The notes under the pieces are model-generated. The model saw only the letters and a list, made by a program, of their open reading frames with translations. It did no database searches and had not been told where the DNA came from. From positions 6,701,001-6,765,000 of the forward strand of contig NC_134679.1 in assembly GCF_024713945.1 (NCBI RefSeq): DNA of 64,000 nt. The letters run 5' to 3'. Shown here piece by piece: positions 1 to 64,000 of the stretch (positions within the stretch are counted from its first letter, which is position 1; each line of letters begins with the position of its first letter). The position numbers were made by a program, and so were the translations under genes. This DNA is from Dermatophagoides farinae. Taxonomy: Eukaryota > Arthropoda > Arachnida > Sarcoptiformes > Pyroglyphidae.

Positions 1-987
1 ACGGCGGTGATGATGGAATAGCTGAATTGAGTAATAATTCAAAATTATCATTTGGTATATTCATCATCATCGATGTTGATGGTAATGATGGTTGTTGACG
101 TTTTTGTTGAAAATAATTTGATAATATCTGTGGTATGTATTTTTTATTACCACCACCACCACCACCACCATTATTATTGTTTCCATTGCCAAATAATTTT
201 AATGAATTGAATGGATTCAATAATAATGAACCAAATCCATTCGATTTGGATGGATGCTGTTGATGAATTGGTGGTGTCAGCGGTCCCATTGTCAATGGCA
301 TTGGCATCGAATAAATTGGACTCAATGGGATAGTCATAACCTGTGCAACAGGTTCACCAAGATTCATATTTCTCATAGGAATTGGATAAGGTTTTTGTGG
401 CGCTGGTGGACGAATAATTTTTTTCTTTGGAATATCAATCATTGGTTTAGGTGTAGGATGTCTAGGTTGTTGATGTTGATGATTGTTATGTGATGATATT
501 ATTGGATTCGGTGTAGATTCCATTATTGTTTCGACTTGATAATCATTATGAATAATTTTATCTTTATTGGCGTCAACATTATGAAGATAATCGGCAATAA
601 TATCCAAATAATTTCGTTTACCATTTTCATCATCATCATCAATTAAATGTACTGGCTGAACATTTTTATTATCATTAATAATATCTGCAGGCAAATGAAC
701 ATTTGTAGAGACAGGTTCTTTATTTGTATCAGCTGATTCAAGTAAATCATCTTTATTATCCATCACAAATCTATGGCTAGTGACATTTTCAATCTGAAAT
801 CGATTATTCTCTTTATGGAAATCATTTCGATGATGATCTTGTTTTTGACGTGGCTGTTGTTGTTGTGGATTACTTGAGATACCATCATTGCATGTATCAA
901 TACAACCATGTCTACATACTTCCACTGTACATTGAATTTGTACATCAACTGAATCCGGAAATTTGAATGCTAAAAATTGTGCATATG
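1..987 (-). CDS. ZP-domain protein, C-terminal half and tail (partial, runs off window)
   Basis: The minus-strand reading frame is open from a splice acceptor at 988-989 to the window edge. It starts with a block containing FKFPDSVDVQIQC and EVCRHGC, the conserved second cysteine module of zona pellucida (ZP) domains of arthropod apical-matrix and cuticle proteins. A long, poorly conserved Asn/Pro/Gln-rich tail follows, with several PPAPQKP-type stretches and a seven-Gly run. ZP proteins are secreted or membrane-anchored and polymerise in apical extracellular matrix. The N-terminal half of the domain is not found in the next 14 kb upstream on this strand; the nearest matching N-half exon is at 15842-16029. 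The intron phase (one base carried over) is also compatible with joining to the neighbouring VWA-like gene, so the true upstream exon is unresolved. The family call is firm; the gene model is not. Confidence 0.75.
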
Positions 988-1109
988 CTATGAGGGATGA
1001 AAAAACATATAAATAAAATTCATAATAATTGAAAATATTTGTATTTTATATTTCAATTTTTAAAATATTTGCATTTTAATTATCTTTTTTTTATTTTCAA
1101 TAATTTTCT

Positions 1110-1400
1110 TTTCGTTATTTTTCAATCGAGTTCTTTCTTCTTCAAATTTCCTGTCCACATACAGGAAAATAAAAGTATAAGTCAAAGTTTTTAATGAAAA
1201 AATAAAAATCAAATGTATCATTTATTTATATGAGAAAAAATGAGATTTTTTAAAAAATGAATTATCAAGGGAATGTGTGTTTTGGACTGGTGGTTTGTTT
1301 GTAGAAATTGAAATTAGAAAAAATTACTGAATCTTTGATAGACAAAAATAAGGCAGGCAATTTGTAGGAAAAACATAGAAACCAATTTCATTGATGAACT
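1110..1400 (-). repeat. Copy C of the dispersed terminal-inverted-repeat element
   Basis: Read on the minus strand, this stretch matches the interior of the element at 22073-23475 (around 22955-23200) and the copy at 20901-21320. Shared landmarks are CATCAATGAAATTGGTTTCC, TTGCCTGCCTTATTTTTGTC and the AATCGAGTTCTTTC block. It lies in the 3' part of the VWA-like gene, so the apparent last codons of that gene are repeat-derived. Confidence 0.8.
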
Positions 1401-4040
1401 ACATGAAATACCGGTATGTGTAATTTGAAATTTTATTTGATCCAGTGATTGGCAGGCAATTTCTTTACATGGCATCGATGATGTTCGTTCTTTGCCCCAA
1501 ATAGTGAAATAAAATGGACTACAAGAACGTACGCTATGATCTTCGCATGGATTACTCCATTCAATCGTTTCTTCTGATCCGGCTGCAATTTCTTTACAAT
1601 ATTCTGCACGTTCACGAGGTGGAAATTCACGATCAAAACAATATTTGATTGAACCATCAACAGCGCGAACCTGATTTATTTTAAATGGGAAAATGAGTGA
1701 AATTTTTTTTTATCATAAAATATTAGAATTGAATTAAACTAACCTTGAATTCAATGCCATAACTTTTGAGAAAATACTCGGGATACATTGCCCATTGTTG
1801 TTTGAAACCGGGACTGACATGTCTTGTCATCACAGAGTTTTGTGATGGTTTTTCATAACATTTTTCATAGATAATTTGTGCTGGATTTTCACAAATTTTT
1901 TTCTCAAAATTTGTTCCAACTTGTGTTTGTGTTGTGCCCACTATATCTTTGCTTTTATCGGGTAGAATATCGACAAAATTTTTCTGATCATTTGAAATGA
2001 TCAAATATCGGACATCTTGATTATCCTCTTTAAGCGATTCTTTATACCAATTATAGTCATCCAAATCTTTTGAATCGGTGGGCATTTTTAGTGTATCATA
2101 ATCAACGATTATAACATTGATCGATGCCATATCATTCAATGATTTTCGTTTTCCATTCCAATATCTATAATTTGAAATGGTCTGATTCAATTCTTTGAAG
2201 AATTTTCCAAAATTACTTTGTGCCGAAAACATTAAATCTATTTGGATTTGAAAACAAGAATATATTACCAAAAAATTTCAATTATTCAATCTGAATCTAT
2301 ATCTTACTATCTTGTTGAAAGGCACAGGATACAGATCCAATATTGGTAGAATTGAAAATCAAAGCAGCTAGTGGCCAACCACCAGGACCATTTGGCATTT
2401 GAACCATATTTTTGTTGCTATTCGAATTAACAAAAACGGAAATTGTTCCAGCGTATCTGCCAATTTTATTCACTTTCGAGATGATATCATCAACAATTTG
2501 TGCAGTTTTATTCAGATTTTCTTGTTTAGGATCAAGAACGAAAATTAAATCCGATGGCGTTTCGCATGGTGCATTTTGATCCAAAGTAGTGGGTCTTGTA
2601 CGGCAAATATCGGCTAAATTAATTGAGTGAGAGAATTAATTTCATTAAATTCTCATACCCATAATCAGTGATCATATTTACTTTGTGTTTGTGATGCTCT
2701 ATCCAAAATGGAAGAGAATGAATTTGTTCTAGGATTCATTCCTTCCATGTCTTGCAAAAATCGATAAATCCTGGCATAAGTATCGATTTCATTGTTTAGA
2801 TCACTCTGTGGTGGTTTTTCAACACTACGATCACAATAGCTTACGCCAAGATCTTGATTTTTACCACTTCTTGAATGAGGAACCGAATAATAAGATCGAA
2901 GTATGTTACTTAATCTCGTATTGGTTGAATCAAATTTTCGTAAATGTTTTCCAATAATATAGCCATCAAGTGCACCACGAATTTGAGCTAATGAACCACG
3001 ATTAGAGAATCGTAATTTAATGATTGAAGAAATTGAATCCTTGATAGCATAATGATTACAACAGGGTTCATCAATCCATTCACCGGTAACACCATAAATA
3101 AGTTTTTCATTAAATCTATCATTATTGGTCGATTCGTAAAATACGGCTGTACCGGGCATATTGGCTAATGTTGTTGCAAGGAAAGGATCTTTGAATGAAA
3201 CTTGTTCTTTAAATCCATGGGCAATTTTAACACCATCGGTAAGCGGATTTTTTGTTAGACCAGACACAATACCGATCAACACTTTTGATGGTGCAATAGC
3301 TTCAAGACTATTTTGTCGAAATGTTACAACACCTTTTTCCTTGATAGAATATTGAGCGTTAGCAAAATTTCCTACGGTTCCTGCTCTGCTATTGCTGTTG
3401 TCATATGGTTGATCAAAAACATAAACACCTCTTCGATAACGATTGTTCATCATTCGATCGGTAGTGTTAAGAAAAAAATGTGAAAACATGTTTAGCATTG
3501 TACACAGTTCTTGTTCGCTATATATTGAGTCGGGAAAATAGTAATCCGTTTCCACTAGTGTACTTAGACCAAGAATTTTCGTATCAATTTCTAAACGTTT
3601 TTGAACAACCGAAGTGAATTCTAATTCATTGAAATCAATATCGTCCAGATGAAATCTTACAAAAAAATATTTGAAAAAATTTTATCATTGATTGATATTT
3701 TAAAAAGAAATTACCTTTGCAAAATTAATCGAGCAACATCTTCGGGATTTTTAAATTTTGATAGAATCGTATCGGTAGTATTGGATAGCCAATCTTCCAG
3801 ACGTTCAATATAATCGATTAATGTTTCCATACTTTGACTTGATGGTCGTGTATTTAGTGAATGAGGTTTATAGATGCAATCTTGTATGAATGAACTCATT
3901 TGACCTTTGTCAGCCATATATGCATGTTTATTTCGTATTAATGTCATTCCAGGTGGTACTGAATGCTGTTGACCAAACGATTGACCACATATTGTGATTA
4001 GAACAATGAATAAAATTTGAAATAATTTATTTGAAAACAT
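1314..4040 (-). CDS. Secreted VWA-like protein, five exons
   Basis: Exons on the minus strand are 4040-3715, 3655-2682, 2613-2308, 2237-1744 and 1670-1314; phases agree and give 818 residues. I chose the ATG at 4040 because it starts a clean signal peptide (MFSNKLFQILFIVLITICG...). A segment near residue 440 (DLIFVLDP), followed by alternating helix/strand-like sequence and DMASINVIIVDYD, resembles a von Willebrand A or Rossmann fold, though the classic DxSxS metal site is absent. The C-terminal exon is Cys-rich. Residues from about 90 codons into the last exon to the stop come from an inserted repeat and encode a hydrophobic run (LVSMFFLQIACLIFV); the natural end may differ. It was probably secreted or membrane-tethered. 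I do not recognise an orthologue. The alternative, a more distant alpha-2/delta-like family member, is weaker. Confidence 0.7.
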
Positions 4041-4491
4041 TGTGAATTGTGAATTTAATATGAAAAACAAACAAAAACTAATCGAAAAATTTTCAATAAT
4101 AAGGCACAATCATTGAGACATTAAAAAAAAATAGGTGCGACTCATAAAAAAAATGAAATTCAATTTTTTTTTATTTTTTTTGAAAATTTATCGCACATAC
4201 AACAACGAAAAGAATAAAATGATGATGATGATTGACGACGATGGTTAATAATAATAATGGAGCAAACAATCATCAGAGGCATAGACCAATCAAACATCTC
4301 ACCATCATCATCATCATCATCAATATCATCCAAATAGATGCGATAAGATTAGCCAAAAAAAATGATCAAAAGATTTTTTTTTCCATTTTTTTTCATATAT
4401 TTGAAATAATGGAGATTGATCAAAAAAAATGATGGTGTGGATACCGAGAGATCACCATGCCGACCAAAAATCATCATCAACGATAAAATTG

Positions 4492-4522
<31 letters not shown>

Positions 4523-6115
4523 TTTTTTGAGAGGTGGAAAACCATCACCAAAAAAAAAAGAAGAAGAAATTAATATTGTTATTGTTATAATAAACTGATG
4601 TCAACATTTTTAGCGGATGTTCTCAATGAACTTAAATCATTGTATTATATTATTGCAACCAGAACGATATACCAAATATATATGATTAATAACAAACACA
4701 GTGTAGAAGCCAACTTGGAAAAGAGAAATAAAATAACCAGAAATTTTTTTTTTTCACTCTTTCACTTTTCTACCTTTTGCATATTATAATTCAAAATCCA
4801 AACCTAAACTCACGATCAATTCAAATGAAATGAAATGAATCATCATGATGAATGAATAAACCAAACCAAATCAAATATCAACAAAATAGTCATAACAAAT
4901 ATACAAATTTTTAAATCAGGAAATCGTTGACGCAAACACACACACACACATACAAAGACACGAACATATAAACATCGAAACACACACACACACACACATT
5001 TGAAAGGTAAATATCATTTTCATTCATTCTCATCACCATCACAAATGACAAATAAACAGACAATCGCAATGGTTTCCGTTTCCTATAATCATAGAAATTT
5101 GTAATAATTAATCAATCAATTGATGATACATTATCATTATTGTTTGTTCAATAACGACGATAAAAAACAACAGCAAAATATCTTACCCAAAGAACACCGA
5201 GACAACTAAATGTATCGATGATAATAAACCAAAACTGTCATCCAAATATAGCTAGGCAACCAGAAGAAAAAAAAATTATTTTCATTTGTATTGATTGATG
5301 ATTTTATCCCAACAAAAAAAAATGATGATTAAATTTGGTTTCATTTTTCTGGAATTTTTTGCTTTATTATCCGGGTGGTTGTAAACAAATAAAAAAAAAC
5401 AACAACAACAACATTGCATTTAAGAAGATATGAAAAAAAAAATTGCAATCAAACAACAAAAGATCAAACCTTTTTCTAATCATCATAATTATTTGTTCTA
5501 ACCAATCTGTATTTCAATGGTTGCATCTTATCAGAAACAAACAAAAAGTTTATTGCAAATGAAAAACAATAAAAAAAAAATTTTTCACTCACTTACTCAC
5601 CAAAAAAAAAAAAAAAAGAATTGATTTATGATTATATGTGTTCTTTCAAATGATGATAAACAATAATAATTTGACTTAACCTTGTATATATACACAACAC
5701 GAGTACAAAAACACGATTGAAAACAAAAACAAATGTATAATTTCGGATCAATCACATTGTAACATATTGGACATTGGTATTTAATCTTTTTGAATGAAAA
5801 GTTGCCTTGAAATGAAAAAAAATATATTGTCCGTTGTTGTTCATCACGACACAAGATGAACAAAAAAAAATGAAACAATTAGAAATTTGTCAATTCGAAT
5901 GACTGAATGAATGAATGATTGATTGATTGATTGAGATTTACGATTCATTTATAAAGATTTGAGCACCGACACACACACACACACATGTCGTTTGACCTTA
6001 TTGATTTAGGATTTGGATTCGATTGTCTGACCAAATGTCGATGACATCATATGACATGTTTTTGGCTCTTTTTCTTCATTATTTTGTGACACTTGATCAT
6101 TTTGATAGCTAGTTT
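4041..6115. other. Divergent intergenic region, no gene seen
   Basis: This 2.1-kb gap between two divergently transcribed genes is AT-rich. It holds (CA)n near 4935-4998 and 5971-5985, A-runs, CAT/ATG microsatellite and GATT repeats near 5910. Open frames here are low-complexity and lack coding character. Promoters of both neighbours must lie here. Confidence 0.6.
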
Positions 6116-6126
6116 CTATATAAATA
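6116..6126 (+). promoter_or_regulatory. TATA-like box of lipocalin gene
   Basis: CTATATAAATA lies about 45-55 bp upstream of the lipocalin ATG at 6171, which is a reasonable spacing for a short 5' leader. This is a sequence match only. Confidence 0.4.
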
Positions 6127-6170
6127 AAAGATTTCGAACATTGGGCATTTAATATCACAACAAACTGGTC

Positions 6171-7352
6171 ATGATGGTGGTGAATTCATTTGTTAAAGTG
6201 AAAATTTTCATATTCATTTCCATAATGAATACAGCGATGGGACAATTAAGGAGAAATTCCTATCAAACCATTCAACAACCGAATCAAAATCTATTTTCAT
6301 CTTCAACATTGTCAATTGTACCAACATCTGTATTTGGAAGGAACTTTTTCCAGCCACAATCATTGAATTCAAATCCATCAACTACAACTACAAATGTATT
6401 CAATGACCGTGCAACGATTCTGTATAGGCCACAAACATCAGTTATTTTAAATGATGGCCAAGTGAAACAAGGAGAATGTCCTAAAACAAGACCAGCTGGA
6501 AATGGATATTATACATTCAAACAGGTAACTCCAGTGTATGTGTTTGTGTGAATTCATTGAAATGATAAATTCCTTTTTTCCATTTCCAAGTATGAAGGCA
6601 TTTGGTACAAACGATATAGAAGCCGTGTACGATCAGGCGAACCATTTTTCAAATGTGCATGGATCGATTACATTGATCAAGGCGATAACCACATATTCAT
6701 TATGGATAATCTACAAAATAATCGGTAAGATGGTTGTTGCAAACATTTGTAAAATTAAATAAACAACAATTGAAACAAATTAGAACGGGTGATTGGTTTC
6801 GACAGAATGCCACTACAGAGGTATGGCCAAATGATCCAACAACGTGGACTAGTACATTATCAAGTAAGTTTGTTTGCTCGTTTGTTTTTTTTTTTTTTTT
6901 TTTTTTTTTTGGCGGATTGAAATGAATTTATTTTGTCTATACCATCAACATCATAAAACACACACACAAACACTCAAAAAGATGGCGTCCGTTTCGACAC
7001 GCATCTAATCTATTACGATGGCAACTTAGGTGTGGCCGTAATCTATAGCTGTTCACCAACATCGGATAATGGTCACCAAGGTAAAAAAAAAACAACAACA
7101 AAATCTTTTTAACCTCTATCTAATTAATCCCTTCTATCAAATCGATTAATCAATCAATCAATCAATCATTTATTAGGTATTGGCAATATTTACACACGAT
7201 CACCGACAACACCTTTATCAAAATCTTATGTTGATTTTCTGTTTGACATTTTCTATCAAAATGGAATATATGATACATTACCATTACATTATGTTGATCA
7301 GGATAATTGTATGGGTGAAAATTTGCCCAAACCAAGATTCAGTATGATTTAA
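6171..7352 (+). CDS. Lipocalin (apolipoprotein D-like), five exons
   Basis: Exons are 6171-6524, 6591-6724, 6784-6863, 6982-7080 and 7177-7352, all with GT-AG introns and consistent phases, giving 280 residues. Residues 1-26 form a signal peptide. A Ser/Thr/Asn-rich region of about 75 residues precedes the lipocalin core, which opens with GECPKTRP and the motif G-x-W (YEGIWYKRY, residues 119-127) that starts exon 2. A later strand (YYDGNLGVAVIYSC) matches the conserved motif ending in a Cys, and Cys near the end (DNCMG) could pair with it. Lipocalins are secreted eight-strand barrels that bind small hydrophobic ligands such as bilins, fatty acids or pheromones. The unusually long N-terminal linker is the odd feature. 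Intron 3 contains a T-run of over 20 bases. Ligand and close family member are unknown. Confidence 0.8.
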
Positions 7353-7957
7353 TTATTGATTGTGATTCATGGAAACAAACAAGATACAATAAACAAACAA
7401 TAATAATAAAACGAGCTTTGTCCAAAATCGAATGAATAAAAATCAAAAACAATAACAAGGTTCCGGTCAAATTTGGACAAAAGTGTTGCCCTCTTTTATT
7501 CAAACCAAATACTTTTTATTGTGACAATTTATTTCATGTATAAAATAAAGAAAGACTATGAATATGAATATTCAAATTTTCTAATTGTTTTTTTGTTTGT
7601 TTGTTAGCCTACAATAATTGATAATAAATTTTTGTAGAAGGGGTATCCATTATAGTTTGTTCATCGATGGGAACGATAACTGGGAACAATCGCATGCACA
7701 TATAGTATGGTCTGTTTCTGCAAACTTGTAGTCTGATTGGATCCCACAACAAAAAAACAACGATAACCCATTAGAATATTATTTACAATGTCTCAAAATT
7801 AGGTTTTGGTTTTGTTAATGTTATAATTAAAGGGATTTTTATTATTTTGTTTCATCGTGTGATTATCGATGTGTGTGTAAGTGAATGAAAATATTATAAT
7901 TTTTTTTAAATGATGCAAATTTCAAAATTTTTGTCCAATAAAGATCCATATAATAAT
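7353..7957. other. Convergent 3' intergenic region
   Basis: This gap lies between the stops of the lipocalin (+) and PP2A-A (-). It contains several AATAAA-like signals after 7395 that suit lipocalin polyadenylation. No further gene is seen. Confidence 0.6.
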
Positions 7958-9833
7958 TTATAATGAACGAAGTCCTTCATCAGCATAATATCGAACATCA
8001 TTATCGCTATCGTTGATTAATTTTTCCAAACAAGGTTTAATTTGACTTTGAGTCACACTAGAAACATACATAGACGATATTAATTGATAATTTTTGAAAC
8101 ACAAAACAAAACTCACTTTCTATCTAATTCGGCTCCCAATAATTTCAATGTTTTGGCCACATTGAATCGAACATTCGGCACGGAATCAGTACTCAAACGT
8201 AAAACCGTTGGTAACATTGATTTCTACAAAACAAAATTCGGTTAGAATCAACAAAATTGATTTGATATGAACAACTTACAATTATAATATCAGGTCCACA
8301 GACTGAAGCCAAAACATTGATACTGAAAAGAAAAGTCATACGATGAAGATAATTTGGATCGGTTGCCATTGATAATATTTTTGGTATGACCGTTTTTTGT
8401 GCCCATTCGGCTCCGAATTTTTCCACCAATTTTTTAAGATTTAATGTTGCAGCCTCACGAATAGCAAAAACTTGATCCACAAGCCAGCCCATACAAAGGG
8501 AATTGAGTTTTTCCTCGAAAAATTCCACACCAAGTTGTCCAGCTAATAGGGGCATATATTGAATGATGGCTAATCGAACACGCCATTTACTATCTTCAGC
8601 CAATTCAACAATAGCCGGTAATAATGATTGACTCAATTGTTGTACACCGATAACTTCATTAACACAATCCAATTTAGAAATAACATTCAAACGAACTTCG
8701 GGACATTCATCTTTCAACATGGATAGAAAAATCGGCAACAATTGTTCGATGGTATTTTGTTCACCAACTATCGGTGATAGACCCATGATGACACCGGCCA
8801 ATGCTGTTTTAACATGTTGATTAGGATCGATAACCAATTCTTTAATACATGGTAATATCTGTGTCATGATAATTTGTTCTCTAGAATCCGCAGGCAAATT
8901 CTGGCAAAAATCTTTGACTTTTTGTGCAGCGGCAGCACGAACTTCAGCTTCTGGATCTTTCAATAAATTTTGAAATGCTTGAACTAATTCACTTTTTGTA
9001 ATTTCAGGTCCAACAACATTTTGTATGTCAGTGAATCTATCGGCAACCATATAACGAACACGCCATGATTTATCTTCGGAAGCTTGTTTCAAAAATTGTA
9101 TCATATGCATCTCGATATCTTCATGAGTCAATAGACCAGCAATGGCAATCGAATCTTCAACCGCCAATAAACGAACAGAATCTTGATCATCGTTTAGAAA
9201 TTTTGACCACAATGGTATGATTTCTGATTTGACATATTCGGGTTCCAAAACGACAGCAAATTCACCCAATTTGTTGGCAGCATTACGGCGTACCATTGGC
9301 GTATCATCATCACAAAGTATACGAAAATATCCTCGAAGATCGGCTTTAACCTGATTAGAAACACGTGGATAAACGACGCTGAATAAGCCACATGCACTAC
9401 AACGAGAAGTGAACCAATCACCATCTGCCAAACGTTTTACCAATGGAACAAAATATTCTTCAAGATCATGCGAGGAATGATCATTGGCTACAATTCTAAG
9501 TGATTCGATAGCTTTTTCACGGACAAACGTCTCTTCCACCATGGCAAGACCTTCAAGCGGTGCCAAAAGAACATGAGCAAATTCGGGCCCACCAACCAAT
9601 TTGGTAAATTGACCAAATTGTTCGGCCAATGCAACAAGAACTTCATCTTCATCATAGATTGTATCAGCCAAAAATGGAATCAATTCCGTACGGGTACGTT
9701 CCACACCCAATGCTAATGCAATGGTGGATAATTTTCGAATCGAATTAAGACGTACCTGAACATCTTCATTTCGTAGTTCATCAATCAATACGGCTATTGG
9801 ATAGAGGCTTTCTTCATTGCTCACTTCAGCCAT
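7958..9833 (-). CDS. PPP2R1A: Protein phosphatase 2A 65-kDa scaffold subunit A (PR65)
   Basis: Three minus-strand exons (9833-8280, 8223-8117, 8057-7958) join in phase into 586 residues, essentially the full length of PP2A-A. The whole protein is HEAT repeats, e.g. [58 protein letters not shown] and, in exon 2, [16 protein letters not shown]. The subunit is a horseshoe scaffold that holds the catalytic C and regulatory B subunits in the cytosol and nucleus. The start is the [23 protein letters not shown]; an upstream in-frame ATG (9860) exists but only extends into leader sequence. All intron boundaries are GT-AG. The gene looks intact and functional and is head-to-head with the next gene. 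Confidence 0.97.
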
Positions 9834-10206
9834 TATGGTTATTATGTGGTGGGTAATCAAGACGACAAGTAAATCTGATTAGCGAACAAAATAATAAAAC
9901 TTTACTTTATGATTGAAAATTTGGATATATTTATGAAACGAGAGACAAAAAACCAATTGTGATGAGAAACCAACCGACTCCTTCACCGCCAATATATTGG
10001 CAACACACAACACTCAACACTTGCATTTTTTTTTTACTTTTCAATGTTCTCACTCGAACGACTATATCGACGCTTGATAGGTCAATTTTGTTGTTGTTGT
10101 GGAAATAGTCATCAAAAAAATTATCATGCGAGAATTTGATGATTTTTTTGAAAATTTCATTATCATTTCAAAATTTTGAAAATAACCCATTCGAATTCAC
10201 ACAATC
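9834..10206. promoter_or_regulatory. Shared divergent promoter region of PP2A-A and NKAPD1 homologue
   Basis: Only 373 bp separate the two start codons, which point away from each other, so both core promoters must overlap or abut here. No clear TATA box was picked out on either strand. Bidirectional use is inferred from geometry. Confidence 0.5.
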
Positions 10207-10744
10207 ATGACATCAAAATACGTTTCTGAAGCGGGTAAAACACTACTTAGAAATACTATTCAATCAACCGATTTTCAAAACAGAGTATGTGCAAACAAAT
10301 CAAATTTTATTTTTGTAAATTATCAATTAAAAAATTTTTTTTTGTCAGAAAAAAGAAGAAGATCTCATGTGGAAATTGCGTAATGTATCGCGAAAACGAA
10401 AATTAAATGATGATGATGATGAAAAATTTGGGAATGAACAAAATTATGACCATAATAATCAACATCAATGTTGTTCGAGCAAAAAACCGCAAAATAATTG
10501 GCTGAAAAAATTGATGAATGCCGAGTCCAAACAGCCAGAACGATGGGGACACGATGGCTATAAAGAATTATATCCAGAAGAATTTTCATCCGATAATAAT
10601 GATGAATCGAATAATGATAATTACAGCAATAAGAAAAAACGTCGAAAAAAATCGAAAAAGAAAAAACCGAAAATTGTTGAATCGAAAACCAGTAAGAAGA
10701 AAAAGAAATCGCGAAAGAAGAAAAAGAAAAAGATGAAACAATGA
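10207..10744 (+). CDS. NKAPD1: NKAPD1 (C11orf57)-like basic nuclear protein
   Basis: Exon 1 is 10207-10284 and exon 2 is 10349-10744 (157 residues). Two blocks match the animal NKAPD1 family as I recall it: an N-terminal [13 protein letters not shown] followed by [10 protein letters not shown] (residues about 10-37), and the strongly conserved [15 protein letters not shown] (about residues 90-105). The C-terminus is an almost continuous Lys/Arg tract ([12 protein letters not shown] and similar), as in the human protein, indicating nuclear location and perhaps RNA or nucleolar association. The molecular function of the family is poorly known. It is shorter than the vertebrate protein because the basic/serine tail is reduced. 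The gene appears intact. Confidence 0.85.
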
Positions 10745-11265
10745 AAATATGATGATTTCATCTTTATTATTTTAAAATAATTTTTGGTTGTGAAAATTAT
10801 TTGTTTGTATTTATATACATCATATATAAACAATCTCCTTAATTATCTGTGATGATGGCATTACAAAAATTCATTCACACATTAAATTTTCATCATCATT
10901 TTTTATTATCAAATTTATTGGCAAAAGAACAAATATTTGTAAAAAGACAATTTTAATTTCAATTTATTTCTATCACTTATTTTGTCAAGTTTGTAGTTTG
11001 TAGTTTTGTTGTTGTTGTTGTTGTTGTGGTTATTGTCCAAAAAAAAGAAAAGTATTCAATTGTGAAGGCCATAAATGAAGAATATTATGTGATGTAAAAT
11101 TCAAACAATCAAGCAAATCGACAAGTTGACTATGCAATTGTGTTGATACGATGATGAATTGTCAGAATTTCGCTTTTTTTTTAGATATAAAACCGTGTGG
11201 CGGATGTATGGATGATGATGATGATGATAATGAATTTTCAAAAAAATATGAAAATAAATTTTTGT
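10745..11265. other. Convergent 3' intergenic region
   Basis: About 520 bp between the NKAPD1 stop (+) and the TSC22 stop (-), with AATTT/TTTATT-rich candidate polyadenylation sequences, a (GTT)n tract near 11010 and a (GAT)n tract near 11210. No gene is seen. Confidence 0.55.
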
Positions 11266-12708
11266 TCAATCAGAATTTACATTAACATTCGACATAATAG
11301 CTGGATTATGATTGTTATTATTAGTTAAAGCATTATTATTATTATTATTATTAATAGCAACGACAGCAATAGGATTGACATTGACATTGTTCGTTGTCGT
11401 TGATACAGCGGCAGCAGCAGCCGCTGTAGCTACAGCCGCAACAACGGCAGCATTTGCGGTAACAGCACTTGAACGATTATTACTTAATAATGCTAATGTT
11501 TCCGGAGTGGCATGGGCTTTCAATATCTGTATATCGGATTCCAATTCTTTAATACGTTCTTTAAGCACATCAACTTCTTCACGTACAGCAAACATTAAAT
11601 GCGATTTGACCAGATCCATTGCTTGTTCAATTTTATTATCGATTGCTACTTCAGATTGATCGGGATTCATTTGGCCACCAGATACTGTGCCTGTTTGACA
11701 ATTTTGATCTTGTAATAATACCGATTGTTCCAATTGTTCATTCGGTGTAATTTTATTAGCCGGTACATGTTTCGATATATTGATTGTATTTTGATTTTCG
11801 TCATTATAATCAAAACAAGTCCATCTTCCACGTGTATATGGTTGTGATGAAACTAATTTTACAACTTTAAAACGATGTCTCATTTCAGTATCTTCAGTAT
11901 TTGTTACCATCGCCGTCGTCGGTGGCTGTTGGATTGGTTGTTGTTGTTGTTGTTGATTATTATTATTTGGATTGGTCGTTATTACAGTTGTTGCTGTCAG
12001 CGGTAATGTTGTTGTTGTTTTGGTTGTTAACGATGATTCGTTTGTCACTATCGTCGTTGGTAATAATGATGATGGTGATGATATATTAGGATTGGCAACT
12101 ACCACAACCGATGTATTCGAATTGATCGCTATTGTATTATTAGGATTATTATTCACATTTTGATTTTGATTTGATTGTGGTTGATGATGATCATTATTTA
12201 TACCACCACTACTAATAATGACATGGCTAATAATGTTGTCTGTTGTTGTTGTTGTTGTGGTGGTGTTGTTGTTGTTTGTATTACTATCGATGATAGTCAT
12301 ATTATTATTTTGATTTGTAAGTTGTTGTTGTTGTTGTTGTTGTTGATGGCGATGATGCTGATGATGATGATGATGATGATGATGTTGGTGGTGGTGTGGA
12401 TGCGTATTATGATGATGATGATGATTAGGCGGAGGAGTATGATGCTGCTGTTGTTGTTGTTGAGGATGATGATTAAGAGTATGAATGGTATTTGTAGCAG
12501 CTATATCAACAATATCATTATTATTGATATTTGCGGCAGAAGTTTCCATAATAACGGCGGTAGTAGTATTATTTTCTATTGCGGCAATATTAAAATCGGT
12601 TGACATGGCATTACCGTTATTAATATTGCCATTTGTACCGTTGTTGTTGCTACTATTATCGTTGTTGGTATTTTGAATGCCTGTTGCTTGGGTTGTTTGC
12701 ATCATCAT
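11266..12708 (-). CDS. TSC22-domain transcriptional regulator (bunched-like), long isoform type
   Basis: A single uninterrupted 480-codon frame. The hallmark TSC box and leucine zipper lie at about residues 350-410 ([19 protein letters not shown], then [17 protein letters not shown]). Near residue 276 is the second conserved motif of long TSC22 isoforms, [20 protein letters not shown]. The rest is highly repetitive: Asn/Thr-rich, a His/Gln block at about residues 90-130 coded by CAT/CAA/CAG runs, and a poly-Ala stretch after the zipper. TSC22/bunched proteins dimerise through the zipper and regulate growth and TGF-beta/BMP responses; long isoforms bind Madm/NRBP in Drosophila. The lack of introns between the two motifs is notable. 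A consensus donor at 13214/13213 preceded by ATG codons may mark an upstream exon. Confidence 0.9.
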
Positions 12709-14413
12709 AACAAAAAAAAATAATTTTTCTCAACTTTCGTGTGTGTCAGATTTCTTTTTGGTGCATTTTTTTCTCACTTTTTCATTCAATGATTGTATAG
12801 TCATTTAAGCCATTTATGTACAAAACACACACACACACACACAACACAATGAGTGAGTAGGAGAAAGAAGAGAATTGTTTTGTGACAAAAAATGTTAAAA
12901 TATTGATTTATTCAAGTGCAAGTGTTTTTTGATTTGTTTTGCTGTTGTTTTTGTTTTCGCCGAGTATATATATTGTATTATGCACAAACACACACAACAC
13001 ACACGAGATTATATCCGGATGTGACGATTACTATTTGAAATATATATTGTTTATTATTATATATGATGGTTGAATCGATGATTGAATATAGTCATTTTTT
13101 TCGAAAACAAAAAAAAAACTTTAAATCATATCACATATATAAAAAAAATTGGTTAAAAATGAAAAAAATAATTCATTGTTGAAGCATCAGAATTGATTCG
13201 AAATCCCACTTACCATCATCATGTTGAAAAATATCCAATTGAATTGCAACAATGTTCAATTATAACTAACTGCAGCAGCAGCAACCGCAACAACAGCAAA
13301 AAAAAATTGTGTAATTCGTTAAAATGTAAAAGATGTCACATTCAAACAACAATGACAAAATGATGATGATGATGATTATTCTTACTCGTTCTCGTAATGA
13401 TTAATTATTCATCATATTCATCATCATATTTATTTTGCATGAATATGTCAAAAAATTTTTGCTTCTCAATATATAAGAATTAAGAACAAAAAAGAAACGA
13501 GAATGAAAAGAATTCTTTCGAACGTCTACTCTGTTAATCATGCACAGCTATATATATTATGTTTATTCAATTCAATAAAGACGAATAATTTTTCTGTATG
13601 ACAGTTAATATTCTTTTGTCGTCGTCTTTTGTGTTGGCCGAAATTTCTAAATAAATTCGTCATAAAAATGATGATGATATTCATCTGATGATATAATGAA
13701 TGAGGAAGATGATGTGTGTCTATCATGTCATACGTATACACTATTTTTTTCTTGTTATTAATGTTTCAATTGTTTTCGTATATCCAAAAGAAAATTCATT
13801 GAAATTTAATTGGAACGATAAAAGATTTGAGTCAATCTATAGATTGGATTTTTATTGTATAAATCAGAAAAAATGACCAATTCATATATATAAAAATGAT
13901 GATAATTAATTGAAAATAAAAAATTATACCGCATAGGCAAACACACACCCAACAACAACAACAACAACAAAAAATTCAGAAAATTTGGTAACGTCATTTT
14001 TGAATGAATCTCACACACAAGAATATATGAAATGAAATGTAAAAGGGGTAATCAATTGCCTGTATATATAACGTTGCTATGGAGGAGAGGTATAGGCCAA
14101 TGAAAGGAAAATTTCTATTGGCACCTGACTCGTTCGGCTGTTATGCTGCTGTTTTGTGTATGTGTGTGTGTGTGTGTGTTGATAATTGAAAAACACGTAC
14201 ACACCAATTTTATATGTGCAGTCACATCACATGATCGAAACGGTTTTTGGATTTGGATGTTTCTATCATTTTTCTTCGTTATGAAAAAATCCCAGAAGAA
14301 ATTTTGAAATTATATTTCAATTAATAATTCACAATTTTCTCTTCATCTATTCATTTGATTGCCATTTTTATATTCATTGATCATTGTAATTCGTTTTCTG
14401 ATGACCAGATAAT
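12709..14413. other. Divergent intergenic region with a possible 5' exon of the TSC22 gene
   Basis: Simple repeats dominate: (CA)n at 12823-12842, TATA-like ATATATAT tracts, (GAT)n near 13360 and (GT)n near 14160. On the minus strand a sequence ending ATGATGATG at 13214 is followed by a consensus GTAAGTG donor, suggesting a 5' exon for TSC22. No other coding region is seen. Confidence 0.4.
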
Positions 14414-15442
14414 ATGGAATCTAAAAGGTATATTGTTGACAAGTTGCCAAAAATTTTAAATTTATAAATTTTCCACCATTTCTCGTAGTCCGGTACGTAA
14501 ATTGATGAAAACACGATCATCAACAACACACTCATCGCCCAATATTAATGGTATTGATTGATGATTCGAAATTTTTTGACAATCCATAATCATGTTTTGT
14601 TTTGTTTTGTTTTTTGAAACAGTAAAAACCGAATCAAAAATACTGAAATCAACAAACAATATAGCCACGTCTGCATCATCAAACGGTATGTATTCAGGAG
14701 AATTGTGCAAAATCTACCATTCTTAATTTATTATTATCATCATTAGATGTGGCCAATATAGTGATACAGACCAAATCTAATCCACAAGTTTCATATAGAG
14801 TTGTCAATCTCAATCAATCCAATTGTAAGTGTGTTACAACAACTTTTTCAAACATCAATTGATCATTGAAATTTTTTCCAAAAATTTTCCAGCAACATTG
14901 TTACAAACTACAACATCATCTACGGGTAACAATGGTCCACAAATATTAGTAATGATGCCCAATAATAATACAAATAATGATAATAATCAGAATACGTTCG
15001 TTAAGAAAAGTATGATTGTTTTTCAACATGAAAACAAAAACATTGAATTGATTCAAATTTTAATCAATAATCAGGTGAATCATTTACAGCCCCAAAAAAT
15101 GTAGCGGATCAAAAACGACGAATGACACATCGTGAAATTGAACGTAGACGTCGTGATAAAATTAATGATTGGATTTATGCATTATCAAAAGAGGTACCGG
15201 ATTGTGCAACCGATCGTACAAAACAAGGCCAATCAAAAGGTGGAATATTGGCTAAAACGGTTAAATATATCCAGGATTTAAGAGCGGAAAATGTTTCACT
15301 ACGGTAAATTTGTTGAACCAGATTTTATATTTTCTGATTTTTTTTTCTCACTTCAATTAGTTCGGACGTTGAAAGATTAAAAAGACGTATAACTGATATT
15401 GAAGAGGATAGAATTCATTATAAAGACGAAGCTATCGTTTGA
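14414..15442 (+). CDS. USF: Upstream stimulatory factor (USF), bHLH-leucine zipper
   Basis: Seven exons can be joined in frame: 14414-14427, 14489-14550, 14623-14685, 14747-14824, 14893-15009, 15075-15303 and 15361-15442 (214 residues). Exon 4 carries YRVVNL, a USF-type pre-bHLH motif. The basic region MTHREIERRRRDKINDWI and loop TKQGQSKGGILAKTVKYIQ are diagnostic of USF, which binds E-boxes (CACGTG). The last exon gives a zipper (VERLKRRITDIEEDRIHYKD) and ends soon after, as in vertebrate USFs. Exon 6 has two in-frame acceptors 15 nt apart (15075 or 15090). Exons are unusually small and the first has only 14 nt, so the 5' end is the least certain part. Confidence 0.88.
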
Positions 15443-15841
15443 TGAAACGAACAAAATTCCTGTGTGGCCTTGACAACGTTGTTTATACTTGATATGGATG
15501 GATTGTTTTTCACCTGGGCAAATTTTTTCATAAAAACTGTCGAATCATCATCTTATTTGTAGATCAATCCAATATTGGCACTTGTTTCTTGTACATACAA
15601 TCAAACAAAATGCATCGAATTTCTTATTTAAAAAATGTGTAAATATTTCATGGAAAAACATTATACATTATATTGTAATTAGAAAAAAAAGACGATGACG
15701 AATAAGAAAAAAAATCAGATCATATTTAGATATCATTTCTTCCGAAAATTTCTAGACTTGTTCTTTGACAGATCACATCATCGAATGGGTAAAACGGATT
15801 TTTTTTTTTTTTGATGATCTTCTATCACCAATATCACTTAC
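15443..15841. other. USF 3' flank, no gene seen
   Basis: The 3' untranslated region of USF is expected here. A weak polyadenylation-like context lies near 15660. Nothing coding is supported. Confidence 0.5.
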
Positions 15842-16029
15842 AGGAATGGCAGGTCGAAATGTAGCCGGCTTTTCATATGCTTCAAACCATTCACATCGTA
15901 ATCGTTTAGCCTCATCATATGCTTCAATAATATCAGTACCATATTGTATGACGATTGTATTTTCGAAATATTTTCCTTGTAAATCTGGTTTCTGGATTTG
16001 CATTATCGTTATGTATCGTTTTTTCTGGT
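15842..16029 (-). pseudogene. Orphan exon for the N-terminal half of a ZP domain
   Basis: A 188-nt minus-strand exon bounded by a clean acceptor (TTTTCCAG) and donor (GTAAGTG). It encodes GKYFENTIVIQYGTDII and EAYDEAKRLRCEWFEAYEKP, the highly conserved N-half of ZP domains of the arthropod cuticle/apical-matrix family (Y-x-E-N-T-[IL]-[IV]-[IV]-Q, then R-L-R-C-x-W). No exon for the rest of the domain is seen just downstream; the C-half exon at 1-987 is of the same family and strand but lies 15 kb away across five other genes. It may be a detached exon at the edge of the transposon island, or part of one gene with a giant intron and nested genes. The coding frame itself is intact. Confidence 0.6.
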
Positions 16030-16661
16030 CTGGAAAATTTTTTTTTTGACTTATCGAATTACTGAATTTTTAAAATTTGTAAATAAAGACAAAAATTATT
16101 TTTTTTTTACTTTTTTCGTTTTTATTTATTTTTTTAAAATATAAATTAATTTCGATGTGAGTTGAGTTTATTTTTTTCATTTCCAAATCATAACACAATG
16201 TATTAGGAAATTTAGAAAGTACTGTCGTTTTTTGTATATAACTTTTTGGAAATGCCGTCTCAAAAATTTGGTAAAGGTTTTGACATCATGTATGACCTCG
16301 ATTTATTCTTTGATAACCAGGCTTTAATTCAAAAATAAATTTTTTCCAACTTTGGCTACCGGAAGTGCTAGCCAGCCTCTGGAATTCGACCCATTAAAAA
16401 TCAAAATTTTAGCCATTTTGATTTTTTGCTCGTGGTGACCCCGACGAAAGAGGTAATGGTCATCTGACCACTCAATGAAAATTCCACATGTCCTGGGAGT
16501 TGAAAAAAATTATGAGCGGAATTCTTCCGCAACTCATTTTTTCTAGAGGGCGGGTCAAAATCCGGTCGGCCGCTATCAGCCACTGTGTTATTCCGCCATA
16601 GGAAAAATTTAATGAAAGAAAAAACAACAAAAAAATAAGCAAAAAAAAAAAACAAAAAAAA

Positions 16662-17160
16662 ATGATGAATACAACAAAAGAAGAAATTTGCCAAAATTGG
16701 CCAAGTGAAATTCACATTCGTCACCTGATGCTTTATTGGTACAAAATGGGCATCAGTGCAACTAGAGCTGCTGTTGAAACCAACGAAGCTTACGAAAACG
16801 CTGTGAGTACCCGTACTGTTCAACGGTGGTTTCAGCGATTTCAAGAGGGCGATTTTAACTTGGAGGATCGACCGAGGTCTGGCTGACCTCAACAGATTGA
16901 TGAAGATAAATTGCTGGAATTGGTGGAAACAAACCCGAGACACACCATCAGTGAATTATTAGAAATTCTCAATTGTTCCAGTGCGACAGTTTTTAATCAT
17001 CTTCATTCATTGGGGAAGAAAAGCAGAATGGGTAGTTGGACGCCCCACAATTTGTCCGAAGTCAACCTTGGACAACGTGTAATGATTTGCACTTCATTGT
17101 TGCTGAAACATAGAGTTGATCCGTTTTTCAACCGAATGATAACTGGTGACGAAAAGTCGG
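16662..17160 (+). pseudogene. Mariner-family transposase remnant
   Basis: The frame starting at 16662 encodes the paired helix-turn-helix region typical of mariner transposases: IRHLMLYWYKMGISATRAA, then STRTVQRWFQRFQEGD and LEDRPRSG. It is broken by an in-frame TGA at 16884-16886, continues as ELVETNPRHTISELLEILNC, then TPHNLSE and MITGDEK. The last is the start of the catalytic domain (first Asp), but the usual Trp and everything after it are lost. The second and third catalytic acids are absent, so it cannot encode an active enzyme. Terminal inverted repeats were not identified. Confidence 0.85.
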
Positions 17161-17699
17161 GTCATTGTCGTAATGGAAAAAGGGCTGGTCTTTCTGGTCA
17201 ATTGCCAATTTGAATCGCTCCAGTTGTTGGCAAGACTTCCGCTGTTATCGTTTGGCTCGACTCAAGAAGCTCATGGTGAACCAATAACAATACTTTCTTC
17301 TGGTGAAGCTTTGGCCTGGGCGTCGGAACTGGTGGCTGTCCTGGGGTTAGCCATTGCTGGTGACATTATCGTAAAGAATCTGATAAATTCATGATCAATA
17401 ATCGAATGACAAACACACAAACCTTTAGCGGAGCTCGATTATTACGAGAATCATCCATTATATGGGAAAGATTTTCTTTTATTCTCACTGATTGTTTGAT
17501 AATTGATTATGTGTTATTTTTTTCAGATTGATGATGATGAAATCAAAAAAAAATGAACAAAGAAAATATTCAGTGGAAAAGAAGTCGCCACTGTGCGTAT
17601 AAAAGAAACCACAAATTAAGTGGAAATAAATCATGGCAATAAAAAATTTCATCAGTATCCTTTTTCTCTAGAATCAGTCACTCTCACCCCTGTGCCGCT

Positions 17700-18251
17700 A
17701 CACAAAAATTGTTCACAAATCAGTGGCAACAAAAAAAGGTTGAGAATTTGAGAATGACTGCTCTAGAATGTAGCGCTGATTCAATATAACGCAATTACAC
17801 AAGCAGCTAAATTTTTGCGTTGGAGCAGGCCAGCTGAGGCTTTGATGTCTCGTAGTATATGAACGGTTAATGTGATCTAGCTTTTTAGCCACATAAATCA
17901 TTCCATGTTGCAATGCTGGTGTAGGAAGGTACACACTTATTTTATCGAAAGATTTCCCTTAAAACATTAATTAATTGTCAGAGCAAAAGCCAATACGACA
18001 GGAAATCGTCCACGCACCAATTTAAATGGTAGCTTAAGATCTCGATCGTTTTGCTGCCAAATGAATCATAGCCTCCTTGTCAATATTCGAGCTTCAATGC
18101 TGCGTCTATTTACAAATAAACGCGTGCCATTTAGCAAACCACTTTGTGGTTCAATATTGCGACTGAACATGATAATCGATCCAATGTTTAATCCAAGTTT
18201 GTGTCTATAGATTCTATAGGATAACCTTGTGGGTTCATCGCATGAAGACAC
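17700..18251 (-). pseudogene. Helitron-type (PIF1-like) helicase remnant
   Basis: On the minus strand 18251-18066 encodes YRHKLGLNIGSIIMFSRNIE followed by LLNGTRLFV and IEARILT, the conserved late motifs of the Helitron/PIF1 helicase domain (LxVGxxIMLLRN, NGTRL, IEAxI). After a stop the homology resumes near 18005 as FPVVLAFALTIN and, in another frame, FDKISVYLPTPALQHGMIYV, matching the FPVxLAFAxTINKxQG and LPxPxxxHGQLYVA motifs. Several stops and frameshifts show decay. Helitrons replicate by rolling circle and are known for capturing host gene fragments. The rest of the helicase and the Rep nuclease were not found. Confidence 0.75.
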
Positions 18252-18259
18252 TCAACATT

Positions 18260-18728
18260 GAATCTTAAATGCTCTTTTCTTTATTTTAAATGAAAAAAAT
18301 TATCAGGTATTTTAGGTATAATCAGGTTAAATAACCGAAATAACTTACCAACCGATGAGTAGATCATAGATCACAGGAACAAAAACAAAAAAAATCATTC
18401 AAATGAATGCAGTCTTCAGGCAAGATTTCATCATCAAATACACACTCACACAGGCACACAAAATGAAAATCACGTGTGACATATGTATTATCACAATAAT
18501 CAATTCGAAAAATTCGAATTCGAACTCTTTCTATGTTCTATTGAAGGACTGCACCATCTATTGGATGCAAAATCTGCAGCAAAGTGTGCTGAGCTAGAAC
18601 AATGAAAAAAAGCTTTGTCAAAGCTACATACCACAGAATGCGTTTCTTTGGAAGCGACTTCTACTTCTGAGCTGGACGAACTGTTTCAGCGGCATTCAAA
18701 AGTTTTCCCCACGGTTGTAGGTCAAAAT
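18260..18728. other. Unassigned transposon-like sequence
   Basis: No intact gene. A weak plus-strand frame near 18560-18720 (SELDELFQRHSKVFP) is reminiscent of the linker before reverse transcriptase in gypsy-type elements, but is too short to assign. Confidence 0.25.
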
Positions 18729-18843
18729 CCCGAAAACAAAAACCCCGAAAACCGAAACACCGAAACCAAATGACCAAAAACAAAAACCCCGAAAACCGAA
18801 ACACCGAAACCAAATGACCGAAAACAAAAACCCCGAAAAAAAA
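18729..18843. repeat. 44-bp tandem repeat, about 2.6 copies
   Basis: The unit contains CCCCGAAAACCGAAACACCG followed by AAACCAAATGACC and repeats with few differences. It is C- and A-rich on the plus strand, unlike its surroundings. Confidence 0.85.
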
Positions 18844-19009
18844 TTTAGCCAACTGCTTTCGTGTTTTTGCTGAGCCACACTGTTGCTGTGATTCGACCTT
18901 GAACATAACGCACATTTCTTGTTTCTGTTGTCCTGCTGTGATGGTGTCGATACGATGAGCGTTGTTGTTGTTGGTTTACTCGTTTTGCCTCAAGAGTTTG
19001 AAGTTGAGT

Positions 19010-19143
19010 CATTTTGTTGATTATTATCACGCATGATTTGCAGAATTTTGTTCTTGAATACTCGGTTTATATTCTTTGTCCAATGTTTGGTTGTTGTGGA
19101 TAGGTCCAAATGTGATATTCAGAGCGTTGATAATGTTTTGGAT
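19010..19143 (+). repeat. Left part of repeat copy B, split by Copia insertion
   Basis: Matches 22728-22875 closely: GTTGATTATTATCACGC, TTTGTCCAATGTTTGG and TTGTGGATAGGTCC are shared. The match stops exactly at TGGAT, the target duplication of the Copia element, and resumes at 20901. Confidence 0.9.
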
Positions 19144-19255
19144 TGAGAAAAATAAAATAAAGCAGTTAGTTTATTGTGGTTTTTTAAAAATTTCATATAT
19201 AGAATTAATATTCTATTGTTATAAGTAATAATATAGTAATTAATTATTTACAACA
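19144..19255 (-). repeat. 3' LTR of the Copia element
   Basis: On the minus strand it begins TGTTGTAAATAATTAAT and ends TTTTTCTCA, and directly follows the polypurine tract. Its first bases recur at the far end (20884-20900), identifying the truncated 5' LTR. Confidence 0.8.
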
Positions 19256-20890
19256 TCCCCCCCAAAATTAAAGACGTCTTTGATGATAATTTCTTTAGTT
19301 TTTTGTTTAAATGGTTTTGTAAGAAAATCACTCAGCTGTTTTTCACCAGGAATATATACAATTTTACATTCATTTCGATTTAAATTATCTAGAACATATT
19401 CTCTTCTAATATCTATATGTTTAGAATGTCTTTGTGGTCCATCTTTAAAAATTTTCATTGCAGACTGATTATCAGTTTTAATTACAAAACATGGTCTTTT
19501 GAACTCTATATCATTGATTAATCTGCTTATCCATAAACATTCAGCTACACCTAATGATATGGCATAATATTCTGCTTCAGCTGTTGAAATAGATACTGAT
19601 TTTTGTTTTTTACTCATCCAGCCAATTGTTGAACCATAGTATTTTATTAAAACACCACTAATTGATTTTCTTCCAGGTGTTGTTCCAAAATCAGAATCAG
19701 TAAATACAGTAAGATGTTCATCATTAAAATGACCAAGATTTAAAGAAACATTCAATGATCCCTTTAAATAACGAATAATATTTTTTGCACAATTCCAAAT
19801 ATGTTTTGTTGGTTCATGCATTTTTGAAGACAAAATATTTACACTAGCTGCTATGTCTGGTCTTGATCTATTAGCAATATATTGAAGACAACCAATAATT
19901 TTTTGAGTTGATTCTATATCATATAAGTCACTCTTGACATTAACATTGAAATCACCCAAAGGAATCTTTACATCTCTTGAATCCTTCAAATCATATGTTT
20001 TGATCAACTCTTCTATATATCCTTTTTGACTTATTTGAAAAATATTTTTTTCCTTTCGTATTTCCAAACCACAAAAATTCTTAACATTGCCTAAATTCTT
20101 GATTTCAATATGTTTTGACAACAAATTTACTATATTTTCGATTTCACAATCTTCTTTTGTGCATAATAAGATATCATCTACATACACTACGATGATAACT
20201 TTCTTACTTGAATGTATAAACAAACATTTATCATTCAAACTTCTGATAAAACCAACATCTTGAAGAATACTGTTTAATTTTTCAAACCAACATCTTGGAG
20301 ATTGTTTCAAACCATATAAACTTTTTTTCAATTTCCAAATTATATTTTCTTTCTTATGTCTTTTAGGTGGTTCAACATATATATCTTCTTTTAAATCTCC
20401 ATTTAAAAAAGCTGTTTTAACATCTAAATGCGTTACAGCCAAATTATTAATAGCTGCATATGTTAAAACTATTCGTATTGTAGTAAAATTTGTAACAGGA
20501 GAATAAATATCATGATAATCAATGTCTTTAACTTGACTGAAACCTTGACAAATTAAACGAGCTTTAAAACGATCTATATTGCCTTTTTCATCTGATTTAA
20601 TTGTAAAGATATAGCGACTACCAACTATATTCTTAACATTTTCTTTTGATCTTTCTACTTCTTCAAAAACACCATGTTTTAAAATTGAATTGAATTCTTC
20701 ATTTATTGCAAGATTCCAAAGAGACGATTCTTTTGACTTCATAGCTTCATCATATGTTTTTGGTATTATCACTTGATCTTTTAATAATAAACCAGCTTGA
20801 AATCTTTCAGGCGGAATACCAAAATTTGATCTGTTAGAACGACGTAATCCTGTAACATGATTATCTTCTTCATTTTCTTCTTCATTAATT
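19240..20890 (-). CDS. Copia reverse transcriptase-RNase H (5'-truncated pol)
   Basis: An open minus-strand frame of about 550 codons. Order: a short acidic linker, then the Copia RT (WNLAINEEFNSILKHGVFEE, KARLICQGFSQVKDIDY, THLDVKTAFLNGDL, SLYGLKQSPRCW), the catalytic YVDD motif (VYVDDILLC), then RNase H (TDSDFGTTPGRKSISGVLI, STAEAEYYAISLGVAECLW, IKTDNQSAMKIFKDGP). It ends GGDVVNN, a few codons inside the 3' LTR, which is usual for this group. RT and RNase H are uninterrupted, but integrase and gag are deleted, so it is at most a non-autonomous source. The first in-frame ATG-like start is unclear; the frame is open to the truncated LTR. Confidence 0.93.
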
Positions 20891-20900
20891 ATTTACAACA

Positions 20901-21330
20901 TGGATACTGTTGCAAATAGATAGATTATGCTTTATTCTCATTATTATTATTCAAATACACAATAAGCAAAGGATATGGATAAGTTCATCAATGAAATTGG
21001 TTTCCATGTTTTTCCTACAGATTGCCTGCCTTATTTTTGTCTATCAAAGATTCACTAATTTTTTCTAATTTTAAATTTTACAAACGAACCACCAGTCCAA
21101 AACACATTCCCTTGATAATTCATTTTTTTCTCATATGAATAAATGATACATTTGATTTTTATTTTTCTTCAAAAACTTTGACTTTGACTTTTATTTGACA
21201 GGAAATTTGAAGAAGAAAAAACTCGATTGAAAAATAACAAAGAAAATTTTAATGATAAGAAAAATATTGATTGAAAATACAAATGGTGTGTGTGTGTGCA
21301 ACAAGTGTGTGTGGTATATTCACAATGTAA
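20901..21330 (+). repeat. Right part of repeat copy B
   Basis: Continues the match to 22870-23255: ACTGTTGCAAATAGATAG, AAATACACAATAAGCAAAGG, CATCAATGAAATTGGTTTCC and GTGTGCAACAAGTGTGTGTG. It decays after about 21320. Confidence 0.88.
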
Positions 21331-22072
21331 AATAAGTCAATGAAATCGATCAATAACATTCAGATTATTCTATGTGTGTCTCGGAAATTCAATGACAATA
21401 TGGTTTTTTTCCTAGATGATGATAATGACAATGCGGCAATTTTTTTTGTGTGTGTATCAAGTACGGAAACGGAATTTTTTGCTTTGTTTTGTCAACATTA
21501 ACAACAACAACAAGAATAACTGGAGCAACAAAATACTGAGACGATACTCGAAAGAATCGAGTCATTGAGACTAAAAAAAAATTTCCACACACTACATGCA
21601 TTGAGACAAATTTTTAATTTTCTTTTCTTAGATTTCGTGATTCAAGAAAATCTGAAAAACAACCAAATAAAAAAAACTACAACAAAACTATTATATGGTA
21701 TGAGACATGTCTCTCTGCGTGTGTTTTGATTCAATATTTTGGAATCAACCAAAAAAAAAAAACCAAACGACCAGTGAAAACGACAACAGCAGCAGAGATT
21801 TTTTCATCGTTCATTTTTTTCACTTTTTTCTTCTGTTTGTTTTTTTATAAGATTAAGAAAAAACGAAAGCAATAAAAAAAATTCTTCTTTTTCCTTGGAT
21901 TAATTACCCCTTTTTTCTCTTATCTCGAAAATTGTGATTAGTGTGTTTTTCTTCACTTTCTTTCCGAAACAAAATAAAACGAAATGACTATGTTTACTGT
22001 TTTTTTCCCTCCCCAACCTTTTTGCGACGAAAAAACATGTATCTGAAAAACATGTTTCTTTTGTTTGAAAAA
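21331..22072. other. Non-coding sequence with an extra arm copy at 21880-21950
   Basis: T/A runs predominate. 21880-21950 (TTGGATTAATTACCCC and following bases) duplicates the outer arm of the inverted-repeat element. 21610-21695 is similar to 25350-25420. No gene is supported. Confidence 0.5.
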
Positions 22073-23475
22073 AAAATTCTTGTTTTTCTAGGGATTAATT
22101 ACCCCTTTTTTTCTCTTATCTCGAAAACAGTGATTAGTGTGTGTGCGTGTGTGTTGGTTTTAATAACCTTTCACGAGAAAAAACAAACAAACAAACGAAC
22201 GAGCAAAAAACACAAAAATGACTTTTTTTTCTTTTGTTTTTTGTTTACGACAATGAAGAAAAAATATTCGAAAAAATTGAAACAAAAAAAAAAATTTTTC
22301 ATTATCACACACACTTGTTGCACACACACTCAATATATTTTTCTTATCACTAAAATTTTTTTCGTTATTTTTCAATCGAGTTCTTTCTTATTAATTAGTT
22401 GACCAACAAAGTTTTTCTTCTCAACCGTTGCACGAACGTTAATATATTTCTATTTTTCTTATGTAAAAATAAAAATTGCAAACAATCATTTTATTCAAAA
22501 AATATAATAATCGATAATTGCATTTATTGAAATGACAAAATCTGATACAATTAGTAAAGACAATTTTCATTTATATATATAAAAATCTACGATGTTCCAT
22601 AACATCGTAATGATTATCACATCGATAATACGTTCGCAGTCATGATTGGGAATTGAACACTATTGAAATATTTGTGGATAAAATAAAGCTTTATTGATCA
22701 AGTATACGCAGATCATAAAGCCATTTTGTTGATTATTATCACGCTAAATAAACGGCATGATTTGCAGAATTTTGTTCTTGAATACTCGGTTTATACATTT
22801 TTTGTCCAATGTTTGGTTGTTGTGGATAGGTCCAAATGTGATATTAAGAGCGTTAATAATGTTTTGGATACTGTTGCAAACAGATAGATTATGCTTTATT
22901 CTCATTATTATTATTCAAATACACAATAAGCAAAGGATATGGATAAGTTCATCAATGAAATTGGTTTCCATGTTTTTCCTACAAATTGCCTGCCTTATTT
23001 TTGTCTATCAAAGATTCACTAATTTTTTCTTAATTTCTACAAACGAACCACACATTCCCTTGATAATTCATTTTTTTCTCATATAAATAAATGATACATT
23101 TGATTTTTATTTTTCTTCGAAAACTTTGACTTTGACTTTTATTTTGCTGTGTGTGGACAGGAAATTTGAAGAAGAAAAAACTCGATTGAAAAATAACGAA
23201 AAAAATTTTAGTGATAAGAAAAATATATTGAGTGTGTGTGCAACAAGTGTGTGTGATAATGAAAAAATTTTTTTTTGTTGTTTCAATTTTTTCGAATATT
23301 TTTTTTCATTGTCGTAAACAACAAACAAAAAAAAGTCATCTTTGTGTTTTTTGCTCGTTCGTTCGTTTGTTTGTTTTTTCTCGTGAAAGGTTATTAAAAC
23401 CAATACACACACGAATTAATGTCATCAAGATAAGGAAAAAAGAGGGGTAATTAATCCAAAGAAAAAGAAGAATTT
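22073..23475. mobile_element. Foldback/TIR DNA element with arms of roughly 300 bp
   Basis: Left arm 22073-22392 and right arm 23165-23475 are reverse complements over most of their length. Shared landmarks are GGATTAATTACCCC, GGTTTTAATAACCTTTCACG, the AACGAACGAGCAAAAAACAC block, ACACTTGTTGCACACACACT and TTTTTCAATCGAGTTC. About 770 bp lies between them with no transposase. Partial copies of the interior occur at 1110-1400, at 19010-19143 plus 20901-21330, and arm-like pieces at 21880 and 25310. This is the pattern of a non-autonomous inverted-repeat (foldback or long-TIR) family. The target duplication was not resolved. Confidence 0.8.
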
Positions 23476-23853
23476 TGTTTTTTAATTAACCGCCAAAACT
23501 CTCCAATTCTATTGGTTAATGCTCTGTACACCACTTTTATTTTCTGGAAACTTTTCTACTATTTCAAGCAAGGACAAGCTGGGCCTGATACATGAGTAGC
23601 GAAACAAGCTGAACACATGGCCCACGTGAAAGACAGATTGAGCTGGTTATCAACGTGAGGCGTGGTTTCAACCGATTGGCAGTTTGACTGTCCAAGAAAT
23701 CATATAAATTTCCAAGACAACGACACAATCATCACCATTATTGTCGTTTTTTTGATTGTTGTTCGTCATCGTCATTATTGTTTTCAACATTTTATACTTT
23801 TTTTTTGTTTACATTTAATTTTTGTCACATAACATACATATATTGGTTCTACT
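23476..23853 (+). promoter_or_regulatory. Upstream region of the topoisomerase II copy with three CCAAT boxes
   Basis: CCAAT at 23503 and ATTGG (inverted CCAAT) at 23511 and 23675 lie 180-350 bp upstream of the ATG. CCAAT boxes bound by NF-Y are a known feature of vertebrate topoisomerase II promoters; relevance here is inference. Their presence suggests the copy brought its own promoter. Confidence 0.35.
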
Positions 23854-25143
23854 ATGGATAAGCAAAAAGTGACAAAGGTTTGTTTTGTTTGTATAACTTG
23901 AATAATTTTTCTATATTCAAATTTTTTTTTTTACATTTGATAGCAAATGTGGGTCTGGGATGGTGATCAAGAAAAAATGGTATACCGTGAAATTACATAT
24001 GCTCCATTATTGTATAAAATATTTGATGAAATACTTGTCAATGCTGCCGATAATAAACAGAGAGATGAATCAATGGATTGTATACGAATAGATATTGATG
24101 TGTAAGTGTCATATGATTATGTCTTGTATATTGATTGATTTAAATTGATTTTGTTTGTTTTTTTTCTATATATATACTACGGTAGCGATCGCAACGAAAT
24201 AACCATTTATAATAATGGTAAAGGAATTCCTGTGTTTGAACATGAAACGGAAGAATGCTATGTACCAACATTGATATTCGATACTGTATTGACACCATCA
24301 AATTGTTATGATGACGAAGAGAAAAAACTGGTCGGTGGTCGTAATGGTTTTAAAGCCAAACACTGTAACACTTTCAGTACGAAATTCAAAGTACAAACTT
24401 CAAGCAAAGAATATCAAAAATTATTTTCACAAATTTGGAAAAAAAATATGACGAAGATAAAGGATCCTAAAATCGGTGCGAATGCAGCTGAAGATTTTAC
24501 CCGTATATCATTTAAACCTGATTTATCGCAATTTAAAATGAATCGTCTTGATAAAGATATTGTGGCATTATTCTCACGACGAGCATACGATATTGCCGGT
24601 ACAACGCGTGATGTAAATGTATATCTTAATGGAAAAAAATTACCCATCAGCGGTTTCAAAGATTATGTCAAACTTTTTGTCAAAGATCGTCAAGATGAAA
24701 TTGGTAATGATATCAAAGTTGTCCATCAAAAAGTCAATGATCGATGGGAAATTGCTGCCACCGTTAGCAATAATGGATTCCAACAAATCAGTTTTGTTAA
24801 TGGCATTGCAACCACTCGTGGCGGTAAACATGTTGATCATTTAACCGATCAAATTGTCAATAAAGTGGCCGAAGTTATTAAAACGGAAAATCAAGTTGGC
24901 ATCAATGTGGAACCATCACAAATACGTAATCATCTTTGGGTGTTTGTCAATTGTTGGATTGAAAATCCTAAATTTGATTCGCCAAAAAATGAAACAATGA
25001 CATTAAAGGTGGAACGTTTCGGTTCTACCTGTTCACCAAGTACCAATTTCGTACACAAAATTTATAAAGTTGGTATCGCTGAAGCTGTGTTATCAAAAGA
25101 ATTATCGAAAACTGGTAGCATTCAACAAACTGGTCGATTATGA
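23854..25143 (+). pseudogene. TOP2: DNA topoisomerase II, ATPase-region copy lacking TOPRIM and cleavage core
   Basis: Exons 23854-23877, 23944-24101 and 24186-25143 join in phase (379 residues). The GHKL ATPase is clear: YKIFDEILVNAADNKQRD, YNNGKGIPVFEHETEECYVP, DLSQFKMNRLDKDIVALFSR, RAYDIAGTTRDVNVYLNGK, FQQISFVNGIATTRGGKHVD. The glycine-rich ATP-lid loop normally GRNGYGAK reads GRNGFKAK, so a key glycine is lost. The frame stops at SKTGSIQQTGRL, where the family normally continues for over 1000 residues. Just past the stop, another frame reads DYDNSSSDEEY and ends, resembling the acidic tail of topoisomerase II. This points to an internal deletion joining the ATPase region to the far C-terminus. 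Introns are retained, so it is not a retrocopy. A full TOP2 must exist elsewhere. Confidence 0.85.
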
Positions 25144-25309
25144 TAATTCATCATCAGATGAAGAATATTAAACCAATAATTATCATCGATCTCAATCATC
25201 ATATTCTCTTATGTACGCAGATTTGTTTACAACTTATATTTGATTAATGAAAGACACACTCACACACTTTTTGTATATTAATCAATGTATATTTTTTTAT
25301 CAACATAAT

Positions 25310-25425
25310 CATTAAAATTTTTTTCATTATTTTTCGATCGAGTTCTTTCTTTTTAATTTTCTTTTCTTAGATTTCGCGATTCAAGAGAATCTGAAAAACT
25401 ACAACAAAACTATTATATTGTCTGC
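25310..25425. repeat. Fragment D of the inverted-repeat family
   Basis: Contains the ATTTTTC-GATCGAGTTCTTTCTT block and then TTAGATTTCGCGATTCAAG, as in 22350-22395 and 21620-21695. It lies 3' of the topoisomerase II copy. Confidence 0.7.
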
Positions 25426-25808
25426 TAATTGAAAATCGGTAGGAACAAAATTAACAGACATAGATGGATCATCTGAGAAAATCTCAACAAGCTTCTTGAT
25501 TTCTATGTCAAAATGACTAGATCTCTTCATCGTGCTCCCGGTATAAATTTGAATGGTAGACTTGTTATCACAACAGAAAACAACATTTGTCATATAATTC
25601 ATAAATTCATAAATTCCAAGACTTCGCGTATTGGTTTCATGATGTTGTGCCCATCCAACAAAGCTCGGGATTCTGCCTCACAGCTCGATGTGCATAATTT
25701 CGATTGACGACAAGATCTCCAAATTAAAGTAGACATCCCACAACGGACAATAATACCAGATGTTGAATGTTTAGAAACACCTTGACCGAAGCTGGCATCA
25801 GTGTACAC
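25399..25808 (-). pseudogene. Copia RNase H remnant
   Basis: Minus-strand frames encode YTDASFGQGVSKHSTSGIIV, TLIWRSCRQSKLCTSSCEAE and then, after a frameshift near 25600, CDNKSTIQIYTGSTMKRSSH and VNFVPTDFQLADN. These are the RNase H motifs (first Asp, Glu of SCEAE, second Asp) of a Copia subfamily different from the one at 19240-20890. Nothing of RT remains. Confidence 0.85.
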
Positions 25809-25849
25809 ACATGACCAGTAAAAAACTGGACACTTTCGAAAAAAGCATT

Positions 25850-26285
25850 ACGGCCTATGGGAGAGAGGGTTTTTTCAAAGCTTCTAAAACCATGTTTTTT
25901 GTCGGAATCAGGCGAAAATATTTCGCCAGTGCATAGCGAAAGAGTTGCTGCTTCGAACAAAATAAGTTTCAACTTCCGGCTATCATTTTTGAGAGTAGAA
26001 GTGGGGTGTCAAAGTTTATGTAGGGAAAATTTTTGCCCCTCTAGACTGTAATTCCATCTGGCGGATTAATAAATCCCTGAGGTCGGCAAAAATGTATGGA
26101 CACCATAATGTGTATTGCAATCATACTTAACATCAATTTTGACAATTTTGCATTTGTTTTGAAAATCTTGCTCTAAGATCTAGAAAAAATTATGGCTTAT
26201 TTTGTGCCATTTTTACATCGAGAAAATGGCAAATTTCCAACCTAACACGACCAGTTCAGAATTCAAAATTCAAAATTCAAAATGC
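25850..26285. repeat. 5' non-coding part of the Tc1-like element
   Basis: Reappears inverted at 42670-43040 over about 370 bp (shared: ACTTTGACACCCCAC in one orientation, CAATTTTGACAATTTTGC, GGGATTTATTAATC) and in part at 33335-33375. The 26230-26265 end carries one unit of the 42-bp satellite directly before repeated AATTCAAA units. Confidence 0.8.
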
Positions 26286-26289
26286 CATC

Positions 26290-26870
26290 AAACCACCAGG
26301 TCGGCCTGGTCCAACAGAGCAAACATTGAGAAGACTTGATCGTCAAATTGAAAAAACACCGACGACAACAGGCAAAGAATTGGCGAATCATCTTGATGTG
26401 TCGAGAAATACGATACAGAAATACACCAAGATGGCCGAATATAACGTCAGAATAGCAAGAAAAAAACCACTTTTATCCAAGAAAAACATAAACAAGCGTC
26501 GTAAATGGGCCAATAAAATGGCTGAAATGCCTCTTGATTATTGGAAAAAAGTAATTTTTTCCGACGAAAGTCGATTTTCTCAGTTTAGCGATGCTTATCG
26601 CACATTCGTGTATCGCAAGAAGAATCAGGCATACCAAGCCAAGAGGCTCCGAGCCACGGTTAAGCACAACGGTTTCAGTGTGATGGTTTGGGGGGCCATA
26701 TGGTAAGATTTTTTTTTTAGAATGTTTTAATAATTATTTCTTAGCAATAGGCATGGTGGGAGATCAGAGTTGAGACTGTGCTTCAATAGTGTGAATTGTG
26801 AAGAATATATCGATATTCTTAAAACCACACTATCCCCCATTTTCCGTAATAAAAAAAAATAAAGTTGGAC
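26290..26870 (+). pseudogene. Tc1-like transposase, truncated
   Basis: The frame from about 26326 encodes a HTH (TTGKELANHLDVSRNTIQKY), then WANKMAEMPLDYWKKVIFSD with IFSDESRF (first catalytic Asp) and the Tc1 motif VKHNGFSVMVWGAIW. It stops at 26704, but homology resumes in another frame near 26745-26860 (EEYIDILKTTLSPIF). The second Asp and final Glu/Asp are absent. The sequence after 26870 is unrelated. The element is dead, truncated inside the catalytic core. Confidence 0.88.
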
Positions 26871-26879
26871 ATTAAAAAT

Positions 26880-27270
26880 CAACTGACATCACAATCGTGA
26901 TTAAAGTCCATTTAATAATGTCAAAGTCATTATTATCATGACAATTGTTTTTTTGGTCGAGCATGCGTTTTGGCAGACCATGGGCAATCATCGTGGTTTC
27001 GAGTGAACAACACGTTAGCATATCATTTTTATCATCATTCCTATTATCATCGTGATGTTGTTATGTTTACGTTTTCTAATGAATTATTTTCTTTATTAAA
27101 TTATACTAAATAAAATCAAAGTTTATTTCAAACCGGCCAGTGATAAGAAGTTTTTTGTCTATTTCGTTATCAGCACCAATGGCAACGACATTGGCTACCG
27201 AATAATTTACGTCAACGGTCAATTTACGATTCACGAAGCACGAAATTTATGATATTTACGAATATTCACG
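26880..27270 (+). other. Possible LTR/leader of a BEL/Pao element
   Basis: Non-coding sequence with an AATAAA near 27110 and a leader just before the Gag start at 27271. This is the expected location of a 5' LTR and primer-binding site. No second LTR copy was found in the window, so the call is positional. Confidence 0.3.
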
Positions 27271-28454
27271 ATGGTATTAACACGTACGGCGGCTGCAATG
27301 ACCGATGAGGAACTACGAACGGAAGTCAAGAAGGTGTGCAACGCAATACGAATGGCTAACAATACAATGATGATAGGATGGGGCTACGAGGTCGATCCAC
27401 AGGAGATTAAACAATTGAAGAACCAGTATTATCAATTAAGTAATATCATCATTGAAAAGGCGTCGTTGACGAAAGAGGAAGAAACGGATTTTGATAACCT
27501 GAAGCATACAATCGATAAGTTGTCACGAATCTCTAGTACGGTGTCGATCATACGTAAAGGATTTGAACGGCTCAAACGTCAAGAAGATACAGAATACGAA
27601 AGGAATCTAATCAGTCGAAAACTTGACGATATGAGGACGATGGCCAGTGATTGTTCTAGCATTGAAGATCTATTGATCGAAATGGAACGGCAATTCGAGA
27701 AAATGACCGTGAAAGAGGACAATCGAATCAACGATCCGACATCATCATTCAAATCGACGTACAAGCAACCGAAAACTACCGCTGGCGGTGACCGCGAAGA
27801 CAACACAACAGGTGATCCAAACGCACGTGCTAATCCAATCATTGATACACGAAATGATGATCAAGAGCAACCGTCTACGAGTCGCCAAACCACGAATAAT
27901 GGACAACCGGAAACAAACTACACGATCCCAACAGGTACCACGTACTATCCATATCAACAATACTGGTGGGACTATGGTAATTACTATTCACGTTCTGGTG
28001 GTCCAAAAATCGAAGCGAAACGTCTAAAACATTACGACGGTGATCCAATTGGGTACCCGGTATTTCGGCAGATGATCAAACACTACTTGATTGATAATCC
28101 ACAGATTCGAGGAAACTTGAATAAAATGATGGAAATACGGGATCTATTGCCTGACAAGCATCGGTACATACTGGACCGAGTAGATCAATTTAATCCGGAT
28201 ATGAATGAAGTATTAGTTACGTTGGACAAGCATTACGGTGGTCGAAGCCGGATAATTCCAGCATTAAAGGCTCGTATACGATCATCATCGAAGTTACCGA
28301 TACGCCCGTCCGAACGTGAATGGGAGTCCATGACAGAAACGGTAATCTTGATACGAAACACGCTCAAGACAACTGGATTGGAAACAGAAGAGTTTAGCCT
28401 GATTAGCCCGATTATGGCAAAGATTGATCGTATACATTTCACCAATATCGGTAG
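27271..28454 (+). pseudogene. BEL/Pao Gag polyprotein, 5' part
   Basis: A 394-codon open frame with a coiled N-terminal region, an Asp/Asn/Gln-rich middle, and the conserved BEL Gag domain: KRLKHYDGDPIGYPVFRQMI, MMEIRDLLPDKHRYIL and VLVTLDKHYGG. Gag packages element RNA. The frame is cut at about 28455, where a different repeat beginning GGTTACCAGACGTCCGG starts. GC content and codon use are higher than in the surrounding DNA, suggesting a recently arrived element. Protease, RT and integrase of this element are missing here. Confidence 0.85.
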
Positions 28455-29250
28455 TAGGGTTACCAGACGTCCGGATTTTGCCCGGACATGTCCGGATTTT
28501 CAGTGATCTGTCCGGATTTTGTCCGGATTCGAAAAATGACCAAAAAAAAATTAAAAATTTGTGAAAATTTAACGTTATGTTAATTTAAACCAAGTATAAA
28601 GCCACAAAACGTAACAAATTTTATGAGTAAACCAAAAAAACGGCTAGAAACTCAAAAAAATTATGTACATAACTTTACATTAATGTTTACAATTGTAAAG
28701 CATTAATGCTTGGCAAGATTTTTTCATTGGTAGCAGCAAAGAAATTTCAGAAAGTGAAAGTCTTAACGCCTATTTTATATGCTTTTCCTCCTCACCTCAT
28801 TTTCCGTTTTGTTCTTCGTTTACTGTGACTTGTTTTGATTATCAGGATTGAAAATTTCATTTATTAAAAATGACAAACAAAAACGTGTTTTTTCAGAAGA
28901 AATGTGCAAATTTTTTTGGTTCATCGTTATATACCAAGCCTAATACTTTGATTCTCGTTTGGCTGATAAATTTTTTCCCGAAAATTGCCAGTTTTTGTTT
29001 GATTTTTTGAAATCTGAACAAAAACAATCTGAATATGAATATCTGAAAAGTTGGAAACTTTTCATACTGCGAATGAATTCGTTCAAATGGTTATTGGCGG
29101 AGAAAATAAATTGTGATGAAATATTACAATGTACAAAATAAATTCAAAGAAAACATATTGATATCGATCAACTTTATGATGAAGTTGGCTTTGTTAATAA
29201 ATTTCTGAAAGAAGTACAAATTGAGAATTTAACCAAAAAATGGATTAAAT
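28450..29250 (+). mobile_element. hAT-like element fragment
   Basis: Begins with AGGGTTACCAGACGTCCGG and several CCGGATTTTG/TCCGGATTTT subterminal repeats, as seen at ends of many hAT elements. Near 28959-29240 are traces of a transposase: FDFLKSEQKQSEYEYLKSW, then after a stop HIDIDQLYDEVGFVNKF, reminiscent of hAT transposases. The right terminus was not identified. It interrupts the BEL Gag frame. Confidence 0.5.
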
Positions 29251-29495
29251 AAAATTCAATAAAACAATTTTTATTATTGCAAATTCAATAAAATTTATTT
29301 TCAATTGTATTTTGTAATGTCATATATGAAAGAGACAACAATGTTTCAATTTGAGTTGAGATGGCCCATGTGGACGATATAAAAAGGGTGAAAATTTATT
29401 TGAAAAGTTGTTCAAATTTATCTTGTTTGTTTCGTGTTTCTTTTGTTTATGGGATGATGTTAATTTTTTAAAAAAAATCAATTAACATTGTCCAG

Positions 29496-31934
29496 CCGCT
29501 GGATATCCAATAGAATCGATTGAATGGTATAAAAAGTCTACGAATCATATGAACGATATTCATCAATCATCAATCAATCGTTTGCCACAAAATCATCGAC
29601 AAAAAACATTTCCAAATGGAACATTGATTATTGAACGTATTGAACGTGGATCAGATGACGGTGAATATCGTTGCCAAGTAACAAGTGAATCAAATGTGGC
29701 TAGTGCTGACACTTTCATACGGGTACTAGTTGCACCATTGATAAATCCATTTCATTCACCGCCAAATCTCCGTGAAGGAATGCGTGTAATGCTTACCTGT
29801 TCAGTGGTTGAAGGTGATCCACCATTAATGATTCAATTCCTTAAAGATGGTACATCTATTTCAATGAAACAACAACAAACAACAAGTGCCTTAGTAGAAA
29901 ATCATCATATGAAATTTGATAGAACCAATGATTATTCTGCTACATTGTTCATCGAATCGGTTACGAATGAAGATTCAGGAAATTATAGCTGTATTGTATC
30001 AAATAATGCAGCAATCGCTACATATTCCATTTTTATGAAAGTGAATGGTAAATTTAAATTCGTTATATATCATTATGTTATGATTTGTCAATTTTTTTTC
30101 TTTTGAAAAATTCTAGTTCCACCTAAATGGATTATCATGCCAAAAGATATTGAAGCCATCGAAGGACAAAATATAGCCATTGATTGTTCGGCAACTGGTG
30201 ATTCCAGAGTATGGTGGGAACGTGCCTATGAAAAATCATTATCACCACCAATGCATTCGAAATCGACATTGTTGTTGATGAAAAATGGTGGCAATCACAA
30301 TATTTCGAAACAACAACAATCACCAACGATGAATCATTTTCGTACGGTCGTCAGTAATTCACACATACATACAGCAGAAAATGGAAGTTTAATATTTCGT
30401 GATATTCAATATGATGATTCAGGCACTTATCTTTGTCAGGCAAATAATGGTGTTGGTTCTGGTTTGAGTAAAGTAATTAAATTAAAAGTACATGGTAAGT
30501 CATTCATAGTTGTGAATGAATCATGTTCATGAAGCTTGATTTTATTTTTCATAGTTCCTGCATATTTTAAAAATAAATTTTCATCACAAACTGTACGACA
30601 TGGTGAATCTGTTGAATGGAGTTGTGAAGTCAATGGCGAACAAACGATTGATTTGCAAATTTCTAAAGATCGAATGATTTTAGATTTTGTTCCTATCAAT
30701 AATAATGAGGATAATTCGTTAAAATCAAATTCTGACACAAAAATTCTTCATTCTGATAATCGATATAATCTGATACGAAAATTACAAAACGATCATCTTG
30801 TGTCATATATCATAAGAATTGATCAAGTGGATCGTCGTGATTCATCGTTATTCACCTGTGTTGCATCAAATCCATATGGAAAAGATGAATATAATTTTCA
30901 GCTGATAGTTCAAGAGCCACCAGAACCACCGGAAAATCTTCATGCATTGGAAATTGAAAGCAGAAATGCAGTCATTGCATGGTCACAACCGTATTCTGGT
31001 AATAGTCCAATCGTAGCATATCATGTTGAATATCGACTATGGATGGATTCATCGACATCTTGGTCCAATGTTCACCACACGTCTAATCAATCTACAATTG
31101 TTGAACATAATACTGCTGCAATGATGAGTAAATCATTATTGCCAGGGACAATTTATCGTAAAACATTACCAGGAACCGAAACATCAATAAATCTAAGATC
31201 ATTACAGCCAATGTCAACATATGAGATACGAGTTCAAGCTGAAAATCAAATAGGTTTTGGTTCATTTCAGCTAACACCATTGAAAATAATGACAAAAGAA
31301 GAAGGTGAATAGTGTTTTTCAATTCAAATCCGAAATTAATTTTGCTTTTAATCATTAATTAGCACCTTCGGGACCACCATTGAATATTCGTGTGTTTCCA
31401 ATCAGTGCTCATACATTACAGATTTCATTTCAACCACCAAGATTGGAAAATCAAAATGGTCAAATACTTGGTTATTATGTTGGTTATAAAGCTGTGGATT
31501 TGGATGAACATTTTATGTTTAAAAAAATTCTTGAAGATAATAATAATCGATCTATTCAATTGAAAGAGATTAACATTACTGATTTACGTCGTGCTACGAA
31601 ATATGTGATCATTGTACAGGCATTCAATAGAATCGGTCCTGGACCACAATCCGAAGAAATTGTCGGTGAAACCTTGATCAATGATCCACCAAAAGCTCCT
31701 GTATTAACTTCGATCAATGTCGGTTATAACAATGTTGAATTAAATTGGTCTATTGAAACGATGGACGATTCATTCGATGGCGGCTTGCATGTATCATCAA
31801 AATTAGATGTACCCGAAATAACCGGATATTATCTTTATTCAAAATCACCTCAAGGTGAATGGGAAGAACGTCATATAAATTCAGAGGAAAATTCATTCAA
31901 ATATAATAATCTTCTTTGTGGAAATCAATATCAG
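29496..31934 (+). CDS. Dscam-like Ig/FNIII cell-surface protein, internal part only
   Basis: Four exons (29496-30047, 30117-30494, 30555-31304, 31363-31934), all phase-1 junctions with short GT-AG introns and no stops. Order: C-terminal half of one Ig domain (DDGEYRCQV), a complete Ig (EDSGNYSCIV), a third Ig (DSGTYLCQA), a fourth Ig (SSLFTCVAS), then FNIII domains with PPEPPENLHALEI and TYEIRVQAENQIGFGSF, next ATKYVIIVQAFNRIGPGPQS, and the start of a third FNIII ending CGNQYQ at a donor. This matches the Ig-to-FNIII transition of Dscam, which mediates homophilic recognition in neurons and, in arthropods, possibly immunity. The signal peptide, earlier Ig domains, membrane segment and cytoplasmic tail are absent within the window. 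The lack of disabling mutations suggests either a recent fragment or part of a gene with very distant exons. Confidence 0.8.
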
Positions 31935-32017
31935 GTTAATATATAAACATTCCGGCCATATATAGATTTTAATGACAAAAATTTTCGTGGTATTCACATA
32001 ATGGTTATTGTCCTCGT

Positions 32018-34085
32018 CAGGGCCGGCCCAGGCGCCTGTGCAGACTGTGCACCGCACAAGGCCTCGCGCTACTGAAGGCCTCGCGCTGCCTCCGGCAGCG
32101 CGGTTCCGGAAACAGCTCGCAGTCCCAAAAGCTTCGCAGTCCCAAAAGCCTCGCAGTTCCAAGAGCCTCGTAGTACTAAGAGCCTCGCAGTTCCAAGAGC
32201 CTCGTAGTACTAAGAGCCTCGCGGTTCCAAAAGCCTCGCGGTTCCGAATTTTGGATGATTTAATAAAATGAAAATGTTTTTTGTTTTGATACATTTGAAT
32301 ATTATGGTAATCCTGAATCAAAAACATGTACTTCATCTAGTCAAATATCTATTAATAGTTGTGCGAATTGTTTGTAGTGGAACCAATATAGGAAAAATAA
32401 ATAAACAAACAATGTCGATGGCTAAATATCTAACCTAGTAAGTGATAAATCATCAAAGAAAAATGAATAATGAATGCATTGCCTGACTTCTTTAAGATGG
32501 ATTTATCAATAATTCCAAATTAAACCGATTTTCAATGGATCATGGATCATTTATCTCAAAAATTTGGTGACGAATAGGGTATGCACAATCCCGTTTGTTC
32601 ACCAGTCGCCTCATAATTTAAATTCTTGTCTAAAATTCTAAAATCACAAATCAAAAAATTGACTGATTGATTGATTATTTAAATTGGAGAAACAATTAAA
32701 TGAAAAAAATGTTGTGTCGACAAATTTCCAACAATCAACATCATAAGCGATTCCAGAAAAAAGAAGTACAGTTGATTCTGTTGAATCAATATTCAAACAA
32801 TTGGAATATATAAAACAACTTTCAGAAGAAATACTGGAAATCTTAGAAAAAGATTATTCGTTGGCGAAGCAAAAATATCCAAAGGATGATGATCCTTTTA
32901 AAGCTGAAAGCCAAAGAAAGATAAATGAAATGACCAGTTCAAAATCGAGAAAATAACAAGTCCAAACTAACACGACCAGTTCAGAATCGAGAAAATAACA
33001 AGTCCAAACTAACACGACCAGTTCAGAATCAAGAAAATAACAAGTCCAAACTAACACGACCAGTTCAGAATCGAGAAAATAACAAGTCCAAACTAACACG
33101 ACCAGTTCAGAATCGAGAAAATGACAAATGTCCAAACTAACACGACCTGTTGAGAATCGAGAAAATGACAAATGTCCAAACTAACACGACCAGTTCAGAA
33201 TCGAGAAAATAACATGTCCAACCTAACACGACCTGTTCAGAATTGGGAAAGTAATCAATAAAGCATTGTCAACCAATTCTGAACTGGTCGTGTTAGGTTG
33301 GACTTGTCATTTTCTCGATTCTAGTAAATCTTTGAAAGAACAACTCTTTTGCTATGCACTGGTGAAATATGTGTGTATGTATTTTTGATTTAAATGAAAT
33401 AAAAAGATTAAATGTACGTATACGTATTTAACCCATTCACGACCAAGCGTCACACATGTGTGAGGCTCAAATTTTCCACCATCTCAAATACATTTATCGA
33501 GAGCCACAAATAATCTTTTAAAGAGCCGCAGGTTGGCCGTTGGTTGCGGTTGGTTGGTTGGTTATAGTGATTTAGAATCAAAAATGACACAAAAATCTTA
33601 ATGCACTTCAGAATAGAGATTGAAAAATTCTTAAAACAATTTCCTTTGTTGAACGATCATGGCAATAGTTTTACTTGGATTGAATGATTGGTAATGTTAT
33701 TAATTTCATGAATCTGAAATTTTCAACGCATTTTATAATCAATTTATAGAAAGTCCAAATAAAATCTAAAATAACCAAAATAGAGTCGAGGTGACATTAC
33801 TGATTCGAATGACGTTGATGATTTGATGATCATTAGAAAAAATTTAAATTGATTGATACAAGCTTTTGGAAATTTTTTCGGTCATAAATTGCTGCACAGA
33901 CTTTATGAACGATCGCAGTTTTTTGCCAGTTGTTTTTTAGCGCGCTTCAAATTAACAATCAAGATTTTTAACGCTTCAAATTTTTTTTAAGCAATCATTT
34001 TTTGAAAATTCCTTAATTTTTTTAAGGCCTCGCGTTTTTCAAGTTGACTTTGCACAAGGCCTCGCGATTTTCCGGGCCGGCCCTG
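32018..34085. mobile_element. Complete non-autonomous hAT element, 2068 bp, with 8-bp target duplication
   Basis: Terminal inverted repeats CAGGGCCGGCCC (32018-32029) and GGGCCGGCCCTG (34074-34085) are exact for 12 bp. The flanking 8 bp are identical: GTCCTCGT at 32010-32017 and at 34086-34093. An 8-bp duplication and CAGGG-type ends are hallmarks of hAT transposons. Subterminal regions share GCACAAGGCCTCGCG, and the left end carries tandem AGCCTCGCAGTTCC-like units. No transposase is encoded. Inside are a 42-bp satellite array, a piece of the Tc1-like element end and another hAT-like end (GAGCCGCAGGTTGG at about 33522). It sits downstream of the Dscam-like exons, inside a minisatellite. Confidence 0.9.
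32932..33325. repeat. 42-bp satellite array inside the hAT element
   Basis: About seven direct units containing CACGACCAGTTCAGAATCG and AGAAAATAACAAGTCC, followed by one inverted unit at 33275-33322. The same unit occurs at 26236-26265, 42058-42107, 42408-42700 and, degenerate, 46215-46255. Confidence 0.9.
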
Positions 34086-34550
34086 GTCCTCGTCGTGGTC
34101 GTGGTGGTGATAATGGTTCTTGCCCTCGTCGTGGTCGTGGTGGTGATAATGGTTCTTGTCCTCGTCGTGGTCGTGGTGGTGTTTGTGGTTCTTGTCCTCG
34201 TCGTGGTCGTGGTGGTGTTTGTGGTTCTTGTCCTCGTCGTGGTCGTGGTGGTGATAATGGTTCTTGTCCTCGTCGTGGTGGTGATAATGGTTCTTGTCCT
34301 CGTCGTGGTCGTGGTGGTGTTTGTGGTTCTTGTCCTCGTCGTGGTGGTGTTTGTGGTTCTTGTCCTCGTCGTGGTCGTGGTGGTGTTTGTGGTGGTGGTG
34401 GTGGTGGTGATAGTAGCTGTTGTAGTTGGTGCAATTCTTGTTGGTGTAGTTGTTGTAGTTGGTGTAATTCTTGTTGTAGTTTGTGTAATTCTTGTTGTTG
34501 TAGTTGTTGTAATTGTTGTATGTGTTTTTTGTATTAATTGTTTTCGTTGG
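34086..34550. repeat. GT-rich minisatellite
   Basis: Variants of GGTTCTTGTCCTCGTCGTGG and GTCGTGGTGGTGATAATGG or GTGGTGTTTGTGG repeat about ten times, followed by GTTGTAGTTGTTGTAATT-type repeats. Long open frames on both strands here (poly-Thr/Arg or poly-Val) are by-products of the triplet-like structure. Confidence 0.85.
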
Positions 34551-34954
34551 TTGTCATCCATGTTTCTAAATTGAATATAAAAAAAAATCATTTGAGTAAA
34601 AATAAAAGAGATAAATTTAATTGATTAGTTTTTAAAATTCAAAAAAATACTTGTTATGCATAGCTTTCTTCAGCTACGGAAACGGATACTTACTTTGAAA
34701 GTAGACGATTATAACCAACCAGCAAAAACAAACTTAAAAATTTTTAATTAATAGTAACACAACTAACAAGCTTCAATATATATATATTCAACAATTCAAT
34801 CATTAACATAATGAATGAATTGAAAGCTATTATTATTATAAAAGCTATTATTATTAACATAACTTGTTGTTAAAATAACAATGATGACGATGATGATCAA
34901 TCAGCAAAAATAATCGAGAATAATGGTAATAAAACTATTAAACAATATGATAGT
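34551..34954. other. Flank of BEL element, possible 5' LTR remnant
   Basis: AT-rich sequence with duplicated AAAGCTATTATTATT units near 34825-34860. A 5' LTR or primer-binding site would be expected, but no match to the 3' flank at 38192-38540 was evident by eye. Confidence 0.3.
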
Positions 34955-36550
34955 TTGAATAAGATTTTCGACAATTTAATGAACATTCAAGAAACATGCA
35001 TTTTAAATAATTTTATCGAAGACGAACAAATAAAAGAAAGAATGACACAAACCATCAAATTATATTCGCACTGGAACAAAAAGTTCATAGTTGCCAAGAA
35101 TAAAACAATACAAGAAAAAGAAAGTTCTAATAAGAAATTCATAGAAACAAAAATTTTGGCAACAAGTGAATTAAATATGAAGTCTGGAGATCCGATGGAT
35201 TTTCCATTATGGTCAAAATACATAGAAAAAGAGATAGTTCAAAACGATAATTTCACAGAATTAGAAAAAATTATCAAAATTAAATCGATGTTACCAAACG
35301 ATTTCGTTTTAATTTTTGATTATGAAAAACCCAATGTGAAAGATATTATTGAACAAATCAACAAAAGATATAATTCAGAGTTGCTAATAGCAAATTCAAT
35401 AAGAAAGAAAATAAACAATTTAAATATCTTAGATGAAAAATCCAAAGCGGAAGATTGGAATAAAGCCTTAACAATCGTTGAAGCAATAAATGTTTTGAAT
35501 AAACAGGGAAAAGAATTTGCAGCAAAAGAATTATCCAAAAATATGTTATTTAAAATCAAGAAAAATGATAATTTATTTGCCGATCTGCATGAAAAAGATT
35601 TTACAAAGAAATTATTGGAGAAAATCAAGAAATCTTTTGAAAGTGCATCCAATAGAGAGATGTTTGAGCCACAAACACAATCAAAAACGAAAAATTCAGC
35701 TTTGGTAACGATTGAAAAAAGTTGTTTCTTATGCAATGGGAAACATCCCAGTTTTTTATGTAATCTTCCGAGAAAGGAAAAATTTGAAAAAGCAAAAGAA
35801 AAAAAGTTATGTTTTAAATGTCTTGGAAAATTCAATCATTTTCATACAAATTGTAAAAAAGGCAGACGATGTAATTGTGAAAAGAAAATGAACATCACAA
35901 TTTGTCCATGCCAAGAAGATAACAAAGAAAAAGTAGTTGTTAATAAAGAAAAAGAAAATAAAGAAGAAAGTCAAATTTTGGAGAGTCAAAGTTTTGCAAG
36001 TCATGTTTCAACAACAGGAAAAGAACATGCGGCGGTTTCTGCAGGAAAAAAAACAAAATCATTTTTATCGATTATTGAATTATTTGCAGCTAACAACAAA
36101 AGAAAACAAAAAGTTTTTGCATTATTAGATGGGTGTGCAACAATTAGTTCAATTTCATCGAATTTGGCCAAGAAATTACGAATAGAATCGATAATCGAAA
36201 ACGAAACTGAAGTTCAAGGATACGGAAGCATTTCAACTGGTCTACAACGTGCCACTCAAATATATTTCGAATCATTAAATGGAATAAAATTTGGTCCAGA
36301 TAAAATTCTAATTGGACCAGAAAAAATTTTAGATGATGTAGATTCCGTACCAAACTATATTTTGGAAAAAGCAAAAACAATGGGTTTATTTCCAATTTCA
36401 CCATCATCTGAATCATCTCCAATAAGAATTGACGCATTATTTGGCTTAGACTGGCTTTTCCAACATATACTTTCACCAGTTAGTGAAAGAAAATTTATTG
36501 ATTTGGGAGACGGTTTCGAGGCTTATGAAACAAAAAAGAAGTCTTACAGT
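34955..36550 (+). pseudogene. BEL/Pao Gag and aspartic protease
   Basis: The open frame starts at 34955. Gag core has SGDPMDFPLWSKYIEKEIV and IIKIKSMLPNDFVLIFDY; two zinc knuckles follow (CFLCNGKHPSFLC and CFKCLGKFNHFHTNC, with a further CNCEKK...CPC). The protease region has ALLDGCATISSISSNLAKKL with the catalytic Asp; the residues after Asp (GC) differ from the usual SG/EG pair, so activity is doubtful. It ends FGLDWLFQHILSPVSERKF and then runs into a T-rich junction at about 36540-36560, where the RT domain should begin. Confidence 0.85.
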
Positions 36551-36554
36551 CTCA

Positions 36555-36803
36555 TCTTTTTTTTCTTCTTTATTTGATCCTTTAGGTCTTTTAACACCAT
36601 TTCAATTGAGCTTCAGAGAATTTATACGAGATCTACATTTATCAAAAATCAATTGGGATGAGCCATTAAATCAATCTTTCATATTACGAGCAGAAAAGTT
36701 GGCGAAACAAATGGACGATTTAAAACGTGTTCATCTTCCACGAGTTGGTACTTACGTACTTTACCCACCGCAGACTGGTTTGTTTGAGTTTTGTTTAAAA
36801 TAA
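36555..36803 (+). pseudogene. BEL/Pao RT-RNase H connector remnant
   Basis: SSLFDPLGLLTPFQLSFREF and LHLSKINWDEPL are the signature of the Pao-type segment just after RT (FDPLGLLxP). The YVDD-bearing palm is not present upstream, so about 300 residues are deleted at the junction. The frame ends at 36803 before RNase H. Confidence 0.85.
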
Positions 36804-36847
36804 AGACTGTTTTGATTCAAAATGTGTTTAGTGTAATTTAGTTTAGT

Positions 36848-36870
36848 TTAGGTTAGGTTAGGTTAGGTTA
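36848..36870 (+). repeat. Interstitial telomere-like (TTAGG)n, about 4.6 units
   Basis: TTAGGTTAGGTTAGGTTAGG followed by TTA lies between the RT remnant and the integrase of the BEL element. TTAGG is the arthropod telomere repeat. The array is short but perfect. Confidence 0.7.
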
Positions 36871-36940
36871 ATTTTTCCTAAGGCTTATAAATATAAAAAA
36901 AAATAAAATAATAGAATTATAGAAAATTAAGACTGTTAAC

Positions 36941-38191
36941 ATGGAAATTTATTGGTTTGCAAGTTTGTTGTTTACAGATTTTTTACCAAAAACATCAGTT
37001 TTATTTAAATGGCCAGTTTTTGTTGATGATAATGGTTTATTACGTTTCAAAAGAAGGATAGAAAATTGCCAATTATCATTTAATGAAAAATTTCCAATTA
37101 TTCTCATCGACAAAACAATTGTTAGAGATATGTTAAAAGAAATTCACATTAATCTTTTCCATGGTGGAATTTTTCGAACGATAGAAGAAATTAAGAAAAA
37201 TTTTTATATTCCAAAGTTATATTTTTTGGTAAAAAATTTAATCGCACATTGTCAAAAATGTCAAAGATTTAAGGGAAAGGCTTATGGTTTTGAGTCACCA
37301 CCATTGCCTAAAGCAAGAATGTTAATACCAAAAAGAGCGTTTTGTAACATCGGTATCGACTTGTTCATTAATAGAGAAATGAAAGAAATGAAAATCTTTT
37401 CTATGATTTTTGTTTGTGCAAACTCAAGAGCTGTCCATCTTGATGTTGTGCAAAATAAAGGAATAGAATCTGTATTCCAATGCCTAACCAGATTCATAAG
37501 TTTATATGGTTTACCAGAAAAAATTTGGTCCGACAACGAAAAAAGTTTTTCAACAAGCAAGAAAATTCTATTGAAATTTATTTTCGCCAAAAAGAAAGTA
37601 CAACAAAATTATAATGTAAATTGGGAATTTAATCCACCAGCAGCACCATGGTACGGTGGTTTTTATGAGAGATTAATTCGTTCGGTAAAAGAAAGTTTAT
37701 CAGTTGTGGTGGTCAAGAAACATTCTCAAGAAAGTTTCAGAACACTTTTGACGGAAATCCAAGGAGTAATAAATGATAGACCATTATTCAGAAGTTCAGA
37801 TGGTACATTCGTTACACCATACCATTTGATTTTCGGAAATAAACGTTCGACATTATTTTCATCAGTCAGTATTGTCGATTCTGAGCATGATAGATTATCA
37901 TTGTTGTACGAAAAACTAGTTGGGAATATCAGAGAATTTTGGGAGACTTGGAGAAACAACTATCTCACCGAATTAAAAAATTTCGGATCAAAAAATGGAA
38001 TCACGCCACGAATTGGCGATTTAGCTTTTTTAAAAAATGATCAAAGGCGTCAGGATTGGCCGATAGTCGAAATTTTGGAGTTGAATAAAACTGGTAAAAC
38101 AGCAAAGATTTTGGATATCTCCAACGGGAAAACTTATTGTCGTTCAATTCGTTGCTTGGTTCCGTTGGAGGGGGACAATGTTATAAATTAA
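36941..38191 (+). CDS. BEL/Pao integrase
   Basis: A 416-codon open frame with an intact integrase. HHCC zinc-binding region: HINLFHGG and CQKCQRF. Catalytic core: first Asp in CNIGIDLF, second Asp in KIWSDNEKSF, and Glu in YGGFYERLIRSVKESL, preceded by NPPAAPWYGG typical of BEL/Pao. The C-terminal part contains VTPYHLIFGN and RIGDLAFLKNDQRRQDWPI, a DNA-binding tail. It ends within a G-rich polypurine-like tract (GGAGGGGGACAA) that normally precedes the 3' LTR. No internal stop, unlike most neighbours. Confidence 0.93.
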   Translation: MEIYWFASLLFTDFLPKTSVLFKWPVFVDDNGLLRFKRRIENCQLSFNEKFPIILIDKTIVRDMLKEIHINLFHGGIFRTIEEIKKNFYIPKLYFLVKNLIAHCQKCQRFKGKAYGFESPPLPKARMLIPKRAFCNIGIDLFINREMKEMKIFSMIFVCANSRAVHLDVVQNKGIESVFQCLTRFISLYGLPEKIWSDNEKSFSTSKKILLKFIFAKKKVQQNYNVNWEFNPPAAPWYGGFYERLIRSVKESLSVVVVKKHSQESFRTLLTEIQGVINDRPLFRSSDGTFVTPYHLIFGNKRSTLFSSVSIVDSEHDRLSLLYEKLVGNIREFWETWRNNYLTELKNFGSKNGITPRIGDLAFLKNDQRRQDWPIVEILELNKTGKTAKILDISNGKTYCRSIRCLVPLEGDNVIN

Positions 38192-38540
38192 ATTATTGAA
38201 TAATTGCATATATAAGCACAGTTATGCTAAGTCATAACACCAACTTTCTTATATTATTATTTTTTTTGATTATACTATTAAAATCTTTCTTTTATTTGTG
38301 CTAATCATTCCCGTTTCATAATAGCGTGTTAAAGAAATTTTACAATTATGCCATGATAAAATGAATCATATTGGTTGTTGGAATTGTTGAAAGAAAGATT
38401 GAATTACTGATTAATGTCACTGTTGAGCGTATTTGATTAGTACGATCAATGGTGAACTAGTTCTATAAATTAAGCATGTTTAGCAGTTATTTATAATTAA
38501 TAAAAACCATTTTAAAAGCCAAACTATTGAATCTTTATAA
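38175..38540 (+). other. Candidate 3' LTR of the BEL element
   Basis: A TG (TGTTATAAATTAAA) directly follows the polypurine-like tract; contents are AT-rich with TATA-like TGCATATATAAGC at about 38208 and AATAAAAACC at about 38500. The end is taken as the point where gypsy-like coding begins. No 5' copy was confirmed. Confidence 0.4.
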
Positions 38541-38549
38541 CTATTGAAT

Positions 38550-38835
38550 CATATACTTCAAAGCCTCTTGCATATTCCAATATTGGTCAACACAAATGTC
38601 TAGATATCGTATTTTGTCGTTTTTATTGGCCAAAATGGCGTAATGATGTTAAACAATGGATTCGTAAATGTGTCTGTAACGTTAAAAAAGATAATGATCC
38701 TCATCCTGCTAATCAACCTATGTCTGCAACTGATATTGTGAATCTCAATCCTTTTGAAAAAGTTGCAATCGATATCATGACATTATCATCATCTGAATCG
38801 GGCAATCGTTATATTTTTGTTCCAGTTGTGCGTTT
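38550..38835 (+). pseudogene. Ty3/gypsy-type integrase fragment
   Basis: A short open stretch encodes SNIGQHKCLDIVFCRFYWPK, MRNDVKQW-like WRNDVKQWIRKCVCNVKKDN and NPFEKVAIDIMTLSSSESGN, matching the zinc-binding domain (YWP...C..C) and first catalytic Asp (xxIDIxG) of gypsy integrases. It ends abruptly at about 38830 next to hAT sequence. Confidence 0.75.
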
Positions 38836-39119
38836 AAATTATATTTTTTTTAAATTGTGATCTAGTGATTTTCTTAAACCGTCGTCTTTGAAACTTCAGT
38901 GATTTGTTAAAAAATATAACCGTTTATTGTAAATAGATATATCGTTATTTTTGGGTAAATATTTTTACATATTATTTCAGATTTTATATTCTGCACATCG
39001 TTTGCAAGAACATGTTGCGTCACGACTGAACTTTTAACCTGTAACAAAATTAAAATTAAAATTACCTTGAATTAATTTATTATTTTCTTGTGTTGGTAAT
39101 ATTTTTAGTACTTTAATAT

Positions 39120-41143
39120 GTGACGAAATATGTTCTTGCAAACGAATGCAGAATAAATTTTTATAACAATATTATTGAAATAAATATATATTTTTTAGAA
39201 TTTCTTATCATGGCTAGTTCAATAAAAAAATCGAAATTATCCGAAACATGTTGTAGCAGAAAATTTCAAGCTTGGTGGACCGATAGATACGGTATGATTG
39301 AAAAGGACAATAAAGTAATTTGTGTTTTGTGTTGCACAACTTTAGTCTGTAGAACATCTTCAGTAAAGCGGCATTATGAAACCAACCATAAATTTCTTCT
39401 CGGTCGAAGTGTAGAAGAGCAAAAGGAGTATATATCACGTGCCTTAAAAAATAAAAATGCTCAAACTATTTCTTTAATGAAAGAAATAGAAAAAAACTAA
39501 AAACTAATAAAAACTAAAAGGGGAGTTTTTATTTATTTTATTATTATTTATTTCTTTATTGGAACTGAATCAAACACCACCGCTGCCAGTTGGCTTCAAT
39601 GTGCACCATACTTATTCGATGATTTTGAAATCAAAGAAAAAATTATCCAAAGAATCAAAGACATACCGATAGCTAGAAATACAGTCAAAGAGAGAATCTT
39701 GGATATGGCGGAAAATGTAGATTTTCAACAAAAAATTCATATAAAGTCTTGCGATTTTATATCCATTTGTCTTGACGAGTCTACCGACGTAACAGGCTCT
39801 TCTCGCTTAGCAATTTTTGTACGTTATTTCGTTCAAAACAATATTAAAGAAGAGTTGATAAGTTTATCAACATTAACAACAACAACAAAAGGAATCGACA
39901 TTTGTAACGCAGTTATAGATGCATTGGAAAAAAAGAAATATGTCCTTCTAAAATTGTGTCAGTTACAACTGACGGTGCCCGCAGCTTAACTGGACGGGAA
40001 AATGGGTTTATAAATTTATTTACAAAACGTATTGGACACCCAATTCTTTATTTTCATTGCATTATTCACCAACAAGCGTTATGTGCAAAAACCGGTTTAA
40101 AAATGTTTGAAGATATTTTGTGTTTTGTAACAAAATTGGTCAATTTTTTATCAGCACGAGCATTAAATAAAAGAAAATTTCAAGAATTGTTAAATGAAGT
40201 AAACTCGTCGTACAATAGTTTACTTTTATAAAATAATGTCCGCTGGTTAAGCCGCGGAAATGTTTTGCAAAGGTTTGTAGATTGTTTGGAGGAAATAAGA
40301 TTATTTCTGAATAATGAAAACATGATTGACCAATACAAACAATTATTGGATGTAGAATGGTTAGCAAAGTTATATTTTTTCACTGATTTATGTTCTCACT
40401 TGAATGAATTAAATATAAAATTACAAGGTAAATATAAAACTGTAATTATCATGTTTGACCTAATTAAATCTTTCGAAACCAAATTAAACATTTTTAATCG
40501 CGATATTTTTTCCAATTCTTATAAATATTTCCCAAATACCAAAAATTTTTTTTCAGAAAGTGAATGCCACGAAAAGCCAATTAAAGAGTCATTAACAAAA
40601 GAATTTTCAATGGTAATTCAATCCCTGATTCAGGAATTTTCTGCAAGATTTACGCAGTTTAAAGAATTTGAAGAAACATTAAAATTCATTTTATATCCTG
40701 ATACAATACCATTCGAAAAATTAAATTTAAAAGTCCTTGACTGGTTAAATTTTAATGAATTAGAAATGCAATTAGTTGAATTTCAATCAAGTACCATATG
40801 GAAACAAAAATTTGTTGATTTAAGAAATGATTTAGAAAATATTGAAAGTAATCGATTATTAGATCAAATAAATAAAATTGCGGAAGATGAAATTCTATCT
40901 ACATGGAATTCAATTCCTGACACGTTTAATTGTTTAAAAATATTAGCAAAGGCAATTTTGTCAATATTTTCATCGACGTGGGCATGTGAATCTTTATTTT
41001 CGGAATTAAATTTCATAAAAAATAAATATAGGAATAGAATGACGGATGAGTCTAGTTCGGCATGCGTTTTGTTGAAATTAACTAAATATGAACCAGATAT
41101 TAAATTGTTATCATCTGGAATACAAAAACAAAAATCACATTAA
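39120..41143 (+). pseudogene. hAT transposase with BED zinc finger, frame-disrupted
   Basis: Starting at ATG 39210: a BED-like finger (CVLCCTTLVC...HYETNHK). After a stop at 39498, homology continues in shifted frames as SWLQCAPYLFDDFEIKEKII, then ISICLDESTDVTGSSRLAIF (first catalytic Asp), a frameshift near 39955, VTTDGARSLTGRENGFINLF (second Asp), HCIIHQQALCAK, an in-frame TAA at 40229-40231, then VRWLSRGNVLQRF and a long intact C-terminal part ending with the dimerisation block ACESLFSELNFIKNKYRNRM. It belongs to the ZBED/SCAND3/GTF2IRD2-like hAT group. At least three lesions make it inactive. Terminal repeats were not resolved; 41997-42060 resembles a hAT end. Confidence 0.9.
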
Positions 41144-41219
41144 AAATGTTTTAATTGATATTTGTTCATTTATTTATTTATTCAATGTAATCTTTTCCGT
41201 TTTTTTACTCACATCACCA

Positions 41220-41339
41220 TCATCATCATCAATAATCAATCAACAAGTTGTATCATCAATAATCAATCAACAAGTTGTATCATCAATAATCAATCAACAA
41301 GTTGTATCATCAATAATCAATCAACAAGTTGTATCATCA

Positions 41340-41343
<4 letters not shown>
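41220..41343. repeat. 27-bp tandem repeat, four units
   Basis: Four near-identical units of ATCAATAATCAATCAACAAG plus TTGTATC lie directly before a CT microsatellite. Confidence 0.9.

Positions 41344-41424
<81 letters not shown>
41344..41424. repeat. (CT)n microsatellite, about 40 units
   Basis: An uninterrupted CT dinucleotide tract of about 80 bp. Likely length-variable. Confidence 0.98.
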
Positions 41425-41425
<1 letters not shown>

Positions 41426-41989
41426 GTGATAGAAATTCTAAAATTATTCATATTTACTTTCAAGGTAAGAATATGGTCATTGAGAGAGCGGAACATATGT
41501 TCTGTGTCTGTTGTGCTATTTATTCTATCCGATTTGTTTTTATGGTGATTTCGAATAAAATTCATTTGTTTTCTTATTTATAAATTGTGAATTATCGATA
41601 AAAACAATTAATATGAGCCTCAACGTAAGTCGTATTTTGTTCTTTTGCTGGTTGCTCATCAATATCTTCGTTGAAAATGATTTATTTTCAGAATTGCAAG
41701 AACAGAAGAGTACGAATCAATAAAAATTCTTGCAGATCGGTTTGTTCTTTTCGACCATAATGATGCCTGGAAAATTGCAAATAATTCCTGGAAAATCCAA
41801 CACGACCAGCCAATTTTGAACAGTCAGTATAAATATGAAAATCATGATTTTGGTTACGAACGTTATTTAAGAAGTTGAAAATACAAATGGGTGATGAAAT
41901 TGGTTAACAGGCAGCGTTAATTGAAATTTTAAATCTGATATAAATGACCAACATATAAGGAATGTTTGATCCGATGAATATTTGTAAGA

Positions 41990-42107
41990 TAAATCAGCCT
42001 TTCCCAAACTTTTTTGAATGTATGAGATTTTAAAATTTTTCGCGGCCCACCTTTATTTCAGAATCGAGAAAATGACAAGTCCAACCTAACACGATCAGTT
42101 CAGATGG
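41990..42107. repeat. hAT-like terminus plus one satellite unit
   Basis: CAGCCTTTCCCAAAC followed by TTTTTCGCGGCCCACC resembles the ends of Charlie-like hAT elements. It runs directly into a 42-bp satellite unit (TCAGAATCGAGAAAATGAC). Confidence 0.5.
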
Positions 42108-42407
42108 TTAGTTATTGGAATTAGTTACCAGAATTGGTTGGTTTCTATACCGTTTTTTAGATTTATTAAAAATTATTTTCAATAAATCAATAATGATGAA
42201 TTGTGTTTTTCAAGATTCAGAGTTAAATAATGTTTGTTACATTTAATTAATTCGATATGTATCGGATGTTCTGCCATTGAAGATGAAAATATTTATTTTT
42301 AGAATATGTTGTTGTAATTTTCCACACAATGAATAACATTAACAAATGATCATCCAAAAAAATTTTATGATTCGAAAAAATGTAAAAGTCGATAATAATT
42401 CAAATTC

Positions 42408-42700
42408 AGTTTGGATTTGTCATTTTCTCGATTCTGAACTGGTCGTGTTAGGTTGGATTTGTCATTTTCTTGATTTTGAACTGATCGTGTTAGTTTGGAT
42501 TTGTTATTTTCTCGATTCTGAACTGGTTGTGTTAGTTTTGAAATTTGTCATTTCCACGATTCTGAACTGGTCGTGTTAGGTTGAATATTGGTCATTTTCT
42601 CGATTCTGAACTGGTCGTGTTAGGTTGGATATTGGTCATTTTCTCGATTCTGAACTGGTCGTGTTAGTTTGGACTTGTCATTTTCTCGATTTTGAATTTT
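42408..42700. repeat. 42-bp satellite array, inverted orientation
   Basis: Six to seven units containing TCATTTTCTCGATTCTGAAC and TGGTCGTGTTAGGTTGG. These are the reverse complement of the array at 32932-33240. Confidence 0.9.
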
Positions 42701-43040
42701 GAATTCTTACTTTACAACAAAAAATGGCACAAAATAAACCATATATTTTATTTATGTCTTAAAACAAGATTTAAAACAAATGCAAAATTGTCAAAATTGA
42801 TGTTAAGTATGATTGCACGACATTCGAAAATTGGTGTCTATACATTTTTGCTAATCTCAGGGATTTATTAATCTGCAAGATGGCAGTACAGTCGAGAGGG
42901 GCGAAAATTTCCCATACATAAACTTTGACACCCCACATCTACTCTCGAAAATGGTAGCCGGAAGTTGAAACTCAGATTGTTCAAAGAGCAACTCTTTCAC
43001 TATGCAATGGTAAAATATTTTCGCTTGATTCCGAAAAATC
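42670..43040. repeat. Inverted copy of the Tc1-like element 5' region
   Basis: Reverse complement of 25895-26270 with moderate divergence. It carries no transposase and is directly attached to the satellite array. Confidence 0.8.
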
Positions 43041-43080
43041 TAAAATCTAAAATTCTATAGTTGAAGTTAACAATGATTCA

Positions 43081-43494
43081 TTGATTGATTTGATTAGTGA
43101 AAATCAATCAGAAGTGGTGGATATCAATTCATTTGTAAAAGTTGGAGAAAAACAACAGGAAAAAGTAGATGAAAAAGTAAATGAAAAATCATATGATTTA
43201 ATCGGTGTACGGACGAATGACGTTATTGACAATAAATCTGGAGTTGTTACTGGGACAGGGGAGCATAATATGAATGATTGTGATGATCTAACTTGGGACT
43301 GTACTTCATTTGAATATTATCGTAATCGTTTTAAACGTCGCATGTTACAACAAATTGTTCTGAGTAACTTTTTTATCGTAAAAAGGATCGAATCATATAA
43401 ACTGGAAGCGGACTGGCTTACAAAATCCTTGGCACCAGATAAGCACGAAAATGTTCGAGATCATTATTGGCATAAGGGGAGTGTTGAAATGTAA
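43081..43494 (+). pseudogene. Copia-like pol C-terminal fragment (tentative)
   Basis: A 137-codon open frame. The end, KLEADWLTKSLAPDKHENVR, resembles the conserved AD-x-x-TK-x-L-x-x-x-K end of Copia RNase H; the N-terminal 100 residues are acidic and not recognised. It lies directly upstream of the helicase pseudogene. Confidence 0.35.
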
Positions 43495-43614
43495 TTAATT
43501 ACGAATATGCCAACAATGATTATTAGAATTGTATGGAACAATAGTTCCATGTACTGTATTAATATGTGAATGATTTAGAACAGAAATATACTTTTAAATG
43601 ACCTTTGCTTCGAA

Positions 43615-46169
43615 ATGGATTTATTCGATGTTTTTGATTTGGATCAAAAATCCAATGATATTGAAAAAAGTAATGATAATGGTGAAAAAAAATTGATGAC
43701 CACCGACGAAGATGTTGACAACGGTTTGATCGACAAATCAATCAAAGATGTGAAACGTAACAAAGATAATGATGAAAATCTTCTAATCACTTCAATGATA
43801 GATGAATGGACCATAACACCTGATGATACAGATGATCATGATGATGAAAATTTGGGTCAGTATTATGCAAATTTTACTGCTCGTGTCGCAATTCATAAAC
43901 TGGAAACACAAGGATCGTGTGTACATGAAGTGGTCATTCATGACGATTTGGAATATGTGCCTCTTCGAGATCATAGTGGAAATCCTATTTATATGCCTGC
44001 TAAATCATATAAATTCCCATTGGATTCATTTCAAAAAGAAGCAATCCTTTGTATTGAAAATAATCAAAGCGTTTTGGTTTCGGCACATACTTCGGCTGGT
44101 AAAACGGTTGTTGCCGAATATGCCATTGCATCTTCATTGTGAAAACGAAAACGTGTTATCTACACAACACCAATCAAAGCATTGAGTAATCAAAAATATC
44201 GCGAATTTAAAGATGAATTTGAAGATGTAGGATTAATCACTGGCGATGTGACAATCAATCAGAATGCCACTTGTTTGATTATGACCACAGAAATTCTACG
44301 TTTAATGTTATTTCGTAGGAAGGAAATTATACGTCAAGTCGGATGGGTTATTTTCGATGAAATTCATTATATGCGTGACCGAGAACGTGGTGTTATCTGG
44401 GAAGAGACCATCATTCTTCTTCCCGACACTGTCCATTATGTTTTCCTATCCGCTACTATACCGAATGCAAGACAATTTGCCGAATGGATAGCTTATCTAC
44501 ATCATCAAAGTTGTCATATTGTCTATACAGATTTTCGTCCAACACCATTAAAACATTATATCTATCCAGCTGGTGGTGGTGGTGATGAACTTTATTTGGT
44601 ATTGGATGAACAAAATAATTTTAGTGAAGAAAATTTCAATACAGCCATGAATGTGTTGAAAAATTCATCATCCAAAGTTGTTGATCCGAGTTGTATCAAA
44701 ATTATCCCTATAATCATGAAACGAAATCTGGCACCAGTTATTCTATTTTGTTTTAGCCGTAAACAATGCGAACGTTATGCACTTGAAATTAGCATTCTTA
44801 ATCTGGATTATAATTCAGCCGAAGAAAAAACATTAGTCGAAGAAGTATTCAACAATGCAACCGATAAACTTAGTGATGAAGATAAAAAATTACCACAAGT
44901 ACAGCAAATATTACCACTTCTTAAACGTGGTGTTGGCATCCATCACAGTGGTCTTTTGCCATTGATCAAAGAAATGATTGAAATTTTATTCGGTAAAAGT
45001 CTTATTAAGGTATTGTTTGCCACTGAAACAATTGGCATGGGTTTGAATATGCCTGCTCGAACGGTTGTATTCACTAGTGTACGAAAATTTGATGGTAGAA
45101 ATTCGCGATTTCTAACTTCAAGTGAATACATTCAGATGAGTGGCCGTGCTGGTCGTCGTGGTTTCGATGAACGTGGTATAGTTATATGCCAAATTGATAA
45201 AAAAAATAGTCCAATTCTGGTTGAACAAATGATTTGTGGTAAACCGGAAACATTGAATTCAGCATTCCATTTAACATACAATATGGTTTTAAACCTATCG
45301 CGTGTTGAACAAGTGAATCCAGAATACATTCTCAAACATAGTTTTTTTTCAATTTCAACAATATCTGGAATATCATAAGCTCGATGAAAGTAAGTTTTAA
45401 TTGATTTTTGATATTTTTTAAATTATTTTAAAATTTTTTCAGATCTCTCTCATTATTATAAAGAATTTCTCAATATCGGCAAACAAATTGAATTTTTTGA
45501 GGAAGAACTTTGTCGTAATGAAAAAAAAAATAAAAACCATAAACATAATTCAACAATATAAACGAATTAAATTGGATATTGAAAATGAAATGAGACAAAC
45601 GAAAGAAATGATGAAAAAGATCACAAGTTCATCACTGATTGATGAATTGAAATGTCGTAAACGTGTACTACGTCGTTTAGATTATTGTACACCGGAAGAT
45701 GTCATCCTAATTAAAGGACGAGTTGCCTCTGAAATTACTGGGTTTGTATATGATTCTGTGATGATGTTTGTTTTTGAATTTGTTTTCCATTTCTTTTTTT
45801 TGTTACAGTGCTGATGAATTATTATTGACCGAAATGTTATTCGATGGATTTTTCAATGATTTAAATGTGTACCAGATTGCCGCATTATTAAGTTGTATGG
45901 TTTTCGAAGAGAAAACAGAAATTCTACCTAAATTGAGCGAAGAATTATCTAAACCATTGAAAACGATGCAAGAATTTGCGAAAAAAATTGCAACCGTCTC
46001 AAAGGAAACAAAATTAGAAATCGATGAAAAAGTTTATATAGAAAAATTTCGACCAAATCTTATGGATGTTATTTATTCATGGACAAAAGGAAAATCATTT
46101 TCAGAAATATCTAAAATGACCGATGCATTCGAAGGGTCAATAATACGTTGTATGCGACAAATATCTTAG
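43615..46169 (+). pseudogene. MTR4: MTR4 (SKIV2L2) exosome RNA helicase pseudogene
   Basis: Exons about 43615-45389, 45443-45741 and 45809-46169. The N-terminus starts MDLFDVFDL; the helicase core has [20 protein letters not shown] (Walker A), [34 protein letters not shown] (DEIH), [47 protein letters not shown] and [13 protein letters not shown]. Lesions: in-frame TGA at 44140-44142 (codon 176) just after motif I; a +1 slip in a T8 run near 45345; loss of most of the arch/KOW insert; and a stop after EGSIIRCMRQ that removes the last helical segment. The ratchet-helix part (DELKCRKRVLRRL, ADELLLTEMLFDGFFNDLN) is preserved. MTR4 normally feeds RNA to the nuclear exosome. Introns are kept, so this is a decayed segmental copy. 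Confidence 0.9.
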
Positions 46170-47434
46170 GTTTGGCTAAGAAGGATAAACGTATTATAAT
46201 GATGATGATGTGTTAGATGTGTTAGGTTGGATTTGCCATTTTATCGATTCCAAAATTTCTTTCGATTTTTCATCATACACAGTATCAAGTAATATATACC
46301 TGTCTGCATCAATTTTTATTTTTTTCTTGTTCGACAAATCAACAATTTTCGTCAATTCTTCATTTTATTAAATGATGGCCTCATTCAATTTATGTGTTTT
46401 CACAATTAAATCAGTATTCGAAAACGTATTATTTTTAATACCTTTGTGACATTCGGTAATTTTTTCCTTAATTTCGATTTAATGGTTTCTAGAAAATCCA
46501 ATCGTGTGATGATTTTTGCTTCTTGTTCAATATCATTATCAAGCCATTTTATTTATATATTATTGTCGCTGCAATTTTTTATTTTTTCATAATTTATTTT
46601 GACGATAATTATTTCAATGTTGAGATTTTCACGCAAACTTGATAATGTGGCTCTTTTATCAAATTATTCGACGTTACACACAACATTCACAAGTAAAATT
46701 ATCGTACTTTATTATTCTTTTTAGATTAGCTTTTATAATAAATTTGAAATTCATAATTTATTTTGTTTTCACAATCGTATGTTCAAATGCCACATTACCA
46801 TTTTAGTAATGTATCATTTGTTGTATTCATGATAGGATGTTTTTACATTTATTAAAATTTCCATATCGATGTTTTCTGATGTTTCTCACATCCTTTGATG
46901 ATTGGACCTTTAATGATTAATTTTGATATCCATTTTTGTGATTGTTATGATTTCCATAACATTTGTATTTCAATTAAATTTTACAACACTTATTAATATA
47001 TTTGTACCATTCAGAATGGACATTTAACTTTAGCTGTAGCTGGCAATTGATTTGTCATTCTCTCTATTTTGTTCGTTTCAGGTTGGATTTTTCTTTCTCT
47101 ACTTATGAACACCCGAGTTACGAATATTCAGACTTACTAACAAATGAATTCAAGTTCGTAATGAACCACATTTAAAACCGCAATCAATCACTTTTTAATT
47201 TATTAATTTTATTTTCATATAACAATGACAATTTTTTTTACCTGCGCCTTAATTTGTACACACTTAAAAAATTTTACTCCCTCTTACGTTATGCGTAAAA
47301 TTTTTTTTGGACAAGGGGCGACGAAATTTTTTTTTTTGCACAAGGGCGCCCAACAGCCACGGCTCGGCGCTGATGCTATTTATATAATCATATTGATATC
47401 TTCTTTATCTTTATCTTTATCTTTATTCATGTAG
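46170..47434. other. Non-coding with traces of repeats
   Basis: 46215-46255 has a degenerate 42-bp satellite unit (GTTAGGTTGGATTTGCC). 47300-47375 (AAGGGCGCCCAACAGCC, CACGGCTCGGCGCTG) is GC-rich and looks like a transposon terminus. The rest is AT-rich with no recognisable coding sequence. Confidence 0.4.
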
Positions 47435-47684
47435 CCCGGGCTCCAGGTTCTTCGGATGAAGAATCACCGAATTCATTGAAATTGAGTAACAATCGTTATT
47501 TAACCGTTTCGGAATTCAAGAATAAAGTTGATATACGTGTATATTATCGCAATGATGAAGATGGTGAACAAAAACCAGGAAAAAAGGCACCAGTTTATCG
47601 AAGGATGAATGGAAAAAAATTGTATCCAACATGGATATGATGAAAAAAAAGATTAAAAATCAAGGTGATTCAGATTCAGAATGA
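47435..47684 (+). pseudogene. SUB1: PC4/SUB1 transcriptional coactivator, 3' exon with frameshift
   Basis: After an acceptor (TTCATGTAG) the frame encodes APGSSDEESPNSL, then NNRYLTVSEFKNKVDIRVYY and GEQKPGKK, the single-stranded-DNA-binding fold of PC4. One A is missing from an A-run at about 47581, after which the correct homology (SLSKDEWKKIVSNMDMMKKK, ending SDSDSE-like GDSDSE) continues in the next frame to a stop at 47684. An AATAAA lies near 47758. The 5' exon(s) with the serine/lysine-rich domain are not seen. A single homopolymer slip could be a sequencing error, but the missing 5' exon argues for a fragment. Confidence 0.8.
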
Positions 47685-50600
47685 ATGAATCCATGAATGA
47701 CAAATTGTCTCATTGTTTTGTAATCATTACATTAACAACAATATATGAAAATCATTTAATAAAGTATTTATTCATTTTTATGTGTTTAATAAATATTTTA
47801 AAGATATGAACTGGCTACCAAAACAAGGTCACGTTTTATCAATTTGCTTGCTTCCGAGAATTTGTTCTCCAAATCAATGTTACCAATCACTTTTGATGCT
47901 TGAAATATTCATGATGGATATATCCACACATATTTTTGAATTTTCTTTCTGAACACTTTCTCCACTGACATTTTAAAATTTTCCCATCTTTTTGGGGTGG
48001 TATGAATGTTAATGCCCTTTGGCATTTGATATTAACCCATTAATGCCCAATGGAGGAACCTAATGGTCATTTTGGTAAATCCAATTTTCCTACGAAATCG
48101 AAGGTTACGAGAATTGATATTCGATTCGAACCTACGTTCCAAATGGAATTTGGATTACCATGACAACATTGGTTTTTGGTTATTTAAATTTAAAAATAAC
48201 CCAATTTCATCATCATCCGTTTATTCTAGAATAACGGCCTTATTAGTGGGATTTTGTTATTTCAATTTTTAACAAAATTGCATTTTTTTTCTCATCATCA
48301 TCATCACCATATCATAAATAAATACAAAATTGAAATCACTTCTATTATCATTATCATCATCATCACTTCTATTATGAGGCTTGTTTGTGAGTAACTGCAA
48401 CTTTTACACTCGCCAAGTGCTTGCACTGTGTATAAACTTTGCATTTAATGCGGCGAAGCTGAGCCGGCTTGTTTAATAAAGCCGTCCATAGAGGGCAGCA
48501 TATTTGATTTACATCAATGTTTTTCGATTTTTTTTTCGGACACTGAAAATTTTTTTGTTTTCTTTTTGCTGCTTGACTATATTTATTGAACCGTAATAAT
48601 AAAAAAGAAAAACTTTGATGACAAAAAAAAATCGAAAACAACATCTTCAGAAGCTCTAATGTGCAAAAAATTTCTCAACTGCCACCAAGATATAGTGGTC
48701 GATACAACGATCGTTTTGTTTTTGGTTACATCAAAAACATGTAAAAGCGAGAGAAAAAAATCATTGCGACCGGCTAACTTGACCCTAATCGAGACAAAAA
48801 GACAAAAAAGAATCATTTTCGGATTCAATATTTGCTTGTTCGTATATTTATCGTCCTTCAACATCATTTTTCCATTGCCGTGAAATGAAAAATATAATAA
48901 ATCACAAGTAAATCGTGAATGAACTAAACAAGATCTGTTTATGGATCTATGGCCATTTTCAGTGTCAATAACTATCTATTTATCTGTGTTTGTACCATAG
49001 TCAATGTTTTTGTTGTGTCTCTATTGGCCCGAATCGTTTACAATACACACAAACATCTGATTTTATCTATCAATGGTGGCTATTCGTTGATAAGAAAAAA
49101 AATAAAGAAGAAGAAACGAAAACGAAATTCTCTAAGCAAAGAAAAGCTGAAAATGAAATTAATGATTCTTTTTTCCAATTTTTTTTTTCATCATCCAGCA
49201 TTTTACGATGAGAAAAGAATCGTTTTTCTTATTGTAATAGTTGGATTCACAAACCAGAAAAAAGAAAGAAAAAAAACCCGTAGACGAATTTTCAAACACA
49301 ACATTCGATTCGATTGAAATTGGAGAAAAAAAGGTTCGTAATATTTTGTTTGCTTATCATCAAACTGATCTTTTGTTTTTTTTCGTTTTCTTTATCAGAA
49401 ATTCGCAATGTGATCGTCATCATCGTTGTTATATGATTCGTGATGATTGAAAATTAATAGATTTTCTTCGATAATCGTCATCATCAGTGTCATCATTTTT
49501 TTCTCATCTTTAAAAAAATCATCACTACTAAACAACCATATCTATACATTTAGCAAAGAGTTTCATTTCACTTTTTTTTCCATTTTGTTCGTTCGGGTTT
49601 CAAATGGATAAAATATTGTCACAGAAAAAAATAATAATCATCATCATCAAACGAAGAGACAACAACAAAAAAAGATAAATGAAAAATTCTTTTCCCGAAT
49701 CAGAAAGAAAAACAAAAAACGGATGAAAAGTTTTTTTCATCAATCCATCAAGGATCCTGTTACCGGAAAACTTTGTAAGTGAATGAATGAAATTTCGATT
49801 CTCATAAGTTAAATTCAATCTGATTTCCCCATGTCTGCTGCTGCTTCTGCTGCTATACGATTTGTATCCAGAAGAAGAATATATTATCCTTGTGCTTTTC
49901 GATACTTTTTTTCTGGTGATAATTTGAAATTAAAATTACTTGTAACAACAACAACAAAAAGTTTTTAGTCAACTAATAATGATGATCCAACAGAAAACCA
50001 ACCAATCATAAGTTGGTTGATTAAATTAATTAATTACGACAGCAACAGCAACAATAACGACAACAACAACAACGAATCATGAAAAAAACAAAAATTTGTA
50101 CAATTCTATGAAAGTGACAAAAAAAAACAAACTGAAAAAAGTTTCCCATCAACACCATCATCAAATTAAACCTGGATCATCAATTAATTCAGGTCAAAAA
50201 AAGAACAAAAAAACCTAAATTTTACTTACAAAAAAAAAATTGTTTGAATGAATTCCAATTGTACTGGAAAAATCTAACAGTAATGAAAAAAAAGACAAGA
50301 ATTTCATAGAACAAAAATCCATTGATGATGATCATTTAGTCGAATGACCCATAAGGTACGTGTCCAGAATTTTGTTTTTTTTTCTCTACTGATGAATGAT
50401 AATAAACATCATTTTTTTTCTCTCTTTCTCTATCAATCCGCAAATTGTGACAAAATTGCCTACACACAAAAAAATCTATAATTGGCCATAATAATCTACG
50501 GTGATGATGAAACTTTTGGTTTTCTGGAAGATCCTACCATGAAAGGAAAAAATTATTTATTAAATTAACAAATTCAATCAACGAGGAAAAAAAAATGAGA

Positions 50601-53600
50601 AAAAACTGATAGTGTGACATTGTTCTTTCCATTATTATTACCATTGTCCACACACACTGGTCTTTAATTTGATATAATTATATTCTTGCTTGTGGCCGTT
50701 GTTGTTCACACAACTAACTAGAGAGAAAGTCATCCGAATGAAAAAATAATTCCCCATCATTGATTGTGGTTGTAATGATGATGATGATGATGATAATAGT
50801 AGTAGTGAGCCAACAATGTTGTGGCCATATAAACTTGGTTAATTTTGTTGATTGAAATCAAATCTATTATTTGAAGAAGAGAATGGTGGAAAAAATACAC
50901 AAAATTCATTTCATTTTCAATTCGACAATTCAATCCATCCATCTAATATATGAAGACGAAAAACAAAGTCTCAAATTGTTCACTCATCCATAATTATAGC
51001 GGAAAAGTGTAAATTTTGGAACCTACTCACAACGGAACTGAAATACAGAACAAGGACATCAATGAAAAGAAAAATGAACTGGAAAATCAAAAACAAAAAA
51101 AAATTTTTTTTAGACATTTTGCCCAAATTGGATAATGTACAAATGTGTTTGTGATCACAAACACACACACACCTACATATGAAAGGTATGAAAATTGAAT
51201 TTTTACGATAATGATGATTGTCAATGACAGATTATTTTTAATAGAAAGCTGTTGATAACGAAAAATCTCTGAAAAAATTTACTTTTTCAATTTCGAATAA
51301 ATATGTGTGTGTGTGTGTGTGTCAACCGAACGAACAAACGAAGAATAATCATTAAGGTGAGTTTTCGAAAATTTTTTCTTTACCTCCGAAAAAAAGTTTC
51401 TTTCATTTTCTAAGCTTTTATTTCCAATCAAGTTTTTCTTTCTTTCTTTCTTGATAACACAAAAGACATCCGTCTTTTTTTCTTGGTTGACGGATGTATT
51501 TCCGTTGTCACTGATATTTTTTTTTTATATTCAAGCACGAAAATAAAAGCCATAATTTTACCTATTTTTTCCATAATAGAATGCAATAATGGAATAACGG
51601 GTATCATACCATTGCCGGCGAGAATGAGATAGCGATAAAATCAAAAAAAATTCAACTGGAACCATATATATGAATATTAAGCGAAAAAAACTATTCGATA
51701 ATGACTGATCGGAAAAAAGGAAGAAAAAATCGATTCACAAAGGTGGACGACTTGGAAAAATTCAAATGGAAATTCATCATAACGGAAGAAAAAAAAATGA
51801 TAAAAATAATTGACTATGAGAGCGAAGAAGAATTTATGTAAATCATCATCATCACGGTCGTCATTCTATTACGAAATAACATTCTATATTTTTTTCCTAC
51901 AATCAAGCTAAATTCATTTCCATTATCATCATAATCATTGTTGATGATTGACGATGACAAAAACGACGATTATCACCTCTTTTCATCATCACCATCTCTC
52001 TCTCTCTCTCTCTCTCTTTCTTGGTTATACTACAGAAGATGATCGCAATTGATGAAGTGATGATGGAATCAACAAAAAAAAACAACTTTATTTTAAATGG
52101 AAATCATAATGATAATGATAATGATGAAAATGAATCGGACGAATAAATAATTTTTTTTTTCATTTTACCATCATCATCATCTTCCATTTTCAAGAGAAAA
52201 AGTATTACATTCCTAATAGTTTTTTTTTGTTGTTCCAACAACAAAAAAAAATTGTCATTTCAAACGGCTACGATGATTATGATGATGACGATGACGATGA
52301 TGACAATAAATTTATGAATCACTGAATTGTCGCCATCATTATCATCATCGTCAACAACGAAGACGACAACGGTAATGTGAAAATGTAGAAAATGGATTTG
52401 TCAACAAGATTTTTGAAAATGATATATTCGTTATATATCATCACATATACAATGTAGAAAATATTGTTTTGAACAACAACAACAAAAAATGATATTCTTT
52501 TCTATATTCAAAAAACCACCCACCCTCGTCTATCCCTTGTGACATAAATACACAGTGATGATGAATATATTGTTGTTACATAAGAATCGTATCATTTTTT
52601 TTATTCTTCCTGCCCATCTTGCGTTTATATGTTGAATTGAGATTTAGAGAGAATGATATTCTCTATATGTGTGTGTGTGAATGGATCGAACATTTACTTT
52701 TTTTTCTGTTTGTTTGTTTGTTCCATCATCAAGACCATCATCATCATCATTATTATGACATTGGCATTTAAAGTTCCATATAACTAAGGACTTGAATGAA
52801 ATGCGATGATGATGACAATCAAGCCAGGGCCTGACTTGCATCAATGTTATGAATGAATTGTGAATGCAAAACAAAACCAAAAAAAAAAAAAAAGACTGAA
52901 CTGATTTGTTGATTTATATGATGATTCAGAAAAAAATGAATGAATGAATGTTCGTGTATCATTTTTATAATTCGACACATTTGGACATTCACATTCACAC
53001 AAAGATGCATGAAATAAATGTTTTTTTTTTGGCCAATGTTTGATCAGTGAATTGGCAACGAAATAAAAAAAAATCTTGCTTTGGCATCAATATTGATGAT
53101 GATGGAATAAATTGTGAAACAACTGTGATGATGATGATGATGACATGAAAAAGCGTAGTAGAAATGGTGTAACATTAAAAACGAAAAAAAAAATTCTTAT
53201 CGATGTTCAACTTCTGTTTTAAACATTATTTTTCTTTTCACTTTTTTTTCTCCAAAGGTCTACCATGTGTGTTTGTGTGTGTTTCAGAAGTTTTTTCTTT
53301 CTTTAAAAAAAAAATGTTTGAATTTTCAACTTTTTTTTTGGCGGCTTGTCTCTCTCTCTTTTTTTTGGTGATCTTTTTTTTCTTGCTTTTTTTGATTCCA
53401 TAGTTGTCATCGTCATCATCATCATCTTGTTTTTTGACTTTTAAGGTCGTTAAGTTTTTTTTCAGAGTTCGAATTCGAATTTAAATGAATTTATGTCGTT
53501 TTTTTTGTTGGTTGGTTTGGTGAAAAAAAAAGAAGATGATGATGAAGGCAAAGTCGTCAACAAACGCACAACATAAAGTGAACATTAATGTTTCTCTTTC

Positions 53601-55136
53601 TCTAGTTTTTTTTTTGATTCGATCGAACGATCAAACATTCGAAACACGAATGAGCGAACCGTGCGAGTAAAAATAGAAACGGGAATTTTTTTTGTTTTGT
53701 TTTCATTTCATCTGGAACATTATACCGGAGGGGGGAGGGAGAAATGAGATATATAACTATCAATCTCCAAAAGGATAGATGGATGGATGGCCTATTTGAA
53801 ACGATTAACGTGATATCATCATCATCATTTTCATCATCCAATGAAAAATGTGAATTTATCGCAATTTTTTTCTGTTTGAGAAAAAAGACAAATAAAAACC
53901 TCAAAACATGATCAACAACGGCGACAAAACAATAATGAAATATCCGGAAAAAAAGTTTTGCTTCTTAAATTTATCAATTTGTTTGAGAATAAAGATGAAA
54001 AACATGAAGAAAATAATAAAAAAAAATTCATCAAACATTCTCTTCTATCTATGCTGCTGCTTTTTCTGCGAAAACAAATATGATATTCGTGACAATCTGT
54101 AAATGACGAGGATGAAAAAAAACCAACAACAACAACAACAACCCCACCACCAATACACATAATGATATAATGTGTAACAACATAATGACGATGATGATGA
54201 TTATAGAACAACAACAAACAAACAAACACAACAATAACGAAAAACGATCAATAGATTCAATTTTTTTTTCCGAAAAATTTTCTGTAAGTATTCTTCATGT
54301 ATTATATAGTGATTCTACAGTGATTCTAAATAATCTCTGCCAAAATAAATGCATGCACGAATGAATGCTGGTTGTAGGATAGAGGAAAAAAAACGAAAAA
54401 TTGCAAACGATTCACGAATATCGAAAATTGAATTAAACAAGAATAAAAATAATGAAAATTTACCTTGATACACACAAATAGACATTATTACTTTATTATT
54501 CTGTTTAAATTCAATTACCATCATCATAGCGACAGTGTATTGTATCGAATCGAATCGAATGTCGATATATTTGTCCAACAAAAAAAAACAGAATTTTTTT
54601 TTCATTTTCAAACCGGTAAAAAGTGAATCGTTTTTTTTCCTATCTTTCTATAGGAGAAAATAAACTTTTCTAAAATATAGCAAATTGCAACGCGGGCGTA
54701 TTATAAAGTCACAAAATGACAAGAAAAAAAAACTTTTTTTTTCTTTTCCATTCATTCTTGTCATTTGTTGTTGTTCAACTAACTCAATAATTTAATTCAA
54801 TTGAAATGTAAAAAAATAGAAAGAGAAAGAGAAAAAAAAAACAGAAACCATGTAAGTTTTTTTTGTTTGTTTGTTCCAAACGGATAAGAATCGACTGGAT
54901 GTCATTATCTCGTTTGTAATATGTGTGCAACAACCATATTATATTGACAATTTGATGGTAACACACACACACAGAGAGAAAGAGAGAAAAAAAAGGAAAT
55001 AATTGAAAAATTGGACCACAATGGAAACTTGACTTGTTTGTTTGGATTTTTTTTCCGGTTGATACTGTAGCTGTTATTGTGCGAGATCCAAAATGTAAAA
55101 ACAATTCGTACAAGGGATCATCGTTATCATCCAACA
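47685..55136. other. 7.4-kb region without a supported gene
   Basis: AT-rich with many CAT/ATG, CAA/TTG, CT and CA microsatellites, e.g. (CT)n at 51995-52015 and (GAT)n near 50775. A GC-richer stretch at 48370-48510 could be an old SINE-like repeat. Open frames here are short and of low complexity. Regulatory DNA or untranslated exons cannot be excluded. Confidence 0.5.
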
Positions 55137-57721
55137 TTATTTGGCGAATTGATAGGAAATCAAAGGCTGAACGATCATTTTAAACTATAAGGTTTAGAGA
55201 AATGATAGAATTAGTATGATAATAAAATTTCAAATGTTTCAAATTTCAACTAACCCCCATTTCGATTTTCGGTATATTTATCATGTATTTACAGAGATCG
55301 ATCACAAACTATATGCATGAAAAATTAAAAAAAAAGTTAAAAATTTGAAAAAAATAGAAATTTAAAAAAAACTAACCGAATCGATACCAAAATTTTTACT
55401 ATAAGCAAGTATAAAATCAGCCAAATACGATTGTGAACCTTGTGGCAATTCACGCCATTGAATATTTTCCATTGGTTTAATTGCTTGGCTAAAATCATTA
55501 CGAATACGATTAAAATCAATCGCTTCTTCAGGTTTCATTAATAATCCATTTTTCAATTTGATCAATATAAATAATAACCAGAATAAATGAAAATGATGGC
55601 CATTTCTTTTACATTCATCATATGGCATCATCATCATTAGTTCGGATAGTGTGTCTATAATGCATATAATCTGTATTGATTTCAATGATGATTCATTATC
55701 GAAATGTTTTTCAATACATTTATCGATATTGTCAGCATTATGCCAACGAAATATGTAATGGAAAAAATTTCCAAATAAATTAGCTGAATTTGATGATGAT
55801 GAAATTTGATGAAAAATTTGTGAAAATAACTTGCGAAAATGATGGCCAATTTTAAACAAAAAATCATAATTGATAATTTTTGTTTGTTTAATCAATGTTG
55901 TTGTTCTTGCTGTGATTAATTCAGGATATTTCAAATGTATTCGAAATATAGTTTTCATTGAAAGCAAACTATACAATTGACATAGTAATAATTCGTTCAT
56001 TTTATTATCTTCATATTTCTCCATTTCATGTTGTTCAAGATTATATTGATTCTGTTGTGGCCACCAAAATTCATTCAATAAATCCATACATTTCAATTGA
56101 CATATTAGAATTGTTTCTAAAAGCTGTGCAAATTTTTCAAGATCATGATCCAATACATCGAAAACTTCTTTCATTCCCATAATCAATATGGCTAACAATT
56201 GGCTTTGTAGCTGTTGTGATTTTGATTCACCAATTGAATTTTGTAATAGAATACCAAAATGATATGGAATCGAATCGATCAGTTCAATGGTTAACAGATC
56301 GATTGGTGTTGAATTTTTCAAATTATGTATGGCAATTTTCTGCACAAATAATATATAGATGAATGGAATGGCCAAAAAATTGTTCGATAAATTTTTCTTC
56401 AAATGATTGACTTTGATCATTTCGTTTAGGAATAAATTTATATATTCTGCCAGAATTCCTGCATCATTGATGAACATATCATTATTGTTGCTAGTGGTGA
56501 TAAAAATTTGATCAATACGAGCTTGTTCGCTGAATATTTCAATCAATTTATTGAATTTACATAAACATTTGTATAGGTCTTCCATATTCGTTTCATTTTG
56601 GTCAAATTCATCGGATATAAAGTGAACAATACCAAATGGGTCGCAACAATTTTGATAAAGTTCTTTCAAATTAATGCTGTTTTTTGACGGTGATTGTAGA
56701 ATATCGAGCAAACATTGACCGATTCGTTCGGATTGATTTTTTTGAAATAAATATCTACTATAATCAATCTTTTCATTGAAACAAATTGTTTGACATTTGT
56801 CCGGTTCGTTCATTTGTTCCACGTTTTGAAGACTAGAATTTTCAATTTCGATCGATGGTCCAAGATTGACATCCAAAGCTTTTGCCAATTTTTTTTCAAA
56901 AAGATCAATTTTTGCATAATTTTTCTGAATTTTTTCAAATTTACTCATCTTTCGAATGGCTGCAGTTGATCGACCACAATCTTTTTGAACTATACCATGA
57001 TCGAGATCATCACTATGAACAGTATTTGTTTTGGTTTTTTTTGGATTTGATTTTTGTTTGACATTTTTTTTGACAGGAGGTTTTTTCGGTATTGAATCTT
57101 TTTTGGGCTTCGTAACAGTTTGTTTTGATGATGGAGCTTTGGATTTTGTCTCGTTCTTTTTTCTTGAATAAGATGCAATCTTGCCAGACCGAAGTTCCAT
57201 TTTTTTGTTTCGAATATTAACTTTCGAACAAAAATAAATAAATAAAAGTCAATGTTATGATCACATGGAATTTGTTTACATGGTAAAAAGCTTGTTGCTC
57301 ACCGTGTTGTGTTTTGCCTTCACAAATGTCGTAAGATGAAGAAGTGGTCACGAATAATTTTAAGGTTGTATCATCATCATGATCGCCATATTTCGATTTA
57401 GCTTGATCATTTTGAATAACAGAAGACGATTCCACGTTTGAATCAACATTTTTATCTTGATTGAAAATGTTGAAAAAATCTGTTATTTTCTTCTGTTTAC
57501 CATGTTTATAATTTGATGATGTCTTTTGTCTTTTAATTTGTTTTGACTTGTCAATATCTGAAAAATTGATTGATGATGATTTTTATGAAGAAAATGAGAC
57601 AGACAGTAACCAATGACTTACTTTCAAATGAAAATTGTCCATAATCATTCAAATCGTCATCATCATCATCATCGGCATCTATGGTAGAAAATACGCCTTT
57701 ATCATGATTATTAGTCGACAT
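55137..57721 (-). CDS. Unrecognised 766-residue protein with PCNA-interacting (PIP) box
   Basis: Five minus-strand exons join in frame: 57721-57622, 57557-57303, 57220-55377, 55308-55255 and 55184-55137; all introns are GT-AG. The acidic N-terminus (seven Asp at 17-23) is followed by QKKITDFF at residues 55-62, a perfect PIP box (Q-x-x-I-x-x-F-F). A Lys/Ser/Pro-rich basic linker (about residues 130-180) precedes a long, mainly alpha-helical region (about 250-766) with repeated hydrophobic helices, e.g. FLAIPFIYILFVQKIAIHNL and FHLFWLLFILIKLKNGLLMK. This layout suggests a nuclear protein recruited to replication or repair forks by PCNA, perhaps a scaffold of the SLF2/MMS22L kind; I cannot assign it to a family. 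The last two small exons are inferred only from splice sites and phase. Confidence 0.72.
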
Positions 57722-60700
57722 TATTTATGAGAGAAAAAAAAATTTAATTTGCAAAAATGAAAAAAAAATCCACCGAAAAAAAACACTGCCACAGCTAAAA
57801 TATAGAACGGATATATTTCGATAAAGAAAAAAGAAATATTCGAATTTTACTCAAAAAGGTCACTGTTGTACAAATAGTGATTCGATATGTGTGTGTGTTT
57901 TTTTTATATGTTGATCCCATTTTGATGATCATGATCATCATCAACATTCGAATTGGAAATCATCATCAATTTTTCTATAGAAAAAAAAGAAAGATAAAAT
58001 GAATAATTTATGAATTAAAGAAAATACATATGGAAAAAACGAAGATCATGGTATGTATGAAGAAAAAAAAAATTTCATCTCATTTTTCTTTTCTTTCTTT
58101 CTTCCAATCCTGTGATTCGAGAATTTGGAAGAAAGAAAAAAAACATCTATATGTTTGATGTTCAATGATGAAAATTTTTAATGAATTTTTTCTTCCGTTG
58201 ATTCTTTTCATTTCACAGTTTTTCGTTCTTTTTTTTTGTATGCGACAAATTGAGTCAAAATCACACATACACACACACACACACACCAGCACTGGAATCG
58301 TGTGTGTGCAAACAGATTTCAGGATTATATCACCAAACGACCAGAATATACAAACTAATAATGATGATGATGATCATAAAAGCTTTTCTCTTGCTCTCTC
58401 ATTCGAAATCAGCTTAACGTCCAGATTTTTTTTTTGTTGTTGTTGAGATTAATTCTTCAATGATGAATTGAAAAATAAATTGTGAATCAAACAAATTTTT
58501 TTTATTTTGATTCTCGTTCAACAATTATAAATACACACACACACACACACATAAACATATTACTTAGGCTGTGATCATTGATCCTATATTTTCATTTGTT
58601 TGTTTTCTTTCTCTTTTGCTAGAATTTTTTTTTATTACATCTATTTTAATGGAGATAAAACTCAACGATGATGATAATGACGGGAATGAAACATAGGAAT
58701 AAATTCAATTCAAAATTCTCGATTGATCAAATTCCATTTACATTATGTATTTGAAATGAAATTGTTTTTTTTTCAAAAAAACTTGATATCGTCATTGCCT
58801 TCTGGATATCAATATATCCGGTCCATGTTGTTCAAATGTATCGATCGATTTTACTTGGTTTCTGTTTTGGAGAGAAATTTTTTTTTATTTTCAAGTTGAA
58901 ATTCCGTTTTCGTTTTTTTTTCGTATTCAAACTAAAAGCTAAGAAGCTGAAATATTCTCATCATCATCATTATGATTATTGGTTGGTTGGCTGGCTGGTT
59001 TTTTTTTCATTTGTTATTGTTGTTTAGTGTGTTTTCTATGTATAAATGGAAAGAATAAAAGAATAATTTATTCGTGAATGAATGAATGAATTGTATATGG
59101 ATGAATGAATGAATGGCAAGTAACGGATTTGAATTGATGGAAAAATAAAAAATAAAACATGAAATTGTAAACACACACACACAAACATCAGAGACAAACA
59201 TGATTCTTTTACAATTCTAAACAAAAAAAAAATTATTTAAATCTTCTTCAACAAAAATGGCAAAAATATTGATAAATTCTATGAAAAAAAAATCTACAGA
59301 ATATGTGCCACTCAGAATAAATTCACATAAATTCGAATGTTTGAATGAACGATGATTCGTATATGATGTATACACGGATCATCAATTCAATTCAATATAT
59401 TTGTTTCATATGTGTGTGTGTGTTTGTATGTTTTTTTTCCGGAGAAATTCGGGATTTATTTTTTTTTTTTGTTTCTCTCGAAAAGAAAAAATCCCAAAAT
59501 GGATTCTAACTATACGTACAAAAACAAATCTTTTCTGAAAAATCAAAATTAATCAACATTTATTGTTTTGCATTGAATTTGAATTGATATTGTCAAGTAT
59601 ACTACATGTGTTTGTGTGTTTTTTTCAATTGAAAAAAACAAACACTAATCAAATACGACGACGACGACGACTACAAGATCGAAATTCGATTATTGTTTTT
59701 TTTTCATTTTATTTTGTCGATCTCATCATCATCATCATGATCATCATCAGTGAAGCAAAACTTTTTTTCTTGTAAACACACACACACACACACACGAGAC
59801 TCATGAAAACTCTAAAAAAGCCAGAAAGCAATGATAATAATGATGATGATGATGATGAAGAAAATGAATCTAATTGAAATTAATTATCAATAATCGATTG
59901 AAATCGATTCGGAGAGAAATAGAGAGAGAGAGATAAACAGAAAAAAACGATGATCTTTATTATTTCGAATGAAAATCATCGATGCTAATCATATTAGCCG
60001 GACATCAATGAACAGTTTTGGTGTATATAGTATTATTCTATAAACAAACACTCTGAACAAATATCAAATTATCTTACCACCACGCTCTTGACTTTTATTT
60101 TGATATTGAAAATTGATCGAATGTTTTTTTTCTGTGCTTTTCTCTTAACTTAAGAAATGACCATCGTCATCATCATCATCAAAAAGAATCATCATCAATG
60201 AATGAAATGTACAACAACGATGTTTTAATTGAATCTAAATTGTAATTACACAGCAAAACAACAACAACAACGACGACGACGAAAAAAAATGACAATGGTA
60301 AAAAATACATTACAAACACACAAACAGAATAATTTTGATTTTTTTTTCTCTTTATCATAGATCGAAAAAATGTTGTTTAAATCACAGAATTCTCATTTGG
60401 TTTTTCTTGTTTATCATTTCCATTGATTCACCAGAGAAAAAGATCGAAAAAATTTGAAACATAACAACAACAACAACAACATGTAAGTAATAATAATCAA
60501 TCACAATAAGTAAATGATACAAATACACACAGCAACCAAAGCTGAACTGCAAAAGAAGAAAACACCAAGTAACAATGCATTACATCAATATCTTTATTAT
60601 TCTATTAGCCTATCTATATCTCATTTGGAATTCTTTCCATCTTCATCATTCGTTTCTCATGATTCTATTGCATAATAAATGTGGTCTGTGTATGTTTGTT

Positions 60701-63700
60701 GTTGTGTACATTTAATGTGTAAGTATTGCAAGAATTGATGATGATGAAGAAATAAATTAAGTTTCGAATCTTTTTTTTTTGTTCACCGGGAAAAAAGAAT
60801 CATAGGTCAAGTTTTCATTTTGGTTTCTTGTTCACTTGTTTTTCTGGTGCTCTCTGTGTATGTGTGTGTGTGACCCATATATTTTTGAGATGGGAATGTG
60901 ATGCTTCAAGAATCGAATGTCCACAAACACACACACACACACACACACAAACAGAATCGATGGTAAAATTCATTAAAAAAACCCCCAACTACACAATATA
61001 ATAATAACATCTGCTGCCCCAGATTTTTTCTTTTTCATTTTGATTTAGAAATTCATCAATTCGGTAATTGTATTTAGTTATTATTATTGTAATAATAGAA
61101 ATACATTCATTCAGTTACATAATCATAATCATCATTTGAGACTAACCACCAAGTGAGAGGGAGAAACCGGAATTTAGAAAAAAAAATATTTAATAACCAA
61201 ACCGACCAATGATTGAGGCTGCTAACACAAACACAACAATCATTGAAAAATATTATTTCATTAAATGTTCCAACACACACACACACACACTCATACACAA
61301 TGATGAGAAAAACAAAAGCAAAACCACCCAATACTAATAAGAAGGAGAAGAAGAGAAAAAAACCATTGAGAGAGAAAACTTTGGAATTTACTTTTCTAAG
61401 AACTTGATCCCATTTGGGAATAATCCATTTTGGTTGTACGTTCGTTTGTTTGTTTTGTTTTGTTTTGTTTTTGTTTTTGGGGTTGATTCCATTCTATCCT
61501 TTATTTATTTTGTTGGCTATGTGTGTTCCCCTTAATAAGGACACATCCAACACTAACACTCATTCACTAATTCTGTTTCAATGACTAAATAAATAAATGA
61601 TTCCTATATCCATGTTGTGTGATCGTTGTTGTTGTTGTTGTTGTAGACTATTTATTGTTTTTCATTTGTTGATTAATAATCATCATATATATGGCCAATA
61701 AAACAACAACAACAACAAACGATCCATATACATTGATCCAACCAACAAAAACAATGATGATCTATAAATGTTCTCTCTCTCTCTATATATATATCCCCAA
61801 ATGTAATTAATAAAGATATTTCTTTTTTTCCAAAATTGAACATCAAAAAGTATTGTGTTCTGTGTTCAGAATTTTTTTTTCTTCATTGTAACTGAAAATT
61901 CGAGTTCACAAGACTGTTTGAAGTAATTCCTGTTCATGTTTTTTTTGCCACGCTGGCAATGTTTTAGAAAATCCACATCATCAAACTGGGTAACATTTCC
62001 ACCCACCCACACGCACACACACAATTTACAAATCAATCGTTTTGCAATTTTTGTTGATGATAATATTTTCTATATCTCTTTTTTAAAATCTTTCTCAATC
62101 TCTTACTGCAATTGATTCACGTAAAAACTCGAATGAATCAAGGATCAATGTGTTTCTCTGAAGATTCTCTTCTTTTTCGTGAAATCAATTTTTGAAAATA
62201 GAAAAAAAATCAAAGTCATCTGTTACGATCAATCTATTCCGTTCTTATTATTGTTATTGCCATTATTATCATAACTGTAATGGGAAATCATCGTTTTTAT
62301 TTTTATTTTTTTTTTTGAAAACGAAAAAAAAAAAATGATGATCACTGAAACATCTGTGCGCTGGTTCAAATATATTCGAATTGTGCTATACATTATAATG
62401 TGTGATGATGTTTGTAAAATAAAAGAAAAAAAATCCACAAACTACGTAATTCAGAATTTATATCACGAAAAAAAAATTAGATTCTTTGATCACTAGATAG
62501 TGTTTTTCTTTCATTTGTTTCTACATTTCGTAATAATGATTCCTAATAATAATTCTGTAATGAGAGAGAAAAAAAACAACAGAATAAAATCCATAATGAA
62601 TAGTTTGTGATTGTATTTAAGTTTCAATCAAGATCAAGAATTTTTGTTCTACAATGATAATGAGCATGATGATGATGTATTTATTATTATTATATGTTTG
62701 AATGAAGTGAAATGAAAATGAAATCTCGAAAGAAAAAAAAACATATAAACCTGACAAGTAAAGTATATCAGTGATGTAAAAAAAGAAGAAAAAAAACATC
62801 ATAAGCCTAGGTAATTAAAACATTCGACAATGTCATTGTGTGTGTATACATGTGTGTGTTCTTCATTACGGATGGATGAATGAGTGAAAAGGTTTTTGTT
62901 TCATGAGAAATATAAGAGAAAAAAAAAGTTAAAAGTAAAAAGTTAGATCAAACAAACACGGTGAATCTTTCATTTTGTTTTTTTTTTCGTTCATATTCTT
63001 TATCTATATTTTTTTCGTGTAGTTCTAGTTGTACACACACACACATAGAGAGAGAATGATGATGTTTCAACTTTACCATAATAATCATGATGATGATGAT
63101 AATATGACTAACTACTTTTCGAAAAAACGAAAAATTCTTATGTTTCACTGAATTTATTATGGCATGAATTTTTTTTTTCGTTTTGTTTCGTTTTGTATTT
63201 CACCAGAATTTTATTCTTTTGTTTCATTTTCATTTCGGTGGATATTATTATTTTCGGTCCAACTGATTTAATATGGTGTTTGGGGTATATATCTACAAAT
63301 TTTCTGTTTCTGTTGGATTTTTTTTTTCGTTGTTGGCTTAGTGAATAGAGATAAGAAACAAGTTGGACATTTGAAAATGACGATATTTTTTTGTTCAAGT
63401 AGCGGTGAAGTTTTTTTTTTTTGCTTGAAAACAAAACATAACGAAATCAAAATTGCATTGTGTGTTCGTGTGTTTGTCAAGTTTAAATTTTTTTTTTCGT
63501 TTTTTTTTCTAGAAAATTTCTTTGAGAAAATTCAAAAAAAAAATTTCTCTGTTGTATTTAAAACAAACTAATGTTCTATGATGATACATGCAGAAAAGAC
63601 ATTCAATCTAATTGTGTGAAAATGAATCACCGAACTAAATAGAGAGAGAGAGAGAGAGAGAGAATCAAACTTTTGAATAAATTCTTATTCTCGTTTTTCG

Positions 63701-64000
63701 TTCTATGAATATTGTATTGTATTGTATATATGGCCAATTTGATCATTATCAACCATCACCATCACCATCACCACCACAATCATTATGGTAAAATGTAATG
63801 AATATTTTCCTTTATCTGATTTGATCATTTTGAATTCATTCATTCATTCATTCATTGTTGATGATCATAATGAATTGAATTTAATATATAGTAAGGAACA
63901 GAAAAAATGGACTTTTTTGTGTGTGTGCATGTGAATGATTACTGAGTAACTATAGTTAGCCAGAAGAAGAAGAAGAAAAAAAATTCTGATTCATTTATCC
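57722..64000. other. 6.3-kb region without a supported gene
   Basis: AT-rich intergenic DNA with (CA)n/(GT)n tracts (58268-58286, 58531-58550, 59776-59793, 60924-60948, 61272-61290), (CAT)n/(GAT)n, (GAA)n near 63965 and (GA)n at 63642-63662. Open frames are all repeat-derived. No tRNA or conserved coding block was noticed. Confidence 0.5.

Follow-up and report, generated by a model that had tools for sequence, protein, structure and literature searches.

Close to 32,000 bases of the Dermatophagoides farinae genome, at positions 15,842–47,684 (~15.8 to 47.7 kb) of the 64,000 nt window of contig NC_134679.1 that we analyzed, are a real and unusual mosaic, of a general kind already known, of broken transposons and intron-bearing pieces of unrelated host genes. 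The pieces are a lone ZP exon, the ATPase part of topoisomerase II (TOP2), an Ig/FN3 part of Dscam, and an MTR4 and a PC4 3′ end, both damaged; between them lies debris of mariner, Copia, Tc1, BEL/Pao and hAT elements (Table 1). These pieces and the debris separating them had been recognized in a preliminary description of the sequence, and our searches bear out each identification; a sixth host gene, absent from it, lies at 1,314–4,109, and its last exon and 3′ UTR are represented in the island by two copies (A and B). Exons of the TOP2, Dscam and MTR4 pieces join in frame across GT-AG introns (53–84 nt), so these are not retrocopies, in agreement with that description. Splice sites also accompany the ZP and PC4 pieces, each a single exon, and the intron-bearing pieces were thus copied at the DNA level. 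We give a probability of about 0.5 to the reading that the island would be a transposon-dense refuge adjoining ordinary genes, that received pieces of six or more unrelated host genes at different times.

Table 1. Host-gene pieces, mobile elements and repeats, numbered from the first base of the window.
Feature	Position	Strand	Evidence
End of gene 1,314–4,109 (last exon, 3′ UTR), likely parent of copies A and B	1,067–1,400	−	Self-alignment
Lone ZP-domain exon	15,842–16,029	−	188 nt, both splice sites; AG before, GTAAGT after
Mariner transposase remains, Mos1-type	16,602–17,390	+	HTH_48, E 3e-14; right end by eye
Copy A and unidentified upstream sequence	19,007–21,316	+	Split by Copia insertion
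Copia remnant nested in copy A	19,144–20,900	−	RVT_2, E 2e-61; TGGAT on both sides
Long inverted repeat	22,068–23,481		Arms 22,068–22,392 and 23,169–23,481, 89%
Copy B	22,719–23,258	+	Self-alignment
TOP2 piece, three exons	23,833–25,170	+	TOP2 likeness 23,833–25,096
Tc1-type remnant	25,898–26,703	+	HTH_Tnp_Tc3_2, E 6e-13
Gag-like ORF, BEL/Pao type by eye	27,253–28,454	+	No Pfam match
hAT-like terminal sequence (TAGGGTTACCAG...)	28,455–28,540	+	No partner found
Dscam piece, four exons	29,486–31,946	+	Ig domains, then FN3; 757 open codons
Non-autonomous hAT, 2.07 kb	32,018–34,085		12-bp ends CAGGGCCGGCCC, 8-bp target duplication GTCCTCGT
BEL/Pao remnant	34,874–38,188	+	Peptidase_A17, Integrase_H2C2; first ORF without Pfam match
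Integrase_H2C2 fragment, gypsy-like by eye	38,531–38,857	+	Pfam
Broken hAT transposase	39,117–41,143	+	Dimer_Tnp_hAT
Tc1-type remnant with 42–44 bp minisatellite	42,408–43,038	−	Self-alignment
MTR4 copy	43,615–46,169	+	E 8e-185; DSHCT domain (Pfam)
PC4 3′ exon	47,434–47,684	+	Pfam PC4, E 8e-10; single exon with splice site

The GC content of the window averages ~31% (27–38% by 2-kb step), and mite assemblies have 30.4–30.6% GC according to PMC11074847. Pfam identified ordinary genes to the left of the island, for a PP2A scaffold subunit, an NKAP-like protein, TSC22 and a bHLH protein, and no match for the long ORFs submitted from its right side; there, two neighboring long ORFs without a Pfam match, of 628 and about 120 aa, occupy positions 55,365–57,579 (−). 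Our 50 ORF submissions to Pfam, a few ORFs being entered twice, cover part of the ORFs in the window, and both a tRNA scan (bacterial setting) and an Rfam scan were empty. Self-alignments of at least 45 bp (E up to 1e-4), counted without the pairs internal to the tandem array at 33.9–34.6 kb, lie within the island or connect it to 1,067–1,400; the sole exception is a MITE-like near-palindrome directly right of the island (48,521–48,638), 74% identical to its own reverse complement.

Host-gene pieces of the island

The lone ZP exon gave E-values of 5e-9 and 2e-14 in tblastn searches against the window alone with ZP query sequences, on which its identity rests, and had no match in Pfam. A second ZP-like sequence, resembling a ZP-C last exon by a consensus sequence (Pfam ZP-C only E 0.69), is found on the same strand at 2–988, just downstream of gene 1,314–4,109, and is possibly another broken or split ZP gene. 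A single gene comprising both exons around nested genes was considered and dropped, as a motif search for a middle exon found none.

The TOP2 piece aligns with human TOP2A (E 4e-116, 56% identity), with the frame kept across the joins of its two introns. It starts just past a stop, at HTYIGST, and its likeness ends at EAVLS, after which another frame gives a short acidic tail and then a stop; the last about 75 nt may be the C-terminal tail of the parent, and the piece may be internally deleted, beyond the truncation of its ends. There are no stops and no frameshifts in 1,116 nt, yet the sequence differs from human at conserved sites; in the ATP-lid motif, GRNGYGAK is replaced by GRNGFKAK with loss of a glycine, a change expected to spoil ATP binding in GHKL enzymes. 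No TOPRIM or cleavage domain was found in the ORFs scanned.

The best PDB matches were to Dscam for both stretches of the Dscam piece that were tested. Three introns (69, 60 and 58 nt) interrupt the piece, which comprises one partial Ig domain followed by more Ig and then FN3 domains. By eye, its likeness to Dscam begins within an Ig domain, a few bases ahead of any splice site. It has no lesion in 2,271 nt and must therefore be very young or still constrained: with 4–5% of random substitutions creating a stop, and 0.15 to 0.3 indels assumed per substitution, a dead copy would be lesion-free with 5% probability at a divergence under about 0.5–0.8%, or of about 2.8% on its own branch if indels are ignored.

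All five fragments had been described as truncated, and the pieces are indeed partial, but the MTR4 copy keeps most of its length, from an ATG at 43,615 that resembles the start of MTR4 itself up to the DSHCT domain, lacking the C-terminal end. Its two introns (53 and 67 nt) join in frame. The copy is interrupted by an in-frame stop (TGA at 44,140) and, close to 45,341, by a frameshift in a run of T; the frame changes again around 45,520–45,550, where a region that we take to be the arch is missing. Matches to the human chain 6d6q_M extend to residue 595 and restart at 828, and the ~53 residues between them stand in place of 232, a loss of about 180. Conversely, 79 of the 81 helicase-core columns that are invariant in human MTR4 and 14 prokaryotic relatives (15 sequences) are kept, so the copy is not an old pseudogene. 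These 14 relatives, retrieved among 48 pattern matches in bacterial and archaeal genomes, are prokaryotic Ski2-like helicases with 39–43% identity, and none is from a eukaryote; viral contigs yielded 2, 15 and 9 pattern matches for TOP2, Copia and MTR4, respectively, and no relatives for any of them. Directly upstream of the MTR4 copy there is an ORF (43,051–43,491, +) without a Pfam match, whose end looks by eye like the C-terminus of a Copia RNase H.

The PC4 piece is two residues short in the motif KVLIDI compared to human, which could be a lineage difference, and has a frameshift in an A run, the alternative frame then giving SLSKDEW up to the stop. Errors in sequencing could account for the homopolymer frameshifts of both MTR4 and PC4. 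Next to PC4, a degenerate repeat unit (47,049–47,098) was not significant (E 1.5 and 7.4).

Mobile elements and the duplicated end of a neighboring gene

Among the elements in the island, a single hAT (32,018–34,085) has terminal repeats at its two ends together with a target duplication; it is inserted 72 bp right of the Dscam piece and encloses no host-gene piece. Two further hAT-like ends, at 28,456–28,469, within the TAGGGTTACCAG terminus that we take to be of hAT type, and at 47,357–47,372, have no partner in the window at up to 3 mismatches. The 42–44 bp minisatellite occurs at 32.9–33.3 and 42.4–42.7 kb, with single units at 26.2, 42.06 and 46.2 kb. Other tandem repeats are a 44-bp unit (18,733–18,839; 2.4 copies, 98% matches) and a perfect 27-bp unit (41,225–41,424; 4.5 copies, 100%) that leads into (TC)40 and looks recent. 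The ORF at 41,681–41,875 looked host-like and was discarded as a host gene, having no match in Pfam.

A search for intact parents had been proposed in the preliminary description, and the window contains a likely parent for one gene, the sixth. Positions 20,982–21,284 (copy A) and 22,946–23,223 (copy B) resemble the last exon and 3′ UTR of the neighboring gene 1,314–4,109, with 83% identity when gaps are counted. Ignoring gaps, and without the tail columns past the end of homology, which make UTR divergence look larger, the parent differs from copy A at 15/259 positions and from copy B at 13/254 (5–6%), and the copies differ from each other at 6/243. No difference in rate separates coding from UTR positions (Fisher p 0.40, 0.23 and 0.67), as dead copies would show, and an apparently slower change of the coding part was gone once the tail columns were dropped. 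Upstream, likeness to the parent ends at AGTTCATC, possibly a 3′ splice site in the parent; the copies then carry other sequence, and are therefore not spliced copies of the present gene. This multi-exon gene (−), with a hydrophobic tail at its end, belongs to no Pfam family and gave no convincing PDB match; its assignment as a calcium-channel alpha2delta subunit was rejected for want of any such match in Pfam or PDB.

Downstream, the copied segment runs into the end of a dispersed repeat, GAGTT(C/T)TTTCTT when read towards the gene (repeat ending GAGTTCTTTCTT). This end appears in five places in the window with three unrelated neighbors: three times it adjoins the 3′ UTR of the neighboring gene, once other sequence at 22,389 and once the sequence at 25,351, about 180 bp past the TOP2 piece. 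The repeat unit had no matches in viral contigs. Copy B sits between the arms of the long inverted repeat, of which about 55 bp are also present beside the parent gene, and the arms, rather than being the ends of a transposon, may have arisen by inverted duplication. The Copia remnant splits copy A and is absent from copy B, which orders the events as copying, then duplication into A and B, then Copia insertion into A. The direction of copying was probably from gene 1,314–4,109 to the island, although it is also conceivable that a repeat supplied the last exon of this gene.

Origin of the pieces

Several arrivals, rather than one event, are suggested by the unequal damage of the pieces: the Dscam piece is free of lesions, MTR4 has a stop, frame changes and a lost domain, and the 250 nt of PC4 include a frameshift. 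Constraint on Dscam or TOP2 would, however, look alike. A single capture mechanism finds no support. Since the MTR4, PC4 and TOP2 pieces are damaged, functional parents of these essential genes are to be expected elsewhere, and the same probably applies to the parents of the ZP and Dscam pieces. Break repair, one of the three mechanisms suggested in the preliminary description, is the most likely of them: breaks arising in or close to transposon sites, as may happen upon cut-and-paste excision, would have been repaired by copying unrelated template DNA (genomic DNA, not RNA), the pieces would have persisted since little in the island is under selection, and later transposons would have inserted into and between them. 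Repair of this kind fits because the pieces are partial genes with introns, have ends inside exons and are of mixed ages, with transposons close by; it predicts no particular end sequence. The island itself presumably lacks function.

The other two mechanisms, in which a DNA transposon (Pack-TYPE-like or hAT) or a Helitron captured the pieces and carried them to the island, appear unlikely. They would account for the repeat end that copies A and B abut and that is common to other places, and for the position of copy B between long inverted arms, a piece that may have a Pack-TYPE origin; also, most piece ends lie, by our own reading and without a control for the high density of elements, within about 0.6 kb of an element or repeat. 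However, part of those arms is also found beside the parent gene, the only paired hAT holds no piece and the two other hAT-like ends are partnerless. Likewise, no Rep/helicase domain appeared among the 50 ORF submissions to Pfam, although a non-autonomous Helitron would lack one anyway.

Somewhat less probable is that the island is a small-RNA master locus, with host-gene pieces that template siRNAs against their parents or simply ride along. D. farinae has no piRNAs and makes siRNAs from TE catalogues, with three TE-mosaic loci, spanning 62 kb, that have homology to 70% of TE-mapped small RNAs, as given by Mondal et al. (2018, PMC5805368). The island, too, combines different TE families, identified by Pfam as mariner, Copia, Tc1, BEL/Pao and hAT, and contains long inverted repeats. 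Such a TE-dense island would be unusual in this genome, because classified DNA transposons make up 0.09% of it (PMC11074847). The same orientation is shared by 13 of the 16 elements and pieces tallied (binomial p 0.02), but this tally is post hoc, omits unclassified ORFs, enters copies A and B separately and uses some labels assigned by eye. Against a master locus, the accessible part of PMC5805368 does not mention host-gene pieces for the D. farinae loci, and in a search of titles and beginnings of abstracts, covering part of the literature, no paper turned up on host-gene pieces in such mite loci. More doubtful still would be the fuller scenario, in which the siRNA transposon-catalogue locus of a piRNA-less animal took in intron-bearing pieces of essential genes and could make small RNAs against self, similar to the gene pieces captured by Pack-MULEs and Helitrons in maize.

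We consider it improbable, to nearly the same degree, that the pieces are parts of real genes, either exons between transposon-filled introns or truncated working paralogues, above all for Dscam and TOP2. Both are open, Dscam for 757 codons and TOP2 through three exons, splice sites are intact, and Dscam genes are expanded in chelicerates. Conversely, no further Ig/FN3, TOPRIM or arch exons were found in the ORFs submitted to Pfam plus the best 75 stretches of a codon scan, which was rough (3 of 9 training stretches were dropped because they held stops as cut), and a motif search found no further ZP exon; any of these scans could miss short exons. Additionally, MTR4 and PC4 are broken, and the likeness to Dscam starts, by eye, inside an Ig domain. 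An assembly artefact joining unrelated contigs or haplotypes is very improbable: repeats are the usual cause of misjoins and there are perfect tandem arrays at 41,225–41,424, but exact target duplications flank two insertions and the nesting of copies A and B is orderly, features that a misjoin would not produce; this evidence is silent on the other junctions.

Relation to known systems

As the siRNA master loci of D. farinae (PMC5805368), the island is a mosaic of several TE families over tens of kb; it differs in its host-gene pieces, which go unmentioned in the available part of that paper. In maize, gene pieces captured by Helitrons, Pack-MULEs and Sirevirus elements are siRNA reservoirs against their donors, according to a review (PMC13317346). 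The island shares with such Pack-TYPE/Pack-MULE and plant Helitron capture, as presented there, the proximity of host-gene pieces to transposon ends, whereas here no element with paired ends encloses a piece, barring the ambiguous repeat around copy B.

If the parents are confirmed, the island would be a compact natural record of the movement of unrelated gene pieces in a small animal genome, in which one window shows one likely donor, two copies and one later insertion. If the locus makes siRNAs, it would exemplify transposon surveillance that comes at a cost, the uptake of self genes by the surveilling locus.

Mosaic segmental duplications, such as pericentromeric duplicons, and templated insertions at repaired breaks are known systems. 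The island resembles them in having intron-bearing partial copies of unrelated genes, of differing ages, amid repeats; it differs from them in that its pieces adjoin ordinary genes and the genome is probably compact, and a likely parent is seen for only one of the six genes.
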